This document shows, one piece after another, positions 1 through 59,151 of a DNA stretch of 59,151 bases. The position numbers and the translations under genes were made by a program. The notes under the pieces are model-generated. The model did not search any database. It was not told the origin of the DNA and was given only the letters and a program-made list of their open reading frames with translations. Numbering within the stretch: the first letter of the stretch is position 1; each line of letters opens with the position of its first letter. The DNA is from Ancylomarina sp. DW003 (GTDB lineage Bacteria; Bacteroidota; Bacteroidia; Bacteroidales; Marinifilaceae): contig NZ_JAKJSD010000023.1 in the NCBI RefSeq assembly GCF_029029505.1, positions 1 through 59,151 on the forward strand, written 5' to 3'.

Positions 1-41
1 GCTATCCATAAGGAAGCCTCTCGTATATCAATAAAGTAATT

Positions 42-1013
42 TTAGAATTGATCTTCAATAACCAAAGTTAGAATATCGCTTAAATCACGTCCCATGGCCT
101 TAACTTGCTTTGGAATGAAACTGTTTGCTGTCATGCCTGGAATAGTATTCGCTTCAAGCATGTATGGTTTATTATTTTTGATGATATAATCAACTCTAAC
201 AATACCTTTGCACTTTAAATCATCATATATTTGGGAAGATAGTTTTTGAATCTCTAGAGTAAGCTCTGAACTTATTCTGGCAGGGGTGATTTCTTCTGAC
301 ATGCTAGGATCATACTTGGCTTCAAAATCGAAAAATTCATTTTTAGGAAGAACTTCAGTAATTGGGAAGATTAGTTCTTCTTTACTTGTTTTTACAAGGC
401 CACAAGTCACTTCTAAGCCGTCAATGAATTCTTCTATAATAACCTCTTTACCCTCATTAAATGCTTTTAAAATAGCATCTTTAAGGTCAGAGAATTTTGT
501 AACTTTTGATATTCCAAAACTTGAACCATCTGCATTGGGTTTTACAAAGCATGGTATGCCTAGTTCTTGTTCTATTTGTTTGCAGTCGAAACTGCCTCCT
601 TTTTTCAGAAGAACAGACTTGGCAAATGTATAACCTAATGATTTTAAATAAGTGTTGCAGGCATGTTTGTTAAAACTTAAAGAACTACTTAAAACATCAC
701 AGGTAGAATGTGGAATATTCACCAGATTTAGATAGCCTTGAAGAATACCATTTTCAGCAGGTGTCCCATGGATGGCCAGATAAGCAAAGTCGAATTTAAC
801 TTTGTTCGAATTTACGGTAATGCTAAAATCATTCTTGTCGATATCAAATTCATTACTGTCAAAACTGACTTTCCATTCTTGCCCCTTAAAGGTAGCTAGG
901 TAGACTTTATATAAGTCCTTATCAAGTGTGTTAAAAATGTGATCAGCAGTTTGCATCGAAATTACAATTTCTGCAGAATCGCCACCGGCAATAATTAAAA
1001 TATTCCTCTTCAT
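42..1013 (-). CDS. ddl: D-alanine--D-alanine ligase
   Basis: This 323-aa ATP-grasp enzyme ligates two D-alanines for the peptidoglycan stem peptide in the cytoplasm. Visible family features are the N-terminal AHGTPAENGILQG-type segment near residue 80, the ATP-binding strand FVKPNADGSSFGISKV near residue 155, EEFIDGLEVTCG near 195, and the C-terminal Mg/ATP motif EANTIPGMTANSFIPKQ near 290. The length is normal for the family. It is the last gene of a minus-strand run (PASTA protein, RluD-like synthase, ddl) with gaps of about 21 bp, so cotranscription is likely. The start is the ATG giving MKRNILI. Confidence 0.95.
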   Translation of the reverse strand: MKRNILIIAGGDSAEIVISMQTADHIFNTLDKDLYKVYLATFKGQEWKVSFDSNEFDIDKNDFSITVNSNKVKFDFAYLAIHGTPAENGILQGYLNLVNIPHSTCDVLSSSLSFNKHACNTYLKSLGYTFAKSVLLKKGGSFDCKQIEQELGIPCFVKPNADGSSFGISKVTKFSDLKDAILKAFNEGKEVIIEEFIDGLEVTCGLVKTSKEELIFPITEVLPKNEFFDFEAKYDPSMSEEITPARISSELTLEIQKLSSQIYDDLKCKGIVRVDYIIKNNKPYMLEANTIPGMTANSFIPKQVKAMGRDLSDILTLVIEDQF

Positions 1014-1034
1014 AAACTTAGATCAAACTGTTAG

Positions 1035-2090
1035 CTATTCTTCACGCATTGATGTGTATTCTCTCCATTTTTTGATTAATGTTGCCATGTCATCAGGTAT
1101 TTCCGAATTAAATGAAATGTATTCGTTAGTGCTTGGATGGATGAATCCTAATGTTTTAGCATGAAGAGCTTGGCGTGGACATATCTTAAAACAATTTTGA
1201 ACAAACTGTTTGTATTTTGTGAATGTTGTGCCTTTTAAAATTTGATTTCCACCGTAATCAGCATCATTAAAAAGAGGATGACCTATATGTTTGAAATGGG
1301 CACGAATTTGGTGTGTACGACCTGTTTCAAGCACGCATTCTACTAAATTAACATATCCCAGTCTTTCTAGTACGCGATAGTGTGTTACGGCATGTTTACC
1401 ATATTCTCCGTCAGGGAAAACATCCATAACTTTTCGATTCTTCAAGTTACGACCAACATGTCCGGTAATTGTTCCTTCATCTTCTTCTAAATTACCCCAA
1501 ACTAGTGCGCGATATTTTCTATCACTGGTTTTATTGAAAAATTGTAGAGCTAATTTGGTTTTTGCGATTTCATTTTTTGCAATAACCAAAATTCCGGAAG
1601 TGTCCTTATCGATACGATGGACAAGGCCTGGACGTGGATCTTTAGAATTAAAAAGAGGTAAATTCTTTAGATGAAAAGCAAGAGCATTTACTAAAGTTCC
1701 TGAATAATGTCCATATGATGGGTGGACAACCATTCCTGGGTTTTTATTTACAATTATGAAATCATCATCTTCATAAACAATATTTAATGGGATGTCTTCA
1801 GCAATAATTTCGATTTCCCGAGGAGGATAACTCAGTACAATTGTTACAACATCGCCTGGTTTAACCTTATAATTTCTTTTAACAACAACATCGTTAACAC
1901 GAATGTTACCATTATCTGCAGAATCCTGAATTTTGTTTCTTGATGAGTTTAGCATGCGATCGACTAAGTATTTATCTATTCGTAAAGGTGTTTGACCAGG
2001 ATCAACATCATATCTGAAATGTTCGTATGATTCCTGATTAGCATTGCTATCATCGAAATTTTCGAATTCTAAATTTTCTTCTTCTTGCAT
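1035..2090 (-). CDS. rluD: RluA/RluD-family 23S rRNA pseudouridine synthase
   Basis: The protein (351 aa) should isomerise specific uridines of 23S rRNA to pseudouridine. An S4 RNA-binding domain lies at about residues 33-90 (RIDKYLVDRML...IRVNDVVVKRNYKVKPGD). The catalytic domain carries the family motif HRIDKDTSG with the catalytic aspartate at residue 161, and a second motif ETGRTHQIRAH around residue 260. Length and domain order match RluD/RluC. It lies 21 bp from the flanking genes, between the PASTA protein and ddl, an arrangement I recall from other Bacteroidetes. The exact target uridines cannot be read from sequence. Confidence 0.92.
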   Translation of the reverse strand: MQEEENLEFENFDDSNANQESYEHFRYDVDPGQTPLRIDKYLVDRMLNSSRNKIQDSADNGNIRVNDVVVKRNYKVKPGDVVTIVLSYPPREIEIIAEDIPLNIVYEDDDFIIVNKNPGMVVHPSYGHYSGTLVNALAFHLKNLPLFNSKDPRPGLVHRIDKDTSGILVIAKNEIAKTKLALQFFNKTSDRKYRALVWGNLEEDEGTITGHVGRNLKNRKVMDVFPDGEYGKHAVTHYRVLERLGYVNLVECVLETGRTHQIRAHFKHIGHPLFNDADYGGNQILKGTTFTKYKQFVQNCFKICPRQALHAKTLGFIHPSTNEYISFNSEIPDDMATLIKKWREYTSMREE

Positions 2091-2111
2091 TATATATAAT
2101 TCTGTATTATA

Positions 2112-2930
2112 CTATTTCAATAATTGATTTTTGATATAAGCCTTAGCATCTTTAATTTTGATGCTATCAGTAGTTAGCCATAAATTGATTCTACTACCAG
2201 GTGCTATTTTACTATTTTCTTCGTAAGCATGAGATTGTTGATAGACTTGTGCATTCAATGAATCTGATAAGTTTAATACAGAACTATCAAAACTAACACG
2301 CCCAATATTCAAACTTGATAAAATGATTCGTTCTTTCGAGTCGTCATAGTTTTTACCAATCAATTCAGGTGTTTGTATTCTAATATTTTTTCCTTTCCCC
2401 AGCACCAAGTCAATACGAGAGCCTTTATCTATTAAATCTCCATGTTTGATTGAATCACCACCGAATTTTGGGTATAAAACAAGATTGTAGTAATCGTAAT
2501 CGACGTAGTCGAGTTTTCCTATTTTGAAGCCATTTGTTATTAGAATTTCATAAGCTTGTCTGAAGGAATTGTCTACTAAATTTGGGAAACGTACCTGTTC
2601 TGGTTTTAATGAATTAATGGTGAGAAAAATAGTCCTGTTTCTTTTCACCAAGGCGTTTGCTTTAGGGCTTTGATCAAGAATACAACCTGCAGGTAGTTTT
2701 GAATTGTAAACTGAATCGTATATGGTGTATCGTAATTTATTTTCTTCAATAAGACTTTTACCCTCATCTATTGATAGATTATATAGGTTTGGAACTTGAA
2801 TTTCTTCGCCATGATTAGTGTAAAAACTTAAACTCTGAAGCGTAATCCAAATTAAAGCAGCTCCAATAATAATTGAGAGTCCTAAATGTTTATAAAAAGA
2901 TTTACTCTTAAAAAATTGTTTCAGTCGCAT
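2112..2930 (-). CDS. Membrane-anchored PASTA-domain protein
   Basis: This is a 272-aa protein with a short basic N-terminus, one transmembrane segment at about residues 15-33 (HLGLSIIIGAALIWITLQSL) and a periplasmic part made of three PASTA-like repeats. Each repeat starts with a P-(N/E)-L pattern, such as VPNLYNLSIDEGKSL near 47, FPNLVDNSFRQAYEI near 115 and TPELIGKNYDDSKER near 187. PASTA domains bind muropeptides or uncrosslinked peptidoglycan in kinases and PBPs. No kinase or transpeptidase domain is present here. It is the first gene of the unit ending with ddl, so a cell-wall role is plausible (inference). Confidence 0.85.
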   Translation of the reverse strand: MRLKQFFKSKSFYKHLGLSIIIGAALIWITLQSLSFYTNHGEEIQVPNLYNLSIDEGKSLIEENKLRYTIYDSVYNSKLPAGCILDQSPKANALVKRNRTIFLTINSLKPEQVRFPNLVDNSFRQAYEILITNGFKIGKLDYVDYDYYNLVLYPKFGGDSIKHGDLIDKGSRIDLVLGKGKNIRIQTPELIGKNYDDSKERIILSSLNIGRVSFDSSVLNLSDSLNAQVYQQSHAYEENSKIAPGSRINLWLTTDSIKIKDAKAYIKNQLLK

Positions 2931-3157
2931 AGGGTCTATTTTGCTTTTTGATATTCTTGCTTAGGTAGAGAATTTAATAGTCCTCATTTAAAGGCTAAGT
3001 ACAAAAATAAGAGAGATTTTCTGATATGTAATGCTTATATCCGGAAATTATCCAGATTCTAATTTGATCCTAGTTTTTCTTCGTAAATATATGCTGTTCT
3101 TTATGGTAGAAGTTGTGAGCTCTGAAGATGGAAATATTTCTACATTGCGTTTTAAGC

Positions 3158-3191
3158 AAAAAAAAGAGCTCCTTAGGAACTCTTTTTTTTT
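3158..3191. terminator. Imperfect hairpin with flanking A and T runs
   Basis: An inverted repeat AAAGAGCTCC / GGAACTCTTT with a three-base loop and one mismatch is flanked by an A run on the left and a T run on the right. It can therefore terminate in either direction. It sits downstream of rpmH on the minus strand. Confidence 0.6.
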
Positions 3192-3210
3192 CTCAGAAAT
3201 CTATAAACAC

Positions 3211-3244
3211 AAAAAAGTAAAGAACTTCGTGTTCTTTACTTTTT
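3211..3244. terminator. rpmH terminator (strong hairpin)
   Basis: A perfect 12-bp stem AAAGTAAAGAAC / GTTCTTTACTTT with loop TTCGT is bounded by an A run (a U tract when read on the minus strand). It lies about 30 bp past the rpmH stop and is the likely intrinsic terminator for that gene. Confidence 0.8.
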
Positions 3245-3272
3245 ATATCTTAGATAAAGCTTATTTTAAAAA

Positions 3273-3431
3273 TTAAGCTTTGTGTCTGCGCTCGCTAGAA
3301 ACAGATAATTTTTTTCTGCCTTTTGCTCTTCTACGAGATAATACTGCTCTTCCGTTAGCAGAAGCCATTTTGTCTCTGAAACCGTGCTTGTTTCTTCTTT
3401 TTCTATTTGATGGTTGAAATGTTCTTTTCAT
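3273..3431 (-). CDS. rpmH: 50S ribosomal protein L34
   Basis: This 52-aa basic protein begins [19 protein letters not shown] and ends [10 protein letters not shown], which is the L34 signature. Length and charge are typical of L34 of the large ribosomal subunit. The reading frame was traced codon by codon on the minus strand, from the ATG at 3431-3429 to the TAA at 3275-3273. It appears monocistronic, followed by a strong hairpin terminator at 3211-3244. Its neighbours are not the dnaA/rnpA/yidC set seen at many origins, so this locus is not evidence for the replication origin. Confidence 0.97.
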
Positions 3432-3535
3432 CGCGAAATATTTTTATCGAATAAAGTGATTATATGCGTTGATTTTGGACTGCAAAAATAAGTATTTTTT
3501 TTATCTGGCAAAAGATTAAGCTGAAATAATTTGGT

Positions 3536-4180
3536 TTAAAGTGTCATATGAACAACCTTTTTTGTCTCAAAGAAGTCCTCAGTAAAGAAATCAGTGCAGT
3601 TGAAGAGACTAATTTTTTTTCCATAAGGCTTAATTTCTTCCTCAAAATCGCCTCCTTTTATGTAGATTATTCCATTTGGAAGAGCATTTTTATTTTCAGA
3701 TTTACTGTTTTTCTTCACCATATTCACAAATGCAGGGAATGCAGTTACAGCTCTACTAACGATAAAATCGTATTTCGTTTTAACCTGTTGTACACGTGTG
3801 TGCTCTGCTTTTACATTTTTTAAGCCTAAGGCATTTGCAACTTCGGTTACCACTTTAATTTTCTTACCTATCGAATCTACTAAGTGAAAATTAGTTTCCG
3901 GATATAAAATAGCTAGTGGAATACCAGGAAACCCTCCACCTGTACCTACATCCATAACACTGGATCCAGGTTGAAATTGAATCACTTTTGCAATGGCTAA
4001 AGAGTGTAGAACGTGATGCAGGTATAAAGAATCGATATCTTTTCTTGAAATGACATTAATTTTATCATTCCATTCTATATATAGATTTTTAAGTTGAGCA
4101 AGCTGATTTTTCTGTTCTTCAGATAAATCCTTAAAGTATTTTAAAATTAAATCCATGCTGTAATTTATAATGCGCGACAA
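3536..4180 (-). CDS. rsmG: 16S rRNA (guanine527-N7)-methyltransferase RsmG
   Basis: RsmG (GidB) methylates N7 of G527 in 16S rRNA using SAM. The 214-aa protein shows the class I methyltransferase glycine-rich motif VMDVGTGGGFPGIPLAI at about residues 75-91, the upstream segment WNDKINVISRKDIDSLYLHHVLHSL near 37-61, and FIVSRAVTAFP near 135, all typical of this family. The length is standard. A second in-frame methionine (MDLILKYF, residue 9) is an equally plausible start. Confidence 0.93.
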   Translation of the reverse strand: MSRIINYSMDLILKYFKDLSEEQKNQLAQLKNLYIEWNDKINVISRKDIDSLYLHHVLHSLAIAKVIQFQPGSSVMDVGTGGGFPGIPLAILYPETNFHLVDSIGKKIKVVTEVANALGLKNVKAEHTRVQQVKTKYDFIVSRAVTAFPAFVNMVKKNSKSENKNALPNGIIYIKGGDFEEEIKPYGKKISLFNCTDFFTEDFFETKKVVHMTL

Positions 4181-4266
4181 AGATATAATTATAATCTAAG
4201 AGCAGAAAGAAACTTAATTGTTGGCGTGAAAATTCATATTAGTGAGACTGATTTTGTGAAGAAATC

Positions 4267-4857
4267 TTATAATTCATCATTTTTAATGTTCATGAACAAA
4301 AGTTTTCTGGCCCTGAAGAGCTGTGCCTTAACTGTACCAATGGGTAATTTCATTTCTTTTGCAATTTCTTCGTAAGAATACTCTTTAAAATATCTTAGCT
4401 CAATTAAAATACGATAGCGATCTTTTAGCTGACTAACTTTTAATCGCATATATCTGGCATTTTGTTTGCTAATAATTTGTTGCTCAGGTGAAGGTGTCTT
4501 ACTTTCAAAGTGAGGCAAATCCAAATTACTATCTTCTTTTGAATCAAGTTTGATAATGCTTTTTTTCTTTTTGCGTATAAAATCGATGCTTGTGTTCGAG
4601 GCTATGCGGAAAAGCCATGTACTAAAAGCATACTTAGTAGAGTATTGGTTTATGTTTCTAAAAGCTTTACCGAAGCACTCCAGGGTTAAATCTTCGGCAT
4701 CGGTTCTGTTATTCACTGTTTTTAGTAAAAAATAAAAAATAGCATCCTTATACCTCAAGAAAAGTTTCTCGAAAGCTTTTTGGTTGCCTTTCATAGCTGC
4801 TTGAACGTTAAGCAAGTCTATTTTGGCATTATCCGATAAGTTGGAATTTTGACTCAT
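4267..4857 (-). CDS. ECF-type RNA polymerase sigma factor
   Basis: This 196-aa sigma-70 family factor has region 2 at about residues 25-95 (YKDAIFYFLLK...NRTDAEDLTLECFGKAF...FSTWLFRIASNTSIDFIRKK) and region 4 at about 135-185, where the helix-turn-helix SYEEIAKEMKLPIGTVKAQLFRARKLL is clear. Regions 1.1 and 3 are absent, as expected for ECF factors. It should direct polymerase to a subset of promoters. No anti-sigma gene lies beside it, so the stimulus is unknown. It resembles stand-alone Bacteroidetes ECF factors encoded near rsmG or tgt (from memory). Confidence 0.88.
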   Translation of the reverse strand: MSQNSNLSDNAKIDLLNVQAAMKGNQKAFEKLFLRYKDAIFYFLLKTVNNRTDAEDLTLECFGKAFRNINQYSTKYAFSTWLFRIASNTSIDFIRKKKKSIIKLDSKEDSNLDLPHFESKTPSPEQQIISKQNARYMRLKVSQLKDRYRILIELRYFKEYSYEEIAKEMKLPIGTVKAQLFRARKLLFMNIKNDEL

Positions 4858-5214
4858 ACCAGTTGCTAATATGTGTGATTACAGCTTATGATAATGTTAA
4901 AATTCACTTAAAAAAGAAGTGAATAAATAATGTGAATAATATTAGTAGATAAAAATTAATTCGGGGCATTGAGCTAACCGTACCAGCTTAATATAGTTTA
5001 TTAAGTTGAGTGTTGCTAATTCTATTTGACAAATAGAAAGACATTTTAGGTGGATGTTTTGCAAAAGCCTGCATGAGAATTTACTGAATAAGCTTGATTC
5101 CACAATTATAAATAAGTTTTAAAGCCAATATTATTATCTATATTTGCAACCTGTTTTTAAATGGGAATGATGTCAATTTCATAAACTGATTTTCCCAATT
5201 TAACTGAAGTTGAT
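4858..5214. other. Divergent intergenic region upstream of sigma factor and tgt
   Basis: These 357 bases separate two divergent genes and contain no credible ORF. The clearest element is the tgt promoter at about 5117-5146. The minus-strand promoter for the sigma-factor gene was not pinned down. Confidence 0.5.
5117..5146 (+). promoter_or_regulatory. Bacteroidetes-type promoter for tgt
   Basis: The -7 element TATATTTG at 5139-5146 matches the Bacteroidetes TAnnTTTG consensus exactly. A weak T-rich -33 element (TTTT at 5117-5120) lies at suitable spacing. The start codon of tgt is 69 bp downstream. Confidence 0.55.
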
Positions 5215-6345
5215 ATGGATTTTAAATTACACAATACTGATGATAGATCAGGCGCCAGAACTGGTGAAATTACTACTGATCACGGGAAGATTAAAACACC
5301 AATTTTCATGCCTGTTGGGACTCTTGGCTCTGTTAAAGGAGTGCATCAACACGAATTGAAAGAGGATATTAATGCAGAAATAATTTTAGGTAACACCTAT
5401 CATTTATACCTACGTCCAGGTTTGGATGTACTTGAGCAAGCAGGAGGTTTGCATAAATTTAATGGCTGGGATCGTCCGATTTTGACAGATAGTGGTGGAT
5501 TTCAGGTTTTTTCTTTAGCTGAGAATCGTAAGCTAACTGAGGAAGGTGCCATATTTAGATCACATATTGATGGGTCAAAGCATATGTTTACCCCGGAAAA
5601 TGTGATGGATACTCAACGCACTATTGGTGCTGATATTATTATGGCATTTGATGAATGTCCTCCGGGAACTTCAAGTTACGAATATGCAGAAAAATCTTTA
5701 GGATTAACTCAACGTTGGTTAGAGCGATGTGTCGATCGTTTTGATAGTACGAAAGGGAAATATGGTTATTCACAAACACTTTTCCCAATTGTTCAAGGCT
5801 GTGTATATAAGGATTTACGCATCAAGGCAGCTGAACATGCAGCTTCATTGAACCGTGAGGGATATGCTATTGGAGGCTTAGCTGTTGGTGAACCAACTCA
5901 AGATATGTATGACATGATTGAGGTTGTAAATCAGGTGCTGCCAGAAGAAAAACCACGTTACTTGATGGGTGTTGGAACTCCTATTAATATATTGGAAGCT
6001 ATTTCTCGTGGTGTTGATATGTTCGATTGTGTTATGCCAACTCGTAACGGACGAAATGGTATGATTTTTACCAGTGAGGGAACTCTAAATATGAGAAACC
6101 AGAAATGGGCTAATGATTTTACTCCACTTGATCCAAACGGAACATCATATGTGGATAGTTTTTATTCGAGAGCCTATGTTAGACATCTAATTCGTTCGAA
6201 CGAATTGTTGGGTGGTCAAATATGTAGTATTCACAATCTTGCGTTTTACTTGTGGTTGGTGCGTGAAGCTAGAGAAAAAATTAATGAAGGAACTTTCTAT
6301 GAATGGAAGAAGATTATGGTTGAGAAGTTAGGTAGACGTTTATAG
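5215..6345 (+). CDS. tgt: Queuine/preQ1 tRNA-guanine transglycosylase
   Basis: Tgt exchanges guanine-34 in GUN-anticodon tRNAs for preQ1, the first tRNA-bound step of queuosine synthesis. The 376-aa protein has the family's LGNTYHLYLRPG segment near residue 62, ILTDSGGFQVFSLA near 90 with the general acid/base aspartate, GGLAVGEPTQDMYDM near 221, GVGTPINILEAISRG near 258, and CVMPTRNGRNG near 276. The usual zinc cluster CxCxxC that precedes YSRAY is replaced by DPNGTSYVD (residues about 306-314), so all three cysteines are missing, although the later SIHNLAFYLWLVREAR helix with its histidine remains. I believe this may be common in Bacteroidetes but could not check. Confidence 0.95.
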   Translation: MDFKLHNTDDRSGARTGEITTDHGKIKTPIFMPVGTLGSVKGVHQHELKEDINAEIILGNTYHLYLRPGLDVLEQAGGLHKFNGWDRPILTDSGGFQVFSLAENRKLTEEGAIFRSHIDGSKHMFTPENVMDTQRTIGADIIMAFDECPPGTSSYEYAEKSLGLTQRWLERCVDRFDSTKGKYGYSQTLFPIVQGCVYKDLRIKAAEHAASLNREGYAIGGLAVGEPTQDMYDMIEVVNQVLPEEKPRYLMGVGTPINILEAISRGVDMFDCVMPTRNGRNGMIFTSEGTLNMRNQKWANDFTPLDPNGTSYVDSFYSRAYVRHLIRSNELLGGQICSIHNLAFYLWLVREAREKINEGTFYEWKKIMVEKLGRRL

Positions 6346-6491
6346 AATAATGTTAAAAAAGCTTGATTGTAAAATTTGGGGCTTGACATTTCAGGATTAT
6401 ACTTTAAATTTAAACTTGAGAAACAACTTTTATGTTCAGATTTAGGATACTTGCTGACTTGAAGTTGTAAAATAGATAATTGAGATAAAGA

Positions 6492-7571
6492 ATGTTTGGA
6501 AAGTTAGACTTATATATCATTCGAAAGTTTTTAGGAACTTTCTTTTTTGCAATAATCCTGATTATCAGTATTACAATCATTTTCGATTTTTCCGAAAAGA
6601 TTGATAATTTTATTGATAAGGAGGCACCTTTCAAGGCTGTAATTTTAGATTACTACGTCAACTTTATTCCATACTTTGCTAATCTATTTAGTGCACTATT
6701 TACTTTTATTTCGGTTATCTATTTTACATCAAAAATGGCTTACGATACCGAGATAATTGCTATTCTTAGTTCCGGAGTGAGTTTTAGAAGAATGATGTTT
6801 CCTTACTTTATATCAGCTTTGATTATTGGGGTGTTTTCATTCTTTCTCAGCAATTTTGTTATACCGCCAGCCAATGCGAAACGACTTGAATTTACTGATA
6901 CTTATCTGAAAAAACGATTTGTAAACAAGGAACGAAATATTCATCGTCAGATAGAGCCAGGTCTTTTTATCTATATGACAAACTTCGAAACTTCGAGTAA
7001 AACAGGTTATAAGTTCTCTCTGGAAAAATTTGAAGGCAAGCAGTTGGTTTCAAAACTGACATCTCGTTCTATAAAATGGAATAAGGAGAAGGAGAAATGG
7101 ACAATAAAAGATTATTTCATACGGAGGTTAGATGGTGAAACAGAAACCTTTGAAAAAGGAAAAACCATTGATACGCTCTTAAATTTTGGTCCCGATGAAT
7201 TCAGTCGGCGAACCAATGTTGTAGAAGCCATGAATATGATGGAGCTAGATGATTTTATTGATGAACAAATCATGCGTGGTGATAGTAATATAAGTGCTTA
7301 TAAGATTGAAAAATACCGGCGTATTGCCAACCCGTTCTCTGCTTTTATATTGACCCTTATAGGTGTGTCTTTGGCATGTAGAAAAGTAAGGGGAGGTATG
7401 GGGCTGCATCTCGGTATTGGATTGGCTCTCAGTTTTTCATTTATTCTTTTTCAACAAATCTCTACTGTTTTTGCGACAAATGGAAGTATGAATCCATTGC
7501 TAGCTGTTTGGTTGCCGAATCTTGTATTTTCAATCATAGCGGTGTACTTATATCGAGTTGCACCTAAGTAA
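6492..7571 (+). CDS. LptF/LptG-family LPS transport permease
   Basis: This 359-aa inner-membrane protein of the YjgP/YjgQ family is a transmembrane subunit of the Lpt ABC system, which moves LPS from the inner membrane toward the periplasmic bridge. It has three N-terminal membrane segments (about residues 12-33, 52-78 and 100-125), a periplasmic beta-rich domain at about 130-265, and three C-terminal segments (about 275-355, including LIGVSLACRKVRGGMGLHLGIGLALSF). The topology matches LptG/LptF. Sequence alone does not say which paralogue it is. It is encoded 146 bp after tgt on the same strand. Confidence 0.9.
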   Translation: MFGKLDLYIIRKFLGTFFFAIILIISITIIFDFSEKIDNFIDKEAPFKAVILDYYVNFIPYFANLFSALFTFISVIYFTSKMAYDTEIIAILSSGVSFRRMMFPYFISALIIGVFSFFLSNFVIPPANAKRLEFTDTYLKKRFVNKERNIHRQIEPGLFIYMTNFETSSKTGYKFSLEKFEGKQLVSKLTSRSIKWNKEKEKWTIKDYFIRRLDGETETFEKGKTIDTLLNFGPDEFSRRTNVVEAMNMMELDDFIDEQIMRGDSNISAYKIEKYRRIANPFSAFILTLIGVSLACRKVRGGMGLHLGIGLALSFSFILFQQISTVFATNGSMNPLLAVWLPNLVFSIIAVYLYRVAPK

Positions 7572-7948
7572 ACAGATTCTAAATAATGTCTGCTGAAGAT
7601 CTTGCTTTCCTACGGAAAAAGCGGTAATTTAGCAGGTCAATATACTGTGATTATAGAGCTGATTTTTTTGTAGTACAAAAAATTAGTATCCTTGCAGACG
7701 TTAAAAAATGTTATTTGACGATAAACTTGTTTATCTGCTCGAATGATATGAAAGTGGATTGCCAATTTATTTGGTAAATCTTTACCTGTACTGAACGAAG
7801 AGTCTTTGTTTGTTTTCTTTTTAAGTTAAAAAGGAGATAGATAGGGCTTGCTTTGTGCTTTATTGGTTTAAAATAAAGTTTGGACAAACTTGAAATACAA
7901 CTAAATGTATACTCGAAAGTATACGGTTTTTAACTAAATGTACGTAAT
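7572..7948. other. Intergenic region upstream of the carboxyltransferase gene
   Basis: This 377-base gap has no credible ORF. Its one clear structure is the inverted repeat at 7907-7924, close to the mmdA-like start codon. A duplicated phrase AACTAAATGTA at the same place may mark a second binding half-site. Confidence 0.5.
7907..7924. promoter_or_regulatory. Perfect palindrome, candidate operator
   Basis: GTATACT-CGAA-AGTATAC is a perfect 7-bp inverted repeat ending 24 bp before the carboxyltransferase start codon. It could be an operator for a dimeric regulator or a small mRNA hairpin. No regulator gene is adjacent. Confidence 0.45.
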
Positions 7949-9493
7949 ATGTCATTGAAACGAAACATTCTTGATCTTAGAAAGAGAAAAGAAAAAGTGC
8001 TTCAAGGTGGTGGTGAAAAAGCTATCCAGAAGCAAGTTGCAATGGGTAAATTGACTGCGCGTGAGAGAATCACATCAATCGTTGATGAAGATTCTTTTCA
8101 TGAGTACGATATGTTCGTAGAACACGAAGCCCGCGACTTTGGCATGGAGAAGAAACAACTTCATGGTGATGGAGTTATCATTGGAACCGGAACAATTTAT
8201 GGTCAGCCTGTATGTCTTTTTGCACAGGATTTTACTGTAGCAGGTGGTTCTCTTGGTCTTATGCATGCTCGTAAGATTACAAAAATAATGGATCACGCTT
8301 TGAAAATGCGTGTACCTTTGATTGGTATTAATGATTCGGGTGGAGCTCGTATTCAGGAAGGTGTTAACTCACTTGCTGGTTATGGTGAAATCTTTTTCCG
8401 TAATACCTTGGCATCGGGAGTTATTCCTCAATTGTCAGTTATTCTAGGTCCTTGTGCTGGTGGAGCCGTTTATTCTCCTGCCCTTACCGACTTTGTGTTT
8501 GTAGTAGAAAACATTTCCAAAATGTTTATTACCGGTCCTGAGGTAATAAAAACTGTTTTAGGTGAAGAAATAAGTATGGAAGAACTTGGTGGTGCGAAAG
8601 TACACAGCGAGATCACCGGTAATGCTCATTTCTATGCTCAAAACGAGCTTGAGTGCTTCGAGCAAATCAAGAAACTACTTACTTACATCCCTTGGCACAA
8701 CGAGAAGAAAGCACGTCCTTTCCCTCCAAAACCACCTAAGGCTGAATACAAGATTGAAGAAATTGTTCCTCATGACCCAACTCAACCTTATGATATTCGT
8801 AACGTAATTAGAGCAATTAGTGATGATTCTGACTTCTTTGAAGTGATGGAAGGCTTTGCTCGTAACATCGTTATTGGTTTTGGTAGAATGAATGGTGAAA
8901 CGATCGGTTTTGTTGCAAATCAGCCACTAGTACTTGCTGGTGTACTTGATTGTGATTCTTCAGATAAGGCTGCTCGATTCATTCGTTACTGTGATGCATT
9001 TAATATTCCTATTGTAACTCTTGAAGATATGCCGGGATACTTGCCAGGTGTTGACCAGGAGCATGCAGGTGTGATTCGTCATGGTGCTAAGATTCTTTAT
9101 GCATACAGTGAAGCTACTGTACCTAAGATTACTGTAATTGTACGTAAGGCGTATGGTGGAGGTTATATTGCTATGAACTCTCGTCATATGAAAGCTGACT
9201 TCATGTTTGCTTGGCCTACTGCTGAAATTGCAGTAATGGGGCCAGAAGGAGCCGCTAACATTATTTTCCGTAAGGAGATTATGGGTGCTGAAGATCCGGA
9301 TGCAATGCGTAAAGAGAAAGTTGCTGAATATAAGGAGAAGTTTGCTAATCCATATGTAGCTGCAGCTAAAGGTTATATCGATACTGTAATTGAGCCGGAA
9401 GAGACTCGTAAAATGTTATTGCACTCTCTTGAGGTATCTATGAACAAAGTTGATAGAAGACCAAGTAAAAAACACGGTATTCCTCCATTTTAA
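7949..9493 (+). CDS. Acyl-CoA carboxyltransferase (propionyl/methylmalonyl-CoA type), beta subunit
   Basis: This 514-aa protein is a carboxyltransferase that moves a carboxyl group between biotin and an acyl-CoA. Both crotonase-like halves are visible. The first includes MGKLTARERI at about residue 32, the oxyanion-hole segment LGPCAGGAVYSPALTDF near 168 and FITGPEVIKTVLGEEIS near 193. The second includes PGYLPGVDQEHAGVIRHGAKILYAY near 362 and KAYGGGYIAMNSRHM near 400. Length and motifs match PccB/MmdA. It is followed after 12 bp by a biotin carrier protein and no biotin carboxylase is nearby, so a methylmalonyl-CoA decarboxylase/transcarboxylase role in succinate-propionate metabolism is as likely as a propionyl-CoA carboxylase role. 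Confidence 0.92.
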   Translation: MSLKRNILDLRKRKEKVLQGGGEKAIQKQVAMGKLTARERITSIVDEDSFHEYDMFVEHEARDFGMEKKQLHGDGVIIGTGTIYGQPVCLFAQDFTVAGGSLGLMHARKITKIMDHALKMRVPLIGINDSGGARIQEGVNSLAGYGEIFFRNTLASGVIPQLSVILGPCAGGAVYSPALTDFVFVVENISKMFITGPEVIKTVLGEEISMEELGGAKVHSEITGNAHFYAQNELECFEQIKKLLTYIPWHNEKKARPFPPKPPKAEYKIEEIVPHDPTQPYDIRNVIRAISDDSDFFEVMEGFARNIVIGFGRMNGETIGFVANQPLVLAGVLDCDSSDKAARFIRYCDAFNIPIVTLEDMPGYLPGVDQEHAGVIRHGAKILYAYSEATVPKITVIVRKAYGGGYIAMNSRHMKADFMFAWPTAEIAVMGPEGAANIIFRKEIMGAEDPDAMRKEKVAEYKEKFANPYVAAAKGYIDTVIEPEETRKMLLHSLEVSMNKVDRRPSKKHGIPPF

Positions 9494-9505
9494 ATCGAAC
9501 TTACT

Positions 9506-9817
9506 ATGAGTAATTTAAAAGAGTTCAACATTGATGGAACGATCTACAAGACTGAGATTCCTGAAAGTGTTGCGAATAGAAAGAAGTGGGAAAGACCAAA
9601 TCCGAACCACATTAAATCTTTTATTCCAGGAACGATTGTTGAGATTTTTGTGAAGGAAGGACAGGAAATTAAAGAAGGCGAATGCCTTATGATTCTTCAG
9701 GCTATGAAGATGAAAAATAAAATTTTGATGCCTTTCGATGGAATAATCGAAAAGATAAATGTTAGGGTTGATGAAAAAGTACCTAACCGTTTGGTTATGC
9801 TTGAAATTAAAGCTTAA
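9506..9817 (+). CDS. Biotin carboxyl carrier protein
   Basis: The protein is 103 aa with a biotinyl/lipoyl-attachment domain at about residues 35-103. The biotinylation motif QAMKMKN (near residue 67) places the modified lysine in the canonical AMKM context. Flanking glycines (FIPGTIVEIFVKEGQEIKEGE and ILMPFDGIIEKINV) form the usual flattened beta barrel. It lies 12 bp after the carboxyltransferase gene and almost certainly carries CO2-biotin to it. The short N-terminus lacks the Ala/Pro linker typical of AccB and suits MmdC-type or small carrier subunits. A strong terminator follows at 9845. Confidence 0.92.
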   Translation: MSNLKEFNIDGTIYKTEIPESVANRKKWERPNPNHIKSFIPGTIVEIFVKEGQEIKEGECLMILQAMKMKNKILMPFDGIIEKINVRVDEKVPNRLVMLEIKA

Positions 9818-9844
9818 GCTTTCTTCATTAACATGCTATATAAA

Positions 9845-9875
9845 GGCTGTTCTTTTAATTAAGAACAGCCTTTTG
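9845..9875. terminator. Bidirectional terminator; left 31-bp island-flanking repeat
   Basis: The stem GGCTGTTCTT / AAGAACAGCC (10 bp) encloses loop TTAATT and is followed by TTTTG. It terminates the biotin-carrier transcript. The same 31 bases recur exactly, in direct orientation, at 45303-45333 on the other side of the tail island. Confidence 0.9.
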
Positions 9876-10036
9876 TTATGGGTATTAGGGATTAAACAAA
9901 ACTCTGGTATTTACACCACGCTATTAAAATAGTTGGTAGGCTAGTGATTTTAGATGACATAAGCCTTGTGTATATCTGTGAGTTGAATTATTGGTTTAAT
10001 AAATAATTCTTCAAAATTGGGAACTGAAGAACATGT

Positions 10037-10669
10037 CTATCTTACGATAGAGTCGACAACTCTTTCAACTTTATAAATACCTTGAATACTATCTCCCTTT
10101 ACAATAAAATGCCCACCTTCACTATTGTCGGAGTGCAACTTTAAAATACCTTTCAAAAGCAAATCATTTTCTTTAATACGTTTAACGGATACACGGTTAT
10201 CGTAGACAACCACATATACTCCTGAGTTTATATAAATCCAATCTCCTTGATCTACCTTCTTTAAAAGAACCTTTGCCCCTGATTGCAGAGTTGGTTCCAT
10301 CGAATCACCATCAATTTCAATAACCTGTACTCTATTATAATCAACACCTTCTCGTTTATACATAGAAATTTGTTCGGGGAATTCTGTAGTGTCTGAGTAT
10401 GAATCTGCGAAAGTTGCTCTTGCTTGAATAGGAATATATGGGAGCATTATTGTATTTTCATCGCATTCCGTAAACCCTTTTGTTTCAAAAAAGACTCCAA
10501 TAGAAACATTTAGTAAGGATGCAATCTTCTCTAAAGTTTCTATTTTAGTAGAATTTGTTCTGATTGCTTTCTGCAAACCTTGTTCAGTTACGCCTAGCTG
10601 TTCAGCTAAATTTCGCAATGTTATTCCTCTCTCTGTCAGCAAGTCTCTGATAATATGCAAATTGGCCAT
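10037..10669 (-). CDS. XRE/S24-type phage repressor-like regulator
   Basis: This 210-aa regulator has an N-terminal helix-turn-helix at about residues 5-60 (ITLRNLAEQLGVTEQGLQKAI) and a C-terminal S24/LexA-like domain at about 75-205. The S24 serine is visible in GDSMEPT (S123), and the lysine in SVKRI (K163) completes the Ser-Lys dyad. I see no Ala-Gly or Cys-Gly linker dipeptide at residues 60-100 where CI and LexA self-cleave, so derepression may not use classical autoproteolysis. It is transcribed away from the rest of the island, with operator-like repeats just upstream. It is the best candidate master regulator of tail production and lysis, possibly in response to DNA damage (inference). 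Confidence 0.88.
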   Translation of the reverse strand: MANLHIIRDLLTERGITLRNLAEQLGVTEQGLQKAIRTNSTKIETLEKIASLLNVSIGVFFETKGFTECDENTIMLPYIPIQARATFADSYSDTTEFPEQISMYKREGVDYNRVQVIEIDGDSMEPTLQSGAKVLLKKVDQGDWIYINSGVYVVVYDNRVSVKRIKENDLLLKGILKLHSDNSEGGHFIVKGDSIQGIYKVERVVDSIVR

Positions 10670-11447
10670 TGTTGTAAGTTTTTATGTTATTATATGAACT
10701 ATTTGTATGGTTTATGTAAACTTTTAGTTTATATTTGTACTGTTGGATTACAAAAATAGTTAATTAATACTAAATTAATATACGATGAGAAAGGAAAAGA
10801 AAAACTTGACAGTTAAGATAATATCCCAATAATAACTACAATGAGACATAAGATGGAAACAAAAAGTTTCATGCAAAACTATCTAAGTATATAAATCATT
10901 CCTTTGCCTGTGGTACGCTACTATTCGTAATAAGAAAATGAAAACTTATTAATTACTCATAATAAAATAAGGACTTCCTTTTCTTCCACAAAAATAGATA
11001 GGTAAAATTTTTTATAAACCTCCACATTAGTTTTTTTCTTACTAATTCAAATTAATAATTAAGTTTTTTTTGGAACTCTTGAATTCGGCAATTGGATCTA
11101 GTATGTCACTGTGTTATTAGACTTAACGAATTTACAAGAATAATATATTGAATGAGTAGAAAGATATAAATATTATAAACAAAAAAAAAACTATGTCTTC
11201 TCCTTGTGCTTTGCTAATTATGAAATAATTAAATTTTGATTAGGGTGTAATTTGATTGAAGAAACGAATGCTTTTAGATGTCAATAGGAGGATTTATATG
11301 GTTTATTGGGTATATGTTGAAGTTGGTAGAATTCACTTGTGGATAATTTAAACTGAGCTCATATAGTAGGGAATAAATAAAAAAAGATTCTTAAAAAAAA
11401 GCTCACAGATACTGAGTATACGTGTTGCTATGATGAAAAAAAACTAA
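10670..11447. other. Long AT-rich regulatory region of the island
   Basis: This 778-base gap between the divergent repressor and the first small plus-strand gene has no convincing ORF. Its left end holds the operator cluster and a promoter-like TATATTTG (see 10710-10737). The remainder is very AT-rich with homopolymeric A/T runs. A 17-codon frame at 11298-11351 with a good upstream AGGAGG is noted but not called. Confidence 0.5.
10710..10737 (+). promoter_or_regulatory. Operator-like repeat cluster overlapping a TATATTTG promoter
   Basis: Three alternating half-sites, GTTTA (10710-10714), TAAAC (10717-10721) and GTTTA (10727-10731), form two overlapping inverted repeats, GTTTA-TG-TAAAC and TAAAC-N5-GTTTA. 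They run directly into a Bacteroidetes -7 element TATATTTG at 10730-10737 that reads toward the small island genes. The S24 repressor gene starts 41 bp to the left. This is the expected layout for a repressor that blocks the divergent early promoter. Confidence 0.6.
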
Positions 11448-11711
11448 ATGATAGATATTAAAGAGCGTTTGAGCCAATTATTAGAGCTCGACTATGAAGA
11501 AATTAAAGCGGATGGCCGTAAGAGCTGGCAGCAACTTAATCCTGAAGTTATAATTGATGAAGAAACATGGCAAGAAATATGGCATGAGATTGAACAAATA
11601 TTTAAGGCATATATAGAAAAAGAAAAGCCCGGTGATGATGAGTTCATTATATCTTTTTGCCAAACCATAGATTATTGGAAACCTTTTGAAAGTCCAGTAT
11701 ATATTAATTAG
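11448..11711 (+). CDS. Small acidic protein of unknown function
   Basis: I do not recognise this 87-aa protein. It is acidic and mostly helical in appearance, with many Glu/Trp residues (EETWQEIWHEIEQIF near residue 38), and has no signal peptide or membrane segment. It is the first plus-strand gene past the operator region of the repressor, so it is probably part of the early, repressor-controlled set. An antirepressor or regulatory partner role would fit its position, but nothing in the sequence proves it. Confidence 0.6.
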   Translation: MIDIKERLSQLLELDYEEIKADGRKSWQQLNPEVIIDEETWQEIWHEIEQIFKAYIEKEKPGDDEFIISFCQTIDYWKPFESPVYIN

Positions 11712-11850
11712 GCTTACCTAAAATTACTACCCAATACTAAGGTATCTATCAATCCTTAATTTTTGACCCCGATTATTAGTGTGACTGAATATATCTTGAT
11801 AAAGTAATACCATTCATTAACAGTAAAAAAAAAGTATAAACTATTGAAAC

Positions 11851-12138
11851 ATGATTATAGATTTCAAATTACAAACTGAAGTATCGGAAAATGAGGTGAA
11901 ACGTTTTTTTAGAGAACGGGGAATTATTGTAAAACAAGTAGAAACAGTCACTAACTTGTGTCATTGCTGCGACGAGTATTATGAGGCTGAATTAGTACCC
12001 ATTTGGGTTGTTGTGAATCCTCATAACAGACAGGAAACACCCATGATAGAAAAATATCAGGAATTAATAACAGCTCAAGCCAAAAAAAGTATCATTGATA
12101 ATATCGATAAATTCTCTGTCTTCGCTAGCTTTCATTAA
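11851..12138 (+). CDS. Small protein with CHCC motif, unknown function
   Basis: This 95-aa protein is not recognised. It contains a tight cysteine/histidine cluster (NLCHCCDEYYEAE at about residues 36-48) that could bind a metal, and a helical C-terminal half. There is no signal peptide. It lies 139 bp after the 87-aa gene in the same direction, inside the presumed early regulatory module of the tail island. Confidence 0.6.
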   Translation: MIIDFKLQTEVSENEVKRFFRERGIIVKQVETVTNLCHCCDEYYEAELVPIWVVVNPHNRQETPMIEKYQELITAQAKKSIIDNIDKFSVFASFH

Positions 12139-12318
12139 GCAGAAGAATTCGTAATTATTCCACCAATAGAATTCTACTTAATTCTATGAAAATAGAGAAT
12201 TGTGATTCTTACGGGTTAAATCTAAAATTTCAGGATAACGTTTATGTGGGTTTCTAGACTCTTAGAGGGAAATAGCTCAAGATTAAACGAATATTAAAAA
12301 ACTTTAAATAAAAAAACA

Positions 12319-12543
12319 GTGGCATATAATCGCAAAAATTTTCTCGAAAAAGTAATATACGTTCAGGAGTATTACTCTGCTCAAAATAAAAAGGGGATTC
12401 CCAATACCCGTATTGTTCAAAATTTAAAAGAGCTAAATATTTATATTAGTCTGGCAACATTTTACAATTATTTGGCGACTCCAGCCAAGCGAGAAATAAA
12501 AGAAATTGAAGAAAGAGAAAGGTTAAAAAAACAGCATGGATAA
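12319..12543 (+). CDS. Small helix-turn-helix-like protein, Bacteroidetes phage type
   Basis: The 74-aa protein starts at GTG (MAYNRKNFLEKVIYVQEYY). Its core, GIPNTRIVQNLKELNIYISLATFYNYL, reads as a DNA-binding helix-turn-helix, and the tail is a charged helix (KREIKEIEERERLKKQHG). Similar short proteins, as far as I recall, accompany Mu-like phages of Bacteroidetes. It is the last gene before a strong terminator at 12616. A regulatory DNA-binding role is inferred, not shown. Confidence 0.65.
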   Translation: MAYNRKNFLEKVIYVQEYYSAQNKKGIPNTRIVQNLKELNIYISLATFYNYLATPAKREIKEIEERERLKKQHG

Positions 12544-12615
12544 GTATTTAAATAGTCCATTTGATTTTAACATGGAAATATTAAGATCGTAAGTCCTCAT
12601 ATTCTAAATTAATGC

Positions 12616-12650
12616 AAAACACCTCAAAATAAATTTGAGGTGTTTTTTTT
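12616..12650 (+). terminator. Intrinsic terminator of the early island genes
   Basis: The stem AACACCTCAAA / TTTGAGGTGTT is followed by a run of eight Ts. It closes the short plus-strand unit of small genes 11448-12543. Confidence 0.85.
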
Positions 12651-12816
12651 GTTATGACAAATTCTGATAATAAACAGAATTCTAGCAATTTGGCTTTTAA
12701 TAAGTCATTTTATCAAGTTTAAATAAAATATTATTTTAAATATATTGTTCTGCGATTGAAAACAATATGTTTATATTTGAAGCTTTGAATTAATTAAGCA
12801 TTAATCTTAGAAGTAT

Positions 12817-13662
12817 ATGAAATTTTTAAAATATTTGTGCATAGGCCTTGGAGCAATACTGGCCTTATTTATTGTATCCTCAATTGTAATTGTTGTTTTA
12901 GGAGAAAATGAAATAGAAAAAGAGATTGAGGAAACAAGAATTGAAAAAGAAAAAAATAGAATTGTAATTACCGAACCTACCAAATCCTTTATGGAGGTGG
13001 AATTAAAATCTCCTGGAAAAGATCCCTACATTGTTGGGAAATGTAATTTTCCGGATAGTACTGAGTTATCAATAATGATATACACAAAAAGATTAATCAA
13101 GGGGGAGAAATATGTTAATGTTTATGGAGGTGAATTCTCTTATTTTTTTAAGAAAGAAATTGTTAATGCTGATAGTATTTCAATCAGATGTGTTAAACTT
13201 AGTGCTTTTCAAAGCCCGAACTTGCTCAAGCAACTAGCACTGGTAGATACAGCAACACATCCCAAAGCTATAGAATATGAATACAGTATGGTCGATCTAA
13301 AAAGAGCTTCCTATCAAAAGTTACTTGAATATGAAGCACCACAAGAGCTGGATATGTCTACAGTGGAAGTGGAGGATTGGACTAAAGAGTATACGTTTCC
13401 TACACATGGAATTTGGAAAAGAAAGAATATCAAAATTAAGGCCGACCCATCAATAGAAAAGGAAGAGATTACAAAGCAAATGAAACATCTGATAGTTGAA
13501 GAATTGGTTAAAGATGCTACTATAGTTGGTATTAGAGCAAATTTGTGTGATAATGAAGGTTACCCAAGATGGAGATTGATTTTCGCTCCCAATGGGGATT
13601 GGGGACAGGAAGAGTTCGAAAGTTATTCAGATTATAAACTGGTTACTGAGAAAATATACTAA
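12817..13662 (+). CDS. Membrane-anchored protein of unknown function
   Basis: This 281-aa protein has one N-terminal transmembrane segment at about residues 6-29 (YLCIGLGAILALFIVSSIVIVVLG), then a charged helix (EIEKEIEETRIEKEKN), and an exported or cytoplasmic domain with no motif I recognise. It stands alone between two terminators (12616 and 13671) inside the island. It may be cargo carried by the island, such as an immunity or envelope-modifying protein, but this is conjecture from position only. Confidence 0.6.
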   Translation: MKFLKYLCIGLGAILALFIVSSIVIVVLGENEIEKEIEETRIEKEKNRIVITEPTKSFMEVELKSPGKDPYIVGKCNFPDSTELSIMIYTKRLIKGEKYVNVYGGEFSYFFKKEIVNADSISIRCVKLSAFQSPNLLKQLALVDTATHPKAIEYEYSMVDLKRASYQKLLEYEAPQELDMSTVEVEDWTKEYTFPTHGIWKRKNIKIKADPSIEKEEITKQMKHLIVEELVKDATIVGIRANLCDNEGYPRWRLIFAPNGDWGQEEFESYSDYKLVTEKIY

Positions 13663-13670
13663 TTGAACAA

Positions 13671-13707
13671 AGAAGCAAAGCCCTCTATTTAAGGCTTTGC
13701 TTCTTTA
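13671..13707. terminator. Bidirectional terminator between convergent genes
   Basis: The stem AAGCAAAGCC / GGCTTTGCTT has T-rich and A-rich flanks. It separates the plus-strand membrane protein from the minus-strand tape-measure unit. Confidence 0.85.
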
Positions 13708-13729
13708 CAAGTATTAAAATAATAAGGAT

Positions 13730-14209
13730 TTACTTCAGTGCTATACTTAAACTTTCAATACGACTTTCAGTAAATTTGCCTTCTAATACAGTTTTCTCAA
13801 TTCTACAAGTAAAATCTATTGTTTGGTGATTAACAGTATTTGATGATTTACTTTCTTCACCAACGAGCTGTAATTTACCAGTACTTTCACTTTCAAGTCC
13901 TATTAACAAGTGTTTAAGTAGGTTGTAAGTGTCAAACACTTTTAATGCCTCGAGCTGATTATTTGAAGTACTAGCCGTACTCTCTCCTTTTGCTAATAGA
14001 ACATGTAGTTTTAGATTCAGAACCTGTTTTTCCCAATCTATTTTGTATTCTGTAAAAAGAGCTGGCAGTGTGTATTGTTTGTAAGCTTCTGGTAGTAATT
14101 CTTCACCATTAAACAGATCGATATGTTTTATCAAGGGCAAATTACAACTGGTAAACTGATCGTCTGATGCTTTTATTTTTTCGTTTATTTTTAAATATAG
14201 ATTTTTCAT
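13730..14209 (-). CDS. Probable tail terminator/completion protein
   Basis: The protein is 159 aa. It shows an N-terminal helix, then LIKHIDLFNGEELLPEAYKQYTLPALFTEY followed by alternating beta strands (LNLKLHVLLAKGE, IDFTCRI) around a central helix (LEALKVFDTYNLLKHLLIGLES). This order, including a PALFTEY-type strand, resembles the small tail-terminator proteins of Bacteroidetes Mu-like phages, an assignment made by pattern only. It follows the tape-measure gene on the same strand after 108 bp and is probably cotranscribed with it. In a tailocin such a protein would cap the sheath and tube at the end where a phage would carry its head. Confidence 0.45.
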   Translation of the reverse strand: MKNLYLKINEKIKASDDQFTSCNLPLIKHIDLFNGEELLPEAYKQYTLPALFTEYKIDWEKQVLNLKLHVLLAKGESTASTSNNQLEALKVFDTYNLLKHLLIGLESESTGKLQLVGEESKSSNTVNHQTIDFTCRIEKTVLEGKFTESRIESLSIALK

Positions 14210-14317
14210 TATTTTTTAGTATTAAGTAATTAATATCAAGCACAGAGATGATAAAACTTATATGGAAATAGCATCTCAAGATAAGCCATCAGAGCTCTGT
14301 ACTTTATTTATAAATAT

Positions 14318-16576
14318 TTATTGTGCTGTTTCTACTCGACGAAGCATACGTGTGAACATCTCGTTAAAACGATCTTCTATTTCGCTTAAACTTAGCCCTT
14401 CACCTTCTCCATTGAGCATGTTAATGCCTCCTTTTACAAAACTATCGACATGTATACTTACACTTTTAGCAGCTGCAGAAGCAGTTCCCATTCCAGTGAA
14501 ACTTGTGGGAACAGTTTCATTTTCAGTACTCGCAGTTGAGGATTGAGACACAGCTGGTATCCCTTTCTTTTGTTCTTCTTTTTTCTCCTCTTGCTTCTCT
14601 TCTTCTTTGGGTTGTTTATAGGCTTTTAATTTCTCCTGATCAATCTGCTTACCTGCCTTCAGTAGATCAAGCTTTTCAATCTTTGCCATATCCCGACTAC
14701 CATCAGCTTTCAATAGCCCCTTACTCTCTAGTAAACTATTCAAACTACCATCTTTATAAGCATCAATTAGATTAACACGATTTTTTGAATTTTTACTGTA
14801 TTCGGTTTTAGTAGTTTCTACTGCGGTAGCTCCAGCTTTAACGCCCGCAACTAGAGGGTTCATGTCAATCAGGCCTTTACCTGTACGCTTTATGCCATCC
14901 ATGACACCACTAGCACCTTTTTTCACTCCATCCCAATCAAGACTAAAAGCTGAGCCAATAATATTTCCAATGCCTTTTACGGTATCAATGATACCACCTA
15001 TCATATTCTTAACTCCTGACCAAATATTACTAAAGAACCCTTTTATACCTGACCAGGCTCCCTTGAAAACTGCTACAAAACCATCTTTTATATAAGTGCC
15101 AAAAGCCTTCATCGTTGCCCATAAACCATCAACAACTGCTCTAAAGGTTTCAGATTTCTTGTAGGCATACACCAATAAACCCACTATCAAACCTATGGCT
15201 ATCGCAAATGGGTTGGCTTTCATAATTAAATTTAATGCTCCCATGGCCATCTGCATTCCTCCAATAGCAATTTGAGAGAATACGAATTGAGCATTTAAAG
15301 CTACCCAAGCAAGTGCCCATGCTCCTACTGCCCATGTTGCTATTGTTATGAAATCTTTGACAAGCCCAATGTTATTATATACCCAAAGTAAACCATTATT
15401 GATACTTTCTAAAGCATCAGAAACAATTGGGAGTGTACCTTTCCCCAGAGTACTCATTAGGGTATTAAATCGGGTGCCTACCATTTCCTTAAGCACATTA
15501 TAAGAGCCCATGGCTCTAGCAAAGGCTTCGTCCATATCAAATTTGGAAGCATCAAAATTATTTATGGTCTCATCAAATTGTTTTGATTCACCATTCAACT
15601 TGATAAAAAGATCACTTAAGCCCCCTGAACCGCCTATTTGGGCAATTGTTTCCTTAATAGATGCTGGGGACATGTTTTTAAAGTGTGTATTGACATCTTG
15701 AATAATGGACGAATAATCTCGTGCTTTTTTGTTACCATCCACATAACTAATATTCAGACTCTCAATCCATTTTTTGACCTTGGAATCTTTCAGCCCTAGA
15801 AATGCAGTTTTGGTCATTTCGCTGGCCTTGGCCGTATCTTTGGTAACTGTATTAAAGGCGGTAAACATCTTATTGGCTGTATTTACAGATTGACCCGATT
15901 TTGCTGTTGCATCTGCAAATTTCATTTGTTCTTTGGCAAGTTCGCTATAACTGAGTTTGTTCATTTGTGCAGTTGTATAACTACTTTTCATATAGGCCTC
16001 AGAACCCTTACTTTCCAATTTGAAAGCCCTTACTGCTTTGCTGCCTAACTCTATGTCGGCAGTTAAATCGGTGCCCATGGCACGGCTAAATCTGGCTATG
16101 GGATCAACAATAGTTTTCATATCTTGACCCAAATCTTCTGTGTTTTTTTGTGCAGTAAGATAAGCATCAGTAGTTTTACCAAGATCTGTACCTATAGTCA
16201 TAGCAGTATCGTGAATACTTTTTTCGTATTCCAGCATGCTTTTTTTAGGTTTGTCAGCATTCAAATTTTCAATCTGCAGAAATTTGCTTTGAAAATCAGC
16301 AGCTGCTGAGACCGAAATTATTAAAGCGTCCTTTATTAAACCTAATCCTTTAACAATTGTTGCATAAGGAATTTTAATCTTGCCCCAAGCTTTATTAAAG
16401 CTAGGGATCTTTTCTTTCATGCTAGTAAAGCTGCTTACAAAACGATTTTTTAAGGTCGAAAGATCTTCTTTCATCTCCTTCACTCTGGTGTTAATGGTTT
16501 CACGAGCCTTCGTGATTCCTGTTGTTGCGCGGTCTTTAAACTCCAGCAAGAGTTCAATTTTTGTTTGTCCACTCAT
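14318..16576 (-). CDS. Tail tape measure protein
   Basis: At 752 aa this has the layout of a TP901-type tape measure. There is a helical, charged N-terminus (residues 1-110), a long helical central part, and a hydrophobic segment at about 405-470 (FITIATWAVGAWALAWVAL... IAIGLIVGLLVYAYK). A Gly/Trp-rich stretch follows near 495-560 (GAWSGIKGFFSNIWSGVKNMIGG), then a Lys/Glu-rich region near 655-690. Such proteins set tail length and pass through the tube. If the usual 0.15 nm per residue holds, the tail would be of the order of 110 nm. It is unusual in being on the strand opposite to the other tail genes and more than 3 kb upstream of its chaperone. Confidence 0.9.
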   Translation of the reverse strand: MSGQTKIELLLEFKDRATTGITKARETINTRVKEMKEDLSTLKNRFVSSFTSMKEKIPSFNKAWGKIKIPYATIVKGLGLIKDALIISVSAAADFQSKFLQIENLNADKPKKSMLEYEKSIHDTAMTIGTDLGKTTDAYLTAQKNTEDLGQDMKTIVDPIARFSRAMGTDLTADIELGSKAVRAFKLESKGSEAYMKSSYTTAQMNKLSYSELAKEQMKFADATAKSGQSVNTANKMFTAFNTVTKDTAKASEMTKTAFLGLKDSKVKKWIESLNISYVDGNKKARDYSSIIQDVNTHFKNMSPASIKETIAQIGGSGGLSDLFIKLNGESKQFDETINNFDASKFDMDEAFARAMGSYNVLKEMVGTRFNTLMSTLGKGTLPIVSDALESINNGLLWVYNNIGLVKDFITIATWAVGAWALAWVALNAQFVFSQIAIGGMQMAMGALNLIMKANPFAIAIGLIVGLLVYAYKKSETFRAVVDGLWATMKAFGTYIKDGFVAVFKGAWSGIKGFFSNIWSGVKNMIGGIIDTVKGIGNIIGSAFSLDWDGVKKGASGVMDGIKRTGKGLIDMNPLVAGVKAGATAVETTKTEYSKNSKNRVNLIDAYKDGSLNSLLESKGLLKADGSRDMAKIEKLDLLKAGKQIDQEKLKAYKQPKEEEKQEEKKEEQKKGIPAVSQSSTASTENETVPTSFTGMGTASAAAKSVSIHVDSFVKGGINMLNGEGEGLSLSEIEDRFNEMFTRMLRRVETAQ

Positions 16577-16870
16577 ATTTTAATTATTATATATATAAAT
16601 ACCCCTGCTAAGTGCAAAAGGGCTTGCATTTTCATTCCTTGTATTTTTCTACCTAAGTATGATTAATAGTTCTGTTCACATTCTTCATATGCATTGAACA
16701 GCTCTTTATTTAAAAGTCAAGCTTTACTCAATCCAGCCTTTGTTTTTGTACAATCTCCAGATCTATTTAGCATATTCTACATGGATTGAGCGTAAAATTG
16801 TAAAAAATGAATAAAACAAAACGATAAGACTCTAAGGCTTTTTCACTTGACAGTAAGGCTTGTTTTGTTC

Positions 16871-16902
16871 TTGTGAAAGTCAAAAATCTGTTTCTATCAT
16901 TG
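16871..16902 (+). promoter_or_regulatory. Promoter-like boxes in repeat copy 1
   Basis: TTG (16871-16873), a 21-base spacer and TATCATTG (16895-16902) fit the Bacteroidetes -33/-7 pattern with one mismatch in the -7 box. The same pair recurs in the other two repeat copies. Confidence 0.45.
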
Positions 16903-17083
16903 CAGTGTAATCAACGAATAGAGATGAGAAATTTTGATTTGTAAGTTTCGTTTTCAGCAAATTGATTCTTGAATGTCAAAACAAATATTCTTTTGGTATT
17001 GTGAGTGAAATTGTAAAAAATGAATGAAAGAAGAGGGCGAGACTCTAAGGCTTTTTCACTTGGCAATAAGGCTTGTTTTGTTC

Positions 17084-17115
17084 TTGTGAAAGTCGAAAAA
17101 CTGTCTCTATCATTG
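17084..17115 (+). promoter_or_regulatory. Promoter-like boxes in repeat copy 2
   Basis: TTG (17084-17086), a 21-base spacer and TATCATTG (17108-17115) are identical in layout to the boxes of copy 1. Confidence 0.45.
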
Positions 17116-17295
17116 CATTGTAATCAACGAATAAAGGTGTGGAGTTTTGATTTATAAATTCTGTTTTAAACCAATCGATTCTTAAACTCCGAGACAAATA
17201 TTCTTTTTGTACAGAGAGTGAAGTTGAAAAAATGATTAAAACAAAACGACAAGACTCCAAGGCTTTTTTACTTAACTGCAAGGTTTGTTTTGTTC

Positions 17296-17327
17296 TTGTG
17301 AAAGTCAAAAAACTGTCTCTATCATTG
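17296..17327 (+). promoter_or_regulatory. Promoter-like boxes in repeat copy 3, nearest the tail operon
   Basis: TTG (17296-17298), a 21-base spacer and TATCATTG (17320-17327) lie 136 bp before the first plus-strand gene of the tail operon. This is the best candidate for the main late promoter. Confidence 0.5.
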
Positions 17328-17462
17328 CATTGTGATAGACAAATAGGGGTGATATATTTTGATAAATATTTGCAATTGAACCTATAACACTTGATAAGTA
17401 TAAAAATAACTATTCTGTCGATTACACTAATCAAAATAATATGTAATAGAACTGAAATCGGA

Positions 17463-17693
17463 ATGAGTAATAACGAAACTATAGATATGAATCAGCTAAC
17501 ACAAAAGGAGCTGTTGATACTTGTGAATTCTAAGGTGATTAATATGAATAACACCCTAATCAAGTTAACAGGAGATTATACCAATTTACTGGTACGTGTT
17601 AGCAATATAGAGAACAGAGTAAAAACCTGGTCTGCGTTTATTGCCATTCTGTCTTCAGCTCTAACTTCATTTGTGCTGAGCTTCTTAAAATAG
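17463..17693 (+). CDS. XhlA-like coiled-coil membrane protein
   Basis: The start is taken at the ATG giving MSNNETIDMNQ, 76 aa. The longer TTG-initiated frame adds an implausible N-terminus. An N-terminal coiled coil (LTQKELLILVNSKVINMNNTLIKL... VSNIENRVKTW) is followed by one C-terminal membrane helix (AFIAILSSALTSFVLSFL). This architecture is that of XhlA/hemolysin-type phage lysis accessory proteins, which sit at the membrane with a holin. It is the first gene of the plus-strand structural operon, just downstream of the repeat array. Confidence 0.65.
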   Translation: MSNNETIDMNQLTQKELLILVNSKVINMNNTLIKLTGDYTNLLVRVSNIENRVKTWSAFIAILSSALTSFVLSFLK

Positions 17694-17777
17694 AACATCT
17701 TCGAATTCGAGTCTATATATAGTTGAAACAAAAAAGCTTTTTTATTAAATTAATTATTTAACAAAATTTTAAAGAAA

Positions 17778-19022
17778 ATGTCGGGAGTAGAAATTACAAA
17801 AGGACAATTGGGGGCAAATACAATTGCCAGTTCAGACAAAACAGCAGGCTTTGTTGTTTCTGTTGAGAGCGCACCTTCAGAAATGATACTAGGGAATGTT
17901 TATAAGTTCTATAACATTAAGGATGTTGAAGAGAAGGGGATTACTAAAGATTATGAATCGAGTATTATTCATCATCAAATTTCGGAGTTTTATCGCATGG
18001 CTGGCGAAGGAGCAGTGTTGTTTCTTATGTTGGTTCCAAGATCTGTTTCGATGGTTAATATGCTTGACCTAGAATCAGACTATGCTAAAAAAATGATTAA
18101 CGAAGCTGATGGTGAAATTAGAAAATTAGCATTGGGACTTACTGTTGCTTCAGAGGATACGCCATTAGTTACATCTGGTATTAATGACGATGTGTTTGCT
18201 GCTATTCCAAAGGCTCAGGCTTTTGCTGATTGGTGTTACGAAAATCATCGTCCACTTAATATCTTTTTGGAAGGACGTGATTATGCAGGTGATGCAACTG
18301 CAGTACCAGATTTGAAGAAAATTCCTGATACAAAAGCACCTAAGGTGAGTGTGGTTATTGGTCAGGATTACAAGTTGGCTTCGGATAGTGGCTTACCATC
18401 AAATTATGGAAATTATGCTGCAGTAGGTAATGTGTTAGGCTGTTCTGTAAAAGGAAAGATCAATCAGAATCTGGGAGAGAATGAAAGCATGAATATTACT
18501 GATGCAGGTAAGGATGCTTTTCTTATTGGAGGTTTATCTTCAATTACACCAATTACAGATGTAGAATCTGATTGGGAAATTCTTGATACTAAAGGCTATA
18601 TTTTCCCGATTCGTGAAGTTGGATTAGCAGGCTTGCGTTGGAATAACGATCACACTTGTGTAGAACAAATTTTAGATGCAGAAGGCAATATTAACGAGCA
18701 CACTGTAGCTTACGGTGCTACTATTGATAAGGCATCCCGCTTATTGCGAACTGCACTTTTGCCAAAAGTGAAAACGGTTCAGCCTGTTGATCCAAAAACA
18801 GGAAAATTACCTGTTGGTGTCGTTAAGTATTTCGAAGGATTAGGTGATACTGTTTTTGAAAAAATGAAGGCTGATGGCGAAATCTCAGAAGGAAAAACAA
18901 CAATTGATCCAAATTCTAATTTATTAACTGGCGATAAAGCACTTATCGCATCTTTCGAGCTGGTTCCTTACGGAACTATTGGGAAAATTAAAGGTTCTAT
19001 TAATCTTAAAAACAATTTATAA
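17778..19022 (+). CDS. Contractile tail sheath protein (DUF2586-like)
   Basis: This 414-aa protein begins MSGVEITKGQLGANTIASSDK and resembles the DUF2586 sheath proteins of Mu-like phages of Bacteroidetes. Sheath subunits have variable outer domains and a C-terminal domain that docks on the tube and the next subunit. Here the C-terminus ends in a beta-rich segment (LIASFELVPYGTIGKIKGSINL), as expected. Position is strong support: it is followed with a 1-bp overlap (TAATG) by the tube gene, the standard sheath-tube order. It forms the outer contractile layer of the tail. Confidence 0.85.
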   Translation: MSGVEITKGQLGANTIASSDKTAGFVVSVESAPSEMILGNVYKFYNIKDVEEKGITKDYESSIIHHQISEFYRMAGEGAVLFLMLVPRSVSMVNMLDLESDYAKKMINEADGEIRKLALGLTVASEDTPLVTSGINDDVFAAIPKAQAFADWCYENHRPLNIFLEGRDYAGDATAVPDLKKIPDTKAPKVSVVIGQDYKLASDSGLPSNYGNYAAVGNVLGCSVKGKINQNLGENESMNITDAGKDAFLIGGLSSITPITDVESDWEILDTKGYIFPIREVGLAGLRWNNDHTCVEQILDAEGNINEHTVAYGATIDKASRLLRTALLPKVKTVQPVDPKTGKLPVGVVKYFEGLGDTVFEKMKADGEISEGKTTIDPNSNLLTGDKALIASFELVPYGTIGKIKGSINLKNNL

Positions 19023-19438
19023 TGGCGACTATTCGTAAAAATGGAAAAGCATATGATTCTGGTGATGTAACTGTTAACATGCTAGGTAATCCTGATGTAG
19101 AAATTACTGAAATCACTTATGAAACAACTCAGGAACATCAAAAGAATTATTCATTAAAAAGAAAGGCTCATTCTTGGAGTACGGGTAAAATCGAAGACTC
19201 TTGTACCGTTACTTTACCAATGACCGAGATTGTTGCTATCGAAAAAGCGGCTGGTAGTGATTTATTAAGCATCAAGCCTTTCGATATTAACGTGACTTTC
19301 GCTGATGAGTATAATGAAATCATTAATGATACGATTACGTGCAAGTTTCAGAAACAAGGGCGTGAAGTAACTGGTGAAATGGGCTTGAGCAAACAGTTTG
19401 AAATGTTTGTTTTGAATATTAAGTACAACAATATTTAA
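19022..19438 (+). CDS. Tail tube protein
   Basis: At 138 aa this has the size and beta-rich character of a contractile-tail inner tube protein (VTVNMLGNPDVEITEITYETTQEHQKNYSLKRKAHSW...). It starts on the last base of the sheath stop codon (TAATG), so translation is probably coupled. It is followed by a structured RNA-like spacer and then the tail chaperone gene, which is the usual place for a tube gene. The subunits would form hexameric rings stacked inside the sheath. Confidence 0.82.
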   Translation: MATIRKNGKAYDSGDVTVNMLGNPDVEITEITYETTQEHQKNYSLKRKAHSWSTGKIEDSCTVTLPMTEIVAIEKAAGSDLLSIKPFDINVTFADEYNEIINDTITCKFQKQGREVTGEMGLSKQFEMFVLNIKYNNI

Positions 19439-19467
19439 ATCAACCTAATTGGTAATTAAATAGGACA

Positions 19468-19590
19468 AGTGCGAATCGGGAGTTTCCTTCCTTTTTTGAG
19501 TTTTTTAGCTCAATAATAATGTTCCTGCATTGGGTGAAGAACACAAGTTATACATTGATAACATGCAATGTTTTGCTCCTGATTCGCACT
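19468..19590 (+). ncRNA. Multibranched structured RNA element between tube and chaperone genes
   Basis: A 15-bp closing stem pairs AGTGCGAATCGGGAG (19468-19482) with CTCCTGATTCGCACT (19576-19590), with a single G-U pair. Inside it lie three local hairpins: TTGAG/CTCAA (19496-19513), TGTTC/GAACA (19520-19543) and ACATTG/CAATGT (19552-19571). The short hairpins could arise by chance, but the long closing stem across 93 bases is unlikely to. It lies within the presumed operon mRNA. It could adjust tube-to-chaperone stoichiometry, protect the abundant sheath-tube transcript end, or attenuate transcription. Confidence 0.5.
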
Positions 19591-19630
19591 ATTAATTAAG
19601 AATATTAATAATAAAGATAATCAAAAGAAA

Positions 19631-19996
19631 ATGGCTGATAATAAGAAAAAATCAGAAGCAGTAAAAACAAAATTACCTGAGGGAGTTAGCGTAGAAATGA
19701 TGACTGCCTGGAAGGAACGTTACGGGGAAAAGAAAGTGATGGTAGCATCATTGCCTCTTGATGATGATGGAGAAGACTTTATGGAAGTTGTAGTTCGTGT
19801 TCCGGACAGAAAAACATTGGGCGAGTTTGAGAAATGGATTGATAAAAACCCGGACAAAGCAAAAGAAGTTATGATTAATGCTTGTGTTCTTTCAAATAAA
19901 GAAGCTGTTAAAGCCAGCGACGATGCTTTCTTTGCGGCTTTTGATGCGGTGGCAAGCTTAATCCCAGTTAGAAAGGCGATTCTAAAAAACTACTAG
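19631..19996 (+). CDS. Tail assembly chaperone, short (unshifted) product
   Basis: This is the 121-aa zero-frame product, beginning MADNKKKSEAVKTKLPEGV and ending RKAILKNY. It has the position and size of the gpG-type tail chaperone that coats the tape measure during tail assembly. The slippery heptamer A-AAA-AAC lies two codons before its stop codon, so a fraction of ribosomes should continue in the -1 frame to make a 186-aa form (see 19984-20190). In phages both forms are needed in a set ratio. The tape-measure gene itself is displaced to the opposite strand. Confidence 0.85.
   Translation: MADNKKKSEAVKTKLPEGVSVEMMTAWKERYGEKKVMVASLPLDDDGEDFMEVVVRVPDRKTLGEFEKWIDKNPDKAKEVMINACVLSNKEAVKASDDAFFAAFDAVASLIPVRKAILKNY
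19984..19990 (+). promoter_or_regulatory. Programmed -1 frameshift site A_AAA_AAC
   Basis: In the zero frame the codons are CTA AAA AAC TAC TAG, giving the canonical X-XXY-YYZ heptamer A_AAA_AAC. The -1 frame is open from here for 66 codons. This is the classic site type for the tail chaperone G/GT frameshift of tailed phages. Confidence 0.88.
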
Positions 19997-20190
19997 AGCT
20001 CTTTCCCAGAATTGACAACCGGGAGGAGTGCGATTTTTTTAGAAAAGGAAATGCTTTAATCAGCCTATACCTGCACATAGAGTTTCCAGAAGATTTAAAC
20101 GATGAATTATGGTTCGAAAAATATATGCAGGTACACTGGCTGTTTGAGCAAGGTATGTTAAACGTAAAACCAGAAGATAAAAATGGGTAA
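19990..20190 (+). CDS. Tail assembly chaperone, frameshifted C-terminal extension (gpGT-type)
   Basis: After a -1 shift at 19984-19990 translation continues LLELFPRIDNREECDFF... for 66 residues, ending QGMLNVKPEDKNG with TAA at 20188-20190. The fused protein would be 186 aa (120 from the zero frame plus 66). The extension has no good start codon of its own near its beginning, and its stop overlaps the ATG of the next gene (20183). All of this argues for frameshift expression. In lambda-like tails the T part recruits the major tail tube protein to the tape measure, and the same role is inferred here. Confidence 0.82.
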   Translation, partial: LLELFPRIDNREECDFFRKGNALISLYLHIEFPEDLNDELWFEKYMQVHWLFEQGMLNVKPEDKNG

Positions 20191-20857
20191 ATTCACTATT
20201 GACCTGGCAAATAGATTCCAAAATGCATTCGGTTTTGTAGCTAAAAATGCACTTGGTAAAACAGAGGGGATTGGCTTTTCCAATTCAGGGCTCTATCATA
20301 ATATTAATTTTTTTGATGGCAAAACAGAAGAATTCGAAGTCTTAGAGTTAATTCAATCTGGGACAGAGGGAGGTTCAGTTCTCAGGTTTGGAGCATTTCC
20401 ATTTATAGGTGGGAATTATGGAATTTTGGAAGACACGGGTATAGATAAACCTACTAAAAAATCTTTGTCTGGTGATACAGATTGGTTTGCACCACCACCA
20501 ATTCTGAGTTTTTCCCGAGGTAAAAATATTAAAACCACTGCTATTAACGGTAGCGATGGCGAAGTGATAGAAAGTTACGGACTAAAATCATGGGATATAC
20601 AAATGCAAGGCCTAATCATCGATATGAATAAGCATCATTATCCTGCTGATAAATTGAAAAAAATTCGTGAGGTATTTGAGTTGGGTACACAGTTTAATGT
20701 AGAATCGTCAATATTTGCCGAATTGGATATTTCCTGTCTCTATTTTACCAAATTGAGTGGTTTGTCGGGTGTAGAAGGCTATGAAGACACATGGAAATAT
20801 ACGCTTTCAGCTAAAAGTATCAAACCTATTGAATTCAGTTTGAAAGAAACAAAATAG
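20183..20857 (+). CDS. Tail/baseplate-proximal protein (DUF6046-like)
   Basis: The protein is 224 aa and beta-rich, and begins MGKFTIDLANRFQNAFGFVAK. I associate it with the DUF6046 family that follows the tape-measure gene in Mu-like phages of Bacteroidetes, a recollection rather than a search result. Its start overlaps the end of the frameshifted chaperone by 8 bp and the hub gene follows after 85 bp. It is therefore probably a baseplate or hub-adjacent component. In standard gene order the tape measure would lie directly before it, but here that gene is missing from the site. Confidence 0.65.
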   Translation: MGKFTIDLANRFQNAFGFVAKNALGKTEGIGFSNSGLYHNINFFDGKTEEFEVLELIQSGTEGGSVLRFGAFPFIGGNYGILEDTGIDKPTKKSLSGDTDWFAPPPILSFSRGKNIKTTAINGSDGEVIESYGLKSWDIQMQGLIIDMNKHHYPADKLKKIREVFELGTQFNVESSIFAELDISCLYFTKLSGLSGVEGYEDTWKYTLSAKSIKPIEFSLKETK

Positions 20858-20942
20858 AAATATGAACTTAATGGGGATTCGGTTTTGCTGAATTCCGAAT
20901 AAAAAAAATGAAGATTATTTTGATCACAACATACAATAACCT

Positions 20943-21911
20943 ATGTATTTAAATTTAGTAGCAGAAGTAAAAGTTGGGGGTATTATTTTTAATGAAATTC
21001 ACTCATGTGAGATTGTTCAAACAGTCGTAGAACTTTCAGATTCAGCCACTCTTGTTTTGCCTCGTATGTATAGAGACAAACTAGGAGAATCTGTCCTGGA
21101 AAAATTAAAAGTAGGGCAAGCCGTAAGTATTAAACTGGGTTATAATGATGAATTGAATGAAGAATTCACCGGATATGTGAGAGAGATAGAAGCCGACATT
21201 CCCATTAAGATTCATATTGATGATGAGATGTATCATTTTAAACGAAACTGTTTTATTGAATCTTGGGAAAAAGCGAGTTTAAAGCAAGTGTTGGAAACTA
21301 TAAATAATGGAATGACAGTTGTGTGTCCTGAAATGAATTTAGGAAAGTATTCCGTTCCAAAAGTCAGTTCTTATATGGTGTTTATGGATCTCAAACAGAA
21401 ATTTGGGTTATACACTTATATCAAAAATGATAAGTTGTATTGCAATTTTGCCAACGATATTAAAGACGATTCGGTTGATGTTCATACTTATGAATATGGT
21501 CGAAATATCAAGAAAAACAAGCTTAAGTTTAAGCGTAAGGAAGATCACAATATCAAGCTTGTGGCTATAGCTAACCTTCCTGATGGTTCAAAACTAAAGG
21601 TGGTAGAGGGAAATACAGATCAGAATGCAACTACAAAAACCATAAACTTTGGGAATATTGATGAAAAAGATTTGAAATATCTCGCCATTAAAGAATTTAA
21701 TAAGCTGGTATATGAAGGCTATACGGGAAGCATTACAGGTTTTGGTCAACCTCTGACTAAAGCCGGAGACATCCTTAAGATTATTGATAAGTTGGATAAA
21801 GATCGTGAAGGAAAATATCTGATTGAATCCGTTAAAATCCGTTGGGGAAATGCCTATTTCGAACGTATCAACACACTCTCTTATAGAATTCCAGATAAAG
21901 AAACCAAATAA
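20943..21911 (+). CDS. Baseplate hub protein (phage late control gpD-like)
   Basis: The 322-aa protein fits the gpD/gp27-like hub family, which forms a trimeric ring between the tail tube and the spike. Features are an N-terminal barrel (MYLNLVAEVKVGG...SCEIVQTVVELSDSATLVLPRMY... VSIKLGYNDELNEEFTGYVREIEADI, residues 1-85), a middle domain that reads the spike, and a C-terminal barrel (GYTGSITGFGQPLTKAGDILKIIDKLDKDREGKYLIESVKIRW, residues about 258-305). The two barrels and the connecting region follow the usual order. It is followed after 28 bp by the spike gene. Confidence 0.85.
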   Translation: MYLNLVAEVKVGGIIFNEIHSCEIVQTVVELSDSATLVLPRMYRDKLGESVLEKLKVGQAVSIKLGYNDELNEEFTGYVREIEADIPIKIHIDDEMYHFKRNCFIESWEKASLKQVLETINNGMTVVCPEMNLGKYSVPKVSSYMVFMDLKQKFGLYTYIKNDKLYCNFANDIKDDSVDVHTYEYGRNIKKNKLKFKRKEDHNIKLVAIANLPDGSKLKVVEGNTDQNATTKTINFGNIDEKDLKYLAIKEFNKLVYEGYTGSITGFGQPLTKAGDILKIIDKLDKDREGKYLIESVKIRWGNAYFERINTLSYRIPDKETK

Positions 21912-21939
21912 GTATGTATAAAGTAATTGGATAAATATT

Positions 21940-22497
21940 ATGAGTGAAATTTTTCAGCGTTTAATAGACCTGAGTTTAAAAAGACACCTACCCATGCAGG
22001 TTTTCATAGGGCAAGTAGAATCTGTTGATATTGAAACACAAACTTGTACTGTAATTCGTGAAGATGCACCAAAATTGTTTGGGGTACGATTAAATGCTAC
22101 CATAGCAGAATATACAGATCGTTTGATTTTAAAACCCAAGAAAGACAGTATGGTACTGTTGGGTATTATAGAAAATGATGTGAACGAAGCCTACTTGTTA
22201 GCCTGTTCGGAGCTTGAAGAAATCAGCTTAAATATTGAAAATCAATCTCTATTAATAAACAAGGAGGGTTTTGTTTTTAACGAGGGAGAACTGGGAGGTC
22301 TGATCAAAATTGAAGAACTCAGAACTCAATTGGATAAGTTAACGGCTAGGGTGAATGCCATATTTGATGGTTTTTCTAAACTTATTCTTGACCCTCCTCA
22401 GAAAGGTTCAGTATCTGTAACAAATGGACTAAAAGCTATAACATCACCTTCTACGGAGGATTTTTCGAATATTGAAGACGAAAAAGTGAAACATTAG
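21940..22497 (+). CDS. Baseplate central spike protein (gpV/gp5-like)
   Basis: The 185-aa protein has an OB-fold-like N-terminal half (VFIGQVESVDIETQTCTVIREDAPKLFGVRLNAT... LKPKKDSMVLLGIIEN, residues 20-90), as in gpV and gp5 spikes. A short beta segment and a helical region (LIKIEELRTQLDKLTARVNAIFDGFSKL) follow. I see no long beta-helix, no HxH iron-binding tip and no PAAR domain, so the spike is short. Its location between the gpD-like hub and the gp25-like protein is the standard one. It would pierce the target outer membrane on contraction. Confidence 0.78.
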   Translation: MSEIFQRLIDLSLKRHLPMQVFIGQVESVDIETQTCTVIREDAPKLFGVRLNATIAEYTDRLILKPKKDSMVLLGIIENDVNEAYLLACSELEEISLNIENQSLLINKEGFVFNEGELGGLIKIEELRTQLDKLTARVNAIFDGFSKLILDPPQKGSVSVTNGLKAITSPSTEDFSNIEDEKVKH

Positions 22498-22523
22498 TTG
22501 AACAACTTGAGAAGATAAACAAA

Positions 22524-22808
22524 ATGAAAGATATAGAACTAGATGAATCGGGTGAAATTATTTTTGAGAATGCTGACTTTAAAATTGCTGATAGTGAGCA
22601 ACAACATATTATGCATTTGTTGGAAATACATAAGGGAGGATTAAGAGAAGTACCCATTTTGGGTTTTGGAATTAATCGATTCCTGAAGAATACGAACAAT
22701 AGCTTAACAAAATTTAAACGTGAGCTTAAAATTGAATTGGAAAATGATGGCTTTAGTGGTGCTGAAGTTGAAGTAGACGATAAGTTTAATTTACAAATAA
22801 ATGTATGA
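22524..22808 (+). CDS. Baseplate wedge protein (gp25/gpW-like)
   Basis: At 94 aa this matches the small gp25-like wedge family. It shows an N-terminal IELDESGEIIFENADFKIADSEQQHIMHLL segment, then HKGGLREVPILGFGINRFL and a C-terminal beta strand ending NLQINV. Such proteins contact the first sheath ring and hold it in the extended state. Its stop overlaps the start of the lysozyme gene (ATGATG at 22805). Confidence 0.82.
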   Translation: MKDIELDESGEIIFENADFKIADSEQQHIMHLLEIHKGGLREVPILGFGINRFLKNTNNSLTKFKRELKIELENDGFSGAEVEVDDKFNLQINV

Positions 22809-23410
22809 TGGCAGTATTTGAAGAAGCTTACCAATTAACAAGTATCCAGGAAGGTGGCTATTCTAATCATCCAGATGATAAAGGAGGTGAAACGTATCGA
22901 GGGATTTCCAGATTACATTGGCCCCAATGGCCAGGTTGGAGTATAGTAGATAGACTGAAAGCTAAAACCTCAGATTCAAAGAAAATGCACAATCTTCTGA
23001 TAACGAACTCAGGTTTGACAAAAGGATTGGAGTCTTTTTATAAGAAAGAATTTTGGGATAAGTTGGCTTGTGTGCATTTGCCACAAAAAATTGCCAATGA
23101 GCTTTTTGACACCTCCGTTAACATGGGACATTCTTATGGAGTTTCTTGTTTGCAAAATGCCTTGAATAAGTTAAATCGTAATCAGAAAGACTATGTGGAT
23201 ATCCATGTTGACGGGCAGATTGGAACACAAACATTGAATGCTACTGAATCCTATTTTAAAACTGCGAGGTTTTCAACGCGTAACAAGGATAAATTAATCA
23301 ACTGGTTGCTAAAATGGATGAATTATTATCAATTATGTAGATACGATCGCATTACTGAAAAGAATCCTGATCAGGAAATCTTCATTCCAGGCTGGACGAA
23401 TAGAGGTTAG
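22805..23410 (+). CDS. Glycoside hydrolase 108-type endolysin (N-acetylmuramidase)
   Basis: The 201-aa protein carries the GH108 signature at its N-terminus: TSIQEGGYSNHPDDKGGETYRGIS, where E16 of EGGY is the expected catalytic acid. FDTSVNMGHSYGVSCLQNALNKLN near residue 100 leads into the C-terminal peptidoglycan-binding-3 region (DGQIGTQTLNATESYF). It cleaves the glycan backbone of murein. There is no signal peptide, so a holin or spanin is needed for release, or it could act as a tail-associated lysozyme. Its place inside the baseplate gene run leaves both options open, with producer-cell lysis more usual for GH108. Confidence 0.9.
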   Translation: MMAVFEEAYQLTSIQEGGYSNHPDDKGGETYRGISRLHWPQWPGWSIVDRLKAKTSDSKKMHNLLITNSGLTKGLESFYKKEFWDKLACVHLPQKIANELFDTSVNMGHSYGVSCLQNALNKLNRNQKDYVDIHVDGQIGTQTLNATESYFKTARFSTRNKDKLINWLLKWMNYYQLCRYDRITEKNPDQEIFIPGWTNRG

Positions 23411-23446
23411 CTTAAGTATAAAACATGAGGCTATCAAGAATATGAA

Positions 23447-23566
23447 ATGATAAGCATACGAAACATCTATGACAATGAGATTTTAACACAGAGAGGAATG
23501 GTTTATATGGCAATGAACAGAAGTTGCAAATTGTTTCATATTCCACATCTTGGCACTCAGAGGTAA
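23447..23566 (+). CDS. Possible 39-aa peptide in the lysis region
   Basis: A short frame starts MISIRNIYDNEILTQRGMVY and ends at TAA 23564-23566, filling the gap between the endolysin and the holin-like gene and overlapping no called gene. There is no membrane segment, lipobox or recognisable motif. It may be a small lysis accessory or simply noise. Confidence 0.25.
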   Translation: MISIRNIYDNEILTQRGMVYMAMNRSCKLFHIPHLGTQR

Positions 23567-23576
23567 TTTTAAACAG

Positions 23577-24164
23577 ATGAAAAAAAAGAAAGTTTTTAAA
23601 GAAACCAGCTTTGGGAAATTCGTAAGCAAAATTATTCGGGTTGTACCGAATATTGCTGGTGATGTATTGGAAATTGCTACCTCAGGAGCTCCCTTAAAAA
23701 CAGCTATAGTAAAGATAGAAGAATTATTAAAATCAGATACTGCTGCAGTAAAAGAAAGTCAGGAATTGCTTGTAGAGCTAGAAAGTTCTAAGAGGCAATG
23801 GGAGAAGGAAATGTATGAATTGGACATCAAAGCTTTTTCTCAGGAAGTTAATGATAGAAAACGAGCCACAGAGCAATACATTGAAACCAATCATGAAATA
23901 GCAGATAAGTTGGCATTAAGCATTATGAATAAGAATCTCATTTTTATTACTGCTTTAATTTTCTGTCAAATTATAATTACTGTACTCACGGTATTTTTCC
24001 TTTTAAAAATGGTCAACGAATTGCAAACAGCCGTTACCATAGGAACTAGTCTTGGTTCTGTAATTGGTACTGCAGTGGGAACAGTAGTAGGTTCTTTGCT
24101 TCAGGAGCGCAATTCTGTAGTAGGCTTTCATTTTGGTGCATCAGTAGAAAGAACACAATCATGA
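23577..24164 (+). CDS. Holin-like two-helix membrane protein
   Basis: The start is taken at the ATG giving MKKKKVFKETSFGKF, 195 aa. The longer frame begins at TTG. A basic N-terminus is followed by a long helical region (residues about 45-115), a first membrane helix (NLIFITALIFCQIIITVLTVFFLLKM) and a second glycine/threonine-rich one (AVTIGTSLGSVIGTAVGTVVGSLL). The position right after the endolysin and the paired C-terminal membrane helices suggest a holin, or at least a membrane partner in lysis. The long soluble N-terminal part is unlike small classical holins, so this is moderately certain only. Confidence 0.6.
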   Translation: MKKKKVFKETSFGKFVSKIIRVVPNIAGDVLEIATSGAPLKTAIVKIEELLKSDTAAVKESQELLVELESSKRQWEKEMYELDIKAFSQEVNDRKRATEQYIETNHEIADKLALSIMNKNLIFITALIFCQIIITVLTVFFLLKMVNELQTAVTIGTSLGSVIGTAVGTVVGSLLQERNSVVGFHFGASVERTQS

Positions 24165-24463
24165 ATAAAATAATAGTAGAAGACGGGCAGTGCCTGTTAG
24201 ATATAGCAATACAAGAAACGGGGAGTATAGAAAGCTTTCTAGACATTGCTAAAGCAAATAATAGAGAGCCATCTTGGGAGTTGGAAGCAGGACAGGTACT
24301 CAAAATACCTCTTGTTTTAAAACCCAAAATTGGAGCCTATTATAAAGAAAATGAAATAAAAGTTGTGTCTGAAAGTAAGAACCCTATAGGTGGAATCAGC
24401 TACATGGCAATTGGATTAGATTTTAAAGTAAGTAAGCAATGGCAAGATCAACAAGTATTATAA
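24161..24463 (+). CDS. LysM-type tail protein (gpX-like)
   Basis: The 100-aa protein shows a LysM-like N-terminal half: IIVEDGQCLLDIAIQETGSIESFLDIAKANNREPSWELEAGQVLKIP. Small LysM proteins of contractile tails bind around the spike/hub or the tail tube end rather than cell-wall murein. Its start overlaps the holin-like stop (ATGA at 24161) and its end overlaps the gpJ-like gene by 25 bp, so these are tightly coupled baseplate genes. Confidence 0.72.
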   Translation: MNKIIVEDGQCLLDIAIQETGSIESFLDIAKANNREPSWELEAGQVLKIPLVLKPKIGAYYKENEIKVVSESKNPIGGISYMAIGLDFKVSKQWQDQQVL

Positions 24464-25281
24464 AAAAAGAAATCACAGAGGCTATTATGCAACAGAATGT
24501 TTTAGTGGAAGCTATGAACTTGGATGTCTCAAAATCTTTTGAGGAGCAAACATCAAAAACAAACCTGATTGGATTGATGGCCTATGTTATGGCTGTAGCA
24601 ATTTTTACCCTGGAGACTTTGTACGATCAGTTTAAATCAAATGTTGATACCAAGATACGAGAATTGAAACCTCATAGTTTAAAATGGTACAATAATAAGA
24701 TTAAAGCATTTCAGTACGGACATGGCTTAGTAGCTGAATCGGATATTTATGAAAATGATGACAAGGACTCAAGAATCATTCGTTATTCAGCTGTAGATGA
24801 AATCAATGGTGAATTATTTGTTAAAGTTGCTAAAGATGATGGCAATTCAAACCCAAGCTCTTTGGATGATAGTGAATTAAATTCATTCAAAAACTACATG
24901 GCTCAGGTTAAAGATGCAGGAGTGATTCTGAAAATAAAATCAGAACCTGGCGATAGCCTAAGATTAAGTTTGAACATTCATTACGATCCTTTAATCCTAA
25001 ATAGTGAAGGAATTAGGTTGGATGGACAAGACGAAGCTCCGGTTCAAAATACAATTAGAGATTTTATTAAAAATCTACCATTTAATGGGGTGTTTACAAT
25101 TTCTCACTTGGTAGATACCTTACAGGTTACTGAAGGCGTAACAATTCCGGAAATTACAAGTTGTGAAACAAAGTCGGGAAATCATGATTATAAGCAAGTT
25201 GGAGCCTATTGTACACCTAATGCGGGATATCTTGAATTAACAGATGAGAATTTACAGATTAATTGGGTTGCTTATGTATGA
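24439..25281 (+). CDS. Baseplate assembly protein (gpJ-like)
   Basis: This 280-aa protein has the length and layout of a short gpJ/gp6-like baseplate wedge protein. It has a helical N-terminus with a hydrophobic stretch (LIGLMAYVMAVAIFTLETLYDQF), a central beta/alpha part (SSLDDSELNSFKNYMAQVKDAGVILKIKSEPGDSLRLSLNIHYDPLIL), and a C-terminal region (IRDFIKNLPFNGVFTISHLVDTLQVTEGV) typical of the family. It joins the inner baseplate ring to the fibre-bearing wedge. The gpI-like gene overlaps its end. Confidence 0.8.
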   Translation: MARSTSIIKKEITEAIMQQNVLVEAMNLDVSKSFEEQTSKTNLIGLMAYVMAVAIFTLETLYDQFKSNVDTKIRELKPHSLKWYNNKIKAFQYGHGLVAESDIYENDDKDSRIIRYSAVDEINGELFVKVAKDDGNSNPSSLDDSELNSFKNYMAQVKDAGVILKIKSEPGDSLRLSLNIHYDPLILNSEGIRLDGQDEAPVQNTIRDFIKNLPFNGVFTISHLVDTLQVTEGVTIPEITSCETKSGNHDYKQVGAYCTPNAGYLELTDENLQINWVAYV

Positions 25282-25747
25282 CATTAATTTTACCAAACTG
25301 ATATCCTGGCTTATCCCTCCAGTTTTGAAATCGAATTTTCTTCCGCTACTCTTAAATGCTTTTATGACGCCTATAAAAAAGAATTACAGAGCATTTATTC
25401 AGTATAAAAACGAAAGTGAATACCGTCTTGTTAATAATTCGCAGGTTTGCTACCTTATAAAAATACTGAATGACAGGTTCGATTTAGAAAAAAGGCAAAT
25501 AGTAGTTTCTGATAGTGTACGTCATGAACAATTGTACATATATATATCAGATGAAGGGGATCACAAAGCAGTTAGCCTGGGTGAAGAGTTTATCAGGTCT
25601 AAAACAGATTTTGCAGATACAGGAGTGGACTTTAGTGTGCTATTACCATCAAGTATGCAAATCAATCAAAATGAAATGTATGAGATGCAGTCTTTAATCA
25701 ATAGCTATAAACTAGTGGGAAAGCGTTATAAAATAGTACATAATTAG
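25274..25747 (+). CDS. Baseplate wedge/tail protein (gpI-like by position)
   Basis: The start is taken at the ATG giving MYDINFTKLISWLIPPVLK, 157 aa, which overlaps the gpJ-like stop by 8 bp. A start 30 bp further upstream would overlap by 38 bp. There is an amphipathic N-terminal region, then a mixed alpha/beta body (NYRAFIQYKNESEYRLVNNSQVCYLIKILNDRF). I do not recognise a named family, but the slot between gpJ and the fibres is that of gpI, which links the baseplate to the tail fibres. Confidence 0.6.
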   Translation: MYDINFTKLISWLIPPVLKSNFLPLLLNAFMTPIKKNYRAFIQYKNESEYRLVNNSQVCYLIKILNDRFDLEKRQIVVSDSVRHEQLYIYISDEGDHKAVSLGEEFIRSKTDFADTGVDFSVLLPSSMQINQNEMYEMQSLINSYKLVGKRYKIVHN

Positions 25748-25753
25748 AATAAT

Positions 25754-26920
25754 ATGAATAGAATTGAATTTAAAGAAGGAGGATTTCCTCTGCATACAGA
25801 TACCTTGAAATATTTACAAGATGCTTATTCTGAAACTATAGAAGCATTAACAGCATTAGGTGGAGACAATTATATTTTAACCGGATGTGAAGTTACAGGA
25901 TCTGCAGTTAGCAAGGGAGTAGTAGTAATAAACGAAGAATTATTGCCTTTTAAAGGAGGAACAAAACAAGCAAATGTGCTTGTTAGAGAAAACACAAATA
26001 AGGTAAGTTACGAAGATGGAGACGAAAAGGATGCTTATTTTACCAGATGGGCTGAGTTTGGAACAGGAACAAGTCAGATTGCATGGTCAAGTTTAAAAAA
26101 TGTCAAAAATTTACAGGAAATTGATGCTGACTTTACAAGTAAATTGAACAATTTAATTGCAATTGTAGACACAAAATCAGTTAAAGGACATACACATTCT
26201 TGGTCACAAACCACTGGTAAACCAAGTACATTTCCTCCAAATACTCATAGTCATTCTTGGTCGCAAACCACTGGTAAACCCAGTACGTTTCCGCCAAGTT
26301 CACATGGTCATACATGGTCGAAAATAAGTGGAAAACCAAGCACCTTTCCTCCGAATTCGCATACACATAGTTCTGAAATTCCCAAAGGATTAATATGTAT
26401 GTGGTCGGGATCGTCTACCCCAAGTGGTTGGGCTTTGTGTAATGGAAGCAATGGCACTCCTGATTTAAGAAATAGATTTATTGTTGGTTCGGGAGGTGAA
26501 TATCCTACTAAAAATACAGGTGGGGCTAAATCTGTAACATTAACTGAGAATCAAATGCCTTCACATAGACATACTGCTAATTCGAATTCAACAGGTAGTC
26601 ATAAACACTCAATATCGGGTGGATACCACACACACTCATATAATGATCTCTACTATGTTGAAAGTGGCTGGGATGATAAGAGATCTAACACGTCTTATGG
26701 AACGGAATCTATGACTACAGCACTTGGTTCTGGTGATTCCGACTACAATAATGGTACGGGTTATACAAAGAAAAAAAATACAGCTTACACAACACCTTCT
26801 TATACGATTGCTACCGCAGGTAATCATTCACATACCATTTCTATCAATTCACGAGGAGGATCCCAAAGTCACGAAAACCGTCCACCATATTATGCTTTAG
26901 CATTTATTATGAAACTATAA
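25754..26920 (+). CDS. Tail collar-domain fibre protein
   Basis: The 388-aa protein has an N-terminal docking domain (residues 1-140), then three histidine-rich repeats (about 145-210), then a phage tail-collar domain with the signature LICMWSGSSTPSGWALCNGSNGTPDLRNRFIVGSG (from about 213). The C-terminus ENRPPYYALAFIMKL is the conserved end of collar/short-fibre proteins. The middle (270-370) is rich in His, Ser, Tyr and Thr and has several H-x-H pairs that could bind metal along a trimer axis, as in T4 short fibres. It would be a short fibre or a baseplate-attached adhesin. Confidence 0.85.
   Translation: MNRIEFKEGGFPLHTDTLKYLQDAYSETIEALTALGGDNYILTGCEVTGSAVSKGVVVINEELLPFKGGTKQANVLVRENTNKVSYEDGDEKDAYFTRWAEFGTGTSQIAWSSLKNVKNLQEIDADFTSKLNNLIAIVDTKSVKGHTHSWSQTTGKPSTFPPNTHSHSWSQTTGKPSTFPPSSHGHTWSKISGKPSTFPPNSHTHSSEIPKGLICMWSGSSTPSGWALCNGSNGTPDLRNRFIVGSGGEYPTKNTGGAKSVTLTENQMPSHRHTANSNSTGSHKHSISGGYHTHSYNDLYYVESGWDDKRSNTSYGTESMTTALGSGDSDYNNGTGYTKKKNTAYTTPSYTIATAGNHSHTISINSRGGSQSHENRPPYYALAFIMKL
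26189..26365 (+). repeat. Tandem repeats encoding HSWSQTTGKPSTFPP units
   Basis: Three in-frame units of the form (H)THSWSQTTGKPSTFPP, the last one HTWSKISGKPSTFPP, encode a His-rich stalk in the collar fibre. Gain or loss of units would change stalk length without breaking the frame. Confidence 0.8.
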
Positions 26921-26931
26921 AATAGGGAAAC

Positions 26932-29900
26932 ATGTCAAAACAGTCAATAAATACGATAAAAAACTGGTTTAAAAACGGTAGTTTCCCAAACCAGTTTCAT
27001 TTTTGGGATTGGATGGATAGTTTCTTTCATAAAGATGAACAGATACCTTCAGGTCAAATAGAAGATTTACAGAATTTGCTCGATGCTAAGGTGGATAAAA
27101 AGGATCTGCCAGATGGAGATGTTGCGATTTCAGATGTTTCAGGATTAAATACAGCCTTAGATACCAAGGTAGACAAAGAAGAAGGAAAAGCTCTGTCGAG
27201 CGAGGATTTCACAACAGCGCTGAAAGATAAACTTGAAGCAGTTGAGGAAAATGCCAACAACTATCAGCATCCGGTAACACATTCAGCAGATGTAATAGAT
27301 GAAACTACAGAGAAATCATTTATATCAAGTGCTGAAAAGCAAAATTTAAGTGATCATTTAGCTGATACAGAGATTCACAAATCATCTGCACAAATCCGTT
27401 CTGAAATTGTTGATTCCGATCTGCCTGTTAGTATTGCTAGGCAAGAGGATGTTACCACAAGTGCAAATTCGGTAATTGATATCATTCGAGGCGGAGTTGA
27501 TGAGGCATACAATACTCTAAAAAAAGTATACGATTGGATTTTTGTGCATGATGGAAACACCGATATTCATAAAACTTCAGAGCAAATTCGTTCTGAAATT
27601 GTTGAAATAGATATTCCTGTTAGTTTGGCAAGGGTGAGTCAACTGACCACAGAGAATATTGTTGGCTCGGTATGCGAAACTTTGGAAGAGGCACAAGATA
27701 AGGCCTATGATGGCTATGCCTGCTATGTAAAGGCTGATCAGAAATCCTACGTTTTCAAACTGGAAGAGGAAATCGTTTTAGATGAAGAAAACAATGAGGT
27801 TGTTGTTCAAAAGTTTATTCCTCACGAAACAGGTACTGTTGACCAAGATAGTATTGTATCATCTGGAGGTTTATATAATTGGAACAAAGAAATAAAAGGT
27901 AATGTAGCAATACCGCCGGCAGAAGGAGAAATGGTTGCATTAGATGCAAGTCTAGGATATGAAAATTTTGAGATAGCATTTATAAACAACTTTGAAATTA
28001 ATTTAACCAATTTCGTAGTAGGAAATAAAGGTGTTATATATCTTAAGAATCAAGGTACTGAAGACAGGACTGTAAAGATGTATCAAGATGGTATTAATCC
28101 AAATGGGATAATGTTGTCTAGAGGAAATAGAGGAATGTCTAATACTAGTACATTTGATATTAAATTTACAAGTTCAGCAGTAATAACTAAACTTGTTTAT
28201 TACTATAGTGGAGATGGTAAAATATATATAGATGTGGATGATGGTTATGGTCGCATAAAGACAGGATATCACTTGAACATTCCATCTGGAATATCCGATT
28301 ATCTAATTAGACCTACCAGTGAGAATATTGACATTACAATCCAAAGCGGAAACACTACATTTAATAAAATTACATTTTTCTTTGGAAGTCAGGAAGATGG
28401 CAGAATAAGGATCGATAATCAGTCTGGTACAGACTTAAATATAGAAACTCCATATTTAAAATTTGCTGACAATAGAACGTACATAACTGTAAAAGGTAAT
28501 TCGACAATATACTATCAATATGTAAGGAATTCTGCTTATGCATATGTCACAGGTATTTATGGTGCAAATGATGTTTCAGATTACACTTCAATACTGAATA
28601 ATCATGAGAAGATATATGATTGGAACACTGAAGTGAATAGTGGATCTGTGGCTAGTGATAATGCAACTGTTACATTGCCAGCAACAAGTACTGGATCATT
28701 ATTCAAAGTTATTTTAGGGTCAAACAATACAGTTAATTTTGGTGATATTAAAGAAGGAGCTAGTGGTGTTTTAATTGTTGAGAATACGGGCGTTTCAAAA
28801 ACATTCAAAGTTGCTAAAACTAGCACTGGTACTATATCAGTATATAAAAATAGAATTTCCGATTTTACACCAAATGTAACTTTATCATCAGCAGGACTTC
28901 ATTTTCTTCATTACTACTGCACAGAAGGAGGTAAAATGAATATATATTTTTCTGAAGTAGATGAAAGAAAAGATTATTATACTGCTAATTTGAGTTCTGA
29001 TACAACACTATCTTATATAGATACTGCTAAGGCTAAGTTTGTTGAAGTTAAAATTAATGGAGCAACAATAACTTCACATAGATTAGCTCAGAGACCATCA
29101 GGAATAGAAACTACTGTAGAATTTTTTAATAATACTGCTGGAATAATTCCTGCAGCAACATTAACATCATTTAGTGGAACTTATAACGGAGTGACTGAGG
29201 TTCCATCATTAAAAGCTGGCGAGAGGTTTACAGTTAACTTAAAGCAGTTAAATAGTTCCGTAATGAGAACTACAATTGCACCAACATCTCAATATGAGCC
29301 ACCAATGGTAGATACATCTACATATGATTGGAATGCAGAAAAATTAGGTGGATTATCAATGCCATTTAATAGCTCTGCTGATATCAATCTTAGTACTATT
29401 GGTAGAGGTAGAGTTTTAAAATTCAATACTGAAAATATACCAACATTTAATTTTCTAACATCAGGATTAGTAGATGGTGATAATGGAACCATGATAGTTT
29501 CTAATACATCTGGTTTAAATAATTTCTATCAATCTTATTTCAAATTAAATGGTGGAACTGATGTTGTCTTCAATAGCGGTACATATGATAATGGTGTATC
29601 TCAATATATAGCTGGTGGAATAGATAATATTATAGATTTTCATTATGCTGCAGGCAAAATGTATTTTAACTACAGGCAATATTCCCAAACTCAAAGTATA
29701 TGGAAGACGAATAGTTCTACTACAATTTCAGCATCAACAACAGCAACAACACTTCTTTTATCTAATCATAAATATAGAAGATATAATATTAAAGCCACAG
29801 GGACTTTAACTGGAATGCTCAATATGAAAACATTTCAATATGCATATTTGAAAATACTTGCAGAAAGGGATGATGCTCAAAGTGTAACTGTTTCAATTCC

Positions 29901-31419
29901 CAATATAAATCTTCCTGGTGGAATAACTGAAATGGTTATTGATCATGGAAAATATGTAATGCTTTGCGTTTATTTAGATCAAACTGGGTATCAATTAATA
30001 TCGTATGCAAATACATCTGCAGTAGTTGAAAAACCAGAATCTGCATTTCAAGTGGTAGACCAGAGAACTGGATATAAACTTTATCGGAATACAGAACTTA
30101 CTGAATCATCAGATAGTATTGGTATTGGATATAATGCAATGTGTGGTAATGGTGGCGGAACATCTGGAAATCAATCTATTGGGATTGGGAATCAAGCTGG
30201 ACAAAATGGTGGTGGTGCTGAAAATGTATTTATTGGAGGCGGTGCCGGATTTGGAAGAACATTACAAAGATCAGTTCAAATCGGAAGATGTTCTTCTCCT
30301 ATAGGAGATGAGGTAGTATCTGTTGGATATAGAGCTGGTGCCTTTGCTGATTCAGCATGTGGTGCTTGGATTGGTAGTTGTGCAGGAGTATCTGCAAAAT
30401 CTAATATGGGAGTAGGTATTGGACGTAATGCTGGTACTTACGGTTGTGGATATGCTAGTGTTAATATTGGAGCTGATGCTGGGAATAGAAGTTGTTCTAC
30501 TGCAGGAATTGCAATAGGACAAAATTCATTAAGAAGTTCAACTGGATGTTATGCTATTGGAATCGGTAGTCATGCTGGATATAGTGGGACTGGAGAATAT
30601 TCATTTCATGCTGGGTATCTTTCTGGATATGAGCACTGTGGTAATAATGCAATAGGAATTGGTCCTGAAGCTGGACGCAAAAATACGGCAGCCGACTCAT
30701 TACACTTTAATGCATCATCAACCTGTATTAGTCCATTGTCAAATATAGCAGTTATTAATCCAAAATATTACGAAACAGATACTGACAGGCCAAGTGCATC
30801 ATCATCAAATCAGATGGTTTATGGTAATAAGGATATGGTTGATCATAGATTTTTAGGATCACAAACAACTGTGTCTGATAATGATAATAAAATAACACTA
30901 CAAGATGTATCTGGTAGTAATGACACTAACTTAATTAAATTCGTAGCTGGCGACAGTACAGTTCAGGGATACTTTGGTATGTTTGGAGCTAATGGTCTTG
31001 GGTATGCTGAAAGTGATGATGTGTTTAAGGAAATTCACCATTCAGGGAATAGTAATTTGTCTAATATCGATTGGGCTGCTAAAGATATAACTGCTGCTGG
31101 TACCGGTACTTTTGGAGGTACTGTAACAGCATCTAACTTTATTGGAAGTTCTGATAAGACACTGAAAGAGAATATTAGCTCTATTGACACTAATATTGAT
31201 TCTGTACCATTAGTTAAATTCAACTTTAAAAATGATGAAACTAAACGTGAGCATCATGGTGTTATTGCTCAGGATTTACAAGTGATAGCTCCTGATATGG
31301 TTTATGAAAAAGAAGATGGAAAACTTGGTGTTGATTACACTGGTTTCTTGATTGCAAAAATTGATGCATTACAAAAAAGACTTGATAGACTGGAGGCGTT
31401 AGATGGCAGTACCAGATAA
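26932..31419 (+). CDS. Giant tail fibre 1 with S74 chaperone domain
   Basis: This is a 1495-aa fibre. Residues 1 to about 310 form the attachment module shared with fibres 2 and 3 (MSKQSINTIKNWFKNGSFPN..., VDKKDLPDGDVAI, IHKTSEQIRSEIV repeats). The middle (310-1050) has repeated beta-rich shaft modules. Residues about 1061-1250 are YadA-head/left-handed beta-roll repeats of the IGIGxxAG type. The C-terminus (from about 1405) is a peptidase S74 intramolecular chaperone: SDKTLKENISSIDTN... HHGVIAQDLQVIAPDMV, with a final coiled coil. S74 domains trimerise fibres and then cleave themselves off before a Ser (SD dipeptide). The gene follows the collar gene by 11 bp and overlaps the LRR tip gene by 17 bp. 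Confidence 0.9.
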   Translation: MSKQSINTIKNWFKNGSFPNQFHFWDWMDSFFHKDEQIPSGQIEDLQNLLDAKVDKKDLPDGDVAISDVSGLNTALDTKVDKEEGKALSSEDFTTALKDKLEAVEENANNYQHPVTHSADVIDETTEKSFISSAEKQNLSDHLADTEIHKSSAQIRSEIVDSDLPVSIARQEDVTTSANSVIDIIRGGVDEAYNTLKKVYDWIFVHDGNTDIHKTSEQIRSEIVEIDIPVSLARVSQLTTENIVGSVCETLEEAQDKAYDGYACYVKADQKSYVFKLEEEIVLDEENNEVVVQKFIPHETGTVDQDSIVSSGGLYNWNKEIKGNVAIPPAEGEMVALDASLGYENFEIAFINNFEINLTNFVVGNKGVIYLKNQGTEDRTVKMYQDGINPNGIMLSRGNRGMSNTSTFDIKFTSSAVITKLVYYYSGDGKIYIDVDDGYGRIKTGYHLNIPSGISDYLIRPTSENIDITIQSGNTTFNKITFFFGSQEDGRIRIDNQSGTDLNIETPYLKFADNRTYITVKGNSTIYYQYVRNSAYAYVTGIYGANDVSDYTSILNNHEKIYDWNTEVNSGSVASDNATVTLPATSTGSLFKVILGSNNTVNFGDIKEGASGVLIVENTGVSKTFKVAKTSTGTISVYKNRISDFTPNVTLSSAGLHFLHYYCTEGGKMNIYFSEVDERKDYYTANLSSDTTLSYIDTAKAKFVEVKINGATITSHRLAQRPSGIETTVEFFNNTAGIIPAATLTSFSGTYNGVTEVPSLKAGERFTVNLKQLNSSVMRTTIAPTSQYEPPMVDTSTYDWNAEKLGGLSMPFNSSADINLSTIGRGRVLKFNTENIPTFNFLTSGLVDGDNGTMIVSNTSGLNNFYQSYFKLNGGTDVVFNSGTYDNGVSQYIAGGIDNIIDFHYAAGKMYFNYRQYSQTQSIWKTNSSTTISASTTATTLLLSNHKYRRYNIKATGTLTGMLNMKTFQYAYLKILAERDDAQSVTVSIPNINLPGGITEMVIDHGKYVMLCVYLDQTGYQLISYANTSAVVEKPESAFQVVDQRTGYKLYRNTELTESSDSIGIGYNAMCGNGGGTSGNQSIGIGNQAGQNGGGAENVFIGGGAGFGRTLQRSVQIGRCSSPIGDEVVSVGYRAGAFADSACGAWIGSCAGVSAKSNMGVGIGRNAGTYGCGYASVNIGADAGNRSCSTAGIAIGQNSLRSSTGCYAIGIGSHAGYSGTGEYSFHAGYLSGYEHCGNNAIGIGPEAGRKNTAADSLHFNASSTCISPLSNIAVINPKYYETDTDRPSASSSNQMVYGNKDMVDHRFLGSQTTVSDNDNKITLQDVSGSNDTNLIKFVAGDSTVQGYFGMFGANGLGYAESDDVFKEIHHSGNSNLSNIDWAAKDITAAGTGTFGGTVTASNFIGSSDKTLKENISSIDTNIDSVPLVKFNFKNDETKREHHGVIAQDLQVIAPDMVYEKEDGKLGVDYTGFLIAKIDALQKRLDRLEALDGSTR

Positions 31420-32362
31420 CGAAACATTTTCAATGCAAGATGTGGCTAATGAGTTGAATGTGGCATTGAATTGGGATATGATAATTGCTAATGTAAATGT
31501 AAGTGGTTTCAACGCCACTTACAATCAAGATTCATATGCACCAGCCAATAGTCTATTAAGATTTAGAGGGTATATATCAAGCCAATCAATGTATATGGTT
31601 CAAGAGCCATCATCTCAATTCTATTTAATGTCATTGTGGATGGACACAAGCAGTACAGTTACTGTTAATTATGATGATGGATACATATATACTGGAACAA
31701 CTAGTGCAAGTTCTGGTTTTGAAGTTATAGATCCACATCCATATGCGGTAAGTAAAATACATAATGTAAAGTTGTCAGCATCTGGAATTACATCATTTAA
31801 TAGTGATGGCAATAATTATTCTGGCATTACAAGCATGAATGTTTCTGAATTGACAGAACTTACAAGTTTGTCTCTTAGCAAAAATAGTTTATCGGCTATG
31901 AATCTATCCAAGAACACGAAACTTACTTCTTTCGACGCAGCGTATAATGAGTTTGTATCGATGGATTTTTCTAATAATCCATTAATGACATATATCAATG
32001 TTAATTATTCAACTGCATTAACATCATTGAATATTACTGGATGTACTGAAGTTTCTAAATTAAGATTATGGAACTGTAATTTAAGTTCATTAAACCTATC
32101 GCAATTAGCTAAGCTTACGTATCTAGAAATAGCAGGGAACAATATAACAACGTTAGATATTACTAATAATCCATTATTGAATCATTTAAATGCAAGAAGC
32201 AATGGATTTACTGAGGCTACAATGAATTCAATAATGACAACCTTGGATGATAATGGTCTTAGTAATGGCGGAGTATGGTTCCTTAGTGGAAATGCAGCAT
32301 TAACAGGTGCAGGACTTACATCAAAAGCTAATCTAATTGCTAAAGGATGGACGGTAATGTAA
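31403..32362 (+). CDS. Fibre-associated leucine-rich-repeat tip protein
   Basis: In this 319-aa protein residues 1-55 (VPDNETFSMQDVANELN ... SLLRFRGY) form a module shared with the protein at 44711-45259. A beta-sandwich-like part follows (60-130). From about residue 146 on there is a run of leucine-rich repeats (LTSLSLSKNSLSAMNLSKNTKLTSF..., LSSLNLSQLAKLTYLEIAGNNITTLDITNNP). It overlaps the fibre 1 stop by 17 bp, so it is probably made with it. LRR solenoids bind proteins or glycans, so this may be the receptor-binding tip of fibre 1, or less likely a chaperone. Confidence 0.78.
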   Translation: MAVPDNETFSMQDVANELNVALNWDMIIANVNVSGFNATYNQDSYAPANSLLRFRGYISSQSMYMVQEPSSQFYLMSLWMDTSSTVTVNYDDGYIYTGTTSASSGFEVIDPHPYAVSKIHNVKLSASGITSFNSDGNNYSGITSMNVSELTELTSLSLSKNSLSAMNLSKNTKLTSFDAAYNEFVSMDFSNNPLMTYINVNYSTALTSLNITGCTEVSKLRLWNCNLSSLNLSQLAKLTYLEIAGNNITTLDITNNPLLNHLNARSNGFTEATMNSIMTTLDDNGLSNGGVWFLSGNAALTGAGLTSKANLIAKGWTVM

Positions 32363-32439
32363 TAGTATTAGTGTATAAAATATAGAATAATAAGCGTAAG
32401 GGACCGCAATGGTCCCATGCGTAATTTAAAATATAAGCA

Positions 32440-33291
32440 ATGAGTAAAAATCTAATTATTCAAATTATTGGTGGTATCGGAAAAAATATTGCAGCCACAG
32501 CAGTTGTTGAGAATTACAAAAAACAATTTCCAGATAGCAGAGTAAGTATTGTAACGGCATGGGAAGATATCTGGATGAACAATAATAGCATTGATGATCT
32601 GTTAAATATTAATTCCTTGGAATATTTTTACGACAAGTGCATTAAAAATAAGGATGTCGATATTGTTATTAACGACCCTTATAATCATTCTGATTATATT
32701 AAAGGAACAAGGCATTTAATTGATGTGTGGTGCGAATTGTGTTCTTGTGAGTATGATGAAAATATTATGCCAAAGATTGTATTTAACAAGTCTGAAATTA
32801 TGATATTTTCGAATAAAATACAATCCGACAAACCCATACTCTTCCTGCAAACCAATGGAGGAGCCGAAGGGCAAGGGTATTCATGGTCTAGAGACATTCC
32901 ATCCAATGAGCTTGAATCGATTGTGAAAGCGTATACCAGTACACATAATATTATGCATATGAGAAGGCCCGATCAGCCCAAATATTTTGAGATGGACTAT
33001 ACCTTTTCTATACGCGAATGGTTGTGGATTTTAAACTTGTCTGATAAAAGAATTTTAATTGACAGCTTTGCACAACATGCCGCAGCTGCATTCAATTTAA
33101 AAAGTGATGTGTATTGGATTGGAGGTTGTCCTGATGTGGTGGGTTACGCAATTCATAATAATATTCTTCCTCAGAATAAGGATCTTCTTGAAAAACCAAA
33201 CAAATACAGAGTCTCAAAGCTCTTTAATATTGTTGGTGACCCAAGGGAATGTCCTTTCCAGAATGAGACTATTTTTAGTCAAAGTTATTAA
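32440..33291 (+). CDS. Glycosyltransferase family 9-like protein
   Basis: The 283-aa protein has a GT-B-like pattern: an N-terminal glycine loop (IQIIGGIGKNIAATAVVENYKKQFPDSRVSIVTAW), a central LFLQTNGGAEGQGYSWSRDIP, and a C-terminal donor-site-like IDSFAQHAAAAFNLKSDVYWIGGCPDVVGY, resembling heptosyltransferase/GT9 enzymes. It has no signal peptide or membrane helix. It lies inside the fibre cassette array, after the LRR tip gene, not in an LPS locus. Modification of fibre proteins, or of surface sugars to protect the producer, are both possible. Substrate and activity are unknown. Confidence 0.6.
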   Translation: MSKNLIIQIIGGIGKNIAATAVVENYKKQFPDSRVSIVTAWEDIWMNNNSIDDLLNINSLEYFYDKCIKNKDVDIVINDPYNHSDYIKGTRHLIDVWCELCSCEYDENIMPKIVFNKSEIMIFSNKIQSDKPILFLQTNGGAEGQGYSWSRDIPSNELESIVKAYTSTHNIMHMRRPDQPKYFEMDYTFSIREWLWILNLSDKRILIDSFAQHAAAAFNLKSDVYWIGGCPDVVGYAIHNNILPQNKDLLEKPNKYRVSKLFNIVGDPRECPFQNETIFSQSY

Positions 33292-33608
33292 GACCGTTTA
33301 ATCTATAAAGAGTTTCCCTTTTCAGGTCAAAACATTCTCTTTCTCATGAATCAATAGCCAAAACCTTATTGATTTATCTACTCAGGCACTTAGGTAATTT
33401 TTCTGTCTTCAGCTTCTAAATTTTCAGTTATATGAAAAATAGAAGTTCATATGACTTCATGGGATTTAAGTAAAAGGCAATACCATCTCATCTCATCTTG
33501 AACAACTGTTTACCAATAAAGATATCGGTTCTGATCATTAGAAACGAGTGTCCTTAGTTTATTGTGTCTATTATTTCAGACCGTCATTCATAATAAAACC
33601 ATAAATAA
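33292..33608 (+). other. Non-coding leader of fibre 2 (duplicated before fibre 3)
   Basis: No ORF of note occurs in these 317 bases. From 33324 on, the sequence is repeated almost exactly before fibre 3 (37333-37617), up to and into the coding region. It ends with an AT-rich stretch just before the ATG. Its conservation reflects the recent duplication, so a regulatory role cannot be separated from common descent. Confidence 0.6.
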
Positions 33609-36634
<3,026 letters not shown>

Positions 36635-36638
<4 letters not shown>

Positions 36639-37213
36639 TAAGAACGATTATACTTGGTACAGGTAGATGTGGTACACTAACCATATCAAACATGTTGAAT
36701 AACAACGGTGTATACTGTGCTCATGAATTTAGCAACCCTAGATTAACTTTTGATTTAGATGAACATCACTACAAAATACATTATCATTATTTAGCTACAG
36801 TTTACCAAGCGGAATCTTCTTTGCTTGGTATTAACTATGTGGATAGGCTTAAGGAGGATAATCCGGATCTTAAAGTCATTGTACTTCAGCGTGACAAGCA
36901 AGAGACGATTAACAGCTTTATAAATGTGCTGGGTATAAAATGCAGGACTACAAATGAAGATGATATCTTAAGATTTGTACGAGAAGGTAAGTACATAGTT
37001 ACTTTTGACAAGACTGCTGCTACTTTACGAGAATCTATAGGTAATTACTATGATTGGTATTATACTAAGTGTGATACTATTCAAGGTGCATTACACATCA
37101 ATTTACAAGATTTGAATTGTACTACTACACACGATAAGATCTATGATTTCATTGGCTTGCCGTGTGACGGTAGAAGTTACGACTTGATTCATAGTCACAG
37201 GTTTATAGCGTAA
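36635..37213 (+). CDS. Sulfotransferase-like (PAPS-binding) protein
   Basis: The 192-aa protein begins MIRTIILGTGRCGTLTISNML. The GTGRCGT loop (residues 8-14) matches the 5'-phosphosulfate binding loop of PAPS-dependent sulfotransferases. VIVLQRDKQETINSFIN (about 80-96) matches the 3'-phosphate motif, with an arginine near 86 and a serine near 93. It is shorter than most cytosolic sulfotransferases but similar to compact bacterial forms. It overlaps the fibre 2 stop by 4 bp, so the two are probably translationally coupled. Sulfation of fibre 2 or of a sugar on it is an inference. A different P-loop enzyme remains possible. Confidence 0.65.
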
Positions 37214-37617
37214 TAGTTTGATGTGTAGGTCAATTTTACTATTATAAAAGAAGGAGGCTCATAGTCTCCTTCTTTACATATTTTAATACGAATTAAAAAT
37301 GGCAGCAATAACAACAACTGGTGTATATTTATAGGTCAAAATATTCTCTTTCTCATGAATCAATAGCCAAAACCTTATTGATTTATCTACTCAGGCACTT
37401 GGGTAATTTTTCTGTCTTCAGCTTCTAAATTTTCAGTTATATGAAAGATAGAAGTTTATATGACTTCATGGGATTTAAGTAAAAGGCAATACCATCTCAT
37501 CTCATCTTGAACAACTGTTTACCAATAAAGATATCGGTTCTGATCATTAGAAACGAGTGTCCTTAGTTTATTGTGTCTATTATTTCAGACCGTCATTCAT
37601 AATAAAACCATAAATAA
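37214..37617 (+). other. Intergenic region and duplicated leader of fibre 3
   Basis: The left part (37214-37332) contains a short hairpin (GGAGG..CTCC around 37252-37273) and an 11-codon frame at 37299 that looks like the broken start of another gene (MAAITTTGVY). From 37333 on it is the second copy of the fibre 2 leader. No gene is called. Confidence 0.55.
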
Positions 37618-38366
37618 ATGTCAAAACAATCAAAAAATACAATAAAAAGCTGGTTTAAGAACGGCACTTTTCCCAACCAATTTCATTTTTGGGACTGGAT
37701 GGATAGTTTCTTTCATAAAGATGAACAGATACCCTCAGGTCAAATAGAAAATTTACAGAATTTACTGGATTCTAAGGTAGACAAAAAAGATTTGCCAGAT
37801 GGAGATGTTGCAATCACTGATGTTTCAGGGCTAAACGATGCTTTGGATATTAAGGTAGACAAGGAAGATGGGAAAGGCTTGTCAACAGAAGATTTTACCC
37901 CGGTATTAAAGGCTAAACTTGATGCAGTAGAAAAAGATGCCAATAATTACCAGCACCCATTGACTCACTCAGCTAGCATGATTGAGGAAACGGCTGATAA
38001 AGCTTTCACCTCAGATGCTGAAAAGCAAGCTAATGCCAATCATATTGACAATGTAGATATTCACAAAACATCGGAGGAAATCCGATCTGAAATAGTAGAT
38101 GTGGATATTCCTGTGACTATTGCGCGACAAGACGATGTAGCAGCAAGTGCCGATGGTGTGTTATCGACTATTCGTGGCGGTGTAAGTGAAACGTACGATA
38201 CCTTGAAAAAGGTTTACGATTGGATTTTTGTGCATGATGGAAATACAGATATTCATAAAACATCAGAGCAAATCCGTTCCGAAATTGTCGATGAGGATAT
38301 TCCTGTTAGCCTGGCGAGGGTGAGTCAACTGACGACAGAGAATATTGTTGGTTCGGTATGCGAAAC
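37333..38366 (+). repeat. Direct repeat copy B (leader plus fibre 3 N-terminus)
   Basis: This is the second copy of the 1,034-bp block at 33324-34357, in the same orientation and 4,009 bp away. Recombination between the copies would remove fibre 2's specific region and the sulfotransferase-like gene, and join fibre 2's leader to fibre 3's body. Confidence 0.92.
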
Positions 38367-39990
38367 CTTAGAAGAAGCACAAGACAAGGCTTATGATGGG
38401 TATACTTGTTACGTAAAGACTGATCAGAAATCCTACGTCTTTAAACTAGAAGAGGAAATTGTTTTAGATGAAGAAAATAATGAGGTCGTTAATCAAAAAT
38501 TTATTCCTCACGAAATAGATACTGCTAATCAGGATTGTGTTGCATCACTTGGAGGCTTATATGATTGGAATGCAGAGGTTAATGGTGGATCAGCAATGAA
38601 TACTTTTGGGACAGTTGATGCTTCTTTAATGAAGGGTAAGATAACAAGAATAGCAATTAATAGTTATTCTCAAATGAATTTCACAAATGCAACTGCTGGT
38701 GATACTGGAACCATAGTCGTAACAAGCACATCATCATTTTCACAATTCTTATATTTCACTTTAGAAACAGATCACAATGCAGTACATGTGAATACTGGTG
38801 TTGAGGTTTCAAAGACAACTGGTAGTAAAAGAGTGTATATTCCAGCATATGGTTTAGTGACAATTGAATGGATTTATGATGGAAGTAAATTACGTATAAT
38901 ATCTAGAGGTCTTGATTCCAGTGGATATATCGGGGATTCAGAAATAATAGAGCATAATATTTCAGGAGTTAAGACCCTGGACCTTAGGAATGGTTTATCT
39001 TATTATTTAATGTGTAAGCACTCTAGTAATGTTGCAGAATTTAACCCTTTTTATTATTCCGATAATGTTATATATACTCTTAGAGTAATAAATCAAAGTC
39101 CAGATAATTCTAAAATGAAGATCATTTTAAACAAAGCGACATTCTCTGGTGGAGAAGATCATTTTTATCTTGATTATGGATCTAGAGCAGCGATTCAATT
39201 CTTTATGGGTGGAGGTAGTGCATGGATTACTGGATTTTCAAATACTTCGGCTGTGGAACCAGGAGGTGCTCTTTCAGCAAGTTCAACATATTTACCTCCT
39301 GAAATATCGCTCACTACTGACACTCCATTAATATCTAAAACTCCTCAGACTGTAACATTGAGCATAAATGCATGGGGTAACTTAAAGACATTATCTAAAG
39401 TTGAGGTACTTGATCCTGATTCTGGAGCAATTTATACAAATGAATCTATTACGAATAATCATTTAACTGCAACAGCATCTGTCACTGGACTAGAAGCTTT
39501 TGATGGAGCAAGAACATATACGCTTAAAGTTACATATAGTGATGATAGTTTTGAAACCAAAACTCTTGATTTAGAATCGGTAAATAATTTTTATGCTGGA
39601 GGTCTTGTTGTTAGTTCATCTACATTTTGGACTTATCCAAATTACCATGGCGTTACATATTTAGTTCCATTAGCGACTAAAGAATACTCATTCACATCTA
39701 CTTATCTTGATGTATGGGGAAATGCATCTATGCAAATATGTATGCCAGCGACTAGAGAAATAGATTATATAATCATGGATGGAGTAAGGACTAAACATAC
39801 TGTGAATGACGTAACGTCTACTAGTACTACTTATCCTGGAATGATGTGGAATAAACTTGATCGTAATCTTGAGAATGAAGACAATCCGGGAGTGACTGTG
39901 AACTATAAACTTTATGATACACACGGAGCAGGGTTCTACATAGGCAGAAATCAGCATGCATCTGTTGATATAACAATAAAATTTAAATAA
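37618..39990 (+). CDS. Giant tail fibre 3 (proximal part of a split fibre)
   Basis: This is a 790-aa fibre. Residues 1 to about 300 are the shared attachment module. A shaft similar in style to fibre 1 follows (GGLYDWNAEVNGGS...). An Ig-like domain lies at about 560-655 (PPEISLTTDTPLISKTPQTVTLSINAW... RTYTLKVTYSDDSFETKTLDL), and a C-terminal beta sandwich ends ASVDITIKFK. No S74 domain is present. Its stop overlaps the start of the next gene (TAATG), and that gene lacks the attachment module. The two may therefore form one long fibre as proximal and distal halves (inference). Confidence 0.87.
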   Translation: MSKQSKNTIKSWFKNGTFPNQFHFWDWMDSFFHKDEQIPSGQIENLQNLLDSKVDKKDLPDGDVAITDVSGLNDALDIKVDKEDGKGLSTEDFTPVLKAKLDAVEKDANNYQHPLTHSASMIEETADKAFTSDAEKQANANHIDNVDIHKTSEEIRSEIVDVDIPVTIARQDDVAASADGVLSTIRGGVSETYDTLKKVYDWIFVHDGNTDIHKTSEQIRSEIVDEDIPVSLARVSQLTTENIVGSVCETLEEAQDKAYDGYTCYVKTDQKSYVFKLEEEIVLDEENNEVVNQKFIPHEIDTANQDCVASLGGLYDWNAEVNGGSAMNTFGTVDASLMKGKITRIAINSYSQMNFTNATAGDTGTIVVTSTSSFSQFLYFTLETDHNAVHVNTGVEVSKTTGSKRVYIPAYGLVTIEWIYDGSKLRIISRGLDSSGYIGDSEIIEHNISGVKTLDLRNGLSYYLMCKHSSNVAEFNPFYYSDNVIYTLRVINQSPDNSKMKIILNKATFSGGEDHFYLDYGSRAAIQFFMGGGSAWITGFSNTSAVEPGGALSASSTYLPPEISLTTDTPLISKTPQTVTLSINAWGNLKTLSKVEVLDPDSGAIYTNESITNNHLTATASVTGLEAFDGARTYTLKVTYSDDSFETKTLDLESVNNFYAGGLVVSSSTFWTYPNYHGVTYLVPLATKEYSFTSTYLDVWGNASMQICMPATREIDYIIMDGVRTKHTVNDVTSTSTTYPGMMWNKLDRNLENEDNPGVTVNYKLYDTHGAGFYIGRNQHASVDITIKFK

Positions 39991-42900
39991 TGAGTTTAAA
40001 ACATACGCAAATGGGTTATACGGATATTCCGGTAATCCCAGACGGAGCTACACCAGTTGACCCAAGATTGATTGTGTCGTCAAAAAGCGACTTAACAACA
40101 CTTTATAATGATTCGCCATTCAAGGCTTATCCAGGCATGGAGGTTATGCTTGTAGATTACAATGGAAAAGTAAAGTATAGATTCATAGGAGACTCCTATA
40201 CAGACTCAATTGATTTAGCTAATTGGGAGAAGGTAGATTTAGACACTGCGTTTACTACAGAAGATGGAGGAAAGACCAAGTATCCATTGTTTTACGAAGG
40301 AGATGATACAAGAGACAATTCGTTAGTTACGCATGGGCAATTAAGAGGTGATGTTAAGTATGACTATACATCATATTATGATGTTAAAGTGGAATTTGAT
40401 GATCCTGATTTTGTTGTAGACGGGTATAATGCTAATAAGTATTTAGCAGCATTTTACTCCAATACTGGAGGTAAGATCTATGTTCATAATTTAGTTACTA
40501 ATAAGAAATATAAATACACAAAGTCATTAGGAAGTTCTGATGTTAGGATTGCAATATGCAATGATTCAATAATGATGTGCAGATACAATGCATCTAAATA
40601 TACTGACTTTCCATATATCACAAATGGAGGAGCTACATATGGTGAATATTCAGTATCTAGTACTGTTGGATATTTAAGAGATCTATATTCTACTAATAAT
40701 GGATTCTATCAATTAGGGGTTGATGGCTGGATGTTTGTATCTGAAGGTAGAAAAATTTCAGCAGCAGTAAGTCTAAAGAATGAAACATATGATAAGTATG
40801 TTTCAGCGGGAGCTTATTTGATGGGTATAAATACTATAGACAGAACATACAAGTTGTGGAGAGCAAATGTAAGAACTTCTGGTCAAGTTCAACTAATAAG
40901 AACGTCATCATTAAATTCAGCATCATTAGTTGCAAATATAGATGACTTTGTGATTCATGGAACTGAAGAGTCATTTGCTATGATATGGCTTAGGGATACA
41001 TATAAAACTGATAATAAGTTTTATTATTTGACTTTTTATAACTGGAGAAAAGATAATTCAGATGTATGGGTTAAAAGTGGATCTACTAATTCTTATGGTT
41101 ATTTTGCTGGATTCGATACGAAGCCAAGTTATAAAGTTCATTACATGACTGATAGTTCAATATATCTAATGGATGAAAATACTGGTTGGATCTGGAATAC
41201 GAGTATAACTAGTCCAAGATTCTCAAATATGTCCGATATAACTACTGCAATTAGTCACTCTGGATGGGATAGGACGAGGAATCATTATAATGTTCAGATG
41301 ATGAGACATAGGCTTCATGATTCTAAGTTTGGATTCCTGAATATGGAAGGCGGGCCAACAAGCACTGACTTTACAGGATTTAAATTCCCAACAAATGAAA
41401 CAGTATTGGGAACTAGAATAATTGACTCTAATGAATGGGATGGTGGAATTGAAGCTATTTATGGTGACGATCAAGTCCAATTAGTAAGAGGAAAACAAGG
41501 TGCAAATCTAGTATTAAAATTATATAGGTGGAATAATACAGAAGAGGTTATACATAGTGAAGTGTATAATACTGACTTGAAAGTAATGTTTCCCGGATAT
41601 TCAACTATAGTATGGTACAACAGTACTGGAGCATCGTATAGAGATACTAGCCCCAATAGTTCAGTAACAACAATTAGCGTTGCTAATATGGTTGATTTGC
41701 AATTCGGTGGTAGAGGTATAGAGCATGCGATTGCATATAAACAAGGGAATAGTGTTTACTTATCATTAGATAAAGGGATTACATTTAATTGCATTTATAC
41801 ATCAGCATCAACATTATACAAATTTACGCTTGGCGAGGCTGGAAATATGATGTTTCTGAGAGAGTCATCAATAACTGCTGGTAAAATGACCGTTGAGTAT
41901 TATAAGCCACAAACATCAGCATTGATAACAAAGGAGACTATGCTATCAACTGAATATGGCGGTGGAGCACTTGACTATTCAAATTCTATTACATTCAGGC
42001 CATCATTCGCTCAAGTATCAACATTCTACACTGTTATTGATGCGATGGGAAGATTGCAAGTATATTACACTCATCCAAATTCAGTCAACATTAGAGGCAT
42101 GAATAGTGTTAGTAATTTGAATGTAATATATAGAAAGGGAGAAAACTTTAAGGTTTTTAATGCTGGAGATATGACAGCATTGAATAGAGATGATTATGGA
42201 AATAGCCTTACATCAACCACGTTGCCAAGTAAATTTAGAACAGATATTACTGGTTTTGCTGACGGTCAATTTGTCATTGTTAATGACAATGGATTCCACA
42301 CAGTGAGAACAATTGATGAATATGGTAATGATAATGGATATTTAAGAAAAATAGTAGATGTACCAGTAATTAAAACAACGTTAACTCCAAGAATCGATAC
42401 AGATGCTAATACATCATATATTATTGATAACTCAGGAGATATAGTTTTGACTTATAGTGGGACTACAATAGGATCAACATCTTATGTAAGAATTAATACT
42501 CCAAGAACAATAACGATGAATGGAACTATTATTTCTGGAACTGTAAATAATAATGGGATCAATATAATACAAACAACATGTGTAAATGACTTGGGAGATG
42601 ATACGAGTTACGAACATGTAATTATAAGCCCAGCTTCAGGCGGTAGCGGAGGTGGAGCCTTTGATACAATTGTACCATTGGCAAGCAATTCTGCACAGAA
42701 AACATTAAGGAATACGGAATCTGATTTATCAACTGACAGTATCGGTATTGGCCACAATGCATTATTAAATAATGATGGTTATGCTTCTATTGCTTTTGGA
42801 GAAAGAGCTGGAGAAGGTAATAAAGGATTCGGTGGATTATTTACTGGATTTTATGCTGGACTAAATAATACTGGATGTGGAGTAATTGGTATTGGATCTG

Positions 42901-44711
42901 AAGCATCAGCTTATGGATCTGGAAATGCCAGCGTTGCAGTAGGTGATGGATCTGGCGTATGTAATACTGGAACATGCGTAGTGTCAATCGGTAAGCGAGC
43001 TGGATACCATAATACTGGAAACGATTCTGTATTTATAGGAGAATGTGCTGGAGCTGACAATATATGCAATAGAAATACATTCCTTGGTTCATGCGCTGGA
43101 AAAACTTTTACAAACTGCGGAGCAACTGCAGTAGGATACTGTGCTGCTAACGGCGGAGGAGGTCAACTTAGTGTTGCTCTTGGTATTTGTGCAGGATTAG
43201 GTAATACATGTTCTAGAAATATCATGGTGGGTGCAAATTCTGGTATTGGCCAGACTGGATATGGCTCAATTATGATCGGGTATTATGCTGGAAATTGTGC
43301 TACCAATTCTACACACACTGTTAATATAGGAGAAAAAGCTGGATGCTCATCAACATCTAGTTCATCAGCAGTTAATATCGGGACTAATGCTGGTGCATTT
43401 GCAAAAAATAGTAGTGGAGCAGTAAACATAGGAAGTGGGGCTGGATGTTGTGCTGGATGTGCACATGTGGGTGTAAATATAGGACAATCTGCGGGAAAGG
43501 ATTCAACAGGTACAAGAGGAAGTGTAAATATAGGGTGGGAAGCTGGATGCAGCTCAGGAGAATCAGGAGGATATGCTACCGTATTTATTGGACAAAAAGC
43601 AGGGTGTTGTAGTGTAAGCAATGGTACGATTGCAATTGGTTCTAATGCTGGAGTGTTATCAGAATGCGGATCACATGTTATAATTGGAGGTGGGGCTGGA
43701 CAAAAAATGCGTGGTGGATATGGCAATATAGCACTTGGGTCTGCTTCAGGAACGTATCTACAAGGCTGTTACAATTTTGGTGCAGGAGGAAATACTTTAA
43801 ATAAAGCTATTGGTAGTAATAATTTTGTTGGTGGATTCTGTGCTGGACATTATTTAGAGGCCGATAATGTTATAGCTATTGGTGATCATGCTGGTCGTAA
43901 GGCAACATCAAATGGTTCAATACTTTTCAATTCAACATCAAGAGTTGCAAATAAAGTAATTTTACCTAAACCGGGAGTTGCTGGAGCAGGATTGAGTTTT
44001 ACTGTTGGTGATCATGGATTATTGGCAGGAACAAGCTCGGCGAAAGTTATAGGTGCTGGATTCGGTTTGATAAACTCTCAAAATGTTACAGTTACCGTAG
44101 TTGATGACAATACATTTACTATCGCAGAAAATTTAACAACAACTGGTGAAGCCGGAGATGTTAAGCTCCAAATTGGAACGCCATTGAGTAATGTTGCAAT
44201 TATTAATCCTAAGGCATACGAAACTATTGATGATGTGAACATACCTGTACCAACAGCAAGTAATCAAATGCATTATGGTAACAAGGAGATGTCTAAACAT
44301 ATATTTTATGGTGATGTAGAGTGTACTGGCGAATTTGTGGGAGCAGGAGGAGGATCTACTCCTTCATTACAAGATGTAACTGATGCGGGAAATTCAACTA
44401 CCAATAATATTGTTACGACAGGAACAGCAACGGCATCAAACTTTATCTTATCTTCTGATGAACGATTAAAAACCTTTAAGAATGAACCTATTGTAGATGT
44501 AAGTTCTATAGACATTAGAAAGTTTAGTTATAATGATGATGAAACGAATCGTGATCGTTATGGTGTATCTGCTCAGGAATTACAAAAAGTAGCACCTGAG
44601 ATGGTTTATGAAGATGATGAAGGTATGTTAAGTGTTGGTTATACTGATTTCTTACTTGCTAGAATCGCTAAACTTGAAAAATTAGTTTATAAATTAATGG
44701 AGGATAAATAA
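39990..44711 (+). CDS. Giant fibre 4 (distal part), Cys-rich beta-roll and S74 domain
   Basis: The 1573-aa protein lacks the shared N-terminal attachment module and begins with a different domain (HTQMGYTDIPVIPDGATPVDPRL, to about residue 90). A large region (100-880) of repeated aromatic beta modules, propeller-like in appearance, follows. From about 915 to 1320 there are IGxxAG-type YadA-head repeats with about twenty cysteines, many as AGC or AGCC. The C-terminus (from about 1488) is an S74 chaperone domain: SSDERLKTFKNEPI... DRYGVSAQELQKVAPEMV plus a coiled coil. It is coupled to fibre 3 upstream and the tip protein downstream by TAATG overlaps. Confidence 0.88.
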   Translation: MSLKHTQMGYTDIPVIPDGATPVDPRLIVSSKSDLTTLYNDSPFKAYPGMEVMLVDYNGKVKYRFIGDSYTDSIDLANWEKVDLDTAFTTEDGGKTKYPLFYEGDDTRDNSLVTHGQLRGDVKYDYTSYYDVKVEFDDPDFVVDGYNANKYLAAFYSNTGGKIYVHNLVTNKKYKYTKSLGSSDVRIAICNDSIMMCRYNASKYTDFPYITNGGATYGEYSVSSTVGYLRDLYSTNNGFYQLGVDGWMFVSEGRKISAAVSLKNETYDKYVSAGAYLMGINTIDRTYKLWRANVRTSGQVQLIRTSSLNSASLVANIDDFVIHGTEESFAMIWLRDTYKTDNKFYYLTFYNWRKDNSDVWVKSGSTNSYGYFAGFDTKPSYKVHYMTDSSIYLMDENTGWIWNTSITSPRFSNMSDITTAISHSGWDRTRNHYNVQMMRHRLHDSKFGFLNMEGGPTSTDFTGFKFPTNETVLGTRIIDSNEWDGGIEAIYGDDQVQLVRGKQGANLVLKLYRWNNTEEVIHSEVYNTDLKVMFPGYSTIVWYNSTGASYRDTSPNSSVTTISVANMVDLQFGGRGIEHAIAYKQGNSVYLSLDKGITFNCIYTSASTLYKFTLGEAGNMMFLRESSITAGKMTVEYYKPQTSALITKETMLSTEYGGGALDYSNSITFRPSFAQVSTFYTVIDAMGRLQVYYTHPNSVNIRGMNSVSNLNVIYRKGENFKVFNAGDMTALNRDDYGNSLTSTTLPSKFRTDITGFADGQFVIVNDNGFHTVRTIDEYGNDNGYLRKIVDVPVIKTTLTPRIDTDANTSYIIDNSGDIVLTYSGTTIGSTSYVRINTPRTITMNGTIISGTVNNNGINIIQTTCVNDLGDDTSYEHVIISPASGGSGGGAFDTIVPLASNSAQKTLRNTESDLSTDSIGIGHNALLNNDGYASIAFGERAGEGNKGFGGLFTGFYAGLNNTGCGVIGIGSEASAYGSGNASVAVGDGSGVCNTGTCVVSIGKRAGYHNTGNDSVFIGECAGADNICNRNTFLGSCAGKTFTNCGATAVGYCAANGGGGQLSVALGICAGLGNTCSRNIMVGANSGIGQTGYGSIMIGYYAGNCATNSTHTVNIGEKAGCSSTSSSSAVNIGTNAGAFAKNSSGAVNIGSGAGCCAGCAHVGVNIGQSAGKDSTGTRGSVNIGWEAGCSSGESGGYATVFIGQKAGCCSVSNGTIAIGSNAGVLSECGSHVIIGGGAGQKMRGGYGNIALGSASGTYLQGCYNFGAGGNTLNKAIGSNNFVGGFCAGHYLEADNVIAIGDHAGRKATSNGSILFNSTSRVANKVILPKPGVAGAGLSFTVGDHGLLAGTSSAKVIGAGFGLINSQNVTVTVVDDNTFTIAENLTTTGEAGDVKLQIGTPLSNVAIINPKAYETIDDVNIPVPTASNQMHYGNKEMSKHIFYGDVECTGEFVGAGGGSTPSLQDVTDAGNSTTNNIVTTGTATASNFILSSDERLKTFKNEPIVDVSSIDIRKFSYNDDETNRDRYGVSAQELQKVAPEMVYEDDEGMLSVGYTDFLLARIAKLEKLVYKLMEDK

Positions 44712-45259
44712 TGAGCGTACCAAATACGACAACATTTAGTTTAACTGATGTAGTAGCAGAACTTGGAGGGGGAGAAGCCTCTCTCCAAGCTTGTTTTGAT
44801 AATGCAATAAATTCAAGTTTTGATACAACATATAGAGGAAATAAAAATGAGCTACTTAATTTTAGAAATTATAATACTCATACTTTACCAATAGCTGTGC
44901 CAACTGGTGGAGTATCATCTACTCCTATCAGAGATCATAATTGGGTGCTACTACATACACCTTTTACACTTAATACTCCAGCAAGAACATCATTTTTGCT
45001 ATACTATAAATATCATAATCTTAGAGATACTAATTATACGTCAACTCAACCTATGTATGTAGATATAACAGCTGGAATGACAACATTTACTATTAGTGCT
45101 TATGTCAAAGATGTTGGAGGAATAGATGTGCCAGACTATGCATATAGCGGAGAAATACTGTGGTGGAATAGAGATACTCATGGTAATATTCAAACTTACC
45201 CGTCAGATTTTGAGGTAGATTTAACAGCTAGATACGCATTTAATATACCAGCATTATAG
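44711..45259 (+). CDS. Fibre-associated tip protein (paralogue of 31403 at its N-terminus)
   Basis: This 182-aa protein starts MSVPNTTTFSLTDVVAELGG ... ELLNFRNY, the same module as the LRR protein at 31403 (VP..xTFSxxDVxxEL ... LLxFRxY). The C-terminal 120 residues are a beta-sandwich-like domain, not LRRs. It follows an S74 fibre directly in both cases, here with a TAATG overlap. A shared dock with interchangeable ends points to a receptor-binding tip or a dedicated fibre partner. It is the last island gene before the terminator repeat at 45303. Confidence 0.72.
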   Translation: MSVPNTTTFSLTDVVAELGGGEASLQACFDNAINSSFDTTYRGNKNELLNFRNYNTHTLPIAVPTGGVSSTPIRDHNWVLLHTPFTLNTPARTSFLLYYKYHNLRDTNYTSTQPMYVDITAGMTTFTISAYVKDVGGIDVPDYAYSGEILWWNRDTHGNIQTYPSDFEVDLTARYAFNIPAL

Positions 45260-45302
45260 TTAACTTCTTTTTAGCTAACACTTAATAGTGTTGCGTCAGC
45301 AG

Positions 45303-45333
45303 GGCTGTTCTTTTAATTAAGAACAGCCTTTTG
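45303..45333. terminator. Bidirectional terminator; right 31-bp island-flanking repeat
   Basis: This is an exact direct copy of 9845-9875, with the stem GGCTGTTCTT / AAGAACAGCC, loop TTAATT and TTTTG. It lies between the last fibre gene (plus) and ispE (minus) and can terminate both. Confidence 0.9.
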
Positions 45334-45352
45334 CTTTTCAAATTACTGTCAG

Positions 45353-46168
45353 TTAAAATTGTTCTTTCCAACAATAATGTTTTTCCCATTGAGCTAATGT
45401 TCGGGGGTCATCTTTAAATAGCCCAAACATGCTCGACCCACTACCTGACATAGCGGCGTAAATAGCGCCTTCTTCATGAAGTTCTTCTTTAATTTCAGCT
45501 AATAGAGGGTGTTTGGGGAAGATGCTAGCTTCAAAATCATTTTTAATTGATTCTTTCCAAGTTTCAATAGGTTGCTTGATAAGTTCTTTTAATGAAACCA
45601 CAGGTTTTTGAGGCTTAATATTGGAATAAGCCTCAGGTGTACTAATGTGAATATCTGGTTTGATTAAAAGAAAGTGGTAACCTGATAAATCGAGCTGGAT
45701 AGGGCTCAAATTTTCACCTTTCTGATTGGCAAATGCAGGATTGTTGGCTATGAAAAAAGCACAGTCGCTACCCAGTTGGCTAACTTCATTTTCCATCTCT
45801 TCAATAGTCATTCCAAGATTAAACTTCTTATTTAAAAGCTTAATCATGTAAGCTGCATTGGCAGATCCACCGCCAAGTCCGGCTCCGAAAGGAATGTTTT
45901 TGTGTAGATGAATATCCTGTGCAGGGAAATTATATTTGGCTCTAATTAACTCGTAGGCTTTTACAACGATATTATCTTTCGCGTCTATATTTATAGGGAT
46001 TCCCGAAGCAGAGAATGTATATGGCGTATCTTCTTTGGAGTCGGCTATTTCTATTGCATCTCTCATGCCAATTGGGAAAAAAATAGTTTCGATATTATGA
46101 AAGCCATCATTTCTTTTTTCAACAATATTTAAACCGATATTAATTTTTGCATTCGAGTAAGTAAGCAC
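45353..46168 (-). CDS. ispE: 4-diphosphocytidyl-2-C-methyl-D-erythritol kinase
   Basis: IspE phosphorylates CDP-methylerythritol in the MEP isoprenoid pathway. GHMP kinase motifs are clear: YSNAKINIGLNIVEKRNDGFHNIET at the N-terminus, the ATP loop PFGAGLGGGSANAAYMIKLL near residue 95, and MSGSGSSMFGLF near the C-terminus. The start is placed at a GTG giving (M)LTYSNAKIN, 271 aa. The longer TTG-initiated frame would add 12 residues unlike the family. It faces the island and shares the terminator at 45303. Confidence 0.93.
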   Translation of the reverse strand: MLTYSNAKINIGLNIVEKRNDGFHNIETIFFPIGMRDAIEIADSKEDTPYTFSASGIPINIDAKDNIVVKAYELIRAKYNFPAQDIHLHKNIPFGAGLGGGSANAAYMIKLLNKKFNLGMTIEEMENEVSQLGSDCAFFIANNPAFANQKGENLSPIQLDLSGYHFLLIKPDIHISTPEAYSNIKPQKPVVSLKELIKQPIETWKESIKNDFEASIFPKHPLLAEIKEELHEEGAIYAAMSGSGSSMFGLFKDDPRTLAQWEKHYCWKEQF

Positions 46169-46389
46169 AAGCCAGAAATTTTTATTAATAAAATTGAATA
46201 ACAAAAATACAGCTTTTATAGAAATTGAGAATTCAAAGGCTAGATTTTTATTTTCTATAAGTATCTTTGTTCCCTCAAAGGTGAATCGTTTTATTTATTC
46301 GAATTTGGATATGAAGCAATATTTATTTTTGTAAGTTTATATAGGTAACTATTTTATCTGAATTCGTTGAATCTCCTTTAGGAACAAGT

Positions 46390-47919
46390 ATGGCAGAATC
46401 TAAGAAATATCCTCCAAAATCAAAAAAGAATCAGTTGTCGGAACATGGACAAGTACCACCTCAGGCAGTAGAGCTGGAAGAGGCAGTTTTGGGTGCTATC
46501 ATGTTGGAGAAAGATGCTATTATTTCTGTTGGTGATTTGTTGAAAGCCGATAGTTTTTATAAACCTGCCCATCAGAAAATATATAAGGCTATTATGAGCC
46601 TTTCTTCTAAGGAAGAACCGATTGATATTCTTACAGTTACCGAAGAGTTGAAGCGTCAGGATGATCTGGAGAGTTGCGGTGGTCCTTTTTACGTTTCACA
46701 ATTAACATCCAGAGTCGCAAATGCAGCGCATATTGAGCATCATGCTCGTATTATTGCACAAAAATACATTCAGCGCGAATTAATCCGTGTTTCATCTGAA
46801 ATTCAAAGCTCTGCATTCGATGAAAGTATCGATGTTGCCGATTTGCTTGATCAGGCACAGCAGGATGTTTTTGATATTGCAGAAGGGAATATTAAAAAAG
46901 AATCTGCACATATTCGTCCACTTGCCGACGAAGTAATCGACCAGATTATTGCAGCTAGTAAGCGTGAAGATGGATTGTCGGGTGTGCCATCAGGTTTTAC
47001 AGCATTGGATCGTATTACATCAGGTTGGCAAAAATCTGACCTTGTTATTATTGCTGCCCGACCATCTATGGGTAAGACAGCTTTTGTGCTGTCTATGACC
47101 AGGAATATGGCCGTTGAGCATAAAGCCCCAATTGCAATCTTCTCTCTTGAGATGGGAGGTGACCAGTTGGTTAAGCGTATGATTTCTTCTGAAACCGAAT
47201 TGGGATCGGAAAAACTTCGTAATGGTCGATTGGCTGATCATGAATGGGAGCAATTGCACTCAAAGATTAAAGGCTTGATTGATGCTCCTATTTATGTAGA
47301 TGATACGCCTGGTTTGTCGATATACGAATTGCGTTCGAAATGCAGAAGACTGAAAGCGAAGCACGATATTGGTTGTGTGATTATCGACTACTTGCAGCTG
47401 ATGACAGCAGGTTCTGATATGAGAGGTAATCGTGAGCAGGAGGTATCTTTAATTTCTCGTCAGCTTAAAATTATTGCCAAGGAGCTGAATATTCCGGTTA
47501 TTGCGCTGTCGCAGCTGAATCGTGGTGTTGAGCAGCGTACAGGTGATGCTAAAAAACCAATGTTGTCTGACCTTCGTGAATCTGGAGCGATTGAGCAGGA
47601 TGCCGATATGGTATTGTTTATTCACCGTCCCGAGCGTTATGGAATTACTGAGGATGCAGAAGGAAATTCATTGATTGGTATTGCCGATATTATTATTGCA
47701 AAGCATCGTAATGGTGCCGTAGGAGAAATTCAGTTGCGTTTCCGTAATCAATTAGCTCGATTTATGGATTTAGAGGGAGAAAGTCCTGCTGATTTTGGTG
47801 GAAATGATGTTGTAGCTCAAACATTCGGATCAAGTATGAATGAAGAACCTGCCGGATATGATGACCCTAATGCAGGATTGCATGGAGGTGCAGATTTTGA
47901 TGATGCACCACCTTTTTAA
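46390..47919 (+). CDS. dnaB: Replicative DNA helicase
   Basis: This is a 509-aa DnaB. The N-terminal helical domain is VPPQAVELEEAVLGAIMLEKDAI. The RecA-like ATPase has Walker A ARPSMGKTAF near residue 220, Walker B CVIIDYLQLM near 330, ALSQLNRGVE near 374 and the SDLRESGAIEQDADMVLFIHRP segment. It unwinds DNA at the replication fork as a hexamer. A Bacteroidetes-style C-terminal tail rich in Asp/Gly/Phe follows the core. No intein is present. It is divergent from ispE with 221 bp between them. Confidence 0.96.
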   Translation: MAESKKYPPKSKKNQLSEHGQVPPQAVELEEAVLGAIMLEKDAIISVGDLLKADSFYKPAHQKIYKAIMSLSSKEEPIDILTVTEELKRQDDLESCGGPFYVSQLTSRVANAAHIEHHARIIAQKYIQRELIRVSSEIQSSAFDESIDVADLLDQAQQDVFDIAEGNIKKESAHIRPLADEVIDQIIAASKREDGLSGVPSGFTALDRITSGWQKSDLVIIAARPSMGKTAFVLSMTRNMAVEHKAPIAIFSLEMGGDQLVKRMISSETELGSEKLRNGRLADHEWEQLHSKIKGLIDAPIYVDDTPGLSIYELRSKCRRLKAKHDIGCVIIDYLQLMTAGSDMRGNREQEVSLISRQLKIIAKELNIPVIALSQLNRGVEQRTGDAKKPMLSDLRESGAIEQDADMVLFIHRPERYGITEDAEGNSLIGIADIIIAKHRNGAVGEIQLRFRNQLARFMDLEGESPADFGGNDVVAQTFGSSMNEEPAGYDDPNAGLHGGADFDDAPPF

Positions 47920-47977
47920 ATGCTTAGATTCTAAGAAGGCTTATTGAAAATAAAATCAATCTTAATGTTTTGTGTTT

Positions 47978-49240
47978 ATGAGTTTTATCAAAAGAATGAT
48001 TTGTTTCTTGTTGCTGCTTTGGACAATGCCTGTTTTTTCGGCTAGTCTTCTTATTCCTATGGACGATATACAAAAGAATCACCTCAAGTCCTATGGTATT
48101 GCTTTTTGGGTTTTACAACACAATCAAGATATTCATTGGCTTTTGAATTATCGAGGAGGTAGTTTTCTCTTACCTTTTAACCCGGAAATAAAATCGGAGT
48201 GCCAAATACGTGGAGTCAGTTTTGAGATACTAAGTGATGCACAAACATCACAGATTTTAGGTGAGATAGCGAGTCCTGAAGTGAATATGGATGCTGTAAA
48301 ACTGCAGAAACCACCTAAAATGGCTGTTTACTCTCCCAAAGGCAAAAAGCCCTGGGATGACGCGGTTACTCTTGCTCTAAGCTATGCCGAAATTCCTTAC
48401 GACCTTATTTATGACGATGAAGTGATGAAAGGAGAATTGTCGAAATATGATTGGTTGCACCTGCATCATGAAGATTTTACGGGACAACATGGTAAGTTTT
48501 ATGCCGGTTATAAAAATTTAAAATGGTATAAAGATGAAGTTCGTGATAATCTGGCAAGAGCTAATCAATATGGCTTTTCAAAAGTTTCAGAACTTAAATT
48601 AGCTGTTAACCTTAAAATAAAAGCTTTTGTAGAGGCAGGTGGATTTTTGTTTGCCATGTGTTCGGCTACTGATACGTTCGATATTGCTCTTTCTGCCGAA
48701 CATACCGATATCTGTTCACATCAGTTCGATGGAGATCCTATGGATGAAGATGCTCAGGAGAAGCTCGATTTTAAAAATACTTTTGCTTTTGAAAACTTCA
48801 CATTGGAAAAAAATCCACTGGTTTATGAGTTCTCAGATATTGATGTGACTCAAACCAGAAAGGTGAAGAAAGATGAAGATTATTTTACTTTATTCGATTT
48901 TTCAGCAAAATGGGACCCTGTTCCAAGCATGTTATGTCAGAATCACAATAACCTAATTAAAGGTTTTATGGGACAAACAACAGCTTTCAATATTAATTTA
49001 ATTAAACCTAATGTTCTTATAATGGGGGAGAATAAACAGGCTGAAGAAGCTCGGTACATACATGGTACCTTTGGTAAGGGTACCTGGAGCTTTTTTGGAG
49101 GGCACGATCCTGAAGATTATCAACATTTGGTTGGTGATCCCCCTACTGACTTAAATCTTAAGAAAAATTCTTCGGGCTACCGTCTAATTTTGAATAATGT
49201 ACTATTTCCTGCGGCTAAAAAGAAAAAGCGTAAGACCTGA
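47978..49240 (+). CDS. Secreted protein of the Bacteroidetes 'asparagine synthetase B-like' family
   Basis: The start is the ATG giving MSFIKRMICFLLLLWTMPVFS, a clear signal peptide of about 20 residues (420 aa in all). The mature part starts SLLIPMDDIQKNHLKSYGIAFWVL and includes YDWLHLHHEDFTGQHGKF, FVEAGGFLFAMCSATDTFDIAL and GTFGKGTWSFFGGHDPEDYQH. I recall close relatives in many Bacteroidetes annotated as asparagine synthetase B, yet neither the amidotransferase nor the synthetase motifs are visible. The FVEAGGFLFAMCS segment recalls a ThuA/glutaminase-like fold. Function is unknown, probably periplasmic. Confidence 0.7.
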   Translation: MSFIKRMICFLLLLWTMPVFSASLLIPMDDIQKNHLKSYGIAFWVLQHNQDIHWLLNYRGGSFLLPFNPEIKSECQIRGVSFEILSDAQTSQILGEIASPEVNMDAVKLQKPPKMAVYSPKGKKPWDDAVTLALSYAEIPYDLIYDDEVMKGELSKYDWLHLHHEDFTGQHGKFYAGYKNLKWYKDEVRDNLARANQYGFSKVSELKLAVNLKIKAFVEAGGFLFAMCSATDTFDIALSAEHTDICSHQFDGDPMDEDAQEKLDFKNTFAFENFTLEKNPLVYEFSDIDVTQTRKVKKDEDYFTLFDFSAKWDPVPSMLCQNHNNLIKGFMGQTTAFNINLIKPNVLIMGENKQAEEARYIHGTFGKGTWSFFGGHDPEDYQHLVGDPPTDLNLKKNSSGYRLILNNVLFPAAKKKKRKT

Positions 49241-49855
49241 TGAGATGATTGTTCATCTGTGAAATGAATTCTTGTAAAATTTGTATGAAAAAACAAAAGG
49301 CTAAGCCCCCTAAGCCTAGCCTTTTTACACCTGTGTGATTCCCAAAATAGACTCAATATATTATTAACCATTTGCAAATTTATCGACCTTAGTTACTTAA
49401 CTATCCTTTAGAATTGTTTATGAAACTTTTGGTATCACATGGCGTTTGAATTTGGTTTGCGACCAAATTCGATCTTTACCATTACAAATCTAAGGCTTGT
49501 TTGTAAAATGATGTTATATATTGTGTTAATAAATATTAACAGACCTGCAAACGTTATAAATTTAGGCTTAAGTGTTGTTTTATGGTGATGAATGAACGGA
49601 TTTTTATTGTGTAAAATTTTAGCTGTTAATTTTTCATCGAATCAATTTTGAATTTAAGAATTGGAATGAAAGATGAGCTTATTTCCTATTGGTAATATTT
49701 CCAGAGGTTATGTGTTTAACGGATAGTACTTTATTATAATGAATTTGTTTTTCAGGTAAAAAATTATGTTTTCATTTTGAGTTATTTATAATCAAACTTA
49801 TTACTTTTGGGGCCTTTTGTCAATCCTAATGATTCTTTTGAAAACAGTGTGCTCC
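49241..49855. other. Intergenic region before the first large secreted protein
   Basis: These 615 bases hold a hairpin terminator (49295-49326) for the preceding gene and otherwise AT-rich sequence without a credible ORF. A promoter for the next gene is expected here but no exact -7/-33 pair stands out. Confidence 0.5.
49295..49326. terminator. Hairpin terminator after the secreted protein gene
   Basis: The stem AAAAGGCTA / TAGCCTTTT encloses an inner pairing GGCTtaGG-like core and is followed by a T run. It lies 54 bp after the stop codon at 49240. Confidence 0.8.
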
Positions 49856-52800
49856 ATGAATAATTTATATCTAAAATTTATATTATTATTTCTTTTTTGT
49901 TGTTTGTCAAAAAGTAGTGTCTATGCACAACAGTTCCCGGAAATATCTATAAATATTGATAAGTCAGAAATATTAAAAAATGGAGGTGAAGCAACTGTAA
50001 CTATTACTTTAAGTAAAAGGAGTGCAAAAGGCAAATTAGCTTCTTTCTCTTTAAGTTATGAAACTAATGGAACAGGATCGATGAACTACGATTATAATAT
50101 AGATCCTGTAATGTATTACTTTCAGTTTACAAAGAAGCAAAAGAGTATATCATTTAAGGTAAAAGGGATATATCAAAGATGGGGATCTTCAGATGTTGAC
50201 TTACGTATTTCGATATACGGTTTGAATAATTGTAATATAAATGGACTACGATATATTGATGTAAATATCAGTAATGTGTTGAATAACGAATATTGTACAT
50301 CTTATGGATATAATTACCCTATGGGAATTACAAATGTTCAATTTAATACAATAAGTAAAAGTAGCTCAGCTAATCCACCTTATACAGATAATTTATCAAC
50401 TTCTACTGATGTAGCAATAGGTTCAAGATATGACTTATCAGTTAGAGTAAATACCGCATCTAATTATAGGGTTCGTGTACGAGCATGGATTGATTGGAAT
50501 CAAAATAATCGGTTTGAGGACTCGGAACAATTTGATCTTGGTGTTGTTAGGAATAAGACTGATGGTCTAACTACTAATTCCCCATTAGGAATACAAATTC
50601 CTATCGGGGCAAAAATTGGTAATACAAGAATGCGTGTTTCTGCAAAATATAATGATTACGCATCTCCTTGTGATACTGATTTCTATGGAGAGGTTGAAGA
50701 CTATACTCTAAATGTATTACCAAAATTACCATTGGTTAGTTTAGAGACAGATAAATCTTCGATTGATGAAGATGGCGGAGCAGTTAAAGTAAGGGCATCT
50801 TTAAATGAGGTACATACTCAGGATATTATAGTGAACTTAAACTTTTCAGGTTCTGCATCGTCTGCAAATTATTCTTGTGTGAATCAAATTGTAATTCCAG
50901 CAGGTTCTACTTTCAGAGATATTATTCTTACAGCTGTAGATAATACAGTTAGCGATGGTAATAGGGATGTGAATATTGAAATTAATTCTATCGTAAATGC
51001 GAATGAAAATGGAGTTCAACAAAAAAAAATAACAATTGTTGATGACGATATTCCACCAAATTTGTCAATCGCCGATATAAGTGTTAACGAAGGGGATGGA
51101 GCGGCTGTTTTTAGAGCTACCTTAAGTTCGGTCAGTCTCAATAATATCAGTTTTAGATGGAGTACTGCAGATTGGACAGCTAGACAACCAGGTGATTATT
51201 CAAGAAAAACATGGACAAATGCAACTATACCTGCCGGCGAATTATATGTTGATTTGCCAGTGACTATTATTGATGATGCATCGCATGAAACAGATGAAAA
51301 GTTCACTTGTTATTTCAGAGATGTCAATAATGCAATTCTGTTGAATAATAGTGCTATTTGTATGATTATTGATAATGAAAATAGCTCCTCAATTGAAGTT
51401 GATCAGAAGTTACCTGAAAAAGATTTTATACCGGAAAAATTAGTAACTGATGTTTTGGTAACAGGCTGTTTGGAAGCAAGTGATATAAGATTTACAGGTG
51501 ATGTAAATTTTGGGGTAGGATTCTTCGAATCCGGAGATTCTGAATTTCCTTTAAGTTCAGGACTAATTTTATCTAATGGGAGAGTTAAGAATGCAGAGGG
51601 GCCTAATAATGGGGGAGCTAAAAGTGATGATAACTCGGGTTATGACTTTGATCGTAATAATAGAGATTCGGACTTGATGACCTTGGCAGGGACGGTATGG
51701 AATCGTTGGGATCGAAGATGGGAAAAAACTTATCATGATGTTCAAATTCTTGAGTTTGATTTTGTGCCCGCAGGCGATAAACTAGAATTTCGTTACATTT
51801 TTGCCTCAGAAGAATATCCTGATTACGCGTGTTCTAAATACAATGATGGTTTTGCATTTATTATCAGTGGAGAAGGTATTACAAATGATCCGGGATTATC
51901 AGGTAAGAATATTGCTTTGATTCCGAATTCGACTGATTGGGTGACCATTAACAACGTAAATGGTAGTAGTGATGACGGAAGTGGAACAGTTTGTGGAAGT
52001 TCAGCTAATTATGTAGATGAATCTAATGGGTATTCTACATCTTTTAATGGTAGAACTGAAGTTCTCACGGCTATTGCAAATGTAGAACCTTGTAAAACGT
52101 ATAATATTAAGCTTATTGTGTATGATAACTCAGATAAACAAATAAATTCCGCTGTTTTTCTAGAAGCCAATAGCTTCAAATCTAATGAAATTCAAGTTGA
52201 TAATATGATTGGTGCGATCACTGATAGTCAAGATGTAATGTTTGAAGGTTGTGATGGTAGTTATATGCGATTTATCAGGAATCAGAGTTATGATATAAAT
52301 AAGAAGATTAGCTTTAAAATGAATATAGCTGGAACGGCTAATAATGAAGTTGGACAACCGCAAGATTACGTTTATACTAATGCTAGTGGAGATTTAATAA
52401 ACGGAGGTGTATTTCCTACTACAATTGTAATTCCATCGGGAGAATCTTATGTAGATTATCATTATAAGGCTGTAGATGATGGAGTAATAGAAGGAGATGA
52501 AACCATTATTTTTAGGATAGATAAATGCCCATGTAGTGGGAGTGAATATTATGAGAAAACAGTAACAATTATCGATGCTCCTCAAATTGATGCTGTAGCT
52601 TCAGCAGCCATCCAATGTGTTGGTGGGGCAAATCCTGTTGCTACTATAACAGTTAAATTAACAGACGGTATCGATTCAAATAACTACTTGTACAGTTTTG
52701 ATGGAGGAACTACTTTTGATACCGATAATGTTAAAACTATTGCGAGTAGTTTGCCAGATGGGAGTGATTTGGTTGGGAAAACAATTTCAATTGTGGTGAA

Positions 52801-53662
52801 GGATTTATTTTCATGTAGTAATAATACTTTAACACGTACAACTAAAATTCCTTCTATATCACCGGTGTTAGCTAATGCCGGAGGACCAAGGAAGATGTGC
52901 GAAGGTAGTGGAGTGCAAATAATGGGGGAACCTGCTCCATATTGTGAATGGACTTGTAGTACACCTGATATTATTAATTATTTGAGTGATGTGAATGTTT
53001 CTAACCCTAGGATCGCAGATGACATTCCTGTGGGTGTGTATGAGTTTACATTAAGAGTACAGGATAAGGCAGGGTTTAACCCGACTTGTTTTGAGGAGGA
53101 TAAAATGATTCTAACTGTTTTGGAATCTCCTGTTATAGAGTCTGTTGTTGCAGATGATTATGAACTGTGTTCAGAAGAGAATGTTATGCTGCATGCGACA
53201 GTTACGAATTTGCCTGTTACCTACTCTTGGAACCCTTCAGATGGATTAAGCGATGCAAGAATTTCTAATCCTGTATTTTCAGCTAAAGTTTTAAGTGAAG
53301 AATCGAGAAGTTTTACCTTAACAGTTGAATCTGGCAATAAGTGTACTGCTGTGGCTAATTTAGTTCAAGCGATAAGTGTTTATCCACTTCCTACAGTAAT
53401 GCTAGATGTACCCTCTTCAAATCTTTGTTCAGATGGAACTGATGGTGAAATAAAGCTTAGTGCCAGTGGCGGTACACCAAGATTGGTTGCTCCTTTGTAC
53501 GATTATTCCTGGAGTCATGATGCAAGCTTAAACTCTTCAGAAGCATTGGGCTTGAATGCTGACAGATATACTATTACAGTGAGCGATTCTAAAGCCTGTT
53601 CGACTGTGAAAAGTTATGATATCAGCCAGAAGCCAAAGCCGATAGGTATCTTTTTTGAATGA
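49856..53662 (+). CDS. Large secreted multidomain protein (GEVED, Calx-beta, choice-of-anchor L)
   Basis: The start is the ATG giving MNNLYLKFILLFLFCCLSKSS, a signal peptide ending near VYAQQ (1268 aa). The order is a Calx-beta-like domain (20-120) and a GEVED domain (140-280: WIDWNQNNRFEDSEQ... GEVEDYTLNV). Two Calx-beta domains follow (295-510), then a choice-of-anchor L domain (about 525-770: LILSNGRVKN..., LEFRYIFASEEYPDYACSKYNDGFAFII). PKD/Ig-like domains and a SprB-like repeat end at the stop (GTDGEIKLSASGGTPRL...). The ending QKPKPIGIFFE replaces the usual type IX secretion C-terminal domain. It is a probable surface adhesin or matrix protein. Confidence 0.85.
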   Translation: MNNLYLKFILLFLFCCLSKSSVYAQQFPEISINIDKSEILKNGGEATVTITLSKRSAKGKLASFSLSYETNGTGSMNYDYNIDPVMYYFQFTKKQKSISFKVKGIYQRWGSSDVDLRISIYGLNNCNINGLRYIDVNISNVLNNEYCTSYGYNYPMGITNVQFNTISKSSSANPPYTDNLSTSTDVAIGSRYDLSVRVNTASNYRVRVRAWIDWNQNNRFEDSEQFDLGVVRNKTDGLTTNSPLGIQIPIGAKIGNTRMRVSAKYNDYASPCDTDFYGEVEDYTLNVLPKLPLVSLETDKSSIDEDGGAVKVRASLNEVHTQDIIVNLNFSGSASSANYSCVNQIVIPAGSTFRDIILTAVDNTVSDGNRDVNIEINSIVNANENGVQQKKITIVDDDIPPNLSIADISVNEGDGAAVFRATLSSVSLNNISFRWSTADWTARQPGDYSRKTWTNATIPAGELYVDLPVTIIDDASHETDEKFTCYFRDVNNAILLNNSAICMIIDNENSSSIEVDQKLPEKDFIPEKLVTDVLVTGCLEASDIRFTGDVNFGVGFFESGDSEFPLSSGLILSNGRVKNAEGPNNGGAKSDDNSGYDFDRNNRDSDLMTLAGTVWNRWDRRWEKTYHDVQILEFDFVPAGDKLEFRYIFASEEYPDYACSKYNDGFAFIISGEGITNDPGLSGKNIALIPNSTDWVTINNVNGSSDDGSGTVCGSSANYVDESNGYSTSFNGRTEVLTAIANVEPCKTYNIKLIVYDNSDKQINSAVFLEANSFKSNEIQVDNMIGAITDSQDVMFEGCDGSYMRFIRNQSYDINKKISFKMNIAGTANNEVGQPQDYVYTNASGDLINGGVFPTTIVIPSGESYVDYHYKAVDDGVIEGDETIIFRIDKCPCSGSEYYEKTVTIIDAPQIDAVASAAIQCVGGANPVATITVKLTDGIDSNNYLYSFDGGTTFDTDNVKTIASSLPDGSDLVGKTISIVVKDLFSCSNNTLTRTTKIPSISPVLANAGGPRKMCEGSGVQIMGEPAPYCEWTCSTPDIINYLSDVNVSNPRIADDIPVGVYEFTLRVQDKAGFNPTCFEEDKMILTVLESPVIESVVADDYELCSEENVMLHATVTNLPVTYSWNPSDGLSDARISNPVFSAKVLSEESRSFTLTVESGNKCTAVANLVQAISVYPLPTVMLDVPSSNLCSDGTDGEIKLSASGGTPRLVAPLYDYSWSHDASLNSSEALGLNADRYTITVSDSKACSTVKSYDISQKPKPIGIFFE

Positions 53663-53755
53663 TATTATCAATTATGCATAGTCTGATTTGAGTCATATTT
53701 TCTATATTAGTAGTTATTATCACTCTGTTTTAATTCAAATGGAAAATGATGACTT

Positions 53756-54071
53756 ATGAATAATTATGCACATAGAATTAAGATTGTTCTCTTATTTGCT
53801 TTTGTTTTCCAATGTATTATTGGTTATGGGCAGAGTGTAGAATTAGTATAGGTATCAATTTACCAATAGTAATACAAATCCTGACCCCAACCCAATTGAA
53901 TCTCCAGGTCTTGCATTGTCAGGTTTAAACTACTCAGGATCCTATGGCAATCCTTTTTCGTCACTTTATACAAATGTTGCTGATAGAACTATTGAGTTGA
54001 CAATTTCAACTTTGGGCTGTCAAGATATTAGTTGTAATGGTTCATTTTATGTGATTAATGGTATTTTATAG
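53756..54071 (+). pseudogene. Frameshifted remnant of a secreted protein
   Basis: A good signal peptide (MNNYAHRIKIVLLFAFVFQC, then IIGYGQS) runs into a TAG at 53849. A +1 frame that is open from 53847 continues without interruption for 74 codons (YRYQFTNSNTNPDPNPIESP... CNGSFYVINGIL) to TAG at 54069. The joined product looks like the start of a secreted surface protein that is frameshifted and also cut short. It lies between two large intact genes of the same kind. Confidence 0.7.
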
Positions 54072-54244
54072 CTTATGGCCATAAGCAGAAAGATCTAATC
54101 TATAATTTGTGCAGTTTAAATTAATTAGCAGATAATTTTTTAGATTTTTCAAATTATGCTTTTTTATTAAACTGGTTATGAGCATTTTTGTTACTTTAAG
54201 TTCCTGTTGTGAATTTTGTAGCTATTCAGAAAATTGTAATCTAT

Positions 54245-56629
54245 ATGAAAAACATCTACATAACATCTTTCTTGTTTGTTTTTTTTGTTTATTGGACTAG
54301 TGGCTCCATCTTGGCACAAGAGACAGTACGTGATAATTTCAGTTCAGTGAGCTATTCTAATAACAATGGAACGCAAAATTGGAGTTCCAATTGGATAGAG
54401 TCTAATGATGATAGTAGTTCTTCAAGTGGGCGTATACGTATTTCTGGTTCGCGCTTAAGGTTTGAAGATATTACACGTAATTCTCATCAAATCAAAAGGA
54501 GTGCTGATATTAATGGAGCAACATCTGCAACTTTATCTTTTGATTGGGAAGCTGTTGGGTTGGATCGTCAAAATAATAATAATAAGGAGCAATTAGATGT
54601 TCAGGTATCTGTTTCTGCAACGGGTACTTTTACAACTATTGGAACTTTGGATGGGAATCAATCTGATAGTTTTAGCGTTGATGTATCTGCTTATATCTCA
54701 AGTGAAATAACAATAAGATTTATTAATACCAGTACATGGCAGTATGGAGATTGGGAATCAGGAGAGTATGTGTATATTGATAACTTACAAATTTCTTATG
54801 TTTCTCCTACAGCATATTGTAATTCTTCCGGAAATACGGATTGGGAAACAAGTATTACGTTGGTAAATTTTAATACAATTAACAATACTTCGTCAAAATC
54901 TTCAGGATATGATGATTACACATCACAATCTACAGATGTAATTGCGGGAAGCGATTATGATTTAACTGTAAACCTTAATACAGATGGGAATTGGACCATA
55001 TACTCAATGGTATGGATTGATTGGAATCAGGATTTTGATTTTGATGATTCCGGAGAGGCATATGATTTAGGTTCGGCAACTAATGTAAGTGATGGTGCAA
55101 CAAATAGTTCTCCTTTAAGTATAACAATTCCTGTTGGTGCAATTGTTGGCAATACTCGTATGAGAGTATCAGCTAAGTATAATGATTATCCATCTACTTG
55201 TGAAACAGATTTTGATGGAGAGGTTGAAGATTACACTATAAACGTTGTTTCTAGTTCTGTGCCTACTATTACCTCCTTTATCCCAGGCAATGCCTGTTCC
55301 AATTCAAGTCAGGTGATTACGATTACAGGAACTAACTTTACGGGAGCAACAGCTGTTAGCTTTAACGGTGTAGCGGCTGCGAGCTATACTGTGAGCAGCG
55401 ATACTCAGATCACTGCTACTTTACCTGCCTTGGCTACTTCTGGTGCGATAAGTGTGACAAATGCTGATGGAACTGCAACAAGTACAGGAGATTTTACTGT
55501 AAATCCTTTACCTGCTGCTGCGGGTAATATTACAGGTACTGATATTGTTCTTCCTGGAGATACGAAGACCTATGTTTGTGCCGCCATTACGGATGCTACA
55601 AGTTATGAGTGGACAATTAGTGGGGATGGAGCAAGTATTACCAATAACGGAACTCAGGCTGATGTTCAATTTGATTCAGATGCTAGTCCTGGAGATAGAA
55701 CCTTAACAGTAAAAGGAGTAAATTCATGTGGAGATGGTACGGCGTCAACATATAATATATACGTTCGACCTACCTATGCTTGTCAAACAACTATTGTCAA
55801 CTGGGATTTTGATAGCCCGGATTTAAATGGCCTCGACTGGAAGGGGTATTCGACTGTAAATGGTTGGTCGTCTAGTCTTAATAATATTGAAATTTGGAGA
55901 AATGGATTTATGGGCATTACGACACCTGACGGAGGACAGTTTAGTGAGTTGAATTCGATTGGGCAAAATGAAATTTGGCAGGATTTGACAACTACGCCAG
56001 GAGCTAGAATGAGATGGGCAATAACCTATCGGTATAGAAGCAGTAGTTCAGAATCTGTTCGATTAAAGATTGGTGCTGTTGGTGCACTTGTGGATATTAC
56101 TGATATTTCAAATAATAACGGTGATGGATGGGTGGTTCACTCCGGTTTTTATATTGTTCCTGCCGGACAAACGACTACACAGTTTCGGATTGCCAGTTTA
56201 AACTCAGGTTCAGCTTCAAATCTTATTGATAACATCCAGTTCTATCCTATTGAAGTTGATGTTGAAAAACCTACTTTTGATTCTCCTGCAGATTCAGATG
56301 GAGATGGTTTTGTTGTATCGGAATGCGTCGATGCTACAAATCTAGTGGTGAATAATATTGATGTAAGTAATTTAGCTGATAATTGCACCCCTGTTGATAA
56401 TTTGGTGATTGAATACACAATTGTTAAAGAGGATGGAACTATATTGGTTAATTATGGAGATGATCCTACAGGAGCTGCTACATCCAGTGATGCAAGTGGG
56501 TACAGTTTTCCATTAGGGATAAACACCGTAACATATAGAGTGAAAGATGAAGCTGGGAATTCAGAAAGTAGCATTATTAAAATTGTCATTCACCCAGACC
56601 CAAGCCCTATTGGAATCTATCATGATTAA
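54245..56629 (+). CDS. Large secreted protein (GEVED, IPT/TIG, HYR-like)
   Basis: The start is the ATG giving MKNIYITSFLFVFFVYWTSG, with a signal peptide ending near ILAQE (794 aa). After an N-terminal lectin-like beta domain (30-190) comes a GEVED domain (WIDWNQDFDFDDSGEAYDLG... GEVEDYTINV, 195-340) closely like that of the gene at 49856. An IPT/TIG domain (345-430), a PKD-like domain (435-520), a carbohydrate-binding-like domain (520-675) and a HYR-like domain follow. It ends HPDPSPIGIYHD. There is no type IX or type I sorting domain of normal size. The role is probably surface adhesion or polysaccharide binding. Confidence 0.83.
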   Translation: MKNIYITSFLFVFFVYWTSGSILAQETVRDNFSSVSYSNNNGTQNWSSNWIESNDDSSSSSGRIRISGSRLRFEDITRNSHQIKRSADINGATSATLSFDWEAVGLDRQNNNNKEQLDVQVSVSATGTFTTIGTLDGNQSDSFSVDVSAYISSEITIRFINTSTWQYGDWESGEYVYIDNLQISYVSPTAYCNSSGNTDWETSITLVNFNTINNTSSKSSGYDDYTSQSTDVIAGSDYDLTVNLNTDGNWTIYSMVWIDWNQDFDFDDSGEAYDLGSATNVSDGATNSSPLSITIPVGAIVGNTRMRVSAKYNDYPSTCETDFDGEVEDYTINVVSSSVPTITSFIPGNACSNSSQVITITGTNFTGATAVSFNGVAAASYTVSSDTQITATLPALATSGAISVTNADGTATSTGDFTVNPLPAAAGNITGTDIVLPGDTKTYVCAAITDATSYEWTISGDGASITNNGTQADVQFDSDASPGDRTLTVKGVNSCGDGTASTYNIYVRPTYACQTTIVNWDFDSPDLNGLDWKGYSTVNGWSSSLNNIEIWRNGFMGITTPDGGQFSELNSIGQNEIWQDLTTTPGARMRWAITYRYRSSSSESVRLKIGAVGALVDITDISNNNGDGWVVHSGFYIVPAGQTTTQFRIASLNSGSASNLIDNIQFYPIEVDVEKPTFDSPADSDGDGFVVSECVDATNLVVNNIDVSNLADNCTPVDNLVIEYTIVKEDGTILVNYGDDPTGAATSSDASGYSFPLGINTVTYRVKDEAGNSESSIIKIVIHPDPSPIGIYHD

Positions 56630-56655
56630 TTATGTTTTTTGACTAGATAATAGTT

Positions 56656-57348
56656 TTAAAAAATTTCAACCAATTCCTTTAAGTTTTCAATTTCGAAAGT
56701 CAATTTCTCATTGTGTTTTGATTTTCGGGGATTGAAAAAGATATGATCCATACCAAAATCTTTTGCGCCCTTAATATCTGTGCTTAAATCATCACCTATC
56801 ATGATGCATTCTTCAGATTGAGCACCAGTTTGATTTAGAGCAAATTCAAAAATTTGAGAATGAGGCTTATTGGCACCTGCATCTTCAGATGTGATGACTT
56901 TAGTGAAGTAACCATCTAAATTTGAATTTCTAAGTTTACGCCCTTGTACTTCATTAAAACCATTGGTGATGATATGAAGTTGGTAGTTTTTATTTTTTAA
57001 ATATGCCAGACATTTGTGTGTATGTGGAAACGTTTCTGTTTGTAAAGGACTAAGATTAATGAAATCGTTGGCAATTTCTTTGGCCAAATTAATATCATCT
57101 AATCCAGATTCTTTGAGAGTTAGGTGAAAGCGTCGATAACTTAATTCGTCCTTTTCTATACGATTCTGATAATAAGCAATCCAGAGTTTTTTATTATGGT
57201 ATTCGTATCTGTTCTTAAAAAATAAGAAATTGCCAAATGTACTTCCAAGGTTGAAGTCTCTAAAGAGTTGTTGTAGCGTTTTTTCAGAATTTTTGTCAAA
57301 ATCCCAAAGAGTTCTGTCTAAGTCGAAAAATATATGCTTGTATTTCAT
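56656..57348 (-). CDS. HAD-superfamily hydrolase, YjjG-like nucleotidase
   Basis: The start is placed at the ATG giving MKYKHIFFDLDRTLWDFDKN (230 aa). The longer frame begins at TTG. HAD motif I is FFDLDRTLWDF with the nucleophile and acid aspartates, motif II is HIITNGF, the lysine is in GANKPHSQIFE, and motif IV is CIMIGDDLSTDIKGA. The FDLDRTLWDF form and helical cap resemble the YjjG/YfnB house-cleaning pyrimidine nucleotidases. It is in convergent orientation to the secreted protein gene before it. Confidence 0.88.
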   Translation of the reverse strand: MKYKHIFFDLDRTLWDFDKNSEKTLQQLFRDFNLGSTFGNFLFFKNRYEYHNKKLWIAYYQNRIEKDELSYRRFHLTLKESGLDDINLAKEIANDFINLSPLQTETFPHTHKCLAYLKNKNYQLHIITNGFNEVQGRKLRNSNLDGYFTKVITSEDAGANKPHSQIFEFALNQTGAQSEECIMIGDDLSTDIKGAKDFGMDHIFFNPRKSKHNEKLTFEIENLKELVEIF

Positions 57349-58161
57349 TTTATGAGCTATTTTCTTCAAATATATCCTAATTTTTTCGAAACTAAATTTT
57401 GCTTATAATTTGCCAGCTAATTAATGAATCATAATGTTCTGTTTTGTGAGTTGTTTTTTAATTTTATTTCAATGATGAATGATTGTTTTTGTGTGATTAA
57501 TGTTTTTTTTAGAAGATTAAGTGGTTTTTTTGCTTTAATGTTAAAAAAGTTTAAATTTGAAGTATTGGATGAGATGTTTAAAATGTAGTGAATTGATTTC
57601 ACAATCTTAGGTCTTATAATTAAGCTTGATAGGTGAAATTAAAAATATTGTTTATTGTAGATAATTTTATCGTAAAGATGATCTTGGTATCAGTTGAAGA
57701 TAAAAATTTGCTCTACTATCACTCTGGAAAAATTTAATAATTAGTTTAGATATCTCCCGTGAATTGGGCATAAGATGGATGATGTATTTATGAATAATAA
57801 ACTTTGAATGCGAATATGTATACTGATCTTTGATTTTAATATGATATTTTTCTGTTGAAAGTATTATTGTTGTTAGAAGTTACAATTTGTTGCGGTTAAA
57901 CGATACTTTTGGTTAACGTATTGAAATATAGCTTCCATAATTAATATTTTTTGATAAGAGGATTGCCTGTGAACGCTGCAATGTCTATATTTGTCGTCAG
58001 GATAAAATCAATTTTAGCAGGAACATAAGATCTTTTAGTCTAAAACAAAAAACTGTTTAAGATGAATTGTTTGCGTTTTATGTTATTTTGTTTATCTTAA
58101 ACATGTCTATTTTAAGCGCATTGAGCGAAAATTTAGAGGAATGATAATAAAATATTAGTAT
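57349..58161. other. Long intergenic region with a promoter
   Basis: These 813 bases between divergent genes hold no credible ORF. They are AT-rich. The only clear element is the near-consensus promoter at 57963-57993, which reads toward the partial secreted-protein gene and would give a leader of about 160 bases. Confidence 0.55.
57963..57993 (+). promoter_or_regulatory. Near-consensus Bacteroidetes promoter
   Basis: TTG (57963-57965), a 20-base spacer and TATATTTG (57986-57993) match the -33/-7 consensus of Bacteroidetes primary-sigma promoters. It faces the gene starting at 58162. Confidence 0.7.
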
Positions 58162-59151
58162 TTGATTAAACCTATACACATTAAACTTCTACTATTATTT
58201 AGCCTGAGCATTTTGTTCGGGCATCCTGCATTTGCGCAAAGTATAACAGATCCTGTGCCTACAGAGCAGCATATTTGTGTCGGAGAAGATGCAACTTATA
58301 CAGTGTTTGGTTTTCCTGGTTCTACAATTCAATGGTATGTCACTCCTGACGGAGGCAGTCAAGTATATCTTACAGGGCAAGATGCTACCGTTCTTGATGG
58401 TACGGGCAATTTCACACATACTAATGGTTTAATTTATAATAAGGCGACCTATACTCATCAATGGACTGCAGTAGATTATCCTGTAGGTGGATACGTTTTG
58501 CAGATACAAGAAGTGTCGGATAATCCTGCTGCTTGTGTTTCGGGTATCTTAGCTCCAGGCTTAAAGGTTAATATTCATGCTAAGCCTGCTATAAATTCTA
58601 TTACCCCTACACATATTGTATGTTCTGGAGATAAAGGAAGCTTGGCTGTGAGTGTTACTGCTACGGTGCCAACTCCATTACAATTACAATACAGGTTAGT
58701 TACTTCGGCTGATGTTGAGGTTGTAGTGTGGATTAACGATAATTTATCTCATGATTTTACTAATCTGGATGCTGGCAGTTATAATGTACAGATTAGGTAT
58801 GTATTAGTTTCAGATAATTCGAAAGTTGTTAAGGGGAGTTTTAGTGAGTCGGCTGTTGTGACTATTAATTCTGGGGATAATGTTGATCCAACTATTTCTG
58901 CCGCTGCTGATGTTGTTGAAACGACTTCAGGTGATGGAACTGGTAATTGTGAAATTGGTTTAGCTATCACGGATGCTGTATATGGAGATAATTGTTCTAG
59001 TACATTAACGTGGGCAATGACAGGAGCTGTAACTGCTAGTGGTTCAGGTCAGATTGGAACTTATACTTTCCCCGTTGGAGTAACCACCATTACATATACC
59101 AATACAGATGGGACCAATTCGGTTACTGACGCTATGACTGTAACTGTAACC
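58162..59151 (+). CDS. Large secreted protein, 5' part (runs off the window)
   Basis: The frame is open from a TTG at 58162 to the window end, 330 codons without a stop. The in-frame stop just upstream (TAG at 58156) and the absence of an ATG make TTG the best start. A signal peptide IKLLLLFSLSILFGHPAFAQS is followed by Ig/PKD-like beta domains (ICVGEDATYTVFGFPGSTIQW..., IVCSGDKGSLAVSVTATVP...) and a HYR-like stretch (CEIGLAITDAVYGDNCSSTLTW... GTYTFPVGVTTITY). It resembles the two secreted proteins upstream. The C-terminus is outside the window, so sorting signals cannot be judged. Confidence 0.8.
   Translation, partial: MIKPIHIKLLLLFSLSILFGHPAFAQSITDPVPTEQHICVGEDATYTVFGFPGSTIQWYVTPDGGSQVYLTGQDATVLDGTGNFTHTNGLIYNKATYTHQWTAVDYPVGGYVLQIQEVSDNPAACVSGILAPGLKVNIHAKPAINSITPTHIVCSGDKGSLAVSVTATVPTPLQLQYRLVTSADVEVVVWINDNLSHDFTNLDAGSYNVQIRYVLVSDNSKVVKGSFSESAVVTINSGDNVDPTISAAADVVETTSGDGTGNCEIGLAITDAVYGDNCSSTLTWAMTGAVTASGSGQIGTYTFPVGVTTITYTNTDGTNSVTDAMTVTVT

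Follow-up and report, generated by a model that had tools for sequence, protein, structure and literature searches.

The tail locus described here is very probably an R-type tailocin that arose when a Winoviridae-like (Mu-type, transposable) prophage was domesticated. It lies in a stretch of 59,151 nucleotides from Ancylomarina sp. DW003 (hereafter the window), and its product would most likely be a phage-tail-shaped particle that kills competing bacteria. Several features of an R-type tailocin are present, with sheath, tube, tape measure, hub, spike, baseplate and fibre genes in open reading frames and lysis genes consisting of a GH108 endolysin and membrane proteins (putative holins); genes for a head, packaging, transposition or integration were not found. 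By gene content the locus would thus be classed as an R-type tailocin, and the Bacteroidota form appears to be new. An earlier sequence-only reading had proposed a tailocin here and had named head or packaging genes, an ATPase of extracellular contractile injection systems (eCIS) and decay of core tail genes in relatives as findings that would speak against it. None of these was found when they were checked in sequence, and the comparison with other genomes adds the phage origin.

Gene Content of the Tail Locus

The tail, lysis and regulator genes named in that reading were recovered using Pfam, PHROGs, the predicted sheath fold and gene order. The contractile sheath (17778-19022, plus strand, as are all genes to its right up to 45259) carries DUF2586 and matches phrog_907 'tail sheath'. 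Sheath family PF04984 had no match anywhere in the genome, and the sheath is therefore of the DUF2586 type. A sheath model predicted from 22 sequences (pLDDT 84.8) had the diffocin R-type sheath (6gkw, E 1.8e-10) as its best structural match and the R-pyocin sheath (3j9q, E 2.7e-8) as its third. The tail tube (19022-19438) scores alike against phrog_9206 'major head protein' (E 2.7e-12) and phrog_4579 'tail protein' (E 5e-12); we read it as the tube because the gene directly follows the sheath in phages too, where it stands beside a separate capsid gene. The S74 domains of the fibres and the collar also match some PHROGs labelled 'head and packaging' or 'DNA ejection', and we read the head-type labels on tube, fibres and collar as shared domains or label noise. 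We also noted that phrog_209 'portal protein' weakly matches the terminator-like proteins described below; phrog_209 and phrog_9206 may be misleading labels for head/tail calls.

Downstream of the tube is a tail assembly chaperone with a -1 frameshift extension (19631-20186), which is kept in all four sequences compared (window, L017, L018, and L019); the slippery motif AAAAAAC was located in the window (at 19984), L017 and L019. It is followed by a DUF6046 baseplate hub protein (20183-20857; Pfam/PHROGs), the baseplate hub (20943-21911; phrog_4930, E 2.6e-56), a spike (21940-22497), a gp25-like baseplate protein (22524-22808), the GH108 endolysin (22805-23410; Pfam/PHROGs), a holin-like protein with membrane segments (23550-24164), a LysM-like tail protein (24161-24463; weak PHROG match), a gpJ-like baseplate protein (24439-25281; phrog_38413, which has no function given), a gpI-like baseplate protein (25244-25747), and the collar fibre (25754-26920; Pfam/PHROGs). 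The names spike, gp25, gpJ and gpI follow gene order and the earlier reading; neither Pfam nor PHROGs gave a function for these four, and their homologues occur in the same order in Flavobacterium phage fF4. NCBIfam returned no usable assignment for the ten island proteins tried.

To the left of the sheath, the tape measure (14318-16576; PF10145; phrog_991, E 2.8e-26) had been correctly predicted to be present but was wrongly placed: it lies on the minus strand upstream of the sheath, and a tail terminator/completion-like gene follows it (13730-14209, minus strand; phrog_6911). We tentatively identify this last family as the terminator from weak family hits, namely its kinship to gp29 of phage Peternella, which is annotated as tail completion, and a sub-threshold PF23840 match of the homologue in L140. 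At the left end is an HTH and S24 repressor (10037-10669, minus strand; Pfam; phrog_4), in which, by eye, Ser and Lys are kept and the canonical Ala-Gly cleavage site is not visible; for this reason we are unsure whether the locus is under SOS control through the repressor. Three small plus-strand genes come next (11448-11711, 11851-12138, and 12319-12543), in the same order as the matching early-region genes of a complete phage in genome G015, to which they are 29, 31, and 52% identical, respectively. The third is also kept in fF4, the headless locus L028 and L031, and as a guess it might be a late regulator.

Probable Origin in a Winoviridae-Like Phage

By its sheath, fF4 is the closest named phage (42%); it is listed as Winoviridae and carries a DDE transposase. 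In fF4 and the G015:C112 prophage, one strand bears the terminator, neck, tape measure, portal/head-morphogenesis and terminase genes, while the other bears the protease, capsid, sheath, tube and baseplate genes. The sheath, tube, chaperone, hub, baseplate, terminator and fibre start are homologous in the window and the Winoviridae-like phages and occur in the same order. Tape measure and sheath are separated by 7.6 kb in fF4, by 8.0 kb in the G015 phage and by 1.2 kb, without any head gene, in the window. This interval (16577-17777), which occupies the position of the phage head module and which we refer to as the head-deletion junction, holds three repeats of ~170 nt and a small gene. The neck gene, found between terminator and tape measure in the phages, is missing as well. 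Relative to these phages, then, the window is without the head module, the PF05069 (gpG/gpS-like) neck adaptor and the transposase MuA, and retains the terminator, tail, repressor and lysis genes. Unlike the window, fF4, Peternella and the G015:C112 prophage have capsid, protease, portal/head-morphogenesis, terminase, neck and MuA genes. The locus has a tail module in Winoviridae order without capsid, protease, portal/head-morphogenesis or neck genes, and appears to derive from the Winoviridae without being a member. Passages on the Winoviridae phage Peternella describe a myoviridal tail by electron microscopy (PMC8776804). This tail is 105.8 nm long, with a tape measure of 669 aa; scaled to the 752 aa of the window's tape measure, the predicted tail would have a length of very roughly 105-120 nm.

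No match to the terminase, portal/head-morphogenesis, capsid, protease, neck or MuA profiles made here was found in the window, where the 'portal' profile represents genes named head morphogenesis in the Peternella record. Likewise, the capsid and large terminase of the G015 phage had no match in the window's genome, in runs in which positive controls worked. The capsid query matched only G015 among six genomes, and the terminase query gave matches in G015, G240 and G128 and none in the window's genome or G198. Neither integrase nor replication genes were seen in the island (Pfam on 28 proteins; head and MuA profiles). These searches bear out the earlier statement that capsid, portal, terminase, integrase and transposase genes are missing.

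Within the head-deletion junction, the three ~170-nt repeats (16790-17363) are 85-86% alike, and the search used found no further copy in the genome; by eye, L017 seems to carry two of them. They are possibly stacked promoters. The small plus-strand gene (17466-17693) encodes a protein with a C-terminal membrane segment that is 95% identical in L017 and 58% in the G015 phage and that looks holin/XhlA-like by eye.

Insertion Site and Distribution in the Genus

The island borders of the earlier reading (9876-45302) are confirmed as the exact interior of two perfect copies of a 31-bp direct repeat (9845-9875 and 45303-45333), for which the chance expectation was 0 in 100 shuffles. The left copy is a terminator-like hairpin past a host gene that we take, by eye, to encode a biotin carrier (9506-9817); the right flank is presumably ispE (45353-46204, minus strand). 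The GC content of the island (0.348) is like that of the flanks (0.345 and 0.353). At 31 bp the repeat exceeds what a Mu-type duplication would leave, since related transposable phages make target duplications of 4 bp according to passages of PMC10367356; a lost integrase or homologous recombination is a possible source.

The comparison with sister genomes that the earlier reading had called for shows the locus in one of five genomes of the genus, as it was absent from all four others searched. In each of these four, the biotin-carrier gene and ispE are adjacent and the hairpin after the biotin-carrier gene is present, with variation. No gene was seen between the two host genes in G001, G003 and G004, and the sole gene at the island site in G002 is a homologue of the tailocin-linked gene 12817-13662 (plus strand), which encodes a protein with an N-terminal membrane segment.

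This membrane gene is an unusual feature of the locus. It has the same place in the window and L017, and was found in three of the 56 genomes of a family search (the window's, G002, and G058). The G002 copy (L024:11255-12070, G002:C2) is a lone open frame, 63-65% identical, at the window's island site. The G058 copy (L083:11578-12869, G058:C2) has two internal stops and stands beside a truncated remnant of the terminator gene, next to what is presumably mutS; the L083 remnant appears to be the decayed left edge of a tailocin locus. The gene had no match in the phage collection, and in IMG/VR the contig of L017 alone matched. Possible roles are self-protection and regulation. A predicted model of the protein (two sequences, pLDDT 56.6) was set aside.

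Conservation of the Headless Form

The nearest relative, L017, is a viral metagenome contig whose sheath, tube and tape measure are 90, 98, and 56% identical to those of the window, respectively. It has the same headless arrangement, and by eye the interval separating tape measure from sheath shows homology between the two. Because the headless junction is common to both, the head was most likely lost before the window and L017 split. When 17 genes were compared between the two, dN/dS was 0.04-0.25 in 14 and 0.44 in the collar, with gpJ and gpI saturated; between the window and L019, it was 0.03-0.28 in 11 of 12 genes, with gpI saturated. Some of the finite dS values exceed 1 (near saturation), and those ratios are rough. 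The common junction with L017 together with dN/dS below 0.5 wherever computable indicates that the headless form is kept under purifying selection, and the earlier expectation that core tail genes have not decayed in relatives holds in L017 and L019, where they are intact.

These data bear directly on the strongest alternative, namely a functionless cryptic prophage that is decaying after loss of its head genes. The patchy occurrence, with absence from all four same-genus genomes searched, and the decayed left-edge remnants in G058 are what such a prophage might leave. However, all core reading frames of the window's tail locus are open, dN/dS has stayed far below 1 since the head deletion, which would be older than the split from L017, and the head genes and neck are gone while the tail genes are whole on both sides of the gap. 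We therefore consider a decaying prophage unlikely and a maintained tailocin the better account of the locus.

Other Headless Loci in the Bacteroidales

A sheath search of 393 Bacteroidales genomes gave matches in 42. There were 48 sheath places, of which 40 were fetched and five were already in the set; G323, G353 and G110 were left out. A scan with profiles made here covered 98 sheath loci, with earlier loci included and duplicates counted. Fifteen had no terminase, portal, capsid or protease: five were called headless (window, L017, L028, L128, and L140), and the ten that were cut or decayed (L018, L019, L044, L047, L063, L067, L095, L127, L142, and L147) were left out of the headless calls. 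The window thus appears to be one of several headless derivatives in the Bacteroidales. If the tailocin reading is confirmed, the Bacteroidota have their own phage-tail weapons, with more than one origin on the sheath tree.

The locus in G015 (L028:10273 to L029:5596, G015:C8) is a headless tail locus of a second kind, ~15 kb in size and flanked by an ABC-transporter gene on one side and a ribH-like gene on the other; it has an S24 repressor, an amidase and a plus-strand tape measure and no head genes, and no recognisable terminator was seen in L028. A scan of viral contigs with its sheath yielded ten candidates, none of which was confirmed. The locus running from L128:8564 to L167:4156 (G240:C71) is headless with host genes on both sides, and three small, similar genes stand in tandem behind its fibre; L127 (G137) has the same sheath. 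L140:6937-18008 (G198:C87) is headless with its right end cut by the contig. The L128 and L140 loci belong to other Bacteroidales families. Two further candidates were not counted as headless. In L047 the sheath is truncated and adjoins host genes; this locus was taken as a decayed prophage and is not in the tree. L142 (G424:C19) is cut, and its sister L134 has a terminator between capsid and sheath; we set L142 to unknown, as we did L127, which is cut by a contig end.

The sheath tree has 90 rows (76 with a head gene, seven first labelled headless, and seven unknown) and omits the duplicates or near-duplicates L020, L033, L037, L041 and L048 as well as ORFs shorter than 280 aa. The headless state changed four times on it at first and three times after L127 and L142 had been recoded as unknown; the latter figure is provisional, coming from a quick single-gene tree. 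A single headless clade was rejected (AU p 4e-66, eight rows, L018, L019 and L127 included).

The neck gene is present in 37 of the 45 loci with the terminator in view. The eight terminator loci without it are the window, L017, L127, L128, L140, L057, L130 and L142; in L057 the head is present and the neck was not detected, and L130 and L142 are cut by contig ends. The neck protein of the G015 phage matches PF05069 Phage_tail_S (E 5.9e-12). In the tailocin BceTMilo, according to passages of its description, S alone among the tail genes is absent when compared with P2 and KL3, and S is described as an adaptor docking the tail with the capsid (PMC5411513). Since the neck is gone in the window and S in BceTMilo, a gpS-class adaptor is missing from unrelated tailocins that keep the terminator. 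This combination, with the head block and the gpS-type adaptor lost and the terminator retained, may offer a testable criterion by which genome data could separate tailocins from dead prophages.

The missing adaptor also weighs against a second alternative, in which the locus would be a phage satellite, or a tail donor, supplying tails for heads that a helper phage makes. G015 and G240, which have other headless loci, also hold complete related phages elsewhere in their genomes. In the window's genome, however, no capsid or large terminase of the G015-phage kind was found, the neck adaptor, without which heads could not be joined, is missing, and no integrase or replication gene was seen; we regard a satellite as very improbable and a free-standing tailocin as the better reading.

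Relation to Known Contractile Systems

Known tailocins come mostly from Proteobacteria and some Gram-positives. Among the open-licence PMC matches listed, none reported a Bacteroidota tailocin by its title or the start of its abstract, and the word start 'bacteroid' is absent from the main text of two tailocin/eCIS reviews (PMC12090994, PMC10598620). Like the window, BceTMilo and other R-type tailocins derived from P2 or Mu keep tail, lysis and regulator genes with the head genes deleted, and BceTMilo is likewise without the tail-to-head adaptor; the P. syringae tailocins are described as Mu-derived (PMC12090994). The window differs from these in its Bacteroidota host, DUF2586-type sheath, divergent tape measure, Winoviridae-like source and three paralogous fibres. 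The best structural match of its sheath model, the C. difficile R-type bacteriocin diffocin, has 12% sequence identity and comes from a different host phylum. The source phage of diffocin also differs from that of the window.

The BIS and other eCIS resemble the window as headless contractile systems, and BIS, for which passages of PMC7394362 describe an FtsH-type ATPase together with a DUF4157 gene, is known in the Bacteroidales. An eCIS of the Afp/PVC/BIS type delivering a protein effector nevertheless seems the least likely of the three alternatives: a contractile sheath and a LysM-like gene are in common, but no DUF4157 gene was found among the Pfam matches to 28 island proteins and no AAA+ ATPase among those to the same proteins or to 12319-12543, as the sequence-only reading had held, the closest relatives are complete phages, and phage repressor and endolysin are kept.

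Proposed Mode of Action and Fibre Region

We propose that domestication would have stripped the ancestral prophage of its head module, its transposase and the neck adaptor that presumably docks tail to head. Stress would release the S24 repressor, tails would assemble on the tape measure and be capped by the terminator, and GH108 and the holin would lyse the producer cell. The fibres would then bind surface structures of related bacteria, and sheath contraction would drive the tube through the envelope, killing the target.

The fibre region comprises fibre 1 with an S74 chaperone end (26932-31419; Pfam/PHROGs), a leucine-rich-repeat-like fibre-associated protein (31403-32362; Pfam/PHROGs), fibre 2 (33609-36638), fibre 3 (37618-39990), fibre 4 with an S74 chaperone end (39990-44711; Pfam/PHROGs), and a small fibre-region protein (44711-45259; phrog_21885). 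Fibres 1, 2 and 3 are paralogous at the N-terminus, having their first ~300 residues in common, and fibres 2 and 3 share 97% DNA identity over 1183 nt, a stretch that includes ~285 nt ahead of the start codon. Used as a query, the N-terminal 70 residues of fibre 1 found three matches in the window and a single one in each of 25 further loci, among which several are duplicates and many are cut on the right. Three paralogous fibres thus seem unusual, as the other loci seen have one each. The fibres may be alternatives swapped by homologous recombination.

Taken jointly, it is conceivable, albeit doubtful, that Bacteroidales tailocins arose repeatedly from Winoviridae-type transposable phages with loss of the head block and gpS-type adaptor and retention of the terminator as a sequence signature, and that the window adds to this a multi-fibre arsenal recombining through leaders and N-termini that the fibres share and, in 12817-13662, a membrane self-protection gene kept by a sister genome after loss of the weapon. 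A dedicated membrane self-protection gene outliving its weapon would, if true, be to our knowledge the first for R-type tailocins.

Two genes with enzyme-like products are placed between the fibre genes. One encodes a glycosyltransferase-like protein by eye (32440-33291; phrog_8954, which has no function given), for which the phage collection gave two matches, both from marine viruses (E 1e-26 and 4e-3); the other encodes a sulfotransferase-like protein (36635-37213; just below the Pfam cut-off) and had no match in the phage collection. Fibre 2 also contains a run of Ser-Gly hexanucleotide repeats (35921-36175), which could allow in-frame length variation.
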